Source of the DNA: Halichondria panicea | Taxonomy: Eukaryota > Porifera > Demospongiae > Suberitida > Halichondriidae | NCBI RefSeq assembly: GCF_963675165.1 | Contig: NC_087377.1 | Span: 15,558,198-15,622,197 of the forward strand | Length of the DNA: 64,000 nt | Reading direction: 5' to 3' | Part shown: positions 1 through 64,000 of the stretch, in pieces | Position numbering within the stretch: position 1 is the stretch's first letter | Layout: each line of letters begins with the position of its first letter | The notes under the pieces: generated by a model | The model's input: only the letters and a program-made list of their open reading frames with translations | The model's database searches: none | Told to the model about the DNA's origin: nothing | Position numbers and translations under genes: made by a program

Positions 1-1986
1 TCACCGATAACAACACTCTGTACCGAGTCACCCATCTTGATTGGTATGTCTTTTCCTGTTCTCCATTTCAGAGTGAGTGGAGGTCTCAACTCTCTGGGAG
101 GGGGACCCTGAATAATGAATGAGTGTAATTAGGATAGTGTCTACTAACAAGCGAGTGTTACTTGTAGCAATAATTGCATGCACACTAAATCACTTTCTCT
201 AATTAGCTTAAGAGGCCACGCCCACCAGTCTAATAGAATGTACAGTACGATTATAAGAGATCAAAGCTTCTACTATAGCTCTGCAATAATATAATGGTGC
301 ATTTTGTGTCACCTGTCTCTGCTGTTGAATGATGGCGTCTCTCCTGACCAGCTCAGCATCTTTGTGCTTAGTCTGTTCCCTGTGAGCCTGTACAGGGGAA
401 CGTTGGTGGAAATCTTTGAATTAAAACACAGACGTAAATATCATTAGTGGAAATTCTACAACAGAACAAGAACAAACAACAATTTCCGCTAAAGGAAGTA
501 CATAATTATAAGCACACTCAAACGGATGTGTAGTTACGGCTTAACACATGAGACAGCATCCATGCATGTTAAGGTACAATACTATTGTTGCTGTGGGAAT
601 CTCATTATCACACTACATGTACGCACCTTCTTGACTGGTTGAGGGTCCTTTGACCTCCTCTTTGTTGCCTCCACTGAACCAGAACCTCTCGTCAAGTAAG
701 CATCTAGAAAATCGATACCAACATTAATACAGACGAATATGATTTTTTTCGTTAGGGTTATAGTTATAGGGTTAGCGGAATTGTAAAACACATAATTATA
801 ATTAACTCACAGATGTCCCTGGCAGATGGTCTCCTCCTCATGTCTTCTTGCAAACAACTGTTGATAAGCTTTCTCAACCTGTGTGTGTGAGGGATCTGGG
901 CAACATGGAATGATCGATCCTTGGCTGATTTAATGGTCTCTAGCTTGCAAACAACCTGCGTCACAATCACCCCATAGGAAAACACATCCAGGCTACTATC
1001 GTATTTCTCTTCTTCCAATCGAATAGCCTCGAGAGGTAGATACCCCATACGGTGACCAATGGCTGTGAGGGTGTGGCTAAGCTTGGAGGAATCATATAGC
1101 CGTGACATGCCAAAGTCGGATATCTTTGCGACAGGCACTGGTCGTGTTAGCTTCAGCAAGACGTTATCGCCACAGAGGTCACGATGGATAATCTGCTTGC
1201 TATGAATGTAGGCCAGACCACAAGCCATGTCTTTGGAGAGGCTAATTTCACATTCGCTAGTGAGGGACTCTTCATCAAGGCCAGAGAAATAGGATCTCAG
1301 ATTGCAATCCATCAGCTCAACAACGAGGATTGTACTCCCTGATTTGGGGTGCTTGGCAGTCGACAAAAACTGAACAACATTTGGGTGCTGGAACGACTTG
1401 AGAAAATCACTCTCACGATCAATTGCATTGCTAGCTTCTTCATTCTTGCCGACTGAAATACTTGCCTGCATCTCCATAGCATCGTGAAGCAGCACTTTGA
1501 CTGCACAAATCTCGCCCTTGTAGCTGCCTTTGAAGACTGCTCCAAATGCACCTTTACCAAGACGCTCGTTTAGGAAAACAGTTAAATCCTCGTTGATCTT
1601 CTGGCGATCTTGGTCAACTGTGGAATGTTGTGTGGGGTAAAATATTATGCCGAATTGGTGCTTACCTTGTAATTTAGGGTTGTTTGGACCAGTAGACAGT
1701 AGATGATCTCTTTCGATGGTCTGGGCTATGTGAACTTCACTCACGATGGGACTTGACAAAGCCTCCACCATCTCTTTCCAGCTCTTCCCTCCTTCATTCA
1801 GCCATTCTTTCAAACCCTCACGATAACAGTCATCAGGATTGTTGCTCCATTCTTTCCCGATGCTGTCAATTGTAGCTGAGGGTACGTCAAGAATAAGCAA
1901 GATGTTTCGCCACTTAATTCGAGCATCAAACGTGACGAGATACAATCTCTTTAGATCTGCTATCGTAAGATAGTCGGACATCTTCT
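1..1986 (-). CDS. Gene A: Death-domain / kinase / coiled-coil / Kelch protein (3' part beyond window)
   Basis: Predicted cytosolic signalling protein. Exons in minus order: 1986-1666 (Met codon 1981-1979; Death-like domain with YLTIADLKRLYLVTFDAR near the N-terminus), 1617-811 (kinase), 703-627 (linker), 387-313 (coiled coil, 25 codons ending QQQRQ) and 107-1 (start of the Kelch exon, cut by the window). The intron between Death and kinase exons is only 48 nt. The kinase has a glycine loop LGKGAFGAVFKG, a lysine in AVK, a catalytic loop HRDLCGDN and DFG, so catalysis is plausible. Splice phases are consistent throughout (phase 1 after Death and kinase exons, then 0). A 5' UTR exon probably ends at 2090 with donor gtaagt. 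Exon borders are read from GT/AG sites and agreement among seven paralogues. Family functions (adaptor-type Death folding, TKL-like phosphorylation) are known; the role here is inferred. Confidence 0.85.
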
Positions 1987-2089
1987 CTGTAGAATAATTA
2001 TGGTTATTAGAATTATGTGATAAAATAATATTGGGTGTGTGCAAACTAAATCATGTACATACAGTAAAAACAGTACTGTCTGCACTTAC

Positions 2090-2318
2090 TGATAATAATC
2101 CAGAGGCTACAGTGCTAGTAGTGCAGTCAGTGCAGTATCTTCCACTCACAGTGCAGTGTAACAGTTTAGTTTGACAGTTGTACAATTACAAGACACGCCC
2201 TTTTTCCTCTGCAGAATAAACAATATCTTGTCACGTGATAAACCACACGGATTCAGTCAGTTTTGAAGCTCTGAGCAAGTGGTCAAACTATTTGTCTGTA
2301 TTGGTTGAGGCTGAAGAC
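2090..2318. promoter_or_regulatory. Divergent promoter between gene A and plus-strand leader exon
   Basis: About 230 bases separate the probable 5' UTR exon of gene A (minus) from the plus-strand leader ATG at 2319. A palindromic E-box CACGTG sits at 2232-2237 in the context TTGTCACGTGATAA. This is the classic core recognised by USF/MYC-class bHLH-zipper factors, and a USF-type gene lies in this window. The same region recurs upstream of genes C, F and G, and in a more diverged form in D. No TATA box is obvious. The bidirectional role is inferred from the head-to-head layout. Confidence 0.5.
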
Positions 2319-2365
2319 ATGAGTCCATGGACAGGGACTACTGAGGAACCTTCATCAAGAACAAG
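2319..2365 (+). CDS. Leader exon (MSPWTGTTEEPSSRTR) of plus-strand unit 1
   Basis: Short first coding exon starting at ATG 2319 in a ccatgg-rich context and ending at the donor AG|gtaatg, phase 2. Copies occur at 22583, 32988, 46854 and 63347, and a start-less relic ends at 26260. In phase it fits the exon beginning ACACTGACTCAG at 26547, so its original partner was probably that JIP-like gene. No matching second exon is seen in this unit: the similarity to the bHLH gene's intron stops near 2750, before the exon. Probably an orphan 5' exon kept by duplication of the promoter. Confidence 0.45.
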
Positions 2366-3228
2366 GTAATGTACTTATTCATAAATAATTACAAAAAGAG
2401 AGGTCATTTCTTTTGGAGGTTGAGAAAAATTCCTGGTGTTGCATATTTATAGGGTCGCATCTAATTGGAGGTTACTCTACCATCCTCGATTACAGGCTGC
2501 TTAAAATTACTTCTAGCGGCCTGGAATCGAGGTCAGAAAATTGCCTAAGATCGAGGGTGTCGCATATTTGGAGGGTCACCTTAAATTGAACAAGTACGGT
2601 ACTTGTGTATAATGTGTAGTTAGTTATAATGTGGGCCCTAACTTTGGACGTTTCGTTTTCGTATTATTTTCGCTTTCGTATTACATGGTTAGAATTTGCA
2701 TGATGATAACTACCTCCCAAGTAACGAACACACACACACTTGTTGTTCCCGCCCATACTTGTACTCAGAGATGTGCTCACAGAATAAGGCCTATAGTTTA
2801 CTAGGATCATTTATGAGATGGAGGATTGAGATATTTCGGGCACACCACTGTCAGTGTGTACTGTATACCGTATAGCGGGTAGGGTATAAACTTTCATAGA
2901 ATGACCGTTGAAAGGTTTTCGCGGATTTAATTTTCATGGAATAGCAGCCTTTCTGCAGCATGCATGCATGCGATATTAAATTCTAAACCTGTGTAGGGTA
3001 CCAGCTACATAGTCTTGTACATGGCTTGTAATAATAATTATTATACGTGTATAATTATGATGATATCCCATTTTGTACTACATCAGGAGTGCATGAACTC
3101 CTGGTACTATAATAATTATTATCGGGTTTTAAATACAGCGACTTTTCAATTACGAATTGCGAAATTCGCTCAATAGATTGATTTCCCATTTATAGTTGCA
3201 ACACAATCAAGCTTGTACAGTGTCATTC
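2366..3228. other. Intron-like spacer, no gene seen
   Basis: Non-coding stretch with repeated short phrases of the form GCATATTTAGAGGGTCGC (near 2445 and 2565). They recur at 33,115-33,345 in the equivalent position after the leader exon. From about 2640 it matches the intron before bHLH exon 2 (gtttcgttttcg) and then diverges at about 2750. A GCATGCATGC run is near 2960. No supported exon. Confidence 0.4.
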
Positions 3229-3361
3229 ACAATCCATTAACCTCTCATTGGATAGTACTGTCCCTATTCCTGTGTTGTACACTACTGTCTATTTAATTGT
3301 AGATTGTGTTATTTATGTTTATGTGATCAATTTCCTGAACCAATTTTCCCTCCCCCCACAG

Positions 3362-3571
3362 TCTCGTGCATGGACAAAGATGATGTGTACAGTTTTGGAG
3401 TGCTTGCTTGTGAAGTGGTGAATGCCAGATTTCCTGAAGCTGCTGTATTTCTTGGTCTGCTATCGAGTATGGAAGGTGTATGGCGGGAGCTCCACCCACT
3501 CATCACCTCAGGACAGACCCTCCATGGACACTGTGTTACACCACATCAAACAATTGGACTCTGAGTCTTAG
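3362..3571 (+). pseudogene. Kinase C-lobe exon fragment, block 1 (frameshifted)
   Basis: Acceptor ccccacag precedes 3362. The frame reads SCMDKDDVYSFGVLACEVV, a kinase subdomain IX signature (D-V-Y-S-F-G-V). The frame then reaches a TGA at 3562. After a shift of one frame, the same DNA reads PQDRPSMDTVLHHIKQL and stops at TAG 3569-3571. That is the usual subdomain XI (R-P-S-M). So the C-lobe is present but broken by an indel between HPLI and RPSM. Only the last part of the kinase is present. Its sequence differs from genes A-G, so it comes from another TKL-like kinase family. Same frameshift in blocks 2 and 3. Confidence 0.6.
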
Positions 3572-3740
3572 TATTGGTGCATGAGTGTGTTATTATTAAT
3601 TTGTGTAAAGAGATTTAATAATTATTCTTGCAAACAAAGTGGGGGAGGGGCTGCTCAAGATGAGGGGGTGTTGCATATATGGGGTCAGAGATCAGAAAGC
3701 CATGTGGACTCACTGAAAACTGTACTAGATATCATGCAAG

Positions 3741-3910
3741 ATGAAGGCAGCCTTGATAGCAGCCACGGTCCTCACACTTGTCTGCTCCCTTCATAAAGCC
3801 AGCTCTCTGGGGAAGCTGAACGTACCGATGGTTTTACTTCCCTATGTCCCCTCCAGCACTGGAGTCAAGGTCAACTTCACTCTGAGCTCCCCTCAAGGTT
3901 GCTTCTCCTG
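3741..3910 (+). CDS. NUP210-like first exon with signal peptide, block 1
   Basis: ATG 3741 opens a 170-nt exon to the donor TCCTG|gtcagt. The first 25 or so residues form a hydrophobic signal peptide (MKAALIAATVLTLVCS). The following KLNVPMVLLPY and VNFTLSSPQGCFSW match the conserved start of the luminal part of nuclear pore membrane glycoprotein 210 as I remember that family (KLN-P-VLLP, VNFTL, GC-W). No further NUP210 exon is recognised in the block, so this is an isolated exon. In blocks 2 and 3 the same exon has two extra bases that break the signal peptide frame. A truncated gene is most likely. Confidence 0.5.
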
Positions 3911-4259
3911 GTCAGTGTACCTACTGTGTGTGTGTAGGGGAGGGGGGATACTGGTGTAAGCTGTGACCCTGAGTTACAGTCAATAGTTAATTAAGCTTGG
4001 TGCAAAGATTTAGGCCTAAAAACAATTTTAACGTGGCTTAATATTGCTCGGTGAATTCCAGCGTCCAATAATTATTATATAATTATAGTGCAATAAAAAT
4101 AATTAATGATTACGTATAATTATTATGCCACGCCCACACACACAGGTTGAGCATTAAACCGGACATAGTGTCAGATATCTAACCATGCAGCTAGCATACT
4201 TGTAGTGATACATGTGTGTCTCTCCCCTGCCCTAACCACACCCCCTCACACACATGCAG

Positions 4260-4911
4260 GTGTTGGCAAGTCCACTCTCCTCCGCTCTATGGCGTGTCAT
4301 GAGCTGCGTCTACCAGCTGGTGTGAGTGTACTACACGTGGAGCAAGAGGTCACCGGGGACAACACACTAGCACTGGATAGTGTACTCGAGTGTGACACTG
4401 AGAGAGTGCAGCTGCTCGCTAGAGAGGGGGAGCTACTGCATGGCCTCAGGGAACAAGAACACAGCAGCAGGCAGGTCTGTATACTAGGGGTGGGGGGAGG
4501 TGTTTTAAGTACAGTAAAATTACAATAATGAATTTTATTACCAAATTTGTGTCCAGGGTTACCAGTGTGTAGGTGTCCTAGTGTGTAGTGTACTGTGTGT
4601 TTGACTGCTAGTCAGCATTCCTATGATTATGGTTTGTGTGTATATTTTCAGTAGTTATTTTCAGTACTTTATTTACCTTTCATCTGCCCCTCTCTCTGTA
4701 TGTGTAGCGCTTCTGATGAGCTGGCTGAGGTATACCTTCCACTACAGGAGATAGACGCTGATGAAGCACCAGCAAGGTAACTGTACCCAGTAGATCAAGT
4801 ACCATCTTACACACTGTGCTCACTCACTCACAGAGCTGGCTGTATTCTGGCTGGTCTGGGGTTCACTCCACAGAAGAATGAGATTTTATCAGCTAAGACA
4901 CTATTTGCAAG
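4260..4911 (+). pseudogene. ABCF3/GCN20-like ATPase fragment, block 1
   Basis: Three exons: 4260-4474, 4708-4776 and 4834-4911. They encode a Walker A (GVGKSTLL), then LHVEQEVTGDNTLALDSVLE, then DELAEVYLPLQEIDADEAPAR, then AGCILAGLGFTPQ. This order is diagnostic for ABCF3-type cytosolic ABC proteins (translation-control family, no membrane domain). After GFTPQ the usual signature segment (SGGW...) is missing and the frame jumps to TLFAR, so about 19 residues holding the ABC signature are gone. The junction of exons 1 and 2 needs phase 2; a GC donor at 4470 would fit, the GT donor at 4475 would not. Walker B and the second ATPase half are absent. Best read as a decayed fragment. Confidence 0.6.
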
Positions 4912-4984
4912 GTAAGCAGTTTTTGTGAGACGGAAGTGCTGACATTAATTAATCTTCTGTTTTCTAGGGGAAGGCATGGGTGTT

Positions 4985-5360
4985 TTTTCAGAATCAGGCT
5001 GTTTTCAGAGCTATCTTTTAGCTGCCATAACTTGAATTCCGTGGATACAATTTCAATGATTTTCTGATTTTCTGAAAGCTTAGAAAGAGACCTTTCAAAT
5101 GGTGTCATCAAAGTTTATATTTGAAAGATAAAAGTATTTGCCAATTTGGCCATACCATGAATAAAATAGCCCATGGGGTCCAAGGCGGAAAATTACAAAT
5201 TAGGGCCCCAACAAAATTTTGGATCGAAACACATCATTTGAAAGGTCTCTTTCTAAGCCTTTCAGAAAATCATAACTTTTTTGACATTGGATCAACGGTA
5301 TTAAAGTTAATGGCTGTTTAAAAATCAGGTTTGTTTTTAGAGCTATCTTTTAGAGGCCAT
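4985..5360. repeat. Intronic inverted-repeat arm (block 1, left)
   Basis: Holds internal mirrored phrases (gagctatcttttag at 5008 and again at 5339; gaccttttcaaatgg-type near 5090, aaaggtctctttctaagc near 5240). Parts are inverted with respect to 6345-6490 (cattggatcaacggtattaaag versus ctttaataccgttgatccaatg). The pair brackets the exons at 5508-6104. It recurs at 36,230/37,550 and 55,210/56,580. Confidence 0.5.
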
Positions 5361-5507
5361 AACTTGAGTTAGGAACGTCCTATTTAAAAAACTCAAAGAC
5401 GCATTCTGTAGCTTTGAGAAAGCACTATTGTATACAATTAAAGTGTCTTAAAACCGCTAATTGCTCGCAGTGCCAAAGCTCACTAATTTGTGTGTCCTAT
5501 GCTGTAG

Positions 5508-6104
5508 ATGTGGGAACACGGAACCATCGTCGGTTGTGTGCAGTGTATTATAGTCATACCCCCGGGTTTGAAGTGTCCATGGACTACTGGACCGTGTCAT
5601 GCAGCTGCTGGAGGTGTCCTTCACCAAAGATGGCAGTAGATACTTCCTCAAGGCAGCTAAAGGTGAGGGTTGCATAAGCACAGCTGTGTATGTGTGTTAG
5701 GGACTTGTGAAGGAACTACATATGTATTCAGTCCAGTTTGTTGGGAATTAGTGGCCGTGAGGTTTTTGAAGTGTATGTGTTGAATCCACTGGAAGATTAT
5801 TTTGTCATGAAATTTATTCCTACAACTACACTTGCTCACTGCCCACACTTCTGCACTGCTTGTGTTTACCGCTCCCTCCCCTGCACACACACTCCACAGA
5901 CTCTACCTAGTTCCCGGGCCGTTGTGCAGAGGTGTGTGTACGTGGGAAGGTGATTAGGAAACTGGGCATGCTCCATCCTGGTGTGTCTGTTGTGCAGCTC
6001 TAGTGTGTGTGAGACTGGGAGGTGTGTCTGGTGCAGCTGTTCTCACGGCCTCCTCCAACCAGTACCTGCCCTCCGTACTCTCCAGGGAGAACCTATCTCC
6101 TCAG
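5508..6104 (+). pseudogene. Unassigned exons, block 1 (5508-5662, 5895-5950, 5998-6104)
   Basis: Three segments with good splice borders: tgtag|5508 to AAAG|gtgagg; ccacag|5895 to about 5950; tgtgcag|5998 to CAG|gttagt. The first is open in one frame only for TPGFEVSMDYWTV and in another for QLLEVSFTKDGSRYFLK, with a TGA between. The last reads VRLGGVSGAAVLTASSNQYL. I do not recognise the family. Because they follow ABCF3- and NUP210-like exons they could belong to either, but I see no motif that decides. Nearly identical in blocks 2 and 3. Confidence 0.35.
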
Positions 6105-6344
6105 GTTAGTGTGTGTTCATCATGACCTCCTTGACAGTATGTACCCATGCCAGGTGTGTGTTTAGGGTCAATACTGCAAGGTCATGTACTGTACATAATT
6201 ATGTCATGTACATATAATTATAGCCTGGATCCCAGGGTAGGCCGGTGAACGAGGCTAGTACATATAATCCTTTTGTTTGTAGTTAGGGTGCTTTAGTAAC
6301 CATTAAAGATCTAACATACTCTTCTTGAGGGGAGGGGTAGTTAA

Positions 6345-6600
6345 ACACATTATTTTAAACAGCCATACTTTAATACCGTTGATCCAATGTCAAAATTTAT
6401 ATTATTTGCTTAAAGCTTAGAAACAGACTTTCAAATAATGTGCTTCAATCCAAAATTTCTTTGGTGTAATTTTTCGGCCTTGGACCATCAGCTATTATCC
6501 TTGGTTGTGTCCAAATTAGTTTTGTAGCTCAAAATAATATGAACTTTGATGGCGACGTTTGAAAGGTATATCTTATATACCATTCGATTCCTTGTTAAAA
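6345..6600. repeat. Intronic inverted-repeat arm (block 1, right)
   Basis: Starts near aacagccat and contains ctttaataccgttgatccaatg, the reverse complement of the phrase at about 5281-5306. It then runs through ggccttggaccat, mirrored as atggggtccaaggc at about 5174. The segment is non-coding. It marks the right boundary of the exon cluster above. Confidence 0.45.
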
Positions 6601-6792
6601 AACGCTTCTATCTATATATGCTGTAGAGCTGGTAAGCTCCACATTTTGTGATCTTGTGTGTGTGCATTGGGTGCATGATGTGAGATCAATTTCAACATGG
6701 TATGGAGTGTTGTTAACATGGAGGTTGACATTGTATGAGTGTAATAATGTGCGACCCCCCCCCCCACACACACCTTTAGGCCAACTATGCTG

Positions 6793-7024
6793 CTCACTCT
6801 AACTGACTCTTACGATTATTATTCTAGTATTCATAATGTAAGTACGTACATATTGTATACCAGTACATGTGTTGTGTGGTGTCCCTTTTATCATAGTTGA
6901 GTGTGAGTGTGAGAGGCCATATATATAAGGAGGACATACGTGTGTCGAGGCTGGAGGTGGCCCGTGTGCTGAGGGAGAGAAATTAGTACAAAGAGAAGTA
7001 CCTCTCACTATTGGAGCAGATTAG
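6793..7024 (+). pseudogene. JIP3/SPAG9-like coiled-coil exons, block 1 (nonsense)
   Basis: An exon ending at 6840 before gtaagt encodes LTDSYDYYSSIHN. The next exon, 6930-7024, encodes EDIRVSRLEVARVLRERN then a TAG (6984-6986), then KEKYLSLLEQI. The motif EVARVL-ERN-YKE is characteristic of the second coiled coil of JNK-interacting proteins 3/4, kinesin/dynein cargo scaffolds. The stop replaces the GAG seen at 26,827. The copy is therefore not able to give a full protein. Confidence 0.5.
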
Positions 7025-7261
7025 GTAAAGGGTCATCGTGTAGTGTTTGTAAAGCAGTCATCATAACTCTAATACATACTAACACTGTGTATCCAGAGGA
7101 GGTTCGACAGGTGCAGTGCAGCTCAAGCAATTAGTCTCTGATTACACGCTTGCATGAGCGGATAATTAGTGTTCATGCAATCAAAGGCTAATACATACTA
7201 ACACTGTGTATTTGTACTAACAATGTTAGTTGATTAATAATAATGTTTCTCTGTTGCACAG

Positions 7262-7321
7262 GATGAGTGCTGACTCGGCTCTGTTTAAGTTCAAGAGCAA
7301 GAAATCAAAGTGGCTCGACTA
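7262..7321 (+). CDS. Lys-rich exon (MSADSALFK... WLD), block 1
   Basis: Acceptor gttgcacag, donor CTA|gtgagt. The frame reads SADSALFKFKSKKSKWLD and joins in phase 2 to the exon at 8649 (YAAIFQPGQVLRRQ). It is the same gene body as the JIP-like coiled-coil exon and appears again at 28,247 and 38,450. The apparent TAG after WLD is part of the donor site. Protein identity beyond this is unknown. Confidence 0.4.
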
Positions 7322-7621
7322 GTGAGTTGTGTCACGTCAGTTAGTGTGTAGAGTTCTAGTGAAGCTTTTCTTATTCTAGTCACTCTATAGAGATTATTAT
7401 AGAATACAGTCAGGTTAATTAATGGACTCCATAGCGGACCTATGCCACCTCTAGAGTACAGCTATACTGTTTCACTGTATATCTTGAAGTAAGATTATAA
7501 TCTAGTGCAATAAGATACTATTAGTGTTATGATTCTACTAAAACTCGTTCTCAAAAGTTTCAGCCTATAGTCTAGTTTTATTTTATTGCTCCCGTTACTT
7601 GCTGCTTAGCCAGATCATATA

Positions 7622-8488
7622 TGTTATAGTTATAACACGGGCACAAGGGATGTATGGAATATATTGCACTGAAGCACGAGGGCGCCAGCCCCGAGGGCTG
7701 AGTGCAATATATGCCAATGCAGCCCGAGTGCACGTGTTATAACTAGTTTATATCCCTAGGGCATAGAAACATACACTGTCCTAGTAACACAATATAAACT
7801 GCACAAAAAAGACAGAGACAACTCTAGACACAGCTCCATCTCTTCTCTCTTCTAGACGCCAGTATCTGCATGCAGCGTGTAAGATTGGCATGACCGACGA
7901 ATGGCTTGACACAAAATTGTTGAAGTTCCAACGCTGAAATCTGCAAAACAGCCCCACCCCACTTCTGGTGCTGCAAAACAGCCCCGCCCCACTTACTGCT
8001 GCAAAGAAACAGCCCCACCCCACTACTCAATGAATACATGTGTATTTAATAGCTGCTGGTCTACGCTTGGCCTCATAACCAAGCCAAGAAAGCTGCTTCT
8101 ACACTGCTGCAAAACAGCTCATGCCCCCAGCAAAAAGAGCCACTTCTAGTGCTAGGGTGAAGCAGAATTGACATGCATCACGAGGACTAGGTCGATCTAG
8201 GAACACAGAATCTTCCACAAAATGAATCTTAGACAATTTTAAAACCTGCATGGTTGCAAGAAGAAACTCCAGCAGTACTGAACATTCATTCCTGCATGGC
8301 TGGACATACTTTGATACTTGTTATTTCTCATGCGTATTAATTTAATTTTAATTTAATTGTCTGTCTAAATGCCAGAGGGGCGTTTTGTGGTCAGTGCAAT
8401 ATGACTTTGCGGTCAGTGCAATATGACTTTCAGCAGTGCATTATGCTGCATATTGCACTTGGCAACAACGTAGCAACGGGATATAAAC
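7622..8488. mobile_element. Dispersed hairpin-bearing element, copy 1
   Basis: Blocks 2, 3 and the 28-kb copy read straight through catatatactattgtataacactcc. Here about 870 bases are inserted. The element begins with a palindromic gttatagttataac, carries a long hairpin (TATTGCACT ... AGTGCAATA around 7650-7715) and repeats the AGTGCAATAT motif at 8392-8460. Copies: 53,071-53,375 (same strand) and 47,657-47,840 (opposite strand). No coding region seen; non-autonomous. Confidence 0.55.
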
Positions 8489-8648
8489 TATTATATAACA
8501 CTCCTCTGGTTTCTATAGATCTTTATTATTTATGTCAACAGCCGAGGGTAGCACTTCAGTGCTCTAGTTCTAATTGTAGATTGACTGATCGATTTGTCTT
8601 CCGTACTATTGTTTGATTTTTCCACCCCTCATCTTTTCCGGCCCCCAG

Positions 8649-8718
8649 TTATGCTGCCATTTTTCAGCCCGGCCAAGTGTTGAGGAGACAAGAAGAGGCG
8701 CTGAGAATGGAGGTAGAG
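8649..8718 (+). CDS. Exon YAAIFQPGQVLRRQEEALR, block 1
   Basis: Acceptor ccccag, donor GAG|gtacag. The predicted segment is amphipathic and charged (RRQEEALRMEVE), a possible coiled coil. It joins in phase 2 after the exon ending at 7321. Copies at 28,768, 38,973 and 58,006. Family not recognised. Confidence 0.4.
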
Positions 8719-8954
8719 GTACAGAGTACATTAGCTGGAAAATGCATTTGTGTCATACTTTGTAGAGTCCCTTAAAGTCATTCAAGGTCAGCTATAGTGT
8801 GTCCTATTTGAAGGTGTGCAATGTACAATCATGTACGACCCCCCCCCCCACACACACACACCTTTAGGCCTACTATGCTGCTAAGAAAGAGAGGGGCCTC
8901 ACGTAAACTGGCCACTCAGTGTGACTATGACCATGTGACTCTTTAACCCCTCAG

Positions 8955-9073
8955 TTCCCGAGCCCCACCCCTCACTGTCTGACTCGGAAGAGGAGATACA
9001 CTTTGGATTCTGGGAGAAGGCGTCCACCCTACCCTCGGACAAGACCCCAACCAAGGACCTGAATTTGTTATGA
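8955..9073 (+). CDS. Acidic C-terminal exon (SLSDSEEEI... DLNLL), block 1
   Basis: Acceptor cccctcag; phase 1 frame reads PEPHPSLSDSEEE then FWEKASTLPSDKTPTKDL and stops at TGA 9071. Seven copies occur in the window (14,814; 29,070; 39,276; 43,366; 57,250; 58,311), each just before a minus-strand Kelch exon or its spacer. Here the third Asp after EEE is changed (atacac for atagac). In the other possible phase the exon would stop at atag, so the phase-1 frame is preferred. The gene is the plus-strand convergent partner of the Kelch gene. Confidence 0.5.
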
Positions 9074-9261
9074 GACTGTTAAATATTATTTTGTCTGTTT
9101 TTGCACTATTTTCTGGCAATGTAATTATGTATGTACCACTTCATGTCATCATAATAACTATAATTATATGCGATAAAATTCTGTTGCAACTTAATTTTCT
9201 CAACATGTAAAAAAATATCAATATCGTTATAAACTCATCGCACAATCAATTAACAAAATAA

Positions 9262-12200
9262 CTAATTAGCACTTATAGACAAGAAATTAACAGTTTGCAT
9301 ATTAGTAAAGAAACTTGCCTGTCCTCCGGCTACAATGACCTCTCCACTAGGAAGTACTGAGCATGTGCAGCAATATCGTGCAGTAGGCAGGTCTCCCACT
9401 TTCACCCACCTCCTGGTGTCAGGCTGGTAGAGGTGGATCGATGAACTTGGGTTGGCTCTGTCTTCCTGTCCACCAACGGCTAATAGTGACCTCCCAATAC
9501 TGAGAAGACCTGACCACAAGAGTGGTACTTCCTGTAAGGTCTGCCAGAGAGTGGGTGTGACCAAGTTGGAAAGGGCCATTGCAATGAGTTCATTAAGGTC
9601 AACGTGGTGCACTGTCTTGGTTACCCCAGTGTGATCCACCCCTCCCATTAGGTAGAGGGTGTTTCCTATGAGAGTCGATTTCAGTCCTGATTGTGAGTTA
9701 GGTAGTGACTGAGCAATGTACCATTTTCTTGATGCCACGTCCAACACCTCCACAGAGGATGTACGTCCTTTGTCATCCTCTCCCCCAGCTACAATGATGT
9801 GGTTGTTGAAGGAAACAGCTGTTGAGTAATCACGAGCAATGTTCATTGGTGGGTACGGGTGAGTCCATTCCCCTGATTCAAACGCTGCAAGCTGATTGGT
9901 GTGTTTGCTGTTTCTTGGATCACGTCCTCCCACCAGCACTAGTCGATTAGCAAGTGAAGTCATAGCGAAGTACTTGGCAGTGTACTCTGGTAGTTTGGTC
10001 CATTGATCTTGCTCGAGCTTCATCACTGTACACGAGTCACGACCAATATACACCGTGTCACCGATAACAACACTCTGTACCGAGATTCCCATCTTCACTG
10101 GCATGTCTTTTCCTCTTCTCCATTTCAGAGTGAGTGGAGGTCTCAACTCTCTGGGAGAGGGACCCTGAATAATGAATGAGTGTAATTAGGATAGTGTCTA
10201 CTAACAAGCGAGTGTTACTTGTAGCAATAATTGCATGCACACTAAATCACTTTCTCTAATTAGCTTAAGAGGCCACGCCCACCAGTCTAATAGAATGTAC
10301 AGTACGATTATAAGAGATCAAAGCTTCTACTATAGCTCTGCAATAATATAATGGTGCATTTTGTCTCACCTGTCTCTGCTGTTGAATGATGGCGTCTCTC
10401 CTGACCAGCTCAGCATCTTTGTGCTCAATCTGTTCCCTGTGTGGCTGTACAGGGGAACGTTGGTGTAATCTTTCACAGACGTGAATATCATTAATGAAAA
10501 TTCTACAACAGAACGAGAACAAACAATAATTTCCGCTAAATGAAGTACATAATTATAGGCACACTCAAACAGATGTGTAGTTACGGCTTAACACATGAGA
10601 CAGCATCCATGCATGTTAAGGTACAATACTATTGTTGCTGTGGGAATCTCATTATCACACTACATGTATGCACCTTCTTGACTGGTTGAGGGTCCTTTGA
10701 CTCCCTCTTTGTTGCCTCCACTGGGTCCGAGCTTGTTGTCAGGTAAGCATCTGCAGTCAAGTTATTATCTGGTTGAGTGTCCTCCCGAGGTTGTATCTGT
10801 AGAGACTTCACTAGATGATCAATTTCTCTGGGTTGAAATTCAAACTGTTCTTGTTGGAGAGTGGTCACTTCTTCCAGTCCACAAACTTGTAGCCGATCGA
10901 TAGATGCTTGTGAATGAGTGTCTTTCTCAGATACTTGATGTAAAAGTTGATTTACTTGAGTATCCTTTGACTCCCTCTTTGTTGCCTCCACTGAACCAGA
11001 ACCTCTCGTTAAATAAGCATCTAGAAAATTGATACCAACATTAATAAAGACGAATATGATTTTTTTCGTTAGGGTTATAGTTATAGGGTTAGCGGAATTG
11101 TAAAACACATAATTATAATTAACTCACAGATGTCCCTGGCAGATGGTCTCCTCCTCATGTCTTCTTGCAAACAACTGTCGATAAGCTTCCTCAACCTGTG
11201 TGTGTGAGGGATCTGGGCAACATGAAATGATCGATCCTTGGCTGATTTGATCGTCTCCAGCTTGCAAACAATCTGCGTCACAATCACCCCATAGGAAAAC
11301 ACATCCAGGCTACTATCGTACTTCTCCTCTTCCAAGCGAATAGCCTCGAGAGGTAGATACCCCATACGGTGACCAACGGCCGTGAGGGTGTGGCTAAGCT
11401 TGGAGGGATCGTATAGCCGTGACATACCAAAGTCGGAAATTTTTGCAATAGGCACTGGCTGTGTTAGCTTCAGCAAGACATTATCGCCACAGAGGTCACG
11501 GTGGATAATCTGCTTGCTGTGAATGTAGGCCAGACCACAAGCCATGTCTTTGGAGAGGCTAATTTCACGTTCGCTAGTGAGGGACTCTTCATCAAGGCCA
11601 GAGAAATAGGATCTCAGATTGCAATCCATCATCTCAACAACGAGGATTGTACCACCTGATTTGGGGTGCTTGGCAGTCGACAAATACAGAACAACGTTTG
11701 GGTGCTGGAGTGACTGGAGATACTCACACTCACGATCAAATGCTTTGCTGGCTTCTTCACTTTTGCCGGTTGGGAAACCTGTCTGCATTTCTACAGCCTC
11801 GTAAATTAGAAGTTTGACTGCACAAATCTCGCCCCTGTAGCTGCCTTTGAAGACTGCTCCAAATGCACCTTTACCTAGTAGCTCGTCTAGGAAAACAATT
11901 AAATCATCATTGATCTTCTGGCGGTTTTGGTCAACTGTAAAAACATTGTGTGTGTGTGTGTATGAGTTTATGAGGGGGACCCGGGTGAATATTATAGTAG
12001 CTAGCTAATAAACTAAGCATCATGTATGAGATATGCATTCCTGTGCTGAACTAGTGCTTACCCTCTGACTTCACATCAGTAGGATTGCTTGCATCAGTAG
12101 ACTGTAGATGATCTTTCTCGATGGTATTAGCTATGTGAACGTGGCCCACAATGGGACTGGACAAAGCTTTGACAACATCTTCCCAGCTTCTCTCTTCACC

Positions 12201-12391
12201 TTTCAGCCATTCTTTCAAACCCTCACGATAGCATTCATCAGGATCGTCTCGCCATTTCGTACCAATACTGTCGATTGTATCAGAGGGTACGTCAAGAATA
12301 AGCAAGATGTTTCGCCACTTAATTCGAGCATCAAATGTGACGAGGTACAATTTCTTTAGATCTGCTATTGTGAGATAGTCAGACATCTTCT
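9262..12391 (-). CDS. Gene B: Death-domain / kinase / coiled-coil / Kelch protein
   Basis: Exons: 12391-12062 (Met 12386-12384, Death-like), 11934-11128 (kinase, 807 nt), 11020-10674 (linker, 347 nt), 10444-10370 (coiled coil) and 10164-9262 (Kelch, stop at 9262). The kinase keeps AVK, HRDLCGDN and DFG, and GYLPLEA replaces the usual APE/PPE. The linker exon is 270 nt longer than its paralogues. The extra 90 codons are in frame, hold a second linker copy (DAYLTTSSDPVEATK) and a glutamine-rich helical segment. The Kelch exon has six Gly-Gly blades, but the first blade has lost three residues (YIGRDS instead of YVGGG...). The Death-kinase intron is 127 nt with a TG run. No stop or frameshift seen, so it may be functional. 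Confidence 0.85.
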
Positions 12392-12479
12392 CTGTAAAAG
12401 ATAAGTATAAATGTATAGAGCCAAAAACTACATCTGAATCATGTACATTGTAATCAGTGCTGTCTGCACTACTCACTGA

Positions 12480-14420
12480 TTAAATCCAGAGACTTTATTC
12501 AGATCACAGCAAGTAGAAAAACAATACGTACCGAGATACGCCCCCTTTTCTGTATCAAGTGAATTAGCAAATCACGTTTTGATCCCACTATGGCAGACTA
12601 GCCAGCCAGCCATTCCCCCGAGTCCTGATCCTATATATTGTCAATGTGGGCCACAGTGACATAGCCAGGACTATGGAGAGAGACCATTGCTGAGGAGGTG
12701 GGAATGGCAAGTTCCTGGCCAATCAGATGATCCTACATGACGAAGCTGCTCGTAAAGATGCAAGTCTGATGACAAACTCAGGATGATGAGTGAGTGATAG
12801 TGTTGTTATTTAATAGCCTGATAGGATATACCTACTGCCAACATTTTCGTGTTCACTGTACCCAAGTATTGTATTTGGATGGTCCGGAAAAACTGTTGTA
12901 AACTAGTAAATAGTATGTACGTAGAGGAGCCTACGCACGCGAGGGACTGGCAAACTGCCTATCAGTCACTCGTCTCAGCTGCAACGAGCATTGCAGTCTA
13001 TCAGATTGCTCAACGTCATATTAGCCCTGTAATTGTAACCGCACTTACACTTCAGGGGATTCAGTACATAGTAGCTAAAGCAAAATTTAACCACATTATC
13101 TATAATGATATTCATGTTTGGTAGTGTCATAATTATGATCCATATATTCCGCTGAGATGAGTGACTGATAAGCAGTTGGCTAGTCGCTCACGCTACGCGC
13201 CAGTCTACCTTTTTTATACCCTCGAAATATACCCGCTATATACGGTAGCTTCTTTATAGTGCATAGTGTGCTTAAATCAATATGAAATTCATGCCCAAAT
13301 TGTGGAAAATAAGCGTAGACAATATTTAAATAACACGCATAGTTTAGTACATGCACGTGTACGTGTACTGAGTTTGCAATTCCTCAGGGCCATGTTCAAG
13401 CTGAACCCCAATGCAAAGACGTTAAGTTCAAGCTGAATGCCTAAGAGTCTCTCTATCTCTTTCCTTGGCAATCTGTTGTAGAAATTACAACAACGGTAAC
13501 GAATCGTTATGATGAATTAGATGAAGTTGTATGTGAGCTCCTCCCTGACAAACAAACTGTATTCTAGGTAACGGCCTTATCAGTCAAGTAGGCTAAAAAT
13601 CTGTGTCCTTTGATGTAAGCTTTGATGTCTCTTTGTGCATATGTAGTTACAAAAAAAAAAAAAAAAAAAAAAAGAAACCTTTGACTAGCTAGGAAGAGTA
13701 GCAGTAGTAGTAGGAAGAGTAGCAGTAGTAGTAGTAGCAGTGCAAGCAGGACTAGACTAGATTAAAAAGTTGGTGGAACGAATAACTGACCGTTTGGACG
13801 TCACCTGGCTGCCAGACTTTCATCTCGACTCTTCCCCCTGAGTAGCTGGCCTTTCTCTAAGCCACAAAACTGAGCAAGAAGCTGAAGAAGCAGCTAGACA
13901 GAGACATGTACCTAGCCTTGAGAATTGGGAGGCGTGGCTCAACTAGTTAGCCCAGCCCAGAGGAATTGTTACCGTGGGTACTGAACAACCGTAGAAGTAC
14001 AGCTACCCCTGGCTTTACTGAATTAACTAGCTGTGTCTGCTGTCTAGTTGGACCAGATTTAGCTAGATAATGGGGTAGAGAATAGTTGAGCGGTCCTGTG
14101 TGTAGCTTGAACTGTACTGGCTGGCAAGAATCTAGTAAGCACCCTATGCACTGATAACTCGTCAGAATGGAGGGTATGTTCTAGGGATCTGGACAGCTGT
14201 ACATCCAAAGGAGCCAGGGAGTGCCAATCATCTTCTCCCAGTCTCTGACACGCTAAACAAAACGAGCTAGAACTGGGAGTCCTAGAATTGCTAGCCGGAT
14301 CTAGACTAATAGAATGACATGGAGGCGTGGTGAGGCCGGATCCACACTAATTGATCGACCTAAAGACGCTCCTGTTCCAGATTTTCACGAATGGCAAGGA
14401 AAGGGCTATAGGGGTTTTAT
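12480..14420. other. Spacer between gene B and truncated plus-strand unit
   Basis: No supported gene. It holds a 5' UTR-like remnant of gene B (12,470-12,560), a poly(A) run at about 13,650-13,672, AGT/GAAGAG microsatellite at about 13,690-13,742 and assorted non-coding sequence. Open frames of 60-91 codons (for example 12,849-13,124) show no domain or splice logic. From about 14,425 the sequence becomes homologous to the 3' part of the plus-strand blocks (compare 7,455-7,600). Confidence 0.4.
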
Positions 14421-14813
14421 AAATTATAGAGTACAGCTACTGTTTTACTGTTTCACTGGAAGTATAATTATGTAGTGCAATAAAGTACGTGTATGATTCT
14501 ACTAAAACTCTTTTCTCAAAAGTTTCAGCTTATAGTCTAGTTTATTTTATTACTCCCGTTACTTGCTTAGCCAGATCATATATACTATTGTACACTACTT
14601 ACTTACTATTGTATAACACTTTGATTATTTGTGTGGGTAGGCACTTCATGTGTTGTGTGTGGTGTCCCTTTATCATAGTTGAGCCATTTTGCATTTAGCC
14701 AGTATAAGTTATAGCCACTATTATCATGTGATTTCCTCACCCCTTACTTCCTAAGCCCTCAAAGTTCCACTCATGCAGTATGACTGTGACCATGTGACTC
14801 TTTAACCCCTCAG

Positions 14814-14932
14814 TTCCCGAGCCCCACCCCTCACTGTCTGACTCGGAAGAGGAGATAGACTTTGTATTCTGGGAGAAGGCGTCCACCCTACCCTCGGACA
14901 AGACCCCAACCAAGGACCTGAACTTGTTATGA
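14814..14932 (+). pseudogene. Acidic C-terminal exon, isolated copy
   Basis: Same exon as at 8955 (SLSDSEEEIDF, stop TGA at 14,930). Upstream exons are absent: the homologous tail begins only at about 14,425. The stretch ggtgtccctttatcat to gagccattttgcatttagccag (14,660-14,705) is shared with 57,110-57,140, so this truncated arrangement was itself duplicated to block 3. Confidence 0.45.
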
Positions 14933-15258
14933 GACTGTTAAATATTATTTTGTCTGTTTTTATACTATTTTCAGGCAATGTAATTATGTATAGTATGTAC
15001 CACTTCATGTCATCATATTAAATAACTATAATTATATGTGATAAAATTCTGTTGCAACTTAATTTTCTCAACATGATAAAAAGAATATCAATATCGTTAT
15101 ATAATTAACTCATCGAACAATTAAAGAGAAACAATATTAACAAAATAACTAATTAGCACTTATAGAGAAGAAATCAACAGTTTGAAAACAGATATGCGAA
15201 CTATATAATAATATGATAAAAAAAGATCGTTAACAATGCACAACATAATTATTACAAA

Positions 15259-18141
15259 TTAAGAGAAACAACTTATACAAAAGAAATTAACTGTTTGAAC
15301 ATAATTAACAAATAGGTTTGTCTGTCCTCCGGCTACAATAGCCTCTCCACTAGGAAGTACTGAGCATGTGCAGCTGTATCGTGCAGTAGGCAGGTCTCCC
15401 ACTTTCACCCACCTCCTGGTGTCAGGCTGGTAGAGGTGGATCGATGAACTTGGGTTGCGCCTGTCGTCCCGTCCACCAACGGCTAATAGTGACCTCCCAA
15501 TACTGAGAGGAGCTGAGAACACGAGTGGTACTTCCTGTAAGGTCTGCCAGAGAGTGGGTGTGTCCAGGTTGGAAAGGGCCTTTGAAATGAGTTCATCGAG
15601 GTCGACGTAGTGCACTGTCTTGGTTGGCTCAGTGTGATCCCACCCTCCCATTAGGTAGAGGTTGTTTCCTATGAGAGTCGATTTCAGTTCTGATCGTGGG
15701 TTAGGTAGTGACTGAGCAATGTACCATCTTCTTGATGCCACGTCCAACACCTCCACAGAGGAGGTACGTCCTTTATCATCATTCCCACCAGCTACAATGA
15801 TGTGGTTGTTGAAGGAGACAGCTGTTGAGTAATCACGAGCAATGTTCATTGGTGGGTACGGGTGAGTCCATTCCCCTGATTCAAACACCGCAAGGTGATT
15901 GGTAGGTTTGTTGTTTCTTGGATCACGTCCTCCCACCAGCACTAGTCGATTAGCGAGTGATGTCATAGCGAAGTACTTGGCAGTGTACTCTGGTAGTTTG
16001 GTCCATTGATCTTGCTCGAGTTTCATCACTGTACACCTGTCACGATCATTGTCTGCAAACCCTCCACCAACATACACCGTGTCACCGATAACAACACTCT
16101 GTACCGAGGTACCCATCTTGATTGGCATATCTTTTCCTCTTCTCCATTTCAGAGTGAGTGGAGGTCTCAACTCTCTGGGAGGGGGACCCTGAATAACGAA
16201 TGAGTGTAATTAGGATAGTGTCTACTAACAAGCGAGTGTTACTTGTAGCAATAATTGCATGCACACTAAATCACTTTCTCTAATTAGCGAGGCCACGCCC
16301 ACCAGTCTAATAGAATGTACAGTACGATTATAAGAGATCAAAGCTTCTACTATAGCTCTGCAATAATATAATAGTGCATTTTGTCTCACCTGTCTCTGCT
16401 GTTGAATGATGGCGTCTCTCCTGACCAGCTCAGCATCTTTGTTGGTGGAAATCTAAACAAAGACGTGAATATCATTAATAATATAATTCGTCTCACCTGT
16501 CTCTGCTGTTGAATGATGGCGTCTCTCCTGACCAGCTCAGCATCTTTGTGCTCAATCTGTTCACTATGTGTCTGTACAGGGGAACGTTGATGGAATATTT
16601 CACAGACGTGAATATCATTAATACAACAGAACGAGAACAAACAACAATTTCCGCTAAAGGAAGTACATAATTATAGGCACACTCAAACGGATGTGTAGTT
16701 ATGGCTTAACACATGAGACAGCATCCATGCATGTTAAGGTACAATACTATTGTTGCTGTGGGAATCTAATTATCACACTACATGTACGCACCTTCTTGAC
16801 TGGTTGAGTGTTCTTTGACTCCCTCTTTGTTACCTCCACTGGGTCCGAGCTTGTTGTCAGGTAAGCATCTAAAGTAAAAGAAAATAGATACCAACATGAA
16901 ATGATTTTTTCTGTTAGAGTTAGGAGTTAGTTGAAACGTAAAACACATTCTTATCATTGACTCACAGATGTCCCTGGCAGATGGTCTCCTCCTCATGTCT
17001 TCTTGCAAACAACTGTTGATAAGCTTTGTCAACCTGTGTGTGTGAGGTATCTGGGCAACATGGAATGATCGATCCTTGGCTGATTTGATCGTCTTCAGCT
17101 TGCAAACAATCTGCATCATAATCACCCCAAGAGAGAACACATCCAAGCTATTATCGTAATTATCCTTGTCCAATCGAATAGCCTCGAGAGGTAGATACCC
17201 CATACGGTGACCAATGGCTGTGAGGGTGTGGCTAAGCTTGGAGGGATCATATAGCCGTGACATGCCAAAGTCGGAAATCTTTGCGACAGGCACTGGTCGT
17301 GCAAGCTTCAGTAAGACGTTATCGCCACAGAGGTCACGGTGGATAATCTTCTTGCTATGAATGTAGGCCAGACCACAAGCTATGTCTTTAGAGAGGCTAA
17401 TTTCACATTCGCTAGTGAGGGACTCTTCATCAAGGCCAGAGAAATAGGATCTCAGATTGCAATCCATCAGCTCAACAACGAGGATTGTACTCCCTGATTT
17501 GGGGTGCTTGGCAGTCGACAAAAACTGAACAACGTTTGGGTGATGGAACGACTTGAGAAAATCACTCTCACGATCAATTGCATCGCTAGCTTCTTCGTTT
17601 TTGCCGACTGAAATACTTGCCTGCATCTCCATAGCATCGTGAAGCAGCACTTTGACTGCACATATCTCGCCCCTGTAGCTGCCTTTGAAGACTGCTCCAA
17701 ATGCACCTTTACCGAGACGCTCGTCTAGGAAAACAGTTAAATCCTCGTTGATCTTCTGGCGATCTTGGTCAACTGTAGAATGTTGTGTGGGGTAAAATAT
17801 TATGCCGAATTGGTGCTTACCTTGTAATTTAGGGTTGTTTGGACCAGTAGACTGTAGATGATCTCTTTCGATGGTCTGGGCTATGTGAACTTCACTCACG
17901 ATGGGACTTGACAAAGCCTCCACCATCTCTTTCCAGCTCTTCCCTCCTTCATTAAGCCATTTAATCAAACCCTCACGATAGCAGTCATCAGGATTGTTGC
18001 TCCATTCTTTCCCGATGCTGTGGATTGTAGCCTGGGGTACGTCAAGAATAAGCAAGATGTTTCGCCACTTGATTCGAGCATCAAACGTGACGAGATACAA
18101 TCTCTTTAGATCTGCTATTGTGAGATAGTCAGACATCTTCC
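15259..18141 (-). CDS. Gene C: Death-domain / kinase / double coiled-coil / Kelch protein
   Basis: Exons: 18141-17821 (Met 18136-18134), 17772-16966 (kinase), 16868-16792 (linker), 16571-16497 (coiled coil 1), 16452-16390 (coiled coil 2) and 16188-15259 (Kelch, stop 15259). The Death-kinase intron is 48 nt. The two coiled-coil exons are 75 and 63 nt, both phase 0 to phase 0, each ending KDAELVRRDAIIQQQRQ; the second uses a new acceptor tttgtttag. All six Kelch blades are intact. Kinase residues AVK, HRDLCGDN and DFG present. No disruption found: the best preserved gene of the array along with F. Its promoter region is heavily invaded by transposons. Confidence 0.87.
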
Positions 18142-18268
18142 CTGTATATAGAATAATTATGGTTATCAGAATTATGTGATAAAATAATATTTGGTGTGTG
18201 CAAACTAAATCATGTACATACAGTAAAAACAGTACTGTCTGCACTTACTGATAATAATCCAGAGGCTA

Positions 18269-18871
18269 CAGCGGTTTTCAGAGTTCTTGCATTTGCAATG
18301 TCTAGAGCGGAAGTACTTGTCACGTGAACCATTACGTAACAAGATTGAATTTCTACCTCATTCCAAACCGATTTTTTTCCAATACATGATTTAGGAGAAA
18401 ATCAACCTTTGGAAATAGCCTTTGCAAGCCTTTTTTGCATCCCGCTGAAGCTATCTTTGAGATTGTAAGCAGTTCAAATAGTTTTGTGAGCTAATATTAG
18501 TAACACAAGACTGGATTTCTGGAGCTAAGAGAGATTCTACTGTCTGTATGACCATATGACTCATCAGCTTGCAGCAACACAAAATGAGTAGTCAGGCCGG
18601 GGCAAGCCACTTCAACCAGTTCCTTATAATAGTTCCTTATAATACTGGAAAGCTACACTCCTATTTCAGACTTCTCTGATTAACTAGTAACAAGTAATTT
18701 TGTCTACATGTATAAAATTTATATTGAAAACTCAATGTACAAAAACTTGCCTGACTCAGCAATATTTGTGCTCCCGTGATGTTGTCCAACCTTAATAAAT
18801 GTTTGGGAATATCACGTGACAAGTGACTTCCGCTCTAGACATTGGAGATGCAAGAACTCTGAAAACCGCTG
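18269..18871. mobile_element. MITE family 1, copy 1 (TA target)
   Basis: 603-bp element with long imperfect terminal inverted repeats starting CAGCGGTTTTCAGAGTTCTT and ending in the reverse complement. It is flanked by TA (18267-18268 and 18872-18873). Removing it restores the paralogous sequence ggctacagtgctagt seen at 2,105. TA duplication and no ORF suggest a non-autonomous Tc1/mariner-type element. Each TIR carries a CACGTG (18321 and 18813). Confidence 0.8.
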
Positions 18872-18926
18872 TACAGTGCTAGTCTAGTCAGTGCACGTGA
18901 GTATCTTCGACTCACAGTGCAGTGTA

Positions 18927-19505
18927 CAGACCTTTGCAGAGTTCTTGCAACTCGATGTCTAGAGCGGAAGTGCCTGTCACGTGAACCATTACGTAACAAG
19001 ATTGAATTCTGGCTCATTCCTAACCAATTTTTCTCCAATAGAGCCTATTTAATTTTGTTAAACTGGGAAAAATTCGACCTATATAAGAGGGCAGGCTTTG
19101 AACAGCTAGCTAGCTAGCTAGCTGAAGCTATCCTGGGTATTTCCAATCGTTTTGTGAGTTACTATTAGTCACACAGAACTATATATCCAGCTGGAGCTAA
19201 GGCTTAGCTCCAAGCTTTTAACTGTCTATGACTAGACTCTCAACAGCTTGCAGCAACACAAAATGAGCGGGCAGGCTGGGGCAAGCCACTTCATATAATA
19301 CTGGGAAGCTACAATCCTATTTCAGACGTCTCTGAATAACTAGTAACAAGTAATTTAGTGATACATCTTGAGAACTCAATGTAAAAAACTTGTCTCGCAG
19401 CAATGTTGGGCTCACGTGATGTTGTGTGGTTTTAATGTACAAGAATATCACGTGCCGGTAACTTCCGCTTTAGACATCGAGTTGCAAGAACTCTGCAAAG
19501 GTCTG
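18927..19505. mobile_element. MITE family 1, copy 2 (TA target)
   Basis: 579-bp relative of the element 55 bases to the left. Its TIRs start CAGACCTTTGCAGAGTTCTT and share the GAGTTCTTGCA...TCTAGAGCGGAAGT core. Flanking TA at 18925-18926 and 19506-19507; excision restores gcagtgtaacagtt as in other promoters. CACGTG occurs at 18978, 19413 and 19449. No coding capacity. Confidence 0.8.
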
Positions 19506-19522
19506 TAACAGTTCAGTTTGAT

Positions 19523-21062
19523 CATAGATGTAGGAGAGAGGGATTGGAAACGGAAGTGGGCCTCGGAAAACATCCGCGCCTCGCTTTCTTGTCTTCTTTT
19601 CTTGCCTCAAATGAGGAAAACTCATTGTAAGCGGTGAAAGAAGAGGGAAAGACACAATCAACAGTGCATTGGTACATGGTAATAGTAAGGAGAATGTGCA
19701 GAGCTATAGTGGTATATTGGATACTTGTTTCACAGTAGATATAAAATCATCAGAGGATGCTTAGTTCCCTAAAATTGTGAATGTATTTGTGACTGTCAGA
19801 GGCTTCTCTTTTGCTGCCAACTTAAAATTAAATGAAAAAGAAAACCATCAAGAAGTCCACTAGTTTGAGGCAATAACCATGATCATTCACACGACAAGAT
19901 ACATAATACACCATGTAACTTTCTTAATTGTTTTCACTTTTGATGAATCAGTTGTACGAAGTTTCTATATATACTAGGCTGGTGAGCGTGTATACATTTC
20001 AATTTCCAATTCATTAAGTATAATTACATACACTTGGAGACAGCAAAACACTCCACAGCACTGCCAGTTGCTTTCTAAGTGTAAAACGAGTGGGATCAAA
20101 CCGAACAACATTAACAAAAACTTACACGATAAAAATGATTATTACAGCTATAATTATGATTAGTTTAGCACTCTAATCAGACAGTCTTAGATGGAGAGAA
20201 GCTGGTGAGGCATACAAGAGTGTATATATAGCCGGAACAGCCAATAACATTTACGAGGGCGGTGACGTGTAGGGGTGTAGAGAGGAGGGGTATTCTTTGG
20301 TATTCTTCTGTCTTCTTTTCTTCAGCGTACTCAGTAAGTTTTGGCTTGCGAGGTATTGCTATATAAAATATAGATGAAACAGCATTTGTAGTAGTTAAAT
20401 ACAGGCCCTTCACCACAATCTACTACCGGGCCAATAACAATTGTGAGGTAAAAATAGGTGACTACACATTCATGCACACAAAATCTATACATCCACCTGA
20501 TCCAAAACTAATGCTCTTGGGGTGATCACCAATCATAAGGGAATGTATGCCTAAAATTAAAATTTCTGTAACGCTTAGCATATTCCCAAAAAAGGGATCT
20601 TTAGTTGTGCTCTTTAATTCAACTTTTTTCTAGCACTAAATTCTACCAGCTGATGTATGACTAATTTTCTTTGGCTTGGGGTGATACCACATGATTTACC
20701 AACAAGCATATTGAAGTATATGACCTAAACATTAATCATTTCAGAGAAAAAGGGATAAATGTGTACAATACAAGATTAAACTTACCTAAATTCAATGAAG
20801 AAGATAGTTGCAACGGTAAATAGAGCTTGAATAATGGTTATTCACTATCTATATAAAGCACAGTTGCACTGGATACTGGAAAACTTGACAGAATACTAGT
20901 GACAACTCATAAAATCCAAGATTTGCAATAATCTCAGTTACCCGCGAGGTTACTGGGGAATAAATTAGCCCTCATTAAGCGAGGCGAGGATGTTTATCGA
21001 GGTCATATGCGAAGTACATTGAAATCTACTTCCGTTTCCAATCCCTCTCTCCTACATCTATG
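19523..21062. mobile_element. TIR element with 7-bp target duplication
   Basis: 1,540-bp element. Its first 35 bases (CATAGATGTAGGAGAGAGGG...) are repeated inverted at the right end, with weaker inverted similarity for about 60 more. GTTTGAT flanks both sides (19516-19522 and 21063-21069). Inner sequence is AT-rich with no recognisable transposase. A non-autonomous DNA transposon. Confidence 0.75.
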
Positions 21063-21069
21063 GTTTGAT

Positions 21070-21102
21070 CAATTGGAGACGGATCGGCCGGGGGTCGAGG
21101 CT
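21070..21102. repeat. Solo inverted end of the neighbouring TIR element
   Basis: The 33 bases match the right terminus of the element at 21114-22442 in the same orientation (gagacggatcggcc...). They lie directly before its left flank, so a second element end abuts the first, head to tail across the 11-bp flank. It may be the remnant of an earlier insertion. Confidence 0.45.
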
Positions 21103-21113
21103 AGTTTGACAGT

Positions 21114-22442
21114 AGCCTTGATCCCAGGCCGATCAGTCTCTAATTGAACGCTAGGTCGCCTCCTCGGCCTGGTATTGATTGTATCTGGGCGTGACCGGAA
21201 ACTGGTAAGTATCAACTATGTACTGTAAAATCTTCAGTTTAATTATCACAGTTGGCTAAAAATAATGATATAATGACACTAGAAATTAATACTGTGCACA
21301 GCAGTACTGCGTCCATAATAAATGCAGATGTTTAGAAGCGAAGATCTCAAACAAGAGCTTCCAGGAAGACTGAATAAATACTGCGTTGGATATGCCTGCT
21401 AAGCCTTCAGGTGGCATAACAAAGATTGTGTGTTCACAGTGCATCAAGAGACAGTAGAATCCTGACATCACTGGTCAGGATAGCAACCACAAGTGTTGAA
21501 AGAGCCATTCCACGTCAGTAGTTTTAGTGCAGGTAGTTCTATAAGATCGGACCCTTGGGAAGGACACGAGTGGCACTGGGGCATCCTCTTTCAATGAGTT
21601 CACACCCATCAGCTAGGAGGAGTACGACGGGGGTTGGAGGGGAAGGTTCCATTTTGCTCCTGTATACAAATTAGTATGAACTTAAATTCACCATTCCACT
21701 ATACATTTTGTAACTCACAGTGATGGTCCACACAAACTAGCCACGATCCCAGGCCGCACTTCCTTGAAGGCCGGTGAAGGAGGCTAACACAACACCAGTG
21801 CCAGTGCCGTAATGTCATATCTTGATCCAGATACCAAGGATTGGGCTATAGGCTATAGTGTACAATTTCCAATGATGAAAGGGTATTATTGATTTATATC
21901 GCTCACCTTGACAATACATCCCAGGCCCAGCCACTTGTGGACACCCCTGAGCATAGTATACAAGAGATCGATGGCCAGAGTCTGAGGATAGACTCTACCA
22001 AGTGTATCTGGCAATCAATGGTCTAATCAAGCGCTTGTATTAATTAAATTGTGTATTCAATCAAAGGTAGCCACTGATAGCAGAAACTTGAGAACCTAGG
22101 TCTGTTCTTTCACAAGAGTGATGCTCCTTCTTCCTTCGCACAAGACAGCTCCTCACACTCTAGCTAGCTAAGCCTATATCTATGACACTAAACTTGCAAA
22201 GAATAGACCTATGACAAGGAGTTCTTTGTGATTTTACGGTGATTTTACGGAGTAAGTATGCTTACATACACTATTAGTGTTCTATTCGCTCCACCTTGCT
22301 CAGGTATTCGCTCTTTTTTAGCGAATACCTGAGCAACCACAGCAACCACAGCACATGCCCAGATACACGCCCAGATACAATCAATACCAGGCCGAGGAGG
22401 CGACCTAGCGTTCAATTAGAGACGGATCGGCCTGGGATCGCT
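21114..22442. mobile_element. TIR element with 11-bp flanking repeat
   Basis: 1,329-bp element. The left end (AGCCTTGATCCCAGGCCGAT, onward through GGTCGCCTCCTCGGCC) is inverted at 22,363-22,442. AGTTTGACAGT flanks both sides (21103-21113 and 22443-22453), and the right flank continues into host promoter sequence as in gene A (agtttgacagttgtacaatt). No ORF with recognisable domain. Family unassigned. Confidence 0.7.
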
Positions 22443-22582
22443 AGTTTGACAGTTGTACAATTACAAGACACACCCTTTTTCCTCTGCAGAAAAACAATAT
22501 CTTGTCACGTGATAAACCACATGGATTCAGTCAGTTTTGAAGCTCTATTTGTCTGTTGTCTGTATTGGTGGAGGCTGAAGAC
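22443..22582. promoter_or_regulatory. Promoter-proximal region of the USF-like gene
   Basis: Host sequence resumes after the transposons and matches 2,170-2,318. CACGTG lies at 22506-22511 (TTGTCACGTGATAA). If the bHLH product of this gene binds E-boxes as its family does, this is a candidate autoregulatory site. The distance to gene C's 5' UTR is now over 4 kb because of four insertions. Confidence 0.5.
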
Positions 22583-22626
22583 ATGAGTCCATGGACAGGG
22601 ATGAGGAACCTTCATCAAGAACGAGG
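22583..22626 (+). CDS. Leader exon, altered copy before USF-like gene
   Basis: Same leader as at 2319, but four bases are missing after ACAGGG, shifting the frame from the first ATG. The second ATG (ccATGGac, 22591) now gives MDRDEEPSSRTR up to the donor AG|gtacat. Neither phase joins in frame to exon 2 of the bHLH gene (22858). It may be 5' UTR or an upstream ORF for that gene. Confidence 0.35.
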
Positions 22627-22857
22627 TACATGTTAATATTAATGTGTAGTTAACTTTGGCCTTGTGCATGATACCGTACCCAGGTAACACACACACACAG
22701 TTCCAAGTAACATATAAAGCTAGCACTTAAAAACAAGGTCTCCTAGGACGTTTCGTTTTCGTTCGCTTTCGTATTACATGATTAGAATTTGCATAATGGT
22801 AACTACCTCCCAAATAACAAACACGCACACACTTATTGTTCCTGCCCACTCACACAG

Positions 22858-24919
22858 GAGATCCACACGCTAACTAGCGATGATGGTTTGCCCTCTGACA
22901 TGACCTCTGAGGATGGCTCCACCCTCAACGCTATAGGCCACGCCCTCATCCAGATGCAGCAAGGTGGACAGACCACCCCCTCATCTCAGTTCCTCATCAC
23001 TAGGAGCACCTCATCTGGTTCAGAGTCTGGCCAAAATGGTGAGTAATGGAGGCCAAATTTATCAGTGTGACGATACATTTTTTGGGGCAAATCCAAAAGT
23101 TATAGGCCTCGATAAGTTATCCAAGTGCTTGTACGTACTAATTACATGTAGAACCACGAGTATTATTGCTAATGTTTGAGGTTTCTTCGAAGTGGTGTTG
23201 GAAAAAAATTATAAATAATAGTCAGTTTTTACTATGTTGTTGTGTGTGTTTAGGTCCTCTGTATGTGATGATCCCACCATCCAGTAGTGCTGAGATACTG
23301 CATGCAATGGGTCGACCTATAGTACCCAATATGAGCGGGATATCAACTATGGATTATCACACGGCCGACCCCATCGTTCAAATGCAGTTGTGAGTACACA
23401 GTTCATGTGATTGCCTACCTCTGCATAACATGTATGAAAGTGTGTGTTAGGGAAAGCATCATTCTTGCTACATACTGTATTACTAGAATATTTTGCTGGT
23501 GAAAAACCTTTGCCAATCAGCAACAAAGTTGATCCTTTGCGATTGTGCTAACTATTACGTTCTGGCAATAATCGTGTGTATTTATAGTCATACTTTAGGT
23601 TTTGTGATTTTATTGTTGCGAATTGATCAACCCTCGCAAAATGTGCATATGCTTGCAAAACTTTCTAGTAATACGGTAACTGTGAGGAGTGTTGTTATTA
23701 TGGTGGTTGGTTTGCAGGTCTGGGGATATGGCCGCCAATAGGGAAGCTCAGAGGAAGGCTACACACAATGAAGGTGATGCAAAGTCAATACTGAAAGTTA
23801 GTGTACAACAGATGTACATGTACTTACGTGGTCATAATCACATTTCCCACAAAGTACAGTTACGAAGCTTTAACATCAAATCTGCCACTTCTAAAACTAA
23901 TAACATAATTATTTGTTGTATGGAGGCTATCCATCCATGCTGTAAACGTCTTAATAATTAAGTATGCCTTGACTGTACAGTAGGTGTACGTGTGTGTGTG
24001 TGTGAGGTCAAGGTTCATTCATTTTGCCAATTGGCTCAGCTTCATTGTACATGCCCTAAGCACGATAATTTCGAGTTGTTGTTGTTCTTCCCACGCCCAG
24101 TTGAGCGTCGGCGTCGGGACAGGATCAACAAGCTCATCAAGGTACTGGCTCAGATAGTGCCTGCTTGTCAGAAGAAAGACGCAACTACTGGTTCCATTGT
24201 CGGGGTGAGTGTGTGTGTCTGTGAGTGTGTGTACTAAAGTACTATTGAAAGCCATCGAAATAACTATATACTAACTTGGTTTTTTTTAAGCCTAAATTTC
24301 CTAATATTATTGCTAAGCATGCATTAGTGTAGAGCACAGTGTTATGTTAGTTACTAGTAGCATAGAATCCAGCAGAGTTCATCGTATATAACACATGTAG
24401 TTAGTTGTACATAAAATTAATAATTTATGCTATTTTTTAATAGCTAAGCATGTTTTTTTTTATCTCCACGTACATGTCTCACCGTCACGTCATGTTTCCC
24501 TGACTGCAGTATGTGTACAGCAAGGGAACAGTACTGGACAAGACAGTCTGGCACCTTCGCAAGCACAACCTATGCACTTGTCAGCTTCGTCACAATTATC
24601 TCCCCTCTTACAATCATCGCTGCCGACTGGAGCCTCTAATCCAAACACACCACTCTTAAGCTCACTCGTACAAACTCTATCCTCCATTGCGAGCACGAGC
24701 ACTTCTCCATCCACTCCTGTACCGAAATCCTCCATGCTGTCACAAGCCAACAACAATGGCGGTGGTGGTGGTGGTGGTAGTCTCTCTGCCGCGGCTGCTG
24801 CTAGTCTGCTCAACACTCTGATTCTGGCTCAGAATGTGCTCACAAGCAACTCAAGTGCTGGTAGCCCCGGGCAAGATTCAATGTCTATGGAAACGGTGGA
24901 CCAATCCTCTCAACAGTAG
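22858..24919 (+). CDS. USF-type bHLH transcription factor
   Basis: Exons 22858-23038, 23254-23389, 23718-23773, 24101-24204 and 24510 (or 24521)-24919; all internal junctions agree in phase (0, 1, 2, 1, 0). The N-terminal part is acidic and Ser/Thr-rich. Exon 4 ends THNE and exon 5 begins VERRRRDRINKLIKVL, the basic region plus helix 1 of USF-class proteins (HNEVERRRRDKIN). In the last exon the acceptor at 24509 gives helix 2 (SKGTVLDKTVWHLRKHN), ending at TAA 24657. An acceptor 11 nt later (24520) instead opens 132 codons rich in Ser/Gln with poly-Gly and poly-Ala, ending at TAG 24917. No leucine zipper is seen. The start is uncertain; ATG 22892 inside the first listed exon is in frame. Known role of family: E-box (CACGTG) binding in the nucleus. 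Confidence 0.75.
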
Positions 24920-25123
24920 TGTACAGTATATTATAATTGTGGACTGTTTATACTGTTCTAGTTTTAACGTGTGTTTTTTAGTAATCTCCCCTTCACTTAC
25001 TATAGCTACATTGTCAGTATTATTATGTATACATAGTTTTTATACATGATATTTGTGTCTTATTGAACCCGAATTGTTTGTCTCTAGAAAAAAAAATGTT
25101 GTGAACAAAGCTATAATAAACTA
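24920..25123 (+). other. 3' flank of the USF-like gene
   Basis: AT-rich sequence after the last stop. It includes aataaa-like ATAATAAACTAG near 25,110 that could serve as a polyadenylation signal. No further coding exon is seen before the dispersed repeat at 25,124. Confidence 0.3.
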
Positions 25124-26098
25124 GTGTTCAAGCTGGCGCTGTGCTAATGCCTCTCGCCATGATTTGCTTTCGCTCAAAAGTATAGAAGAGAAAGTATAGA
25201 AGAGGAAAAAGTGTATAAAATAATCTGTCTAAAACTGACTTGCAATTGTATAATTATGGTATCATTGTTGTGTTTTGTGGCTGCTTATACCAGGACCTCA
25301 AGGATCTAGGAAGCAACAAAGAAGAAGATTTTGTTTTCAATTAATTATAAGCGGAAGTGCATAATTATTTCATAAAGTTAGCTTATCTATATAAAGTCAC
25401 TGAGAAGAAAAGACTTATTACATGCATCTATTGTTGTATTATGTGGCTTTAATACCAGGACCTCAAGAAAGAAGAAAATTGGATCTGTAGTTCATGCAGT
25501 GCATAATTATAATAATTATTTAAGAAGAAAAGACTTGTGTACATGCATATTGTTATCTATAGTAGTGTTTTGTGGCTTACCAGGCCCTCAAGAAAAATAT
25601 GATTCTGCCAGGAGGATCTGGATCTGGGGAATGAGCGCGCATGCGCATTACATCCATAGGAATAATTAAAGGGTGTGTCCAAAGAGATCAATTTCACAAA
25701 TGGCTACTGCTAGCTAGCTGTTTTAACAGGTATTTTCTGAGTCTTGTAGATAACAAAAAGCTAGCGCTTTAGTGCAAGGCTAACTCATATGTTGAATAGA
25801 AAGTTTGTGCGGACAGATGATGCTATGAAAGATTCTGAAGAGACTGCAACAGCCTTCAATGTGAGTCAAACTAGCCATAACTCGAGAAAGAAGCTTTAGT
25901 TTGCTAATCCACGAATCAAAATCCAAGAGAACGTGGCTAGAAGCCTATAGAAGCTGTTAGTTTTCGTCGCATTGCAACCATTGAGCAGTTACAGCTGGAA
26001 CAGACACACAGACACACAGCTACAGACACACACACACACACACACACACACAGTCAGCTTTACCGTATCCCTCGTGCGGCTACGCCTCGAGGCATAAT
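25124..26098 (+). mobile_element. Dispersed repeat B, copy 1
   Basis: Begins ctagtgttcaagctggcgct and ends cctcgtgcggctacgcctcgaggcat. It contains two or three internal subrepeats (aagaaaagactt ... ccaggacctcaagaaagaag) and a (CA)n tract at about 26,020-26,052. Other copies: 48,207-49,070 (same strand), 33,810-34,471 (reverse, truncated) and 29,231-29,492 (reverse, end only). It lies between the USF-like gene and the JIP-like unit. No protein recognised. Confidence 0.6.
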
Positions 26099-26239
26099 TA
26101 TTATAGGCCCATTATAATTATGTGCAGTTTAGCCTCCATCTCAAGCCGCACTTCCTCGAAAGTTGGCCTGGTAGTATAGACTGCTTGCGCATGCGCTAAC
26201 CATTAGCCACTGAACATGAAAACTGTGCTGATCCAATGA

Positions 26240-29187
26240 AGAACCTTCATCAAGAATAAGGTACGTGTGTATAATGTGTAGTTATGCAGTGCAATGAGTT
26301 GACTGTGTACTATTGAATGTACAGTACAGAGAATGGGAACCTAGCATGCTTACTAGTCTGTATGTACATGCACTTGTATACAAGGTATGCTTCAATGTAT
26401 GCAGTTTAGGTGTGTACAGGGAAACGTGTGTCAATTGAGAACACTAGCTCACAATATTTGTACATGACATTGTACAGTACGTGTACCAGACCCTTCATCA
26501 CACTACCAGTTTGAATGTGTCCATGTGTTGTTTATCCTGGCTACAGAACACTGACTCAGGACGAGGAGGACTTTGACAAGTTCCTGGAGAGTGTCAAAGC
26601 TCAGCAGCTCTCACTCTCCACAAAAGGTATCACTTTAACTGACTCTTACGATTATTCTAGTATTCATAATGTAAGTACGTACATATTGTATACCAGTACA
26701 TGTGTTGTGTGTGGTGTCCCTTTAATTTATCATAGTTGAGTGTGAGTGATAGAGGCCATAATTATATATAAGGAGGACATACGTGTGTCGAGGCTGGAGG
26801 TGGCCCGTGTGCTGAGGGAGAGAAATGAGTACAAAGAGGAGTAGCTCTCACTATTGGAGCAGATTAGGTAAAGGGTCATCTTTTAGTGTTTATAAAGCGG
26901 TCATAATAACAAACACATGGCCTCGATTCAAGGCAATAATTCGTTAAAACGTTTTGTACAGCATCATGCACATGCATGCATAACAATACTATATAGTCCT
27001 ATAGGACCATCTCATAATGATCGGATTGACATAATGATGAAAACAGTAGACTATATATGCTTTTTTTTTTCTTTTTTTTATATTAACAAATTTGTGCATC
27101 CAGAGGTCAACAAAAAATAGCTATAAGCTAATACTAATCTGAGACCTGATAGTATAATGATTTATACAGAGAGAGAACAGTACAGTTAATACACGAAAGA
27201 GTACGTTAGAGAGATTACTAACATATTTATAGAAGTGCGTGTCTATAATAGTGTATAGAGCTGTTTCATACAAATTCCTCTATGAATTCTTAAATGGGGT
27301 GCTCCTTCTCATCAGTTACAGGACATTCACAATGTGTCAATTGTATTTATACCATGACTGACTTCTAGCTTCATGAATATCACTAATTAAAGCTTTAGCT
27401 ACTGCAGACATGCATGAAATTTAAAGCCATAATCTGCTGCAAGATAATAATTATTTGTGTATCGTCTGTTACGTCGCTAGTTTATGCAGTTGACCAATAA
27501 CTGATAAAATGAGTGAGAACAAATGCACGATTCAAAAGGCAGTGGAGCAGCTAGAGGCTCCCATACACAAGAGAGCCACCTGGAACAGGCCCTCTATAGC
27601 TATATAAATTATAGGCGCAAAGGAACAAAGAACAACTACACAAAAATAACAAAAACTAAAGTTAACCACAGGAAATAACCGCATAATCTAATTTCTAATT
27701 TAACCAACAAATGCATGCACATACAATAACAAACAGAACAGGAAGTTAAAGTCTATAATCTATTTACACAACTAATTATTATACACACTTGAAAAAAACT
27801 AAACAGGACTATTAATTTATACTAAGAGACAGTTAAATTAAACATTTCTAAGGTGCAGACTCTTCACAAGGTCATTATTTGTAGGCCTGAATTTATGCTC
27901 ACACTTCAGGTAATTTGCCTCAATCAAATCACCTTCGAATTCATTCACACTTGACGCTCTTCGGCACCAAGGACATTCGAACGGCAAGCTATTGATACTG
28001 GGAAATGAAGCAGCCAGGTTTTTCGCTTTCTTGATCGCCTCTATCAATGTATGCTAATACATGCTAACACTGTGTATCCAGAGGAGGTTCGACAGGTGCA
28101 GTGCAGCTCAAGCAATTAGTCTCTGATTACATGCTTGCATGAGCGGATAATTAGTGTTCATGCAATCAAAGGCTAATACATGCTAACACTGTGTATTTGT
28201 ACTAACATTGTTAGTTGATTAATAATAATGTTTCTCTGTTGCACAGGATGAGTGCTGACTCGGCTCTGTTTAAGTCCAAGAGCAAGAAATCAAAGTGGCT
28301 CGACTAGTGAGTTGTGTCACGTCAGTTAGTGTGTAGAGTTGTAGTGAAGCTTTTCTTATTCTAGTCACTCTATAGAGATTATTATAGAATACAGTCAGGT
28401 TAATTAATGGACTCCATAGCGGACCTATGCCACCTCTAGAGTACAGCTATACTGTTTCACTGTATATCTTGAAGTAAGATTATAATCTAGTGCAATAAGA
28501 TACTATTAGTGTTATGATTCTACTAAAACTCGTTCTCAAAAGTTTCACCCTATAGTCTAGTTTTTTTATTGCTCCCGTTACTTGCTGCTTAGCCAGATCA
28601 TATATACTATTGTATAACACTCCTCTGGTTTCTATAGATCCTTATTATTTATGTCAACAGCCGAGGGTAGCACTTCAGTGCTCTAGTTCTAATTGTAGAT
28701 TGACTGATCGATTTGTCTTCTGTACTATTGTTTTATTTTTCCACCCCTCATCTTTTCCGGCCCCCAGTTATGCGGCCATTTTTCAGCCCGGCCATGTGTT
28801 GAGGAGACAAGAAGAGGCACTGAGAATGGAGGTAGAGGTACAGAGTACATTAGCTGGAAAATGCATTTGTGTCATACTTTGTAGAGTCCCTTAAAGTCAT
28901 TCAAGGTCAGCTATAGTGTGTCCTATTTGAAGGTGTGCAATGTACAATCATGTACGACCCCCCCCCACACACACACCTTTAGGCCTACTATGCTGCTAAG
29001 AGAGGGGCCTCACGTAAACTGGCCACTCAATGTGACTATATATGACCATGTGACTCTTTAACCCCTCAGTTCCCGAGCTGCACCCCTCACTGTCTGACTC
29101 GGAAGAGGAGATAGACTTTGGATTCTGGGAGAAGGCGTCCACCCTACCCTCGGACAAGACCCCAACCAAGGACCTAAACTTGTTATG
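26240..29187 (+). pseudogene. JIP3/SPAG9-like gene remnant, 26-29 kb copy
   Basis: Leader relic ending at 26260 (EEPSSRI, no start), then exons 26547-26670, 26773-26867, 28247-28306, 28768-28837 and 29070-29187. The leader's phase 2 end fits exon 26547: TLTQDEEDFDKFLESVK... then ITLTDSYDYSSIHN. Exon 26773 reads EDIRVSRLEVARVLRERNEY, the JIP-type coiled coil, but has TAG at 26842-26844. Exons then give KSKKSKWLD, FQPGQVLRRQ and the acidic end. JIP3/4 proteins are long scaffold proteins that link JNK signalling to kinesin; only small parts are here. A 1.1-kb insertion (26,911-28,053) splits it. With a lost start and a stop it is probably not functional. Confidence 0.5.
26911..28053. mobile_element. 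Insertion in JIP-like remnant with zinc-ribbon-like ORF
   Basis: Blocks 1 and 2 read from gtcatcataac directly into taatacatactaacactg; here about 1.14 kb intervenes. Near its right end the minus strand (28,047-27,838) is open for 69 codons with CPWC and a later C-x-H (LKCEHKF), a possible zinc-binding fragment without a clear start codon. The rest is AT-rich. Termini are not evident, so the element class is unknown. Confidence 0.35.
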
Positions 29188-29230
29188 AATATTATTTTGT
29201 CTGTTTTTGTACTATTTTCTGGCAATGTAA

Positions 29231-29492
29231 TTATGCCTCGAGGCGTAGCCGCACGAGGGATACGGTAAAGCTGACTGTGTGTGTGTCTGTTCCAGCTGTA
29301 ACTGCTCAACGGTTGCAATGCGACGAAAGCTAACAGCTTCTATAGGCTTCTAGCCACTTTCTCTTGGATTTTGATTCGTGGATTAGCAAACTAAAGCTTC
29401 TTTCTCGAGTTATGGCTAGTTGAGTTTGACTCACATTGAAGGCTGTTACAGTATCTTCAGAATCTTTCATAGCATCATCTGTCCGCACAAAC
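29231..29492 (-). mobile_element. Dispersed repeat B, partial reverse copy
   Basis: Starts with the reverse complement of the repeat B end (atgcctcgaggcgtagccgcacgagg) and stops inside it at tccgcacaaa. It is flanked by two copies of an approximately 90-bp stretch (ctcggacaagaccccaacc ... ctggcaatgtaattat) at 29,149-29,231 and 29,493-29,588, which includes the end of the acidic exon. Confidence 0.55.
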
Positions 29493-29725
29493 CTCGGACA
29501 AGACCCCAACCAAGGACCTGAACTTGTTATGAGACTGTTAAATATTATTTTGTCTGTTTTTGTACTATTTTCTGGCAATGTAATTATGTATGTACCACTT
29601 CATGTCATCATAATAACTATAATTATATGCGATAAAATTCTGTTGCAACTTTCAACATGATAAAAAGAATACCAATATCGTTATAAACTCATCGCACAAT
29701 TAAAGAGAAACAATTAACAAAATAA

Positions 29726-32595
29726 CTAATTAGCACTTATAGAGAAGAAATCAACAGTTTGAATAATAGTATAAGTGTTGGTCTGTCCTCCGGCTACAAT
29801 GACCTCTCCACTAGGAAGTACTGAGCATGTGCAGCGGTATCGTGCAGTAGGCAGGTCTCCCACTTTCACCCACCTCCTGGTGTCAGGCTGGTAGAGGTGG
29901 ATCGATGAACTTGGGTTGGCTCTGTCGTCCCATCCACCAACGGCTAATAGTGACCTCCCAATACTGAGAGGAGCTGAGAACTTGAGTGGTACTTCTTGTA
30001 AAGTCTGCCAGAGAGTGGGTGTGTTCAGGTTGGAAAGGGCCTTTGCATTGAGTTCATTGAGGTCGACGTGGTGCACTGTCTTGGTTACCTCAGTGTGATC
30101 GAACCCTCCCATTAGGTAGAGGGTGTTTCCTATGAGAGTCGATTTCAGTGAATATCGTGGGTTAGGTAGTGACTGAGCAATGTACCATCTTCTTGATGCC
30201 ACGTCCAACACCTCCACAGAGGAGGTGGTACGTCTTTTATCATCACGCCCACCAGCTACAATGATGTGGTTGTTGAAGGAGACAGCTGTTGAGGAATGAC
30301 GAGCAATGTTCATTGGTGGGTACGGGTGAGTCCATTCCCCTGACACTAACACTGCAAGTTGATTGGTGGGTTTGTTGTTTCTTGATTCACATCCTCCCAC
30401 CAGCACTAGTTGATTAGCGAGTGATGTCATAGCGAACCAATAGGCAGTGTACTGTGGTAGTTTGATCCATTCATCTTGCTCGAGCTTCATCACTGTACAC
30501 CTGTCACAATCATTGTCTGGACTACCTCCACCAACATACACCGTGTCACTGATAACAGCACTCTGTACCGTGGTGCTCATCTTAATTGGCATGCCTTTTC
30601 CTCTTCTCCATTTCAGAGTGAGTGGAGGTCTCAACTCTCTGGGAGGGGGACCCTGAATAATGAATGAGTGTAATTAGGATAGTGTCTACTAACAAGCGAG
30701 TGTTACTTGTAGCATGCACACTAAATCACTTTCTCTAATTAGCTTAAGAGGCCACGCCCACCAGTCTAATAGAATGTACAGTACGATTATAAGAGATCAA
30801 AGCTTCTACTATAGCTCTGTAATAATAATTATAATGGTGCATTTCTCTGCTGTTGAATGATTGCGTCTCTCCTGACCAGCTCAGCATCTTTGTGCTTAAT
30901 CTGTTCCCTGTGTGTCTGTACAGGGGAACTTTGGTGGAAATTTTGTCACAGACGTGAATATCATTAGTGGAAATTCTACAACAGAACGAGAACAAGCAAC
31001 ACTTTCTGCTAAAGGAAGTACATAATTATAGGCACACTCAAACGGATGTGTAGTTACGGCTTAACACATGAGACAGCATCCATGCATGTTAAGGTACAAT
31101 ACTATTGCTGCTGTGGGAATCTCATTATCACACTACATGTACGCACCTTCTTGACTGGTTGAGTGTCCTTTGACTCCCTCTTTGTTGCCTCCACTGGGTC
31201 TGAGCTTGTTATGAGGTCAGCATCTAAAAAGTAAAAGAAAATCGATACCAACATGAAATGATTTTTTCTGTTAGAGCTAGGAGTTAGTGGAAACGTAAAA
31301 CACATAATTATAATTAACTCACAGATGTCCGTGGCAGACGGTCTCCTCGTCATGTCTTCTTGCAAACAACTGTCGATAAGCTTCCTCAACTTGTGTGTGT
31401 GAGGGATCTGGGCAACATGGAATGATCGATCCTTGGCTGATTTGATCGTCTCCAGCTTGCAAACAATCTGCATCATAATCGCCCCAAGAGAGAACACATC
31501 CAAGCTATTATCGTAATTATCCTTGTCCAATCGAATAGCTTCAAGAGGTAGATACCCCATACGGTGACCAACGGCCGTGAGGGTGTGGCTAAGCATGGAG
31601 GGATCATATAGCCGTGACATGCCAAAGTCGGAAATCTTTGCGACAGGCACTGGTCGTGTAAGCTTCAGCAAAACGTTATCGCCACAGAGGTCACGGTGGA
31701 TAATCTTCTTGCTATGAATGTAGGCCAGACCACAAGCTATGTCTTTAGAGAGGCTAATTTCACATTCGCTAGTGAGGGACTCTTTATCAAGGCCAGAGAA
31801 ATAGGATCTCAGATTGCAATCCATCAGCTCAACAATGAGGATTGTACTCCCTGATTTAGGGTGCTTAGCAGTCAACAAAAACTGAACAACATTTGGGTGC
31901 TGGAACGACTTGAGAAAATCACTCTCACGATCAATTGCATCGCTAGCTTGTTCGTTTTTGCCGATTGGAATACTTGCCTGCATCTCCATAGCATCGTGAA
32001 GCAGCACTTTGACTGCACATATCTCGCCCCTGTAGCTGCCTTTGAAGACTGCTCCAAATGCACCTTTACCGAGAAGTTCGTCTAAGAAAACAGTCAAATC
32101 ATCGTTGATCTTCTGGCGGTTTTGGTCAACTGTAGAACATTGTGTGTGTGTGTGTGTGTGTGTGTGTGCATATTTATGTGTGTGGGTGTGGGGGGATATA
32201 ACTATTATAGTAGTTAAGCATCATGTATGTATACATTCCTGTGCTGAACTAGTGCTTACCCTCTGACTTCACATCAGTAGGATTGCTTGCATCAGTAGAC
32301 TGTAGATGATCTTTCTCGATGGTCCTGGCTATGTGAACGTGGCCCACAATGGGACTGGACAATGCTTGGACAACATCTTCCCAGCGTCTCTCTTCACCTT
32401 TCAGCCATTCTTTCAAACCCTCACGATAGCATTCTTCAGGATTGTCTCGCCATTTCGTACCAATACTATCGATGGTATCCGAGGGTACATCAAGAATAAG
32501 CAAGATGTTTCGCCACTTAATTCGAGCATCAAACGTGACGAGGTACAATTTCTTTAGATCTGCTATTGTGAGATAGTCAGACATCTTCTGAGTCT
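29726..32595 (-). CDS. Gene D: Death-domain / kinase / Kelch protein with broken coiled-coil exon
   Basis: Exons: 32595-32260 (Met 32584-32582), 32129-31323 (kinase), 31223-31147 (linker), coiled-coil exon from 30915, and 30652-29726 (Kelch, stop 29726). The donor of the coiled-coil exon is missing: the sequence goes from CAGCAGAGA directly to AATGCACC, a 12-nt loss relative to paralogues. Splicing must skip this exon (linker to Kelch would stay in phase 0) or fail. Kinase motifs AVK, HRDLCGDN and DFG are intact. The propeller has all six blades and is the most divergent of the set at the loop positions (for example STTVQS, VGGCES, MGGFDH, ARYRCT). The Death-kinase intron holds a (TG)n run. 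Confidence 0.8.
32135..32170. repeat. (TG)n microsatellite in gene D intron 1
   Basis: TG run shortly after the kinase-exon acceptor. Homologous runs are in gene B (about 11,945-11,962) and gene F (46,044-46,088, the longest). Genes A, C and G have a 48-nt intron with only TGTGTGG at this place. Confidence 0.7.
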
Positions 32596-32739
32596 CTGTA
32601 GAGTGTGGGATAGAGACATAATTATTAAATGCTAGTAAAGTATAGACTAGCTAGCTTGACAAGATCTAAACCATTAACAGTCAACAGTGCTGTCTGCACT
32701 CACTGATAATAATCCAGAGGCAGTATCTTCACGTACAGC

Positions 32740-32987
32740 TTGATACCAGGCAGAGTACAGAAGTATAGGACAACAACAGCTAGCTCAGCTACAACGAGAC
32801 CCGCCCTCTTTCTCTGCAGAATAAACAATAGCTGTCACGTGCGATAACAAATAACATTGCTAAACCACGTGGCTGGTCTTTCACTAGTTCCAGAGCTAGA
32901 GCTAGAGAGAAGAAAAAATTGTGCTGTCAATTTTGAAGCTCTGAGCAAGTGATCAACTATTTGTCTGTATTGGTGGAGGTTGAAGAC
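32740..32987. promoter_or_regulatory. Divergent promoter of gene D / leader exon
   Basis: Head-to-head spacer. A CACGTG is at 32836-32841 (GCTGTCACGTGCGATAAC), in the same relative place as in units A and C, but the surrounding sequence is more diverged and longer. Confidence 0.45.
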
Positions 32988-33034
32988 ATGAGTCCATGGA
33001 CAGGGACTACTGAGGAACCTTCATCAAGAACAAG
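32988..33034 (+). CDS. Leader exon, unit of gene D
   Basis: ATG 32988, same peptide MSPWTGTTEEPSSRTR and donor AG|gtaatg as at 2319. It is followed by a bHLH exon 2 copy with a stop, so no intact plus-strand gene follows. Confidence 0.4.
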
Positions 33035-33523
33035 GTAATGTGCTTATTCGACAATTTTAAATAATTACAAAGCGAGAGGTCATTTCTTTTGGAGGTTGAG
33101 AAAAATTCCTGGTGTCGCATATTTAGAGGGTCGTATCTAATTGGAGGTTACTCTACTATCCTTAATTATAGGCTGCTTAAAATTATATTGTTTCTAGCGG
33201 CCTGGAATCGAGACTGTGGTTTGACCTCTATTTAGGACGCCGCATAAAAAAGTAATTGTCACACGCAGCAGTCGCTACTTTTAGAGGTCAGAATATTACC
33301 TAAGATCGAGGGTGTCGCATATTTAGAGGGTCGCCTTAAATTGAACAAGTACAGTACTTGTGTATAATGTGTAGTTGGTTATAATGTGGACCCTAACTTT
33401 GGACGTTTCGTTTTCGTATTATTTTCGCTTTCGTATTACATGGTTAGAATTTGCATGATGATAACTACCTCCCAAATAACGAACACACACACACACACTT
33501 GTTGTTCCCACCCACTCACACAG

Positions 33524-33704
33524 GAGGTCCACACGCTAACTAGTGATGATGGTTTGCCCTCTAACATGACCTCTGAGGATAGCTCCACCCTCAACGCTAT
33601 AGGCCACGCCCTCATCCAGATGCAGCAAGGTGGACAGACCACCCCCTCATCTTAGTTCCTCATCACTAGGAGCACCTCATCTGGTTCAGAGTCTGGACAA
33701 AATG
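33524..33704 (+). pseudogene. USF-like exon 2, relic copy 2 (nonsense)
   Basis: 181-nt copy of the exon at 22858. A CAG codon has become TAG at 33653-33655 (TPSS-stop). About 100 bases later the gene is interrupted by repeat B at 33,810, and all later exons (including the bHLH) are missing. Confidence 0.7.
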
Positions 33705-33809
33705 GTGAGTAATGGAGGCCAAATTGATCAGTGTGACGATACATTTTTTGAGGCAAATCCAAAAGTTATAGGCCTCGATAAGTTATCCAAGTGCTTGTAC
33801 GTACTAATT

Positions 33810-34471
33810 ATGCCTCGAGGCGTAGCCGCACGAGGGATACGGTAAAGCTGACTGTGTGTGTGTGTGTGTGTTCCAGCTGTAACTGCTCAACAGTTGCAAT
33901 GCGACGAAAACTAACAGCTTCTATCCACGTTCTCTTGGATTTTGATTCGTGGATTAGCAAACTAAAGCTTCTTTCTCGAGTTATGGCTAGTTTGACTCAC
34001 ATTGAAGGCTGTTGCAGTCTCTTTAGAATCTTTCATAGCATCATCTGTCCCCACAAACTTTCTATTCAACATATGAGTTAGCCTTGCACTAAAGCGCTAG
34101 CTTTTTGTTAGTTACAAGACTCAGAAAATATCTGTTAAAACAGCTAGCTAGCAGTAGCCATTTGTGAAATTGATCTCTTTGGACACACCCTTTAATTATT
34201 CCTGTGGATGTAATGCGCATGCGCGCTCATTCCCCATGTGTGATATCCAAGATCCAGATCCAGATCCTCCTGGCAGAATCATATATTTTTCTTGAGGGCC
34301 TGGTAAGCCACAAAACATGTATGTACACAAGTCTTTTCTTCTTAAATATTATATACACTGAACTACAGATCCTGGAAGAATCAATTTTCTTCTTTCTTGA
34401 GGTCCTGATATTAAAGCCACATAATAGATGCATGTAAATAAGTCTTTTTTTTTCTCAGTGACTTTATATAG
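33810..34471 (-). mobile_element. Dispersed repeat B, reverse truncated copy
   Basis: Reverse complement of 25,380-26,098. It joins the intron of the relic USF-like gene (left) to the start of block 2 (right, gactcattggatagtactg). The end matching ctagtgttcaagctggcg is missing, so the right junction is a truncation. This element forms the boundary of a duplicated segment. Confidence 0.6.
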
Positions 34472-34590
34472 ACTCATTGGATAGTACTGTCCCTATTCCT
34501 GTGTTGTACACTACTGTCTATTTAATTGTAGATTGTGTTATTTATGTTTATGTGATCAATTTCCTGAACCAATTTTCCCTCCCCCCACAG

Positions 34591-34800
34591 TCTCGTGCAT
34601 GGACAAAGATGATGTGTACAGTTTTGGAGTGCTTGCTTGTGAAGTGGTGAATGCCAGATTTCCTGAAGCTGCTGTATTTCTTGGTCTGCTATCGAGTATG
34701 GAAGGTGTATGGCGGGAGCTCCACCCACTCATCACCTCAGGACAGACCCTCCATGGACACTGTGTTACACCACATCAAACAATTGGACTCTGAGTCTTAG
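34591..34800 (+). pseudogene. Kinase C-lobe exon fragment, block 2
   Basis: Same as 3362-3571: DVYSFGVL followed by a frameshift before RPSMDTVL. TGA at 34791 in the first frame, TAG at 34798 in the second. No additional change noted, so block 1 and 2 diverged recently. Confidence 0.6.
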
Positions 34801-34972
34801 TATTGGTGCATGAGTGTGTTATTATTAATTTGTGTAAAGAATATATAATTATTCTTGCAAACAAAGTGGGGGAGGGGCTGCTCAAGATGAGGGGGTGTTG
34901 CATATGGGGTCAGAGATCAGAAAGCCATAGGCCATGTGGACTCACTGAAAACTGTACTAGATATCATGCAAG

Positions 34973-35144
34973 ATGAAGGCAGCCTTGATAGCAGCCACAG
35001 TCCTCACACTGGTGTCTGCTCCCTTCATAAAGCCAGCTCTCTGGGGAAGCTGAATGTACCGGTGGTTTTACTTCCCTATGTCCCCTCCAGCACTGGAGTC
35101 AAGGTCAACTTCACTCTGAGCTCCCCTCAAGGTTGCTTCTCTTG
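34973..35144 (+). pseudogene. NUP210-like first exon, block 2 (2-nt frameshift)
   Basis: 172 nt against 170 in block 1: ACACTGGTGTCTGC instead of ACACTTGTCTGC. From ATG 34973 the signal peptide runs into a stop. The KLNVPVVLLPY part is open only from an upstream ATG (34936) in another frame, without a signal peptide. Donor TTG|gtcagt kept. Confidence 0.5.
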
Positions 35145-35492
35145 GTCAGTGTACCTACTGTGTGTGTGTAGGGGAGGGGGGATACTGGTGTAAGCTGTGA
35201 CCCTGAGTTACAGTCAATAGTTAATTAAGCTTGGTGCAAAGATTTAGGCCTAAAAACAATTTTAACGTGGCTTAATATTGCTCGGTGAATTCCAGCGTCC
35301 AATAATTATTATATAATTATAGTGCAATAAAAATAATTAATGATTACGTATAATTATTATGCCACGCCCACACACACAGGTTGAGCATTATCCGGACATA
35401 GTGTCAGATATCTAACCATGCAGCTAGCATACTTGTAGTGATACATGTGTGTCTCTCCCCTGCCCTAACCACACCCCCTCACACACGTGCAG

Positions 35493-36146
35493 GTGTTGGC
35501 AAGTCCACCCTCCTCCGCTCTATGGCGTGTCATGAGCTGCGTCTACCAGCTGGTGTGAGTGTACTACACGTGGAGCAAGAGGTCACCGGGGACAACACAC
35601 TAGCACTGGATAGTGTACTCGAGTGTGACACTGAGAGAGTGCAGCTGCTCGCTAGAGAGGGGGAGCTACTGCATGGCCTCAGGGGACAAGAACACAGCAG
35701 CAGGCAGGTCTGTATACTAGGGGTGGGGGGAGGTGTTTTAAGTACAGTAAAATTACAATAATTACCAAATTTGTGTCCAGCTATAATTAGGGTTACCAGT
35801 GTGTAGGTGTCCTAGTGTGTAGTGTACTGTGTGTTTGACTGCTAGTCAGCATTTGTATGATTATGGTTTGTGTGTATATTTTCAGTAGTTATTTTCAGTA
35901 CTTTATTTACCTTTCATCTGCCCCTCTCTCTGTATGTGTAGCGCTTCTGATGAGCTGGCTGAGGTATACCTTCCACTACAGGAGATAGACGCTGATGAAG
36001 CACCAGCAAGGTAACTGTACCCAGTAGATCAAGTACCATCTTACACACTGTGCTCACTCACTCACAGAGCTGGCTGTATTCTGGCTGGTCTGGGGTTCAC
36101 TCCACAGAAGAATGAGATTTTATCTAGCTAAGACACTATTTGCAAG
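35493..36146 (+). pseudogene. ABCF3/GCN20-like fragment, block 2
   Basis: Exons 35493-35707, 35942-36010 and 36068-36146. Walker A GVGKSTLL and the linker DELAEVYLPLQEIDADEAP are intact. The last exon has two extra bases (TTATCTAGCTAAG for TTATCAGCTAAG), giving TAA. The ABC signature is missing as in block 1. Confidence 0.6.
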
Positions 36147-36710
36147 GTAAGCAGTTTTTGTGAGACGGAAGTGCTGACATTAATTAATCTTCTGTTTTCT
36201 AGGGGAAGGCGTGGGTGTTTTTTCAGAATCAGGCCTGTTTTCAGAGCTATCTTTTAGCTGCCATAAGTTGAATTCCGTGGATACAATTTCAATGATTTTC
36301 TGATTTTTTGAAAGCTTAGAAAGAGACCTTTCAAATGGTGTCATCAAAGTTTATATTTGAGAGATAAAAGTATTTGTCAATTTGGCCCATGGTCCAAGGC
36401 GGAAAATTACAAATTAGGGCCCTTGGATCGAAACACATCATTTGAAAGGTCTCTTTCTAAGCTTTCAGAAAATCATAACATTTTTGACATTGGATCAACG
36501 GTATTAAAGTTAATGGATGTTGAAAAATCAGGTTTGTTTTTAGAGCTATCTTTTAGAGGCCATAACTTGAGTTAGGAACGTCCTATTTAAAAAACTCAAA
36601 GACGCATTCTGTAGCTCTGAGAAAGCACTATTGTATACAATTAAAGTGTCTTAAAACCGCTAATTGCTCGCAGTGCCAAAGCTCACTAATTTGTGTGTCC
36701 TATGCTGTAG

Positions 36711-37307
36711 ATGTGGGAACACGGAACCATCGTCGGTTGTGTGCAGTGTATTATAGTCGTACCCCCGGGTTTGAAGTGTCCATGGACTACTGGACCGTGT
36801 CATGCAGCTGCTGGAGGTGTCCTTCACCAAAGATGGCAGTAGATACTTCCTGAAGGCAGTTGAAGGTGAGGGTTGCATAAGCACAGCTGTGTATGTGTGT
36901 TAGGGACTTGTGAAGGAACTACATATGCATTCAGTCCAGTTTGTTGGGAATTAGTGGCCGTGAGGTTTTTGAAGTGTATGTGTTGAATCCACTGGAAGAT
37001 TATTTTGTCATAAAATTTATTCCTACAACTACACTTGCTCACTGCCCACACTTCTGCACTGCTTGTGTTTACCGCCCCCTCCCCTGCACACACACTCCAC
37101 AGACTCTACCTAGTTCCCGGGCCGTTGTGCAGAGGTGTGTGTACGTGGGAAGGTGATTAGGAAACTGGGCATGCTCCATCCTGGTGTGTCTGTTGTGCAG
37201 CTCTAGTGTGTGTGAGACTGGGAGGTGTGTCTGGTGCAGCTGTTCTCACGGCCTCCTCCAACCAGTACCTGCCCTCCGTACTCTCCAGGGAGAACCTATC
37301 TCCTCAG
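36711..37307 (+). pseudogene. Unassigned exons, block 2
   Basis: Copies of the block 1 exons: 36711-36865 and 37201-37307 with conserved splice sites, plus the segment after ccacag near 37,102. The first shows AGGCAGTTGAAG for AGGCAGCTAAAG at its end. No family recognised. Inverted-repeat arms again bracket it (36,230-36,560 and 37,550-37,690). Confidence 0.35.
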
Positions 37308-37984
37308 GTTAGTGTGTGTTCATCATGACCTCCTTGACAGTATGTACCCATGCCAGGTGTGTGTTTAGGGTCAATACTGCAAGGTCATGTACTGTACATA
37401 ATTATGTCATGTACATATAATTATAGCCTGGATCCCAGGGTAGGCCGGTGAACGAGGCTAGTACATATAATCCTTTTGTTTGTAGTTAGGGTGCTTTAGA
37501 GATCTAACATACTCTTCTTGAGGGGAGGGGTAGTTAAACACATTATTTTAAACAGCCATAACTTTAATACCGTTGATCCAATGTCAAAATTTATATTATT
37601 TGCTTAAAGCTTAGAAACAGACTTTCAAATAATGTGCTTCAATCCAAAATTTCTTTGGTGTAGTTTTTCGGCCTTGGACCATCAGCTATTATCCTTGGTT
37701 GTGTCCAAATTAGTTTTGTAGCTCAAAATAATATGAACTTTGATGGCGACGTTTGAAAGGTATATCTTATATACCATTCGATTCCTTGTTAAAAAACGCT
37801 ATATATGCTGTAGAGCTGGTAAGCTCCACATTTTGTGATCTTGTGTGTGTGCATTGGGTGCATTATGTGAGATCAATTTCAACATGGTATGGAGTGTTGT
37901 TAACATGGAGGGTGACATTGTATGAGTGTAATAACGTGCGACCCCCCCCCCACACACCTTTAGGCCTACTATGCTGCTCACTTT

Positions 37985-38509
37985 AACTGACTCTTACGAT
38001 TATTCTAGTATTCATAATGTAAGTACGTACATATTGTATACCAGTACATGTGTTGTGTGTGGTGTCCCTATAGTTGAGTGTGAGTGTGAGAGGCCATATA
38101 TATAAGGAGGACATACGTGTGTCGAGGCTGGAGGTGGCCCGTGTGCTGAGGGGAGAGAAATGAGTACAAAGAGAAGTACCTCTCACTATTGGAGCAGATT
38201 AGGTAAAGGGTCATCTTGTAGTGTTTGTAAAGCGGTCATCATAACTTTAATAACTGCTAATACATACTAACACTGTGTATCCAGAGGAGGTTCGACAGGT
38301 GCAGTGCAGCTCAAGCAATTAGTCTCTGATTACACGCTTGCATGAGCGGATAATTAGTGTTCATGCAATCAAAGGCTAATACATACTAACACTGTGTATT
38401 TGTACTAACAATGTTAGTTGATTAATAATAATGTTTCTCTGTTGCACAGGATGAGTGCTGACTCAGCTCTGTTTAAGTCCAAGAGCAAGAAATCAAAGTG
38501 GCTCGACTA
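37985..38509 (+). pseudogene. JIP3/SPAG9-like exons, block 2 (frameshift)
   Basis: LTDSYDYSSIHN ends at 38,018 before gtaagt. The coiled-coil exon (about 38,108-38,204) reads RVSRLEVARVL, then one extra G in the GGGGAG run shifts the frame. The Lys-rich exon 38450-38509 (SALFKSKSKKSKWLD) is intact. Each copy of the coiled-coil exon in the window is broken in a different place. Confidence 0.5.
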
Positions 38510-38972
38510 GTGAGTTGTGTCACGTCAGTTAGTGTGTAGAGTTGTAGTGAAGCTTTTCTTATTCTAGTCACTCTATAGAGATTATTATAGAATACAGTCA
38601 GGTTAATTAATGGACTCCATAGCGGACCTATGCCACCTCTAGAGTACAGCTATACTGTTTCACTGTATATCTTGAAGTAAGATTATAATCTAGTGCAATA
38701 AGATACTATTAGTGTTATGATTCTACTAAAACTCGTTCTCAAAAGTTTCAGCCTATAGTCTAGTTTTATTTTATTGCTCCCGTTACTTGCTGCTTAGCCA
38801 AATCATATATACTATTGTATAACACTCCTCTGGTTTCTATAGATCTTTATTATTTATGTCAACAGCCGAGGGTAGCACTTCAGTGCTCTAGTTCTAATTG
38901 TAGATTGACTGATTGATTTGTCTTCTGTACTATTGTTTGATTTTTCCACCCCTCATCTTTTCTGGCCCCCAG

Positions 38973-39394
38973 TTATGCGGCCATTTTTCAGCCCGGCCAA
39001 GTGTTGAGGAGACAAGAAGAGGCACTGAGAATGGAGGTAGAGGTACAGAGTACATTAGCTGGAAAATGCATTTGTGTCATACTTTGTAGAGTCCCTTAAA
39101 GTCATTCAAGGTCAGCTATAGTGTGTCCTATTTGAAGGTGTGCAATGTACAATCATGTACGACCCCCCCCCCCCACACACACCTTTAGGCCTACTATGCT
39201 GCTAAGAAAGAGAGGGGCCTCACGTAAACTGGCCACTCAGTGTGACTATGACCATGTGACTCTTTAACTCCTCAGTTCCCGAGCCCCACCCCTCACTGTC
39301 TGACTCGGAAGAGGAGATAGACTTTGGATTCTGGGAGAAGGCGTCCACCCTACCCTCGGACAAGACCCCAACCAAGGACCTGAACTTGTTATGA
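38973..39394 (+). CDS. 3' exons of plus-strand gene, block 2
   Basis: Exon 38973-39042 (FQPGQVLRRQEEALR) and terminal exon 39276-39394 (SLSDSEEEIDFGFWEK, stop TGA 39392). A small possible exon after cctttag (AYYAAKKERGL) lies at about 39,189-39,224. Phases between these pieces do not fully agree, so the gene model is incomplete. Confidence 0.4.
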
Positions 39395-39666
39395 GACTGT
39401 TAAATATTATTTTGTCTGTTTTTGTACTATTTTCTGGCAATGTAATTATGTATGTACCACTTCATGTCATCATAATAACTATAATTATATGCGATAAAAT
39501 CTGTTGCAACTTAATATTCTCAACATGATAAAAAGAATATCAATATCGTTATAAACTCATCGCACAATTAAAGAGAAACAATTAACAAAATAACTTATAG
39601 AGAAGAAATCAACAGTTTTAATATAATTTAACAGTTTTGTCCGAATCGCTACCACCCTCTTCCATC

Positions 39667-40070
39667 GGTACAGTAGGTGGGGGTTGAGAAGGGAAAATAT
39701 CATCTGCTGGATGTCGAAAAAAGAAGTCGGATGGAGCCTCTGAGGCGTCAGGTACAGTAGGTGGGGGTTGAGAAGGGAAAATATCATCTGCTGGATGTCG
39801 AAAAAAGAAGTCGGATGGAGCCTCTGAGGCGTCAGGTACAGTAGGTGGGGGTTCAGAAGGGAAAATATCATCTGCTGGATGTCGAAAAAAGAAGTCGGAT
39901 GGAGCCTCTGAGGCGCCAGGTACAGTAGGTGGGGGTTGAGAAGGGAAAATATCATCTGCTGGATGTCGAAAAAAGAAGTCGGATGGAGCCTCTGAGGCGT
40001 CAGGTACAGTAGGTGGGGGTTCAGAAGGAAAAATATCATCTGCTGGATGTCGAAAAAAGAAGTCGGATGG
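39667..40070 (-). repeat. Five tandem 84-bp coding repeats (28 residues each)
   Basis: GGTACAGTAGGTGGGGG recurs at 39667, 39751, 39835, 39919 and 40003, exactly 84 bases apart. Each encodes PSDFFFRHPADDIFPS followed by E/Q-PPPTVP and D/G-ASEA. Units differ at only two or three bases, so the array is young or homogenised. The frame is open throughout. Phe-rich plus proline-rich; no known domain recognised. Confidence 0.85.
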
Positions 40071-41593
40071 GCCGTCATAATTTCGTGGCTCCTCAAATTT
40101 CTCTTTTTTCTTTTCTGCCAGAACATCCACCACAAATGGTCTCTGTGAGGAGAAGTCATACTCTAATAGTACTTCATCAGTTTTGGCTGCCTCCCCCACT
40201 CTTATGAGAACTTCGTTTTCCTCCAACTCTAGAGGGTCACTGGCAGCTTCTACTAGTTTTTTAATCACTTCCCTGATCAAAGCGTGAACTTTCTCTTGTA
40301 GCTTCTTATCCTCTGCAATGTCTCTTCCTCCTCTCCATTTCAGAGTGAGTGGAGGTCTCAACTCTCTGGGAGGGGGACCCTGAATAATGAATGAGTGTAA
40401 TTAGGATAGTGTCTACTAACAAGCGAGTGTTACTTGTAGCAATAATTGCATGCACACTAAATCACTTTCTCTAATTAGCTTAAGAGGCCACGCCCACCAG
40501 TCTAATAGAATGTACAGTACGATTATAAGAGATCAAAGCTTCTACTATAGCTCTGCAATAATATAATGGTGTATTTTCTCTCACCTGTCTCTGCTGTTGA
40601 ATGATGGCGTCTCTCCTGACCAGCTCAGCATCCTTGTGCCCAATCTGCTCCCTGTGAGCCTGTACAGGGGAACGTTGGTGGAAATCTAAAACACAGGTGA
40701 ATATCATTAGTGGAAATTCTACAACAGAACGAGAACAAACAACAATTTCCCCTAAAGGAAGTACATAATTATAGGCACACTCAAACGGAGGTGTATTTAG
40801 CGGCTTAACATGATTTATACAATAGCATCAATTGTTGAGGTATAATACTATTGTTGGAATCTCATCGACACACTTAGCTACATGTACGCAAACAAATATT
40901 ATTATTGTAGTATAATACTAGCGTATAGGAGTGTGTGCATTTGGTGACTACTATAATACCTGTAAGAGAGCGGCCCTCTCAACTAGAGCAGCCTCTCTCT
41001 GGGAAATGAGATCAGTGATCCTTGACTCCAGTTCACTGAGTTGTCTGTCCTTGTCAGCAATCACACCATCTTTGGTGGCAGCATTAGCACGGACATTATT
41101 CAATATCTGTATAAAAAAGGTTATCAACATGTTAGCTCGTTGAACAAAATAGCTTATAATAAACAAAGTAAACTGGTTCTGCTGACCTGTTGCTGTCTAG
41201 CAAGCTGAGTATCTTAATTGTCCGCTACTTCCTCATATTTTTGTACCAGAAGTGCATCTTTTTCATCTAGTTGATCGTCTTTTTGTGCCAGTAGTGCAAC
41301 GCTCTGTTCAAGTTGATCGTCTTTCTCAGTAAGTTGCTCATCTTTTCTCTCTAGTATCCTGTCCTTCTGGACCACCTCTCTCTGAGAACAGAGTACAGCA
41401 TGCAGTGTCAGACCTAGTCTGGCCACGCCCTCCCATACTTCGTATATGGTCGGGTGAACTTGCAATGAACAGTTCGTGCAGACACCCCAAGATTTTCTTG
41501 GGGTGTGAAACCGCTTGTCAAGTGCCTTGTGGGCCGTTGTGGCCTGTTGTGTAAACTGTTACGTAAGCTATTGCATCACGAAAAAGTAGCTAG

Positions 41594-41995
41594 ATGTGGG
41601 CCTCTACTGCTGTTTGTGTGCGAATGAGTCTCTGGACAACCGAAGGCGAAAGAAGCTCAATGGTCATAGCTGTTCTGAAGCAAGAGAAGTACTTGTGCAG
41701 CTCCTTCCAGTACCTCTGCATTGCATCCCTGAAACTAGTGCTAGTGACAGTATATTGTGTCACCAGTGCGAGAAACAACTGAAGAATGTCCATGCTCAAC
41801 AAGAAAAGCTATGCAAGGTAAAGAAGGAAGCAACAGAGCTAATAAATGGTCTGCTTTCAAGACATGCAGAAGATAACTTAACCACCACCGCCAAAAAGAA
41901 GTAGAGTTATGCAGGAACCCCCCACACCACCCATTCCATTATCTGTTTCAGTACCAACCATTTCACCAGTGTCAGCAGCAACCATTCCACCGGTG
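41594..41995 (+). pseudogene. Zinc-finger-like ORF fragment (transposon-associated?)
   Basis: Open frame from 41596 without ATG in that frame: CCLCANES near the start and LCHQCEKQLKNVH about 55 residues later, four cysteines spaced like a ZAD-type treble finger, then a Lys-rich helix. A donor-like AAG|gtaaag is at 41817. After TAG 41902 comes a Pro/Thr/Ser-rich stretch in another frame. It lies head-to-head with a RecQ-like fragment inside gene E. Identity is tentative. Confidence 0.35.
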
Positions 41996-42003
41996 TACGT
42001 GTC

Positions 42004-42746
42004 AGCAGCAACCATTAAAATAAGAACCATAAGAAATATTGTCTCGGAAAGGAGGGGAGGCAATTAAAGTAGGATCGTCTATACATAACCTTCTACTGAC
42101 AATGTAAAATGTTTCTGTTGTAGAGGTAGCAGTAAGTGCGTGAACACCGACACATTGTCTGGAATGAGGCTCCTTAAATCTCCAATCTCGCGACTCGAAA
42201 ATCATCTCCCCAGGTTTTAACACAATGGGCTTCATCAACTACTACTGCAACGAGATTCTTTATATACGGTGGTGACAGAAGCATATTTCGAAAAATACCC
42301 TTCGCTAATATGCTCTCTGGGGAGATGAACACCGACTGAGCTTCTCCTTTCAGTACTCTGTTAATAGCACTACGGTCTGTCTGAGCTTCTCCAACGTATT
42401 CCACTGTCAATCCTCCAGCTGCATACTTTTTTTGTTGATCCATCATCAGCGAAGTGAGGGGACTAATACAAAGTACAATGCTTCCAGATGTTCCTGCAAA
42501 ACAGAAAAAGGCGTATATATAGGTACACTCATACAGCAATTTTAGTTCACCTTTCAATTGGTCAAAGGCCATAGGTAATGCAGCAAAGATTACTGACTTT
42601 CCATAGCCGGTTGGCAGTGACACAAATGTGTCCTTTCCTCCAATGATTGAATACATTGCTTTCATTTGCTCTGGCTTTAAATAATGGATCCCAATTGCTC
42701 TAGCACTCTCAATTATCACGTCTTGCATCTTCATGTGTCTTTCCAT
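42004..42746 (-). pseudogene. RecQ-type DNA helicase N-terminal fragment
   Basis: Exons 42746-42551 and 42493 downwards, separated by a 57-nt GT-AG intron. Motifs in order: LKPEQMKAM (motif 0), LPTGYGKS (Walker A), CISPLTSLMMDQ (motif Ia), FISPESIL, VVDEAHC (DEAH box), TWGDDFR. After DDFR the frame is broken twice: GDLRSLIPDNV is in one frame and HALTATSTTE (motif III) in a third. Only the first RecA domain is present. RecQ helicases unwind DNA 3' to 5'; this copy is dead. It is inside gene E, so was probably inserted as mobile or retrocopied DNA. Confidence 0.7.
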
Positions 42747-43365
42747 AGTCTTGCACTATAATTATGTACTAAATCTTGAAAGTCATAAACTAAATGTTCC
42801 ACACTGATTTTTGGCCACACCTGTACCCATTCAGTGATTGCATGAATTTCACCACACAGTGGGTACACCCACCACTACACCTACACTATTTGGTTAACAC
42901 CCAATTATCACTACTAGGTTATCTAACCGCGGCACTTAGGGCCTGACACGAGTGGTGATAGTGAAGTTCACCAGACTCTTGCAAAGAGGCTGGAAATCGA
43001 GACTATGTCAGACCCTTGCACCCACTAGCTCACTGGACTGGAATCACCTGTAGAGCCTCTATCCTCTTCTCCTTTGACCTGAGGGTCCTGGCAGTCTTCA
43101 CTCATGCAATGTCCAGCTGGAGCAGTCCTCCGTCCATCTCCCTCCCCACCTCCTCCAGAGACGAGAGGAGCTCAGCGGTGGTCGGTCTTCTCTCTGGGGT
43201 GTTGGCCAGACACTCCCTCACCAGACCAAACAGAGGTGTACAATCATGTACGACCCCCCCCCCCACACACACACACCTTTAGGCCTACTATGCTGCTAAG
43301 AGAGGGGCCTCACGTAAACTGGCCACTCAGTGTGACTATGACCATGTGACTCTTTAACCCCTCAG

Positions 43366-43483
43366 TTCCCGAGCCCCACCCTCACTGTCTGACTCGGAAG
43401 AGGAGATAGACTTTGGATTCTGGGAGAAGGCGTCCACCCTACCCTCGGACAAGACCCCAACCAAGGACCTGAACTTGTTATGA
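43366..43483 (+). pseudogene. Acidic C-terminal exon, copy before gene F (1-nt deletion)
   Basis: Copy of the exon at 8955, preceded from about 43,235 by the usual aatcatgtacgacccccc tract. One C is missing (GAGCCCCACCCTCACTG), which shifts the frame near the start. The upstream exons of the block are absent. The left junction falls at the kinase tail of gene E, so two gene ends are fused here. Confidence 0.5.
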
Positions 43484-43629
43484 GACTGTTAAATATTATT
43501 TTGTCTGTTTTTGTACGTACCACTTCATGTCATCATAATAACTATGTAATGTTGTTGCAACTTAATCAAAACATGATAAAAAAATTCATATCGTTAACTC
43601 AATAATTAATGCACTAACAAAATAACTAA

Positions 43630-46494
43630 TTAGCACTTATAAGAGAAGAAATCAACAGTTTGAATATAATCAACTAAATTTGTCTGTCCTCCGGCTACAA
43701 TGACCTCTCCACTAGGAAGTACTGAGCATGTGCAGCAGTATCGTGCAGTAGGCAGGTCTCCCACTTTCACCCACCTCCTGGTGTCAGGCTGGTAGAGGTG
43801 GATCGATGAACTTGGGTTGAATCTGTCGTCCCGTCCACCAACGGCTAATAGTGACCTCCCATTACTGAGAGAAGCTGACCACACGAGTGGTACTTCTTGT
43901 AAGGTTTGCCAGAGAGTGGATGTGTCCAGGTTGGAAAGGGCCTTTGCAATAAGTTCATTGAGGTCGACGTGGTGCACTGTCTTGATTGGCCTCCCAGTGC
44001 GATCCATCCCTCCCATTAGGTAGAGGGTGTTTCCTATGAGAGTTGATTTCAGTCCTGATCGTGGGTTAGGTAGTGACTGAGCAATGTACCATCTTCTTGA
44101 TGCTACGTCCAACACCTCCACAGAGGAGGTACGTCCTTTATCATCACGCCCACCAGCTACAATGATGTGGTTGTTGAAGGAGACAGCTGTTGAGGAATCA
44201 CGAGCAATGTTCATTGGTGGGTACGGGTGAGTCCATTCTACTGATTCAAACACTGCAAGTTGATTGGTGGGTTTGTTGTTTCTTGGATCACGTCCTCCCA
44301 CCAGCACTAGTCGATTAGCGAGTGATGTCATAGCAAAGTGCTTGGCAGTGTACTCCGGTAGTTTGGTCCATTGATCTTGCTCGAGCTTCATCACTGTACA
44401 CATGTCACGATCATCGACTGCACCACCACCACCAACATACACCGTGTCACCAATAACAACACTCTGTACCGAGTAGCCCATCTTGATTGGCATGTCTTTC
44501 CCTCTTCTCCATTTCAGAGTGAGTGGAGGTCTCGACTCTCTGGGAGGGGGACCCTGAATAATGAATGAGTGTAATTAGGATAGTGTCTACTAACAAGCGA
44601 GTGTTAGCAATAATTGCATGCACACTAAATCACTTTCTCTAATTAGCTTAAGAGGCCACACCCACCAGTCTAATAGTACGATTATAAGAGATCAAAGCTT
44701 CTACTATAGCTCTGCAATAATATAATGGTGCATTTCATCTCACCTGTCTCTGCTGTTGAATGATGGCGTCTCTCCTGACCAGCTCAGCATCTTTGTGCTT
44801 AATCTGTTCCCTGTGTGTCTGTGCAGGGGAACGTTGGTGGAAATTTTGTCACAGACGTGAATATCATTAGTGGAAATTCTACAACAGAACGAGAACAAGC
44901 AACAATTTCTGCTAAAGGAAGTACATAATTATAGGCACACTCAAACGGATGTGTAGTTACGGCTTAACACATGAGACAGCATCCATGCATGTTAAGGTAC
45001 AATACTATTGTTGCTGTGGGAATCTCATTATCACACTACATGTAAGCACCTTCTTGACTGGTTGAGTGTCCTTTGACTCCCTCTTTGTTGCTTCCACTGG
45101 GTCTGAGCTTGTTGTGAGGTCAGCATCTAAAAAGTAAAAGAAAATCGATACCAACATGAAATGATTTTTTCTGTTAGAGCTAGGAGTTAGTGGAAACGTA
45201 AAACACATAATTATAATTAACTCACAGATGTCCCTGGCAGATGGTCTCCTCCTCATGTCTTCTTGCAAACAACTGTCGATAAGCTTCCTCAACCTGTGTG
45301 TGTGAGGGATTTGGGCAACATGGAATGATCGATCTTCCACAGATTTGATCATCTTCAGCTTGCAAACAACCTGCATCATAATCGCCCCAAGAGAGAACAC
45401 ATCCAAGCTATTATCGTAATTATCCTTGTCCAATCGAATAGCCTCGAGAGGTAGATACCCCATACGGTGACCAATGGCTGTGAGGGTGTGGCTAAGCTTG
45501 GAGGGATCGTATAGCCGTGACATGCCAAAGTCGGATATCTTTGCGACAGGCACTGATCGTGTAAGCTTCAGCAAGACGTTATCACCACAGAGGTCACGAT
45601 GGATAATCTGCTTGCTGTGAATGTAGGCCAGACCACAAGCCATGTCTTTGGAGAGGCTAATTTCACATTCGCTAGTGAGGGACTCTTCATCAAGGCCGGA
45701 GAAATAGGATCTCAGATTGCAATCCATCAGCTCAACAACGAGGATTGTACCACCTGATTTGGGGTGCTTGGCAGTCGACAAAAACTGAACAACGTTTGGG
45801 TGCTGGAACGACTTGAGAAAATCACTCTCACGATCAATTGCATTGCTAGCTTCTTCGTCTTTGCAGACTGAAATACTTGCCTGCATCTCCATAGCGTCGT
45901 GAAGCAGCACTTTGACTGCACATATCTCGCCCCTGTAGCTGCCTTTGAAGACTGCTCCAAATGCACCTTTACCTAGAGGTTCGTCTAAGAAAACAGTCAA
46001 ATCATCGTTGATCTTCTGGCGGTTTTGGTCAACTGTAGAACATTGTGTGTGTGTGTGTGTGTGTGTGTGTGAGTGTGTGTGTGTGTGTGGGGGGGGTGAA
46101 TATTATAGCAGCTAACGAACTAAGCATTATGACTGTATGATTCCTGTGCTGAACTAGTGCTTACCCTCTGACTTCACATCAGTAGGATTGCTTGCATCAG
46201 TAGACTGTAGATGATCTTTCTCAATGGTCCTGGCTATGTGAACTTCACTCACGATGGGACTTGACAAAGCCTCCACCATCTCTTTCCAGCTTTTCCCTCC
46301 TTCATTAAGCCATTTAATCAAACCCTCACGATAGCAGTCATCAGGATTGTTGCTCCATTCTTTCCCAATGCTGTGGATTGTAGCCTGGGGTACGTCAAGA
46401 ATAAGCAAGATGTTTCGCCACTTAATTCGAGCATCAAACGTGACGAGATACAATCTCTTTAGATCTGCTATTGTGAGATAGTCCGACATCTTCC
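43630..46494 (-). CDS. Gene F: Death-domain / kinase / coiled-coil / Kelch protein (mosaic)
   Basis: Exons: 46494-46165 (Met 46489-46487), 46032-45226 (kinase), 45126-45050 (linker), 44818-44744 (coiled coil) and 44553-43630 (Kelch, stop 43630). All splice sites and phases agree and no stop is seen. The Death exon begins like genes A/C/G (SWKEMVEALSSPIVSEVH) but ends like B/D (RTIEKDHLQSTDASNPTDVK), and the intron that follows is of the B/D type with a long TG run. Kinase motifs AVK, HRDLCGDN and DFG are intact. Kelch blades are complete; the fourth has an extra residue (GMDRTGRPIK). Confidence 0.87.
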
Positions 46495-46619
46495 CTGTAG
46501 AATAATTATGGTTATCAGAATTATGTGATAAAATTATATTTGGGGTCTGCAAACTAAATCATGTACATACAGTAAAAACAGTACTGTCTGCACTTACTGA
46601 TAATAATCCAGAGGCTACA

Positions 46620-46853
46620 GTGCTAGTAGTGCAGTCAGTGCAGTATCTTCCACTCACAGTGCAGTGTAACAGTTCAGTTTGACAGTTGTACAATTACAAG
46701 ACATGCCATTTTTCCTCTGCAGAGTAAACAATATCTTGTCACATGATAAACCACATGGATTCAGTCAGTAAAAAACATCGGCCGTAATCGGATCGCTGGC
46801 TATACCTTAAAGCTCTGAGCAAGTGCTTGTCTGTATTGGTGGAGGCTGAAGAC
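46620..46853. promoter_or_regulatory. Divergent promoter of gene F / leader exon
   Basis: Same layout as unit A, but the E-box is CACATG at 46740-46745 (CACGTG elsewhere). A segment aaaaaacatcggccgtaatcgg is inserted at about 46,769-46,808. The identical insertion is in unit G (63,262), which shows F and G units share a recent ancestor. Confidence 0.5.
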
Positions 46854-46900
46854 ATGAGTCCATGGACAGGGACTACTGAGGAACCTTCATCAAGAACAAG
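46854..46900 (+). CDS. Leader exon, unit of gene F
   Basis: MSPWTGTTEEPSSRTR with donor AG|gtacat. The next recognised exon (47150, bHLH exon 2) is not in phase with it. Confidence 0.4.
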
Positions 46901-47149
46901 GTACATGTTAATATTAATGTGTAGTTAACTTTGGCCTTGTGCATGATGCCGTACCCAGGTAACACACACACACAGTTCGAAGTAACATATAAAAGCTAGC
47001 ACTTAAAAACAAGGTCTCCTAGGACGTTTCGTTTTCGTTCGCTTTCGTATTGGTTAGAATTTGCATGATGGTAACTACCTCCCAAATAACGAACACACAC
47101 ACTCACACACACACACACACACACTTGTTGTTCCCGCCCACTCACGCAG

Positions 47150-47635
47150 GAGATCCACACGCTCACTAGCGATGATGGTTTGCCCTCTGACATGACCTCT
47201 GAGGATGGCTCCACCCTCAACGCTATAGGCCACGCCCTCATCCAGATGCAGCAAGGTGGACAGACCACCCTCTCATCTCAGTTCCTCATCACTAGGAGCA
47301 CCTTATCTGGTTCAGAGTCTGGCCAAAATGGTGAGTAATGGAGGCCAAATTTATCAGTGTGATGATTCCCAAGTGCTTGTACGTACTAATTACATGTAGA
47401 ACCATGAGTATTATTGCTAATGTTTGAGGTTTCTTGGAAGTGGTGTTGGAAAAAGTTATAAATAATAGTCAGTTTTACTATGTTGTTGTGTGTGTTCAGG
47501 TCCTCTGTATGTGATGATCCCACCATCCAGTAGTGCTGAGATACTGCATGCAATGGGTCGACCTATAGCACCCAAGATGAGCGGGATATCAACTATGGAC
47601 TATCACACGGCCGACCCCATCGTTCAAATGCAGTT
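47150..47635 (+). pseudogene. USF-like exons 2-3, relic copy 3 (3' truncated)
   Basis: Exons 47150-47330 and 47500-47635 match 22858-23038 and 23254-23389 with a few substitutions and open frames. About 20 bases after exon 3 the gene stops at the hairpin-bearing element (47,657). The basic region and HLH exons are missing, so it cannot bind DNA as a bHLH. Confidence 0.7.
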
Positions 47636-47656
47636 GTGAGTACACAGTTCATGTGA

Positions 47657-47840
47657 TTGTTTATATTGTGTTACTAAGACAGTGTTATGTTGCTATGCCC
47701 TCGGGATATAAACTAGTTATTACACGTGCACTCGGGATGCATGGAATATATTGCACTCAGCCCTCGGGGCTGGCGCCCTCGTGCTTCAGTGCAATATATT
47801 CCATACATCCCTTGTGCCCGTGTTATAACTATAACATAGC
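47657..47840 (-). mobile_element. Hairpin-bearing element, reverse partial copy
   Basis: Reverse complement of 53,071-53,240. It includes the TATTGCACT ... AGTGCAATA hairpin at about 47,748-47,797 and the gttataactataac end at 47,823. It truncates the USF-like copy. Confidence 0.55.
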
Positions 47841-48206
47841 AATTATAATTATACTCAACAAAGTATATCAGCAATATTATACTGGACCGGATGTGATACG
47901 GGATTAATAATTATAGTATATACAAGTTCCAGCTAGTGTATATATACATGCAGTAATATTATTTTATAGCACATCATGCATACGACTATTCAGTATAATG
48001 GTGTATAATTATTGTACCATTTTGAACTTTGCAGTGCTTCAAAAAACTCCTGAGATCTGTTGGTACTGGTGGTACCTGTGACTCCAAATACTGGCAGTGA
48101 TCCTGACAAAAAGCTTTTCCAGGCATTGGCGGATAGGTGCACACATCTGGCATAGATATTGATGGAATTCGGTCCACAACATACTGTGAACGATGACAAT
48201 AATAAC
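47841..48206. other. Spacer, no gene seen
   Basis: AT-rich spacer between two repeats. Short open frames on the minus strand (48,216-47,986) contain several Cys/His (CTYPPMPG... CQDHCQYLE), but there is no start or splice context; probably a decayed fragment of an element. Confidence 0.25.
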
Positions 48207-48974
48207 TAGTGTTCAAGCTGGCGCTGTGCTAATGCCTCTCGCCATGTTTTTGCTTTCGCTCAAAAGTATTAGAGTGTTATCTATAATGAATTTTATATTA
48301 AAGTTAGCTTATCTATATAAAGTCACTGAGAAGAAAAGACTTATTTACATGCATCTATTGTTGTTATTTATTGTATTATGTGGCTTACCAGGACCTCAAG
48401 AAAGAAGAAAATTGATTCTTCCAGGATCTGTAGTTCAGTGTATATAATATCTAAGAAGAAAAGACCTGTGTACATGCATATTGTTATCTATATTGTTATA
48501 TGGTAGTGTTTTGTGGCTTACCAGGCCCTCAAGACAAAGATGATTCTGCCAGGAGAATCTGGATCTGGATCTTGGATATCACACATGGGGAATGAGCGCG
48601 CATGCGCATTACATCCACAGGAATAATTAAAGGGTGTGTCCAAAGAGATCATTAATGGCTACTGCTAGCTAGCTAGCTGTTTTAACAGATATTTTCTGAG
48701 TATTGTAGCTAACAAAAAGCTAGCGCTTTAGTGCAAGGCTAACTCATATGTTGAATAGAAAGTTTGTGCGGACAGATGATGCTATGAAAGATTCTGAAGA
48801 GACTGAAACAGCCTTCAATGTGAGTCAAACTAGCCATAACTCGAGAAAGAAGCTTTAGTTTGCTAATCCACGAATCAAAATCCAAGAGAACGTGGCTAGA
48901 AGCCTATAGAAGCTGTTAGTTTTCGTCGCATTGCAACCGTTGAGCAGTTATAGCTGGAATACACACACACACAC

Positions 48975-49017
<43 letters not shown>

Positions 49018-49070
49018 CACACACAGTCAGCTTTACCGTATCCCTCGTGCGGCTACGCCTCGAGGCATAA
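48207..49070 (+). mobile_element. Dispersed repeat B, copy 2
   Basis: Matches 25,124-26,098 end to end with indels, including both termini and the subrepeats. It carries (CA)/(CAGA) microsatellite at 48,958-49,026 where copy 1 has (CA)n. Confidence 0.65.
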
Positions 49071-49118
49071 TAATACTGAATGTATGCTGCAGGACTTGGA
49101 TGATAATTTTTGTGCATA

Positions 49119-50795
49119 GCCTCGATCCCAGGCCGAGTTTTCGCTTTTATAACGGTTAGGCGAACAACTGGGCCTGGTACTAGTTGTCTGCGCATGCGTC
49201 AAATTTTCATTGTATATTTGTGGTCGGCAAAAATATTTAATAAATCAATAATAGAAATTTGTACACAGAAAATGCACATACACAAAAGATGCACATAGGG
49301 AGCTGCTTCACAAAGGCCTGGGGAGTTGCCAGTTGTGCTGCAGCACAATTACAGTGACCCAGGGCAACTTCAGGATGAATGAATGCCTTCAAATTACGTT
49401 TCAAAAAGATTTAGCAGGCTGCTGGACTTCTCTGATTCTAGGCCCCAACTCGTAACTCATTGCTTGAGAAAACGTAGATTCTCTTGATGTCTCTGAGCTA
49501 CCCAGCAACGCTCAAATGAGCAGGTCATACTCCAGTCCTGTGTCTGTGAGTATAGGACAATATTAAAAGAAACCAAAGACGGTTAAACCCTTACCTCAAA
49601 CTGTCCAGTCTCGTCCGTTAGTATAGCCAAGAGGAGCACTGTTGGGATAGCTGGATATTAGCCATTGCTCCTGTACAGAGAAGTAGACATTTTAAATACG
49701 TGTAGATCTATACATATTAAATTTCTCGGTTATAGTGTGATTGTCGACGAGCTGATGATGGCAGCACCAAGTTCTCTAGCTCACACTCTTCACTTGATCC
49801 ACCATATTAATGATAAAACTATAGTCTACCTACATTCTTGCCAAACATGAACAAGACTTGATAGCACAGGGGCGGATCCAGAGGTAGTTCGTTGGGTTAC
49901 AAACTACCCTTCCAGCTAGTATATATTAGCTAGCTAGCTAAGTACGTCCTCTCTGCTTAATAAAAGGGTGGGGCTGGTTCTCTTTGCATAATAAAAGGGT
50001 GGGGCTGGTTCTCTCTACATAACAAGAGGGTGGGGCTGGCTACTGCAGCCACATTGATTTGCACCGTGGTCAAGCGATAATATTATTATATCTAGCCATG
50101 AATCCTTGACTCCTGGTGTAAGAAGAGGAAAGTTTCAGGTAAGGGAGAGTGCATGACACTGCATATTGAATGACACTGCATACTTACATGTATAATTGCT
50201 ATAATCATTAATATATTGATGGTCAAGTTCTACAAGTCTATAGCCAAGTCTCCTCTTCACCAGCCACCACCGTCTGTCTTTCCACTGGGGACCACTACTA
50301 TCTCTAGCCTCCAGTCACAACCATCTCTCCTGTGTTTATAAATCAAGAGGGAGAACATGAGGGTTAATTAGTGGGCGTGGTCACAAAAATTTCGGCGCTT
50401 TGCGCGGACAAGAAGTACTGTATAAGAACCCCCCCTTTCTTAAATCCTGGATCCGCCCCTGTAGCATAGCCGGCCATAGGGCCCACACAAAAATATCTGA
50501 CCTTAACAAGCTTGACAAAGCTTTATACCTCTTCCCTTGTTGTTCAGTCTTCAGAATAAGCTTCAGAGAAGAGAAAAGCTTCAGCTAAGAGCCATTCCAA
50601 TCGATTCCAATAATGATAAAACGGGAACTGACTTCTAGTACACGATAGTACATGAATATAAATGTCACGAAAGTGAACGAGAATATCCATTTGTCAGAAT
50701 CTGACAAACGACTGACGCATGCGCAGACAACTAGTACCAGGCCCAGTTGTTCGCCTAACCGTTATAAAAGCGAAAACTCGGCCTGGGATCGAGGC
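49119..50795. mobile_element. TIR element with 83-bp ends and TA target
   Basis: Arms 49119-49201 and 50713-50795 are almost perfect inverted repeats (GCCTCGATCCCAGGCCGAGT inward). TA lies on both sides (49117 and 50796). The core has no recognisable transposase and contains a second, nested element (49867-50461). Tc1/mariner-type non-autonomous element is the likely class. Confidence 0.8.
49867..50461. mobile_element. CAGGGGCG element, copy 1 (nested)
   Basis: 595 bp with ends CAGGGGCGGATCCAG and CTGGATCCGCCCCTG, flanked by TAGCA (49862-49866, 50462-50466). It contains a tandem trio of about 35-bp units (ataaaagggtggggctggtt, 49,960-50,040) and an internal palindrome TTTCGGCGCTTTGCGC near 50,390. 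Inserted inside the larger TIR element, hence younger. Confidence 0.75.
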
Positions 50796-50797
50796 TA

Positions 50798-51690
50798 CTT
50801 CAGTCTGTGCATGCAATGTGGAAAAACAAGTTTCCAAATCCCGTCAGTAACCCACAGAGTGCCACAACCTATATTATAATGATAATAGCAATGTATATTA
50901 TTATTATTATTATGAGTAGAAAAACTTTCCTCTTTTCTTGCAAACAGCAGTGCAGTCAGTTTCACAGTGAGGGTATATATACTGCATGAGCGAATTGTTT
51001 CAATCATTTCCATTGTTTCCTCTCTGTCACTGTCTCGTTTGAAGGTTAGGGAAAAAGTAGGATTGGTTGCTAGTACAAGAAACCTAATTTCATTCTCAAT
51101 CTCTCCATTGTAGAATGCATCTGCTGCAATCTTTTCTGTCATGGCTGAATTAACAAGAAGTAAAATTAATGCGGATGCAAGCCATGTGTATATAATTGAA
51201 TTTATATACATTAATATAATTATAATTATACCATAAAACCTTGGTCCTTGTTGAGAGAATGAGTGTCATTGTATGTTTCACTAAAACCCTGGAAGGAAAC
51301 CCATGAGTGGTTCCTGCGGAGTGATAAAACTTGATAGGAGCAAATGATTGCAATGACCGTTATAATATAATAATACCATATACATATAGCCGAGGGGCTT
51401 AATTTTCACTGTTTTTGAGGGCTATATATATATAATATAGCAGTTAGGTGCAAAGATAGAAAGCGTAACCTGCATGCATATATGGGAGTGATTCCGGTAA
51501 GCATGCAGTCAACCCAAAATTCCGCGCTATATATATATATATAGATACAGTGCATTATACATAATGTACTTACGCAAGGGAGCACTGAAATTCTAGGAGA
51601 GGCCGAGTGAAGAAAACGGTGTCATAAACTTCAATTAAATTTTGCTGGCTCTGATAGAATTCAAACGAATTCTCTCCGGGTAGAGGATAC
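50798..51690. other. AT-rich spacer, no gene seen
   Basis: Contains TAT and ATT runs (50,895-50,910; 51,425-51,440; 51,530-51,540) and isolated open frames up to 138 codons on the minus strand (51,211-50,795) that overlap the TIR of the preceding element and show no domain. No supported exon. Confidence 0.3.
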
Positions 51691-52040
51691 TCTAGATTCT
51701 GACACCCAGTCCAAACTCATTGTGAAGCAAACCAGAGCAAAACGGTCAGCAAGAAGGAAGCGTGTACGACCACCTACAGATCCCTTGGTACAAGCTGCAA
51801 ACAAACTTCAAGGGTGTTTAACAATTACAGCCTTGGAGGATGATCACCAGCCCAAGTCAAAAAGAAAACGCACTAAGATTGACGAGTCAAGGTGCCATGT
51901 ATGTAAAGAATTAACCATTATTTTATAGATGGTCAAGAAGCCAAGTGGGTGGGGTGTGACTTCTGTCCAAGGTGGTTTCATAAGAAATGTATAAAAGGGT
52001 ACGTACTCAAAAGGAAATGGAAATGTTCTTTCAAGCATTG
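51660..52040 (+). pseudogene. Transposase-like C-terminal fragment with PHD-type finger
   Basis: From about 51,662 the frame reads LRVEDTLDSDTQSKLIV, a basic stretch (TRAKRSARRKRVRPP), a nuclear-signal-like KSKRKRTK and CHVC. It stops at TAG 51,926. In the next frame the DNA reads KWVGCDFCPRWFHKKCIKG, the second half of a PHD-like finger (C-x2-C-x2-W-x-H-x2-C). Either a frameshift or a 30-nt intron (gtatgt...ttatag) separates the halves. This arrangement is typical of C-terminal fingers of DDE-type transposon proteins. Assignment tentative. Confidence 0.4.
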
Positions 52041-52565
52041 ACTATTAATAATTCGAAATACGACTGACTATATATAATCTGTTTTGGGTTTTAGCATGCG
52101 CATGTGCATGCATGCATTATGTTGATTTCAACTCTTTTTTCTGGCAGTAAATCATTTAATCACATCATATTATATATTCTCTATTCATGCGATTATCGAT
52201 TGATCGTATAATGAATATAGCAAAGTTAGTGTATTATTATATACATGTAGTGCTAATAATAGTATAAAATATAATTATAGCGTCGTGTATCAATAAATAA
52301 CATGTATATAGGGTGAGGGTTAGGGTTAGTATAATTTATACATGCATGCATAATTATATATACACATGCATGTGTATATATAATTATTTTACTGGTACTT
52401 ATTTACTTATTTTACTGGTACTTATTTTACTGGTACTTATACGTTATGTGCATGCACATATAACGTATATAAGTACCAGTAAAATTCTCTTCTTAGTGCA
52501 TGCATGTCAGTCAGTTGAACAGCTGTATAATATTTTCTTTGCGCTCCTGCATCCAATTAAACCAT

Positions 52566-52916
52566 TGTAAGGAATTTCTCTTTATGTAAGGAACTTTCAG
52601 AACATATACACACATGTGATGCATGCACACCCATGCACATGCATGCATGCATGTATATAATTATACACAATGCGGACACTAATATTTTTATTTGTAAGGA
52701 ATTTCTTCTTATGTAAGGAACTTTCAGGCATACACACATGTGATGCACACCCACGTGTGATACACAATGAATAAAATTGGACACCATAATTTATTTGTAA
52801 GGAATTTCTCCTTATGTAAGGAACTTTCAGGACATACACATGCATGCATGCATGCATATACAACGAAATTGCAACTATAATGTAAGCAATTTCTCCTTAT
52901 GTAAGGAACTGTCAGG

Positions 52917-52951
<35 letters not shown>

Positions 52952-53075
52952 CTGACAGTTATATATATATATATATAGTTATATATATAATAATTATGTA
53001 CATGCATATGCACACCCACATGCATGCATGCATGCATGTATGTGTGATCGGCACACATATTTGTAAGGGATTTAT
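52566..53075. repeat. Degenerate tandem repeat, units of 85-180 bp
   Basis: GTAAGGAATTTCTC followed by TTATGTAAGGAACTTTCAG recurs at 52566, 52693, 52797 and 52882, with a partial copy at 53063. Units are separated by ACATGCATGCATG and (TA)n spacers of variable length, including long TA runs at 52,920-52,985. No coding content. Confidence 0.7.
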
Positions 53076-53375
53076 GTTATAGTTATAACACGGGCACGAG
53101 GGATGTATGGAATATATTGCACTGAAGCACGAGGGCGCCAGCCCCGAGGGCTGAGTGCAATATATGCCATGCAGCCCGAGTGCACATGTTATAACTAGTT
53201 TATATCCCGAGGGCATAGCAACATAACACTGTCCTAGTAACACAATATAAACAGCACAAAAAAAGACAGAGATAACTCTAGACACAGCTCCATCTCTTCT
53301 CTCTTCTAGACGCCAGTATCTGCAGCGTATAAGATTGGCATGACCGACGAATGGCTTGACACAAAATTTTCTTCT
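53071..53375 (+). mobile_element. Hairpin-bearing element, copy 3
   Basis: Matches 7,622-7,920: palindromic gttatagttataac, hairpin TATTGCACT ... AGTGCAATA, then ctctagacacagctccatctc. It ends where block 3 begins (cacaatccattaacctc), so again sits at a block junction. Confidence 0.6.
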
Positions 53376-53529
53376 TCTATCTATGATTGCACAGACACAA
53401 TCCATTAACCTCTCATTGGATAGTACTGTCCCTATTCCTGTGTTGTACACTACTGTCTATTTAATTGTAGATTGTGTTATTTATGTTTATGTGATCAATT
53501 TCCTGAACCAATTTTCCCTCCCCCCACAG

Positions 53530-53739
53530 TCTCGTGCATGGACAAAGATGATGTGTACAGTTTTGGAGTGCTTGCTTGAGAAGTGGTGAATGCCAGATTT
53601 CCTGAAGCTGCTGTATTTCTTGTTCTGCTATCAAGTATGGAAGGTGTATGGCGGGAGCTCCACCCACTCATCACCTCAGGACAGACCCTCCATGGACACT
53701 GTGTTACACCACATCAAACAATTGGACTCTGAGTCTTAG
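53530..53739 (+). pseudogene. Kinase C-lobe exon fragment, block 3 (extra nonsense)
   Basis: Same fragment as 3362-3571 with an additional TGA at 53577-53579 where blocks 1 and 2 have TGT (VLA-stop for VLACEVV). The shared frameshift before RPSM is also present. Confidence 0.6.
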
Positions 53740-53896
53740 TATTGGTGCATGAGTGTGTTATTATTAATTTGTGTAAAGAGATTTAATAATTATTCTTGCA
53801 AACAAAGTGGGGGAGGGGCTGCTCAAGATGAGGGGGTGTTGCATATGGGGTCAGAGATCAGAAAGCCATGTGGACTCATACTAGATATCATGCAAG

Positions 53897-54068
53897 ATGA
53901 AGGCAGCCTTGATAGCAGCCACGGTCCTCACACTCGTGTCTGCTCCCTTCATAAAGCCAGCTCTCTGGGGAAGCTGAACCTACCAGTGGTTTTACTTCCC
54001 TATGTCCCCTCCAGCACTGGAGTCAAGGTCAACTTCACTCTGAGCTCCCCTCAAGGTTGCTTCTTTTG
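53897..54068 (+). pseudogene. NUP210-like first exon, block 3 (2-nt frameshift)
   Basis: As in block 2: ACACTCGTGTCTGC carries the two extra bases that shift the signal peptide out of frame. It ends TTTTG|gtcagt. Downstream intron has a long (CA)n tract at about 54,290-54,355 not seen in other blocks. Confidence 0.5.
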
Positions 54069-54303
54069 GTCAGTGTACCTACTGTGTGTGTGTAGGGGAG
54101 GGGGGGATACTGGTGTAAGCTGTGATCCTGAGTTACAGTCAATAGTTAATTAAGCTTGGTGCAAAGATTTAGGCCTAAAAACAATTTTAACGTGGCTTAA
54201 TATTGCTCGGTGAATTCCAGCGTCCAATAATTATTATATAATTATAGTGCAATAAAAATAATTAATGATTACGTATAATTATTATGCCACACACACACAC
54301 TCC

Positions 54304-54334
<31 letters not shown>

Positions 54335-54478
54335 TCCCACCCACACACACACACACGTACACAGGTTGAGCATTAAACCGGACATAGTGTCAGATATCTA
54401 ACCATGCAGCTAGCATACTTGTAGTGATACATGTGTGTCTCTCCCTTGCCCTAACCACACCCCCTCACACACGTGCAG

Positions 54479-55132
54479 GTGTTGGCAAGTCCACCCTCCT
54501 CCGCTCTATGGCGTGTCATGAGCTGCGTCTACCAGCTGGTGTGAGTGTACTACACGTGGAGCAAGAGGTCACCGGGGACAACACACTAGCACTGGATAGT
54601 GTACTCGAGTGTGACACTGAGAGAGTGCAGCTGCTCGCTAGAGAGTGGGAGCTACTGCATGGCCTCAGGGGACAAGAACACAGCAGCAGGCAGGTCTGTA
54701 TACTAGGGGTGGGGGGAGGTGTTTTAAGTACAGTAAAATTACAATAATGAATTTTATTACCAAATTTGTGTCCGGCTATAATTATGGTTACCAGTGTGTA
54801 GGTGTCCTAGTGTGTAGTGTACTGTGTGTTTGACTGCTAGTCAGCATTCGTATGATTATGGTTTGTGTGTATATTTTCAGTAGTTATTTTCAGTACTTTA
54901 TTTACCTTTCATCTGTCCCTCTCTCTGTATGTGTAGCGCTTCTGATGAGCTGGCTGAGGTATACCTGGAGATAGACGCTGATGAAGCACCAGCAAGGTAA
55001 CTGTACCCAGTAGATCAAGTACCATCTTACACACTGTGCTCACTCACTCACAGAGCTGGCTGTATTCTGGCTGGTCTGGGGTTCACTCCACAGAAGAATG
55101 AGATTTTATCTAGCTAAGACACTATTTGCAAG
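54479..55132 (+). pseudogene. ABCF3/GCN20-like fragment, block 3
   Basis: Exons 54479-54693, 54937-54996 and 55054-55132. Walker A GVGKSTLL intact; one Gly to Trp change (AREWELL). The second exon lacks nine bases (in frame, EVYLEIDADEAP). The third has the two extra bases and TAA as in block 2, so blocks 2 and 3 are closer to each other here. Confidence 0.6.
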
Positions 55133-55737
55133 GTAAGCAGTTTTTGTGAGACGAAAGTGCTGACATTAATTAATCTTCTGTTTTCTAGGGGAAGGCGTGG
55201 GTGTTTTTTCAGAATCAGGCTTGTTTTCAGAGCTATCTTTTAGCTGCCATAACTTGAATTCCGTGGATACAATTTCAATGATTTTCTGATTTTCTGAAAG
55301 CTTAGAAAGAGACCTTTCAAATGGTGTCATCAAAGTTTATATTTGAGAGATAATAAAGTATTTGCCAATTTGGCCATAACATGAATAAAATAAATAGCCC
55401 ATGGGGTCCAAGGCGGAAAATTACAAATTAGGGCCCCAACAAAATTTTGGATCGAAACACATCATTTGAAAGGTCTCTTTAATTCTAAGCTTTCAGAAAT
55501 CATAACATTTTTGACATTGGATCAACGGTATTAAAGTTAATGGCTGTTGAAAAATCAGGTTTGTTTTTAGAGATATCTTTTAGAGGCCATAACTTGTGTT
55601 AGGAACGTCCTATTTAAAAAACTCAAAGACACATTCTGTAGCTCTGAGAAAGCACTATTGTATACAATTAAAGTGTCTTAAAACCGCTAATTGCTCGCAG
55701 TGCCAAAGCTCACTAATTTGTGTGTCCTATGCTGTAG

Positions 55738-56334
55738 ATGTGGGAACACGGAACCATCGTCGGTTGTGTGCAGTGTATTATAGTCGTACCCCCGGGTTTG
55801 AAGTGTCCATGGACTACTGGATCGTGTCATGCAGCTGCTGGAGGTGTCCTTCACCAAAGATGGCAGTGGATACTTCCTCAAGGCAGCTAAAGGTGAGGAT
55901 TGCATAAGCACAGCTGTGTATGTGTGTTAGGGACTTGTGAAGGAACTACATATGCATTCAGTCCAGTTTGTTGGGAATTAGTGGCCGTGAGGTTTTTGAA
56001 GTGTATGTGTTGAATCCACTGGAAGATTATTTTGTCATAAAATTTATTCCTACAACTACACTTGCTCACTGCCCACACTTCTGCACTGCTTGTGTTTACC
56101 GCCCCCTCCCCTGCACACACACTCCACAGACTCTACCTAGTTCCCGGGCCGTTGTGCAGAGGTGTGTGTACGTGGGAAGGTGATTGGGAAACTGGGCATG
56201 CTCCATCCTGGTGTGTCTGTTGTGCAGCTCTAGTGTGTGTGAGACTGGGAGGTGTGTCTGTTGCAGCTGTTCTCACAGCCTCCTCCAACCAGTACCTGCC
56301 CTCCGTAGTCTCCAGGGAGAACCTATCTCCTCAG
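55738..56334 (+). pseudogene. Unassigned exons, block 3
   Basis: Copies of the block 1 exons: 55738-55892 and 56228-56334 with intact borders, plus the piece after ccacag at about 56,125. A few substitutions (GGATCG for GGACCG; TCTGTTGCAG for TCTGGTGCAG). Inverted-repeat arms at 55,210-55,590 and 56,580-56,710. Confidence 0.35.
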
Positions 56335-57014
56335 GTTAGTGTGTGTTCATCATGACCTCCTTGACAGTATGTACCCAGGTGTGTGTTTAGGGTCAATACT
56401 GCAAGGTCATGTACTGTACATAATTATGTCATGTACATATAATTATAGCCTGGATCCCAGGGTAGGCCGGTGAACGAGGCTAGTACATATAATCCTTTTG
56501 TTTGTAGTTAGGGTGCTTTAGTAACCATTAAAGATCTAACATACTCTTCTTGAGGGGAGGGGTAGTTAAACACATTATTTTTTACAGCCATAACTTTATT
56601 ACCGTTGATCCAATGTCAAAATTTATATTATTTGCTTAAAGCTTAGAAACAGACTTTCAAATAATGTGCTTCAATCCAAAATTTCTTTTGTGTAATTTTT
56701 CGGCCTTGGACCATCAGCTATTATCCTTGGTTGTGTCCAAATTAGTTTTGTAGCTCAAAATAATATGAACTTTGATGGCGACGTTTGAAAGGTATATCTT
56801 ATATACCATTCGATTCCTTGTTAAAAACCGCTTCTATCTATATATGCTGTAGAGCTGGTAAGCTCCACATTTTGTGATCTTGTGTGTGGGCATTGGGTGC
56901 ATGATGTGAGATCAATTTCAACATAGTATGGAGTGTTGTTAACATGGAGGGTGACATTGTATGAGTGTAATAACGTGCGACCCCCTCCCCCCCCACACAC
57001 ACCTTTAGGCCTAC

Positions 57015-57365
57015 TATGCTGCTCACTTTAACTGACTCTTACGATTATTCTAGTATTCATAATGTAAGTACGTACATATTGTATACCAGTACATGTGTTG
57101 TGTGTGGTGTCCCTTTTGAGCCATTTTGCATTTAGCCAGTATAAAAATTATAGCTACTGTTATTATGTGATTTTCTCACCCCTTACTTCCTAAGCCCTCA
57201 AACTTCCACTCAGTATGACTATGACCATGTGACTCTTTAACCCCCTCAGTTCCCGAGCCAGCCCCACCCCTCACTGTCTGACTCAGAAGAGGAGATAGAC
57301 TTTGTATTCTGGGAGAAGGCGTCCACCCTATACCCTCGGACAAGACCCCAACCAAGGACCTGAAC
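57015..57365 (+). pseudogene. Rearranged JIP-like / acidic exon segment, block 3
   Basis: LTDSYDYSSIHN ends at about 57,063 before gtaagt, then the sequence switches at ggtgtccctttt to the arrangement seen at 14,660. The coiled-coil and Lys-rich exons are missing. An acidic exon copy follows (57250 onward) with a 4-nt insertion (gagccagcccc) and its stop codon changed to CGA. The event is a deletion or a conversion from the 14-kb copy. Confidence 0.45.
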
Positions 57366-58005
57366 TTGTTACGAGACTGTAATTTGTCTGTTTTTGTAGT
57401 CATTCCGGCTAAAAAAATTAAATATGTACGTATAACGTACCACCAAGGGCATATAAAAGAAGAGAGGGCATGCAACTCCACTATCACGTAGCTAGCAGAG
57501 TTCAAACGTGGGCGGAGGAATGTGTGCATTTGCATGAAGTGCTAAAAATAGTTGTGTCACGTCAGTTAGTGTGTAGAGTTGTAGTGAAGCTTTTCTTATT
57601 CTAGTCACTCTATAGAGATTATTATAGAATACAGTCAGGTTAATTAATGGACTCCATAGCGGACCTATGCCACCTCTAGAGTACAGCTATACTGTTTCAC
57701 TGTATATCTTGAAGTAAGATTATAATCTAGTGCAATAAGATACTATTAGTGTTATGATTCTACTAAAACTCGTTCTCAAAAGTTTCAGCCTATAGCCTAG
57801 TTTTATTTTATTGCTCCCGTTACTTACTACTTAGCCAGATCATATATACTATTGTATAACACTCCTCTGGTTTCTATAGATCTTTATTATTTATGTCAAC
57901 AGCCGAGGGTAGCACTTCAGTGCTCTAGTTCTAATTGTAGATTGACTGATCGATTTGTCTTCTGTATTATTGATTTTTCTACCCCTCATCCTTTCCGACC
58001 CCCAG

Positions 58006-58429
58006 TTATGCGGCCATTTTTCAGCCCGGCCAAGTGTTGAGGAGACAAGAAGAGGCACTGAGAATGGAGGTAGAGGTACAGAGTACATTAGCTGGAAAAT
58101 GCATTTGTGTCATACTTTGTAGAGTCCCTTAAAGTCATTCAAGGTCAGCTATAGTGTGTCCTATTTGAAGGTGTGCAATGTACAATCATTACGACCTCCC
58201 CCCCCACAAACACACACCTTTAGGCCTACTATGCTGCTAAAAAAGAGAGGGGCCTCACGTAAACTGGCCACTCAGTGTGACTATGATCATGTGACTCTTT
58301 AACCCCTCAGTTCCCGAGCCCCACCCCTCACTGTCTGACTCGGAAGAGGAGATAGACTTTGTATTCTGGGAGAAGGCGTCCACCCTACCCTCGGACAAGA
58401 CACCAACCAAGGACCTGAACTTGTTATGA
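58006..58429 (+). CDS. 3' exons of plus-strand gene, block 3
   Basis: Exon 58006-58075 (FQPGQVLRRQEEALR) and terminal acidic exon 58311-58429 (SLSDSEEEIDFVFWEK, stop TGA 58427). Both are intact, but the block's earlier exons are broken, so a full product is unlikely. Confidence 0.4.
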
Positions 58430-58482
58430 GACTGTTACATATTATTTTGTCTGTTTTTATACTATTTTCTGGGAATGTAATT

Positions 58483-59160
58483 ATCAGTAGGTTTTACATA
58501 GGATTGGCAGTGGGTTTGCCCGTGTTTAGCAATTATTTTGACTCATGTTCAAACTGTTCTATCTCTGCAGGGAAAGGCCACATCAAGGAACTGGCTAGAC
58601 AGATAGTTTATTTAGCCTTTTCTCTCTTTGTATCTCTTATTTCATAATCCATGAATGTTTTAAATGTATGAATATTGTCATTTTAAAAATTGCACTATTT
58701 CGACGTTTCACCGCTCGTTGTCTGACTGAGTAAGTAAGTAAGTAAGTTTCTTGCCCAGCATTTACTCCAAGTACAGCCATCTCCAGGATATTCTGCACAG
58801 GGTTTCCAAACGACTACAACCTGGATTACAAAGCGCTTCTTCAGATTTGCGATTGCTTCCATGAGGCAGATGACCTCTCAGTCTCTATTTCTCTTACCTA
58901 GACAGTTCTGCCATCTTTAATGACTCAGCAATTGTGTTGTGACCAAAATAGATAGGCGTGGCTAAGAAACCGTGCACCTAAAATCAGCTTTTCCAGAGCC
59001 TGAGGTGTTGCTTTTCTTCACAGTGTTCAGCTTTAGCTCCCTTTCTCTGACAAGCATGCTATATGCACTGGCTATATATCATGCTCTTAAAATGGCTGTC
59101 ATTTAATACTGATTCACAAATTCAACATATCAAGCAATATTACTCATTACTATATAATTA
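58483..59160. other. Unique insertion 3' of block 3
   Basis: In other units the sequence ggcaatgtaattatgtatgtaccacttcatg is continuous; here about 1.7 kb separates its halves (58,480 to about 60,218). This first part has a GTAA tetranucleotide run (58,731-58,746) and no supported gene. The rest is the CAGGGGCG element and a foldback. Confidence 0.4.
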
Positions 59161-59165
59161 TTAGT

Positions 59166-59563
59166 CAGGGGCGTAGGGAGGGGGAGGGCTTTGGGGGCTG
59201 GAGCCCCCCCTTTCTCTGCAAAAACTACACTAAGAGCTCCACCTTCTCTGATGAGTCTTCAGCCTGGGAATTACTGGTATAGATTAGTGGCAGACAAACA
59301 GCATGTCCAAGAGCTAGCTATACTATACTAGTAACTTTGATTCTTTAGTGCAACAGAACTAAGCTAGCTAGCTACGGCTAGCTAGCTAGCTTTAGCAGTA
59401 TTATTAATTGAAGCAAGGTGTGGCTATTTCTTGCACATGCGCAATGAGTCATTAATTAGGGGGTGTGGCTCCTGGTCACCGGAATTTTCGGCGCTCTGCG
59501 CCAAGTAGTTTCTGGCGCGAACAGCTCAGCCCCCCCTTCCTCAAATTCCTGCCTACGCCCCTG
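59166..59563. mobile_element. CAGGGGCG element, copy 2
   Basis: 398 bp with ends CAGGGGCGTAGG and CCTACGCCCCTG, flanked by TTAGT (59161-59165, 59564-59568). Internally it has TTTTCGGCGCTCTGCGC (59,485-59,501), the counterpart of the motif in copy 1. Same family as 49867-50461 with 5-bp target duplications. Confidence 0.75.
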
Positions 59564-59672
59564 TTAGTCCAGAGATATTCCAGAAGATATCTGATTAGTC
59601 CTGTCTTCTCTTCTTGAACTTCTGTACTGCCTCTTGACGTTCCACTTGTACTGAAAAAGAAAGGGAATCTGA

Positions 59673-60215
59673 CTAGAAAAACATTCGCAATGTGAAAAAT
59701 TGCTAGGATTGGCCAGGGGAACCACAAAAAAGCGTGGAAACAAGAAATCCGACGAGAGCATAACTCCAATCCGTTACAACGTCATGAACATGTACAATAC
59801 ATAGTATATAGACTGTGTTCCAGATCCATCTACCAGCTTCCATCCACCACATCAATCATTCCATGCAGGTCACCAGTACGGTCCGTGCATGTTACTACGC
59901 ATGCCTATGACTGTGTGTACCTGTGCTCAACACTGCATGTATTAGGAACATCAATTCACCACAAATCATCATGATTATATGCCCGCACATTCCAAAATGG
60001 ATGTATAATAAAAGGATTGGTCGGTCATCACCCCACCAGTAAAAATTGTGTATTTATATTATATTGGCCGGGAAAACATGGAAAACTACCAGTACATGTG
60101 ATTGACGTTGTAACGGATTGGAGTTATGCTCTCGTCGGATTTCTTGTTTCCACGCTTTTTTGTGGTTCCCCTGGCCAATCCTAGCAATTTTTCACATTGC
60201 AAATGTTTTTCTAGT
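59673..60215. mobile_element. Foldback element with 124-bp arms
   Basis: 59673-59795 and 60092-60215 are inverted repeats with few mismatches (ctagaaaaacatt...ggattgg...gtaacg). The loop is about 300 bases. Transcribed, it would form a long hairpin. Its arms explain the mirrored open frames seen on both strands here. Confidence 0.7.
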
Positions 60216-60331
60216 ATGTATATACCACTTCATGTCATCATAATAACTATAATTATATGCGATAAAATTCTGTTGCAACTCAACATGATAAAAAGAATAT
60301 CAATAAACTCATCGCACAATTAACAAAATAA

Positions 60332-63001
60332 CTAATTAGCACTTATAGAGAAGAAATCAACAGTTTGAATAAACATAAATTTTGACCATCCTCCGGCTAC
60401 AATGACCTCTCCACTAGGAAGTACTGAGCATGTGCAGAAGTATCGTGCAGTAGGCAGGTCTCCCACTTTCACCCACCTCCTGGTGTCAGGCTGGTAGAGG
60501 TGGATCGATAAATTTGGGTTGTCTCTGTCGTCCCGTCCACCAATGGCTAATAGTGACCTCCCAATACTGAGAGGAGCTGACAACACGAGTGGTACTTCCT
60601 GTAAGGTCTGCCAGACAGTGGGTGTGTCCAGGTTGGAAAGGGCCTTTGCAACGAGTTCATCGAGGTCGACGTGATGCACTGTCTTGGTTGCCCCAGTGTG
60701 ATCGTACCCTCCCATTAGGTAGAGGATGTTTCCTATGAGAGTCGATTTCAGTATTGATTGTGGGTTAGGTAGTGACTGAGCAATGTACCATCTTCTTGAT
60801 GCCACGTCCAACACCTCCACAGAGGAGGAGGCACGTCTTTTCTCATCATGCCCACCAGCTACAATGATGTGGTTGTTGAAGGAGACAGCTGTTGAGGAAT
60901 CACGAGCAATGTTCATTGGTAGGTACGGGTAAGTCCATTCCCCTGACTCAAACACTGCAAGCTGATTGGTGCGTTTGTTATTTCTTGGATCACTTCCTCC
61001 CACCAGCACTAGTCGATTAGCGAGTGATGTCATAGCGAAGTACTTGGCAGTGTACTCTGGTAGTTTGGTCCATTGATCTTGCTCCAGCTTCATCACTGTA
61101 CAGCTATTACAATCATTGTGTGCATCACCTCCACCAACATACACTGCGTCACCGATAACAACACTCTGTACCGTGGTACCCATCTGGATTGGCATGTCTT
61201 TTCCTCTTCTCCATTTCAGAGTGAGTGGAGGTCTCAACTCTCTGGGAGGGGGACCCTGAATAATGAATGAGTGTAATTAGGATAGTGTCTACTAACAAGC
61301 GAGTGTTACTTGTAGCAATAATTGCATGCACACTAAATCACTTTCTCTAGTTAGCTTAAGAGGCCACGCCCACCAGTCTAATAGTAAGAGATCAAAGCTT
61401 CTACTATATAGCTCTGCAATAATATGTACAGGGGAACGTTGGTGGAAATTTTTCACAGACGTGAATATCATAATGAAAATTCTACAATAGAACGAGAACA
61501 AGCAACAATTTCCGCTAAAGGAAGTACATAATTATAGGCACACTCAAACGGATGTGTAGTTACGGCTTAACACATGAGACAGCATCCATGCATGTTAAGG
61601 TACAATACTATTGTTGCTGTGGGAATCTCATTATCACACTACATGTACGCACCTTCTTGACTGGTTGAGTGTCCTTTGACTCCTTCTTTGTTGCCTCCAC
61701 TGAACCAGAACCTCTCGTCAAGTAAACATCTAGAAAATCGATACCAACATTAATAAAGACGAGTGTGATTTTTTTCGTTAGGGTTATAGTTATAGGGTTA
61801 GCGGAATTGTATTATAATAACTCACAGATGTCCCTGGCAGATGGTCTCCTCCTCATGTCTTCCTGCAAACAACTGTCGATAAGCTTCCTCAACGTGTGTG
61901 TGTGAGGGATCTGGGCAACATGGAATGATCGATCCTTGGCTGATTTGATCGTCTCCAGCTTGCATACAATCTGCGTCACAATCACCCCATAGGAAAACAC
62001 ATCCAGGCTGCTATCGTACTTCTCCTCTTCCAATCGAATAGCCTCGAGAGGTAGATACCCCATACGGTGACCAATGGCTGTGAGGGTGTGGCTAAGCTTG
62101 GAGGAATCATATAGCCGTGACATGCCAAAATCGGAAATCTTTGCGACAGGCAATGGTCGTGTAAGTTTCAATAAGACGTTGTCGCCACAGAGGTCACGGT
62201 GGATAATCTGCTTGCTGTGAATGTAGGCCAGACCACAAGCCATGTCTTTGGAGAGGCTAATTTCACATTCGCTAGTGAGGGACTCTTCATCAAGGCCAGA
62301 GAAATAGGATCTCAGATTGCAATCCATCAGCTCAACAACGAGGATTGTACTCCCTGATTTGGGGTGCTTGGCAGTCGACAATAACTGAACAACATTTGGG
62401 TGCTGGAACGACTTGAGAAAATCACTCTCACGATCAATTGCATCGCTAGCTTCTTCGTTTTTGCCGACTGAAATACTTGCCTGCATCTCCATAGCATCAT
62501 GAAGCAGCACTTTGACTGCACATATCTCGCCCCTGTAGCTGCCTTTGAAGACTGCTCCAAATGCACCTTTACCGAGACGCTCGTCTAGGAAAACAGTTAA
62601 ATCATCGTTGATCTTCTGGCGATCTTGGTCAACTGTAGAATATTGTGTGGGGTAAAATATTATGACAAATTGGTGCTTACCCTGTAATTTAGGGTTGTTT
62701 GGACCAGTAGACTGTAGATGATCTCTTTCGATGGTCTGGGCTATGTGAACTTCACTCACAATGGGACTTGACAAAGCCTCCACCATCTCTTTCCAGCTCT
62801 TCCCTCCTTCATTAAGCCATTTAATCAAACCCTCATGATAGCAGTCATCAGGATTGTTGCTCCATTCTTTCCCGATGCTGTGGATTGTAGCTGAGGGTAC
62901 GTCAAGAATAAGCAAGATGTTTCGTCACTTAATTCGAGCATCAAACGTGACGAGATACAATCTCTTTAGATCTGCTATTGTGAGATAGTCAGACATCTTC
63001 C
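60332..63001 (-). pseudogene. Gene G: Death / kinase / Kelch gene with nonsense mutation and lost coiled-coil exon
   Basis: Exons: about 63001-62681 (Met 62996-62994), 62632-61826 (kinase), 61729-61653 (linker) and 61255-60332 (Kelch, stop 60332). In the Death exon TGG (Trp of IKWRNI) is TGA at 62927-62925. The coiled-coil exon is deleted: sequence runs from gcaataat to gtacagggg at about 61,424. Linker to Kelch stays in phase 0, so skipping is harmless to the frame. Kinase (HRDLCGDN, DFG) and six Kelch blades are otherwise intact; reinitiation downstream at 62915 (MLILDVP) could give a protein lacking the start of the Death domain. Intron 1 is the 48-nt type. Confidence 0.8.
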
Positions 63002-63104
63002 CTGTAGAATAATTAATTATGGTTATCAGAATTATTAATATTTGGTGTGTGCAAACTAAATCATGTACATACAGTAAAAACAGTACTGTCTGCACTTACT
63101 GATA

Positions 63105-63346
63105 ATAATCCAGTGCTAGTAGTGCAGTCAGTGCAGTATCTTCCACTCACAGTGCAGTGTAACAGTTTAGTTTGACATTTGTACAATTACAAGACAAGCC
63201 ATTTTTCCTCTGCAGAGTAAACAATATCTTGTCACGTGATAAACCACATGGATTCAGTCAGTAAAAAACATCGGCCGTAATCGGATCGCTGGCTATACCT
63301 TAAAGCTCTGAGCAAGTGTTTGTCTGTATTGGTGGAGGCTGAAGAC
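63105..63346. promoter_or_regulatory. Divergent promoter of gene G / leader exon
   Basis: CACGTG at 63233-63238, and the same aaaaaacatcggccg insertion as unit F (about 63,262-63,301). gaggctacag is shortened near 63,112 relative to other units. Confidence 0.5.
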
Positions 63347-63393
63347 ATGAGTCCATGGACAGGGACTACTGAGGAACCTTCATCAAGAACAAG
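63347..63393 (+). CDS. Leader exon, unit of gene G
   Basis: MSPWTGTTEEPSSRTR with donor AG|gtacat. It is followed by a broken bHLH copy. Confidence 0.4.
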
Positions 63394-63628
63394 GTACATG
63401 TTAATATTAACGTGTAGTTAACTTTGGCCTTGTGCACGATACCGTACCCAGGTAACACACACACACAGTTCGAAGTAACATATAAAAGCTAGCACTTAAA
63501 AACAAGGTCTCCTAGGACGTTTCGTTTTCGTTCGCTTTCGTATTGGTTAGAATTTGCATGATGGTAACTACCTCCCAAATAACGAACACACACACTCACA
63601 CACTTGTTGTTCCCGCCCACTCACGCAG

Positions 63629-63941
63629 GAGATCCACACGCTCACTAGCGATGATGGTTTGCCCTCTGACATGACCTCTGAGGATGGCTCCACCCTCAAC
63701 GCTATAGGCCACGCCCTCATCCAGATGCAGCAAGGTGGACAGACCACCCCCTCATCTCAGTTCCTCATCACTAGGAGCACCTCTTCTGGTTCAGAGTCTG
63801 GCCAAAATGTTCATATGCTTGCAAAACATTCTAGTAATACGGTAACTGTGAGGAGTGTTGTTATTATGGTGGTTGGTTTGCAGGTCTGGGGATATGGCCG
63901 CCACAACAGGGAAGCTCAGAGGAAGGCTACACACAATGAAG
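63629..63941 (+). pseudogene. USF-like relic copy 4 (exon 3 deleted, frameshift)
   Basis: Exon 2 starts at 63629, but at its end (GGCCAAAATG) the sequence jumps into what is intron 3 in the 22-24 kb copy (ttcatatgcttgcaaaac), removing the donor, exon 3 and both introns' parts. Exon 4 (63884-63941) has two extra bases (GCCGCCACAACAGGG for GCCGCCAATAGGG). The copy continues past the window end. Confidence 0.7.
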
Positions 63942-64000
63942 GTGCTGCAAATTCAATACTGAAAGTTAGTGTACAACAGATGTACATGTACGTACGTGGT

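What the first reader, a model, noticed from the sequence alone, without database searches (positions are those of the whole stretch)
9262..61255. Kelch propellers differ almost only at ligand-face positions: looks like a diversifying receptor array
Comparing the Kelch exons of B, C, D, F and G, long stretches are identical, but the same places vary in every blade. One is the residue right after Gly-Gly: AGG-E/N/R/R/H, MGG-V/W/F/M/Y, VGG-Q/R/W/R/R, VGG-R/R/C/R/S. The other is the residue before the next strand: KM[GS]-I/T/T/Y/T, ARY-C/S/R/C/F-CTC, PN..-G/E/S/G/I-LKS, PL-LW/VF/KF/VW/VL-S. In KEAP1 these two positions per blade make the ligand-contact surface. The changes are mostly amino-acid changing and radical, against a near-identical background. 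With a Death domain and a kinase in the same chain, this resembles a family of intracellular recognition receptors with variable specificity. I know of no described system with this exact layout.
Basis: partly seen in the sequence, partly recalled or inferred. Interest (0 to 1): 0.92.

Follow-up and report, generated by a model that had tools for sequence, protein, structure and literature searches.

The report
Large Kelch-receptor family, one hypervariable face
This genome carries a family of well over a hundred related gene copies whose propeller-shaped binding domain is largely uniform except on one face, which looks like an inherited repertoire of intracellular recognition receptors built on a fold not known for that use.

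Summary
Confirmed and enlarged. A conserved word of the Kelch exons occurs at 173 genomic places (reversed control 0). Of 152 exons read, 138 are open, 129 distinct. Diversity peaks at the same blade positions: DA loop (offset -17/-16 from the post-Gly-Gly residue) and BC loop (0 to +7). On a six-blade model, 36 of 38 sites above 1.2 bits and 22 of 22 above 2 bits lie in DA/BC loops; one of 38 lies in opposite-face loops. At KEAP1-spaced sites, bases 1+2 differ in 52% of pairs, against 6% at four-fold silent sites and 2% at opposite-face controls. Kinase exons of the same genes have no codon above 2 bits. Face residues differ about 80% in most comparisons while silent divergence runs 4-14%; sites are near linkage equilibrium: diversifying selection plus exchange between copies. 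Best reading: cytoplasmic Death-kinase receptors with a diversified Kelch sensor, working like fungal HET-E propellers without belonging to that family. Ligand, expression and organism are unknown. 'Almost only' is overstated: 39 of 237 other codons change among the five exons.

The parts
9262..10164 (-). Kelch exon of gene B (open; lacks 7 residues of the blade-1 BC loop)
15259..16188 (-). Kelch exon of gene C
29726..30652 (-). Kelch exon of gene D (modelled by AlphaFold2, six-bladed, pLDDT 84.6)
43630..44553 (-). Kelch exon of gene F
60332..61255 (-). Kelch exon of gene G
1..107 (-). start of the Kelch exon of gene A; the rest lies left of the window (locus L047)
811..1617 (-). kinase exon of gene A (upper limit taken from the 807-base length of the other copies)
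11128..11934 (-). kinase exon of gene B (upper limit taken from the 807-base length of the other copies)
16966..17772 (-). kinase exon of gene C; Pkinase E 1.2e-37
31323..32129 (-). kinase exon of gene D; Pkinase E 7.7e-37
45226..46032 (-). kinase exon of gene F
61826..62632 (-). kinase exon of gene G
1700..1981 (-). Death-type exon of gene A (lower limit approximate)
12062..12386 (-). Death-type exon of gene B (second subtype, 73% identical to that of gene C)
17822..18136 (-). Death-type exon of gene C (lower limit approximate)
32260..32584 (-). Death-type exon of gene D (second subtype, 72% identical to that of gene C)
46165..46489 (-). Death-type exon of gene F
62681..62996 (-). Death-type exon of gene G; in-frame stop at 62925-62927, so gene G is not intact as assembled; not in the profile
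44769..44791 (-). core of a small heptad-like linker exon (AELVRRDAIIQQQRQ) of gene F; same core at 338-360, 10395-10417, 16415-16437, 16522-16544 and 30866-30888, not found in gene G
   Evidence: coiled coil read by eye, exon limits not set

Best explanation
The window is part of a very large array of Death-kinase-Kelch genes that encode an inherited repertoire of cytoplasmic recognition receptors. Shown: a six-bladed Kelch propeller whose scaffold is conserved while residues of one face (DA and BC loops) reach near-saturation diversity; near-random assortment of these residues along the exon; a kinase exon in the same genes without hypervariable codons and with HRDLxxxN and DFG motifs kept; a Death-type N-terminal domain by profile. 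Inferred: the variable face binds variable protein or peptide ligands from non-self (microbes, symbionts or other individuals); binding releases or clusters the receptor through the Death domain and the small linker helices; the TK/TKL-like kinase then signals to defence or cell death, as in IRAK or RIPK proteins. Diversity arises by ordinary mutation, is kept by diversifying (balancing) selection on the face, and is redistributed between copies by short-tract gene conversion or unequal exchange, which also keeps the scaffold uniform.
For: Family size: Kelch word at 173 places, kinase word at 110, up to 3 mismatches, reversed controls 0. One-face variability. Replacement over silent at KEAP1-spaced sites: mean base heterozygosity 0.517 at 24 bases against 0.061 at 120 four-fold silent sites, p 1.3e-13; controls AB loop 0.023, GG 0.015, strand B 0.025 (run after the scan had shown the same offsets). 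piN/piS by class: DA loop 2.68 (1.56-6.23), BC loop 1.81 (1.38-2.40), strands 0.28-0.34, CD loop + strand D 0.53, AB loop 0.93 (0.46-2.58). Kinase control, 21 genes: piN/piS 0.38, 0 of 270 codons above 2 bits; Kelch of the same genes 14 of 289 above 2 bits. Face replacement 0.251 per site where silent is 0.026; 78-82% face difference in 9 of 10 cluster comparisons. Recombination: mutual information excess small beyond about 8 codons, silent r2 0.01-0.03 at all distances; 201 of 465 silent-site pairs with all four combinations. Death-type domain: 11 of 12 profile hits are FADD. HRDLxxxN and DFG in 21 of 21 kinases. Fold: KLHL20, KLHL12, KEAP1.
Against: No ligand, expression or population data; one genome. 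Ten very recent duplicate pairs (at most 6 differences) show no face excess: 4 face replacements, 1 face silent, 4 silent and 10 replacements elsewhere; but the 25 pairs with fewer than 3 background silent changes (not independent) do, ratio 6.1. Face and background are not fully uncoupled: in 13 genes their distances correlate 0.61 (0.52 without one close pair), and face replacement rises from 0.25 to 0.35 with silent divergence. Copies within the C6 cluster differ less at the face (63%). At the milder cut of 1.2 bits the kinase has 15 of 270 variable codons against 21 of 289 in Kelch, because kinases fall in a few subtypes. Two of 71 face-site pairs 41-80 codons apart are still linked. Pfam does not find the Death domain up to E 10, and the AlphaFold2 model of Death plus kinase failed (pLDDT 30). 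14 of 152 exons did not pass as open, and gene G has a stop in its Death exon.
Confidence: 0.6

Rival explanations
1. Allorecognition or self/non-self fusion system: the face distinguishes individuals of the same species, as HET-D and HET-E do in Podospora, rather than microbes.
For: Same loop positions and same concerted pattern as the fungal NWD family (passages of PMC1805685); identical and near-identical copies show recent turnover of the array.
Against: Nothing in the sequence separates this from pathogen or symbiont recognition; more than a hundred copies is more than allorecognition usually needs (recalled).
Confidence: 0.15
2. Site-directed germline mutagenesis (like a diversity-generating retroelement or an editing enzyme) acts on bases 1 and 2 of the face codons, whose third base is often almost fixed.
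For: Third base fixed at several sites (128 of 129 C at site 34; 119 of 126 T at site 51) while bases 1 and 2 are near-random. Taken singly, 7 of 16 sites (34, 51, 53, 58, 126, 252, 280) have less third-base diversity than any of the four simulated settings (for example 0.02 against 0.13-0.25 at site 34). I raised this from 0.05 to 0.07 for that reason.
Against: Summed over 16 sites, ordinary mutation with strong selection gives as much third-base diversity: 2.63-3.86 simulated, 3.56 observed, with 6 of 16 sites (95, 102, 143, 190, 232, 248) above all four settings. Ten very recent duplicate pairs show no face excess.
Confidence: 0.07
3. Relaxed constraint or decay: face loops vary because nothing holds them.
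For: Loops tolerate change in general; 14 of 152 exons did not pass as open.
Against: Neutral sites cannot exceed the silent rate, yet single face codons exceed it 5 to 10 fold; the opposite-face AB loops show little diversity; 138 of 152 exons are open.
Confidence: 0.03
4. Diversified regulators of endogenous or selfish-element proteins: the face tracks fast-evolving internal targets such as transposon proteins, as substrate-binding domains of large F-box and MATH families are thought to do (recalled).
For: Among the closest folds are substrate-adaptor Kelch domains solved with peptides (KLHL20, KLHL12, KLHL3).
Against: No BTB or F-box match in the five family ORFs scanned (linker exons not scanned); the partner domains are a kinase and a Death-type domain.
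Confidence: 0.15

Closest known systems
Podospora anserina NWD/HNWD family (HET-D, HET-E): NACHT-WD40 receptors
   Same: Beta-propeller sensor in intracellular receptors; near-identical scaffold; positive diversifying selection at positions in the d-a and b-c loops of each blade; concerted evolution within and between genes (passages of PMC1805685, and PMC4986451).
   Different: WD40 instead of Kelch; NACHT instead of Death-kinase; 10 genes whose internal repeats are exchanged as units, against well over a hundred copies here whose six blades are distinct and in which exchange runs along the exon; a fungus.
KEAP1 / KLHL Kelch substrate adaptors
   Same: Six-bladed Kelch fold; ligand face made of DA and BC loops at the same spacing (KEAP1 residues recalled).
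   Different: No BTB or BACK match in the ORFs scanned; those are conserved genes, not a diversified array (recalled).
IRAK/Pelle and RIPK kinases
   Same: Death-type domain plus TK/TKL-like kinase in one chain.
   Different: No Kelch sensor in those families (recalled); HRDLCGDN catalytic loop here; best solved-structure matches are EGFR, CERK1 and B-Raf.
Animal and plant NLR repertoires
   Same: Large arrays with diversified sensor repeats and a death-fold or signalling domain (recalled).
   Different: No NACHT, NB-ARC or LRR match in the five family ORFs scanned.

Membership tests
Kelch beta-propeller | Kelch repeats forming a six-bladed propeller | tested here: met
   Pfam Kelch_1 E 1.8e-27; AlphaFold2 pLDDT 84.6, pTM 0.85; Foldseek to KLHL20, KLHL12, KEAP1
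Hypervariable propeller receptors (fungal NWD type) | diversifying selection confined to DA and BC loop positions | tested here: met
   36 of 38 variable sites, tree-free measures only
Hypervariable propeller receptors (fungal NWD type) | exchange between paralogues (concerted evolution) | tested here: met
   near linkage equilibrium and four-gamete pairs; donors of single patches mostly not found
Fungal NWD family / NLR | NACHT or NB-ARC domain | tested here: not met
   no such match in the five family ORFs scanned; linker exons not scanned
Fungal NWD family | WD40 repeats | tested here: not met
   Kelch families match, no WD40 listed
IRAK/Pelle-like Death-kinases | N-terminal Death domain | tested here: met
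   profile of five window exons hits FADD at E 0.0037, 11 of 12 hits; against it, Pfam silent and structure model failed
IRAK/Pelle-like Death-kinases | kinase of the IRAK family within TKL | tested here: inconclusive
   TK- and TKL-type kinases lead the hits, no kinase tree built
BTB-Kelch adaptors | BTB and BACK domains before the Kelch domain | tested here: not met
   none in the five family ORFs scanned; linker exons not scanned
Diversity-generating retroelement targets | template-directed change limited to chosen codon bases, with reverse transcriptase and template repeat nearby | tested here: inconclusive
   summed third-base pattern explained without it, 7 of 16 single sites not; reverse transcriptase and template repeat not searched for
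Immune or allorecognition receptor | ligand binding and response to non-self | not testable with these tools
   needs experiments

The most novel reading that the evidence does not exclude
An undescribed intracellular recognition system: an inherited repertoire of well over a hundred Death-kinase receptors whose specificity is written on one face of a Kelch propeller, where about 25 positions assort almost freely through frequent exchange between copies, so that nearly every copy carries its own face (115 distinct faces in 129 distinct exons).
Probability: 0.5. Interest if true: 0.92.

Novelty: new variant of a known kind. Interest (0 to 1): 0.86.

Why it matters
Large repertoires of diversified intracellular receptors are known mainly from LRR sensors (recalled) and, in fungi, from WD40, ANK and TPR sensors (passages of PMC4986451). 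A Kelch-based one coupled to a Death-kinase chain would be an independent invention that uses the same two loops per blade as the fungal propellers, and would show which surfaces evolution picks for open-ended recognition. The copies form a natural library of one scaffold with more than a hundred faces, so which ligands select them can be asked directly.

Tried and rejected
Base-targeted mutagenesis: suggested by fixed third bases; not needed in sum after simulation, though some single sites stay below simulation, so it is kept as a rival. Relaxed constraint: rejected. Tree-based codon tests: not run, because recombination is too frequent. Donor search for exchanged patches in five close pairs: only some runs of three or more differences had an identical segment in another copy, so short tracts are inferred from lack of linkage. 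Organism: cysteine-protease genes were looked at for a sponge marker, without a clear answer; a sponge is my guess only. AlphaFold2 of Death plus kinase failed. Solitary kinases: L165 shows no Kelch in the 3.3 kb read, L166 a broken one. Literature: eight searches of the open-access library showed capped lists (7 to 20 titles each, out of 7 to 440 papers found), in which I saw no paper on this architecture by title or abstract start; subscription papers are not covered. Of PMC6208332, PMC4986451 and PMC1805685 I saw passages only.

Limits of the counts. 152 Kelch exons were read; the word has 173 places, of which 100 were listed, and I did not match the two sets one to one. The 14 exons that did not pass (frame breaks or missing ends) were dropped before the diversity measures, which use the 129 distinct of 138 open exons. 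Linkage used 108 of the 129 (copies more than 20 bases apart). The kinase control used 21 of 32 genes held with flanks: 2 were missed by my orientation step and 9 had no readable kinase frame; five of the 21 rows are short, and the glycine loop and lysine motif were seen in 15 and 16 of 21. The kinase linkage table used 13. Loop limits were set by me from the DSSP string, partly by hand around blade 4, and only model residues 20-295 were counted. In one search the automatic post-GG list took in one false site (196); searches use the six true ones. The KEAP1-spaced test was chosen after the scan.
Full report
What was given. The window is bases 15,558,198-15,622,197 of contig 1 of a 131.5 Mb genome in 39 contigs.

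The residue series quoted are present, apart from small slips: exon G has QMG and AIGG, and exon B lacks seven residues of the first BC loop. Of 12 codons tallied (the 9 quoted and three equivalents), all vary in amino acid and none is silent-only; other DA/BC codons vary in 32 of 48 and the rest in 39 of 237. The face is strongly enriched, though 'almost only' is too strong.

Family size. A 26-base word of the Kelch exon occurs at 173 places with up to three mismatches, and its reversed control at none. The places seen lie in a 1.9 Mb stretch of contig 1 (minus strand to about 16.13 Mb, plus strand from about 16.71 Mb), a small group at 10.98-11.02 Mb, a cluster on contig 6, the short contig 28, and single copies elsewhere. 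A kinase word gives 110 places. I read 152 Kelch exons: 138 open and 14 not. The open ones hold 129 distinct DNA sequences and 127 distinct proteins over the aligned columns.

Where they vary. Aligned by blade, with the residue after Gly-Gly as zero, mean entropy over the blades is 2.74 bits at 0, 2.27 at -17, 1.70 at -16, 0.8-2.0 at +1 to +7, and 0.10-0.65 at every other offset from -26 to +15. The AlphaFold2 model of exon D, made from the five window exons, is a six-bladed propeller (pLDDT 84.6, pTM 0.85) that matches KLHL20, KLHL12, KEAP1 and other Kelch chains. Using its strands, 36 of 38 sites above 1.2 bits and 22 of 22 above 2 bits lie in DA or BC loops; the AB/CD loops of the other face hold 1 of 38 and strands 1 of 38 (Fisher p 1.5e-6, face loops against other-face loops).

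Selection. At the 12 sites with KEAP1 spacing (0 and -17; a test run after the scan), bases 1 and 2 differ on average in 0.517 of pairs, against 0.061 at 120 four-fold silent positions (p 1.3e-13), 0.023 at AB-loop controls, 0.015 at the Gly-Gly and 0.025 in strand B. By class, piN/piS is 2.68 (site bootstrap 1.56-6.23) in DA, 1.81 (1.38-2.40) in BC, 0.28-0.34 in strands, 0.53 in CD loop plus strand D and 0.93 (0.46-2.58) in AB loops, where both rates are low; single hypervariable codons reach 5 to 10 times the silent background of 0.0705. In 21 genes with a readable kinase exon, the kinase has piN/piS 0.38 and 0 of 270 codons above 2 bits, while the Kelch exons of the same genes have 14 of 289. 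At the milder cut of 1.2 bits the two are closer, 15 of 270 and 21 of 289, because kinases fall in a few subtypes. Silent diversity is higher in the kinase (0.175) than in the Kelch exon (0.060), so the Kelch scaffold is the more uniform of the two.

Mutation or selection. Third bases of many face codons are nearly fixed, which at first suggests base-directed mutagenesis. Within one four-fold box the third base differs in 12.1% of pairs at face codons and 6.1% at conserved codons, against 54.5% for bases 1 and 2. Simulated ordinary mutation with omega 20 or 1000 and kappa 2 or 4 gives summed third-base diversity of 2.63-3.86 over 16 sites; 3.56 is observed. The sum hides a spread: 7 sites (34, 51, 53, 58, 126, 252, 280) lie below all four settings, and 6 (95, 102, 143, 190, 232, 248) above all four. 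Ten very recent duplicate pairs (at most six differences) show 4 face replacements, 1 face silent change, and 4 silent and 10 replacement changes elsewhere, which is no face excess; the 25 pairs with fewer than 3 background silent changes, which are not independent, show a ratio of 6.1; 27 independent pairs with up to 45 differences show 0.072 face replacement, 0.018 background silent and 0.008 background replacement per site. A directed mutator is not required, but is not excluded.

Exchange between copies. Face replacement stands at 0.25 per site in pairs whose silent divergence is only 0.026, and rises to 0.35 at 0.166. Face difference is 78-82% in 9 of 10 within- and between-cluster comparisons while silent difference ranges from 0.04 to 0.14; within the C6 cluster it is 63%. 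In 108 representatives, mutual information between face sites falls to little beyond about 8 codons (two of 71 pairs at 41-80 codons remain linked), and silent r2 is 0.01-0.03 at all distances; 201 of 465 silent-site pairs show all four combinations, which recurrent mutation could explain in part. In 13 genes, kinase linkage decays from 0.37 to 0.09 while Kelch linkage is flat at 0.11-0.14. In the same 13 genes kinase and Kelch-background distances correlate weakly (0.32; 0.20 without one close pair), while Kelch background and face correlate 0.61 (0.52), so the two are not wholly uncoupled. The exon is thus reassorted in short pieces among copies. Donor matches for single patches were few, so tract structure is inferred. 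Whole-gene copies also occur: two loci are identical over 3,945 bases and two more are 99.8% identical to a third over 3.95 kb; some of these may be assembly effects.

The rest of the protein. Upstream lie a Death-type exon, a kinase exon with HRDLxxxN and DFG in 21 of 21, and small linker exons. Pfam does not report the Death domain, but a profile of five window exons finds FADD death domains as 11 of 12 hits, best E 0.0037. The kinase resembles TK/TKL kinases. I saw no signal peptide or membrane segment by eye and ran no predictor, so a cytoplasmic place is inferred.

What it works like, and what it is. It works like the Podospora NWD receptors, where positive selection acts on positions in the d-a and b-c loops of WD40 blades with concerted evolution between genes (passages of PMC1805685; PMC4986451). 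It is not a member of that family: no NACHT and no WD40 in the exons scanned. Nor does it show the BTB domain of Kelch adaptors. It is best filed as a new variant of a known kind: a hypervariable propeller receptor repertoire on a Death-kinase chain. One face position (190) is aromatic in 107 of 128 sequences, which may mark a fixed anchor for a peptide-like ligand; that is conjecture.

Limits. One genome, no expression, no population data, species not identified, full-length genes not modelled, and not every copy read.

Noticed in passing
window 39618-40400 (minus): A Kelch-exon start (GPPPRELRPPLTLKWR) runs into an unrelated reading frame with five 28-residue tandem repeats (APSDFFFRHPADDIFPS...); no kinase repeat copy lies between it and the next Kelch exon upstream. 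A chimeric or decayed member.
   Followed up: partly
window 9262-10185: Gene B lacks seven residues of the blade-1 BC loop, including a post-GG site, but stays in frame.
   Followed up: no
window 62925-62927: In-frame stop in the Death exon of gene G, though its Kelch and kinase exons are open.
   Followed up: no
L014, L019, L023, L024, L029, L033, L034, L036, within about 200 bases downstream of the Kelch stop: Eight of 30 genes examined carry a remnant of another family 3' end after their own stop, mostly those ending FCISD: tails seem to have been exchanged or inserted.
   Followed up: partly
contig C28 (94,770 bases) against C6 0.49-0.80 Mb: Two of four C28 Kelch exons pair with a C6 copy at 1 and 6 differences (L122/L120, L079/L071); C28 may be the other haplotype of that cluster.
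   Followed up: no
contig C1 15.48-17.39 Mb: Members seen lie on the minus strand up to about 16.13 Mb and on the plus strand from about 16.71 Mb, as two facing arms; identical exons occur in both arms (L104/L105, L130/L131).
   Followed up: no
window 42174-42755 (minus): DEAD-box helicase fragment (Pfam DEAD E 1.4e-15) between family members.
   Followed up: no
L164 (C9:2570213-2570782): A cathepsin L-like exon that reads SSW where others read SCW at the catalytic Cys, with the His region altered: probably an inactive paralogue.
   Followed up: partly
alignment position 190 (blade 4 post-GG): This face site is aromatic (Y, W, F) in 107 of 128 sequences; of the 19 hypervariable sites tabulated none is as aromatic.
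   Followed up: no
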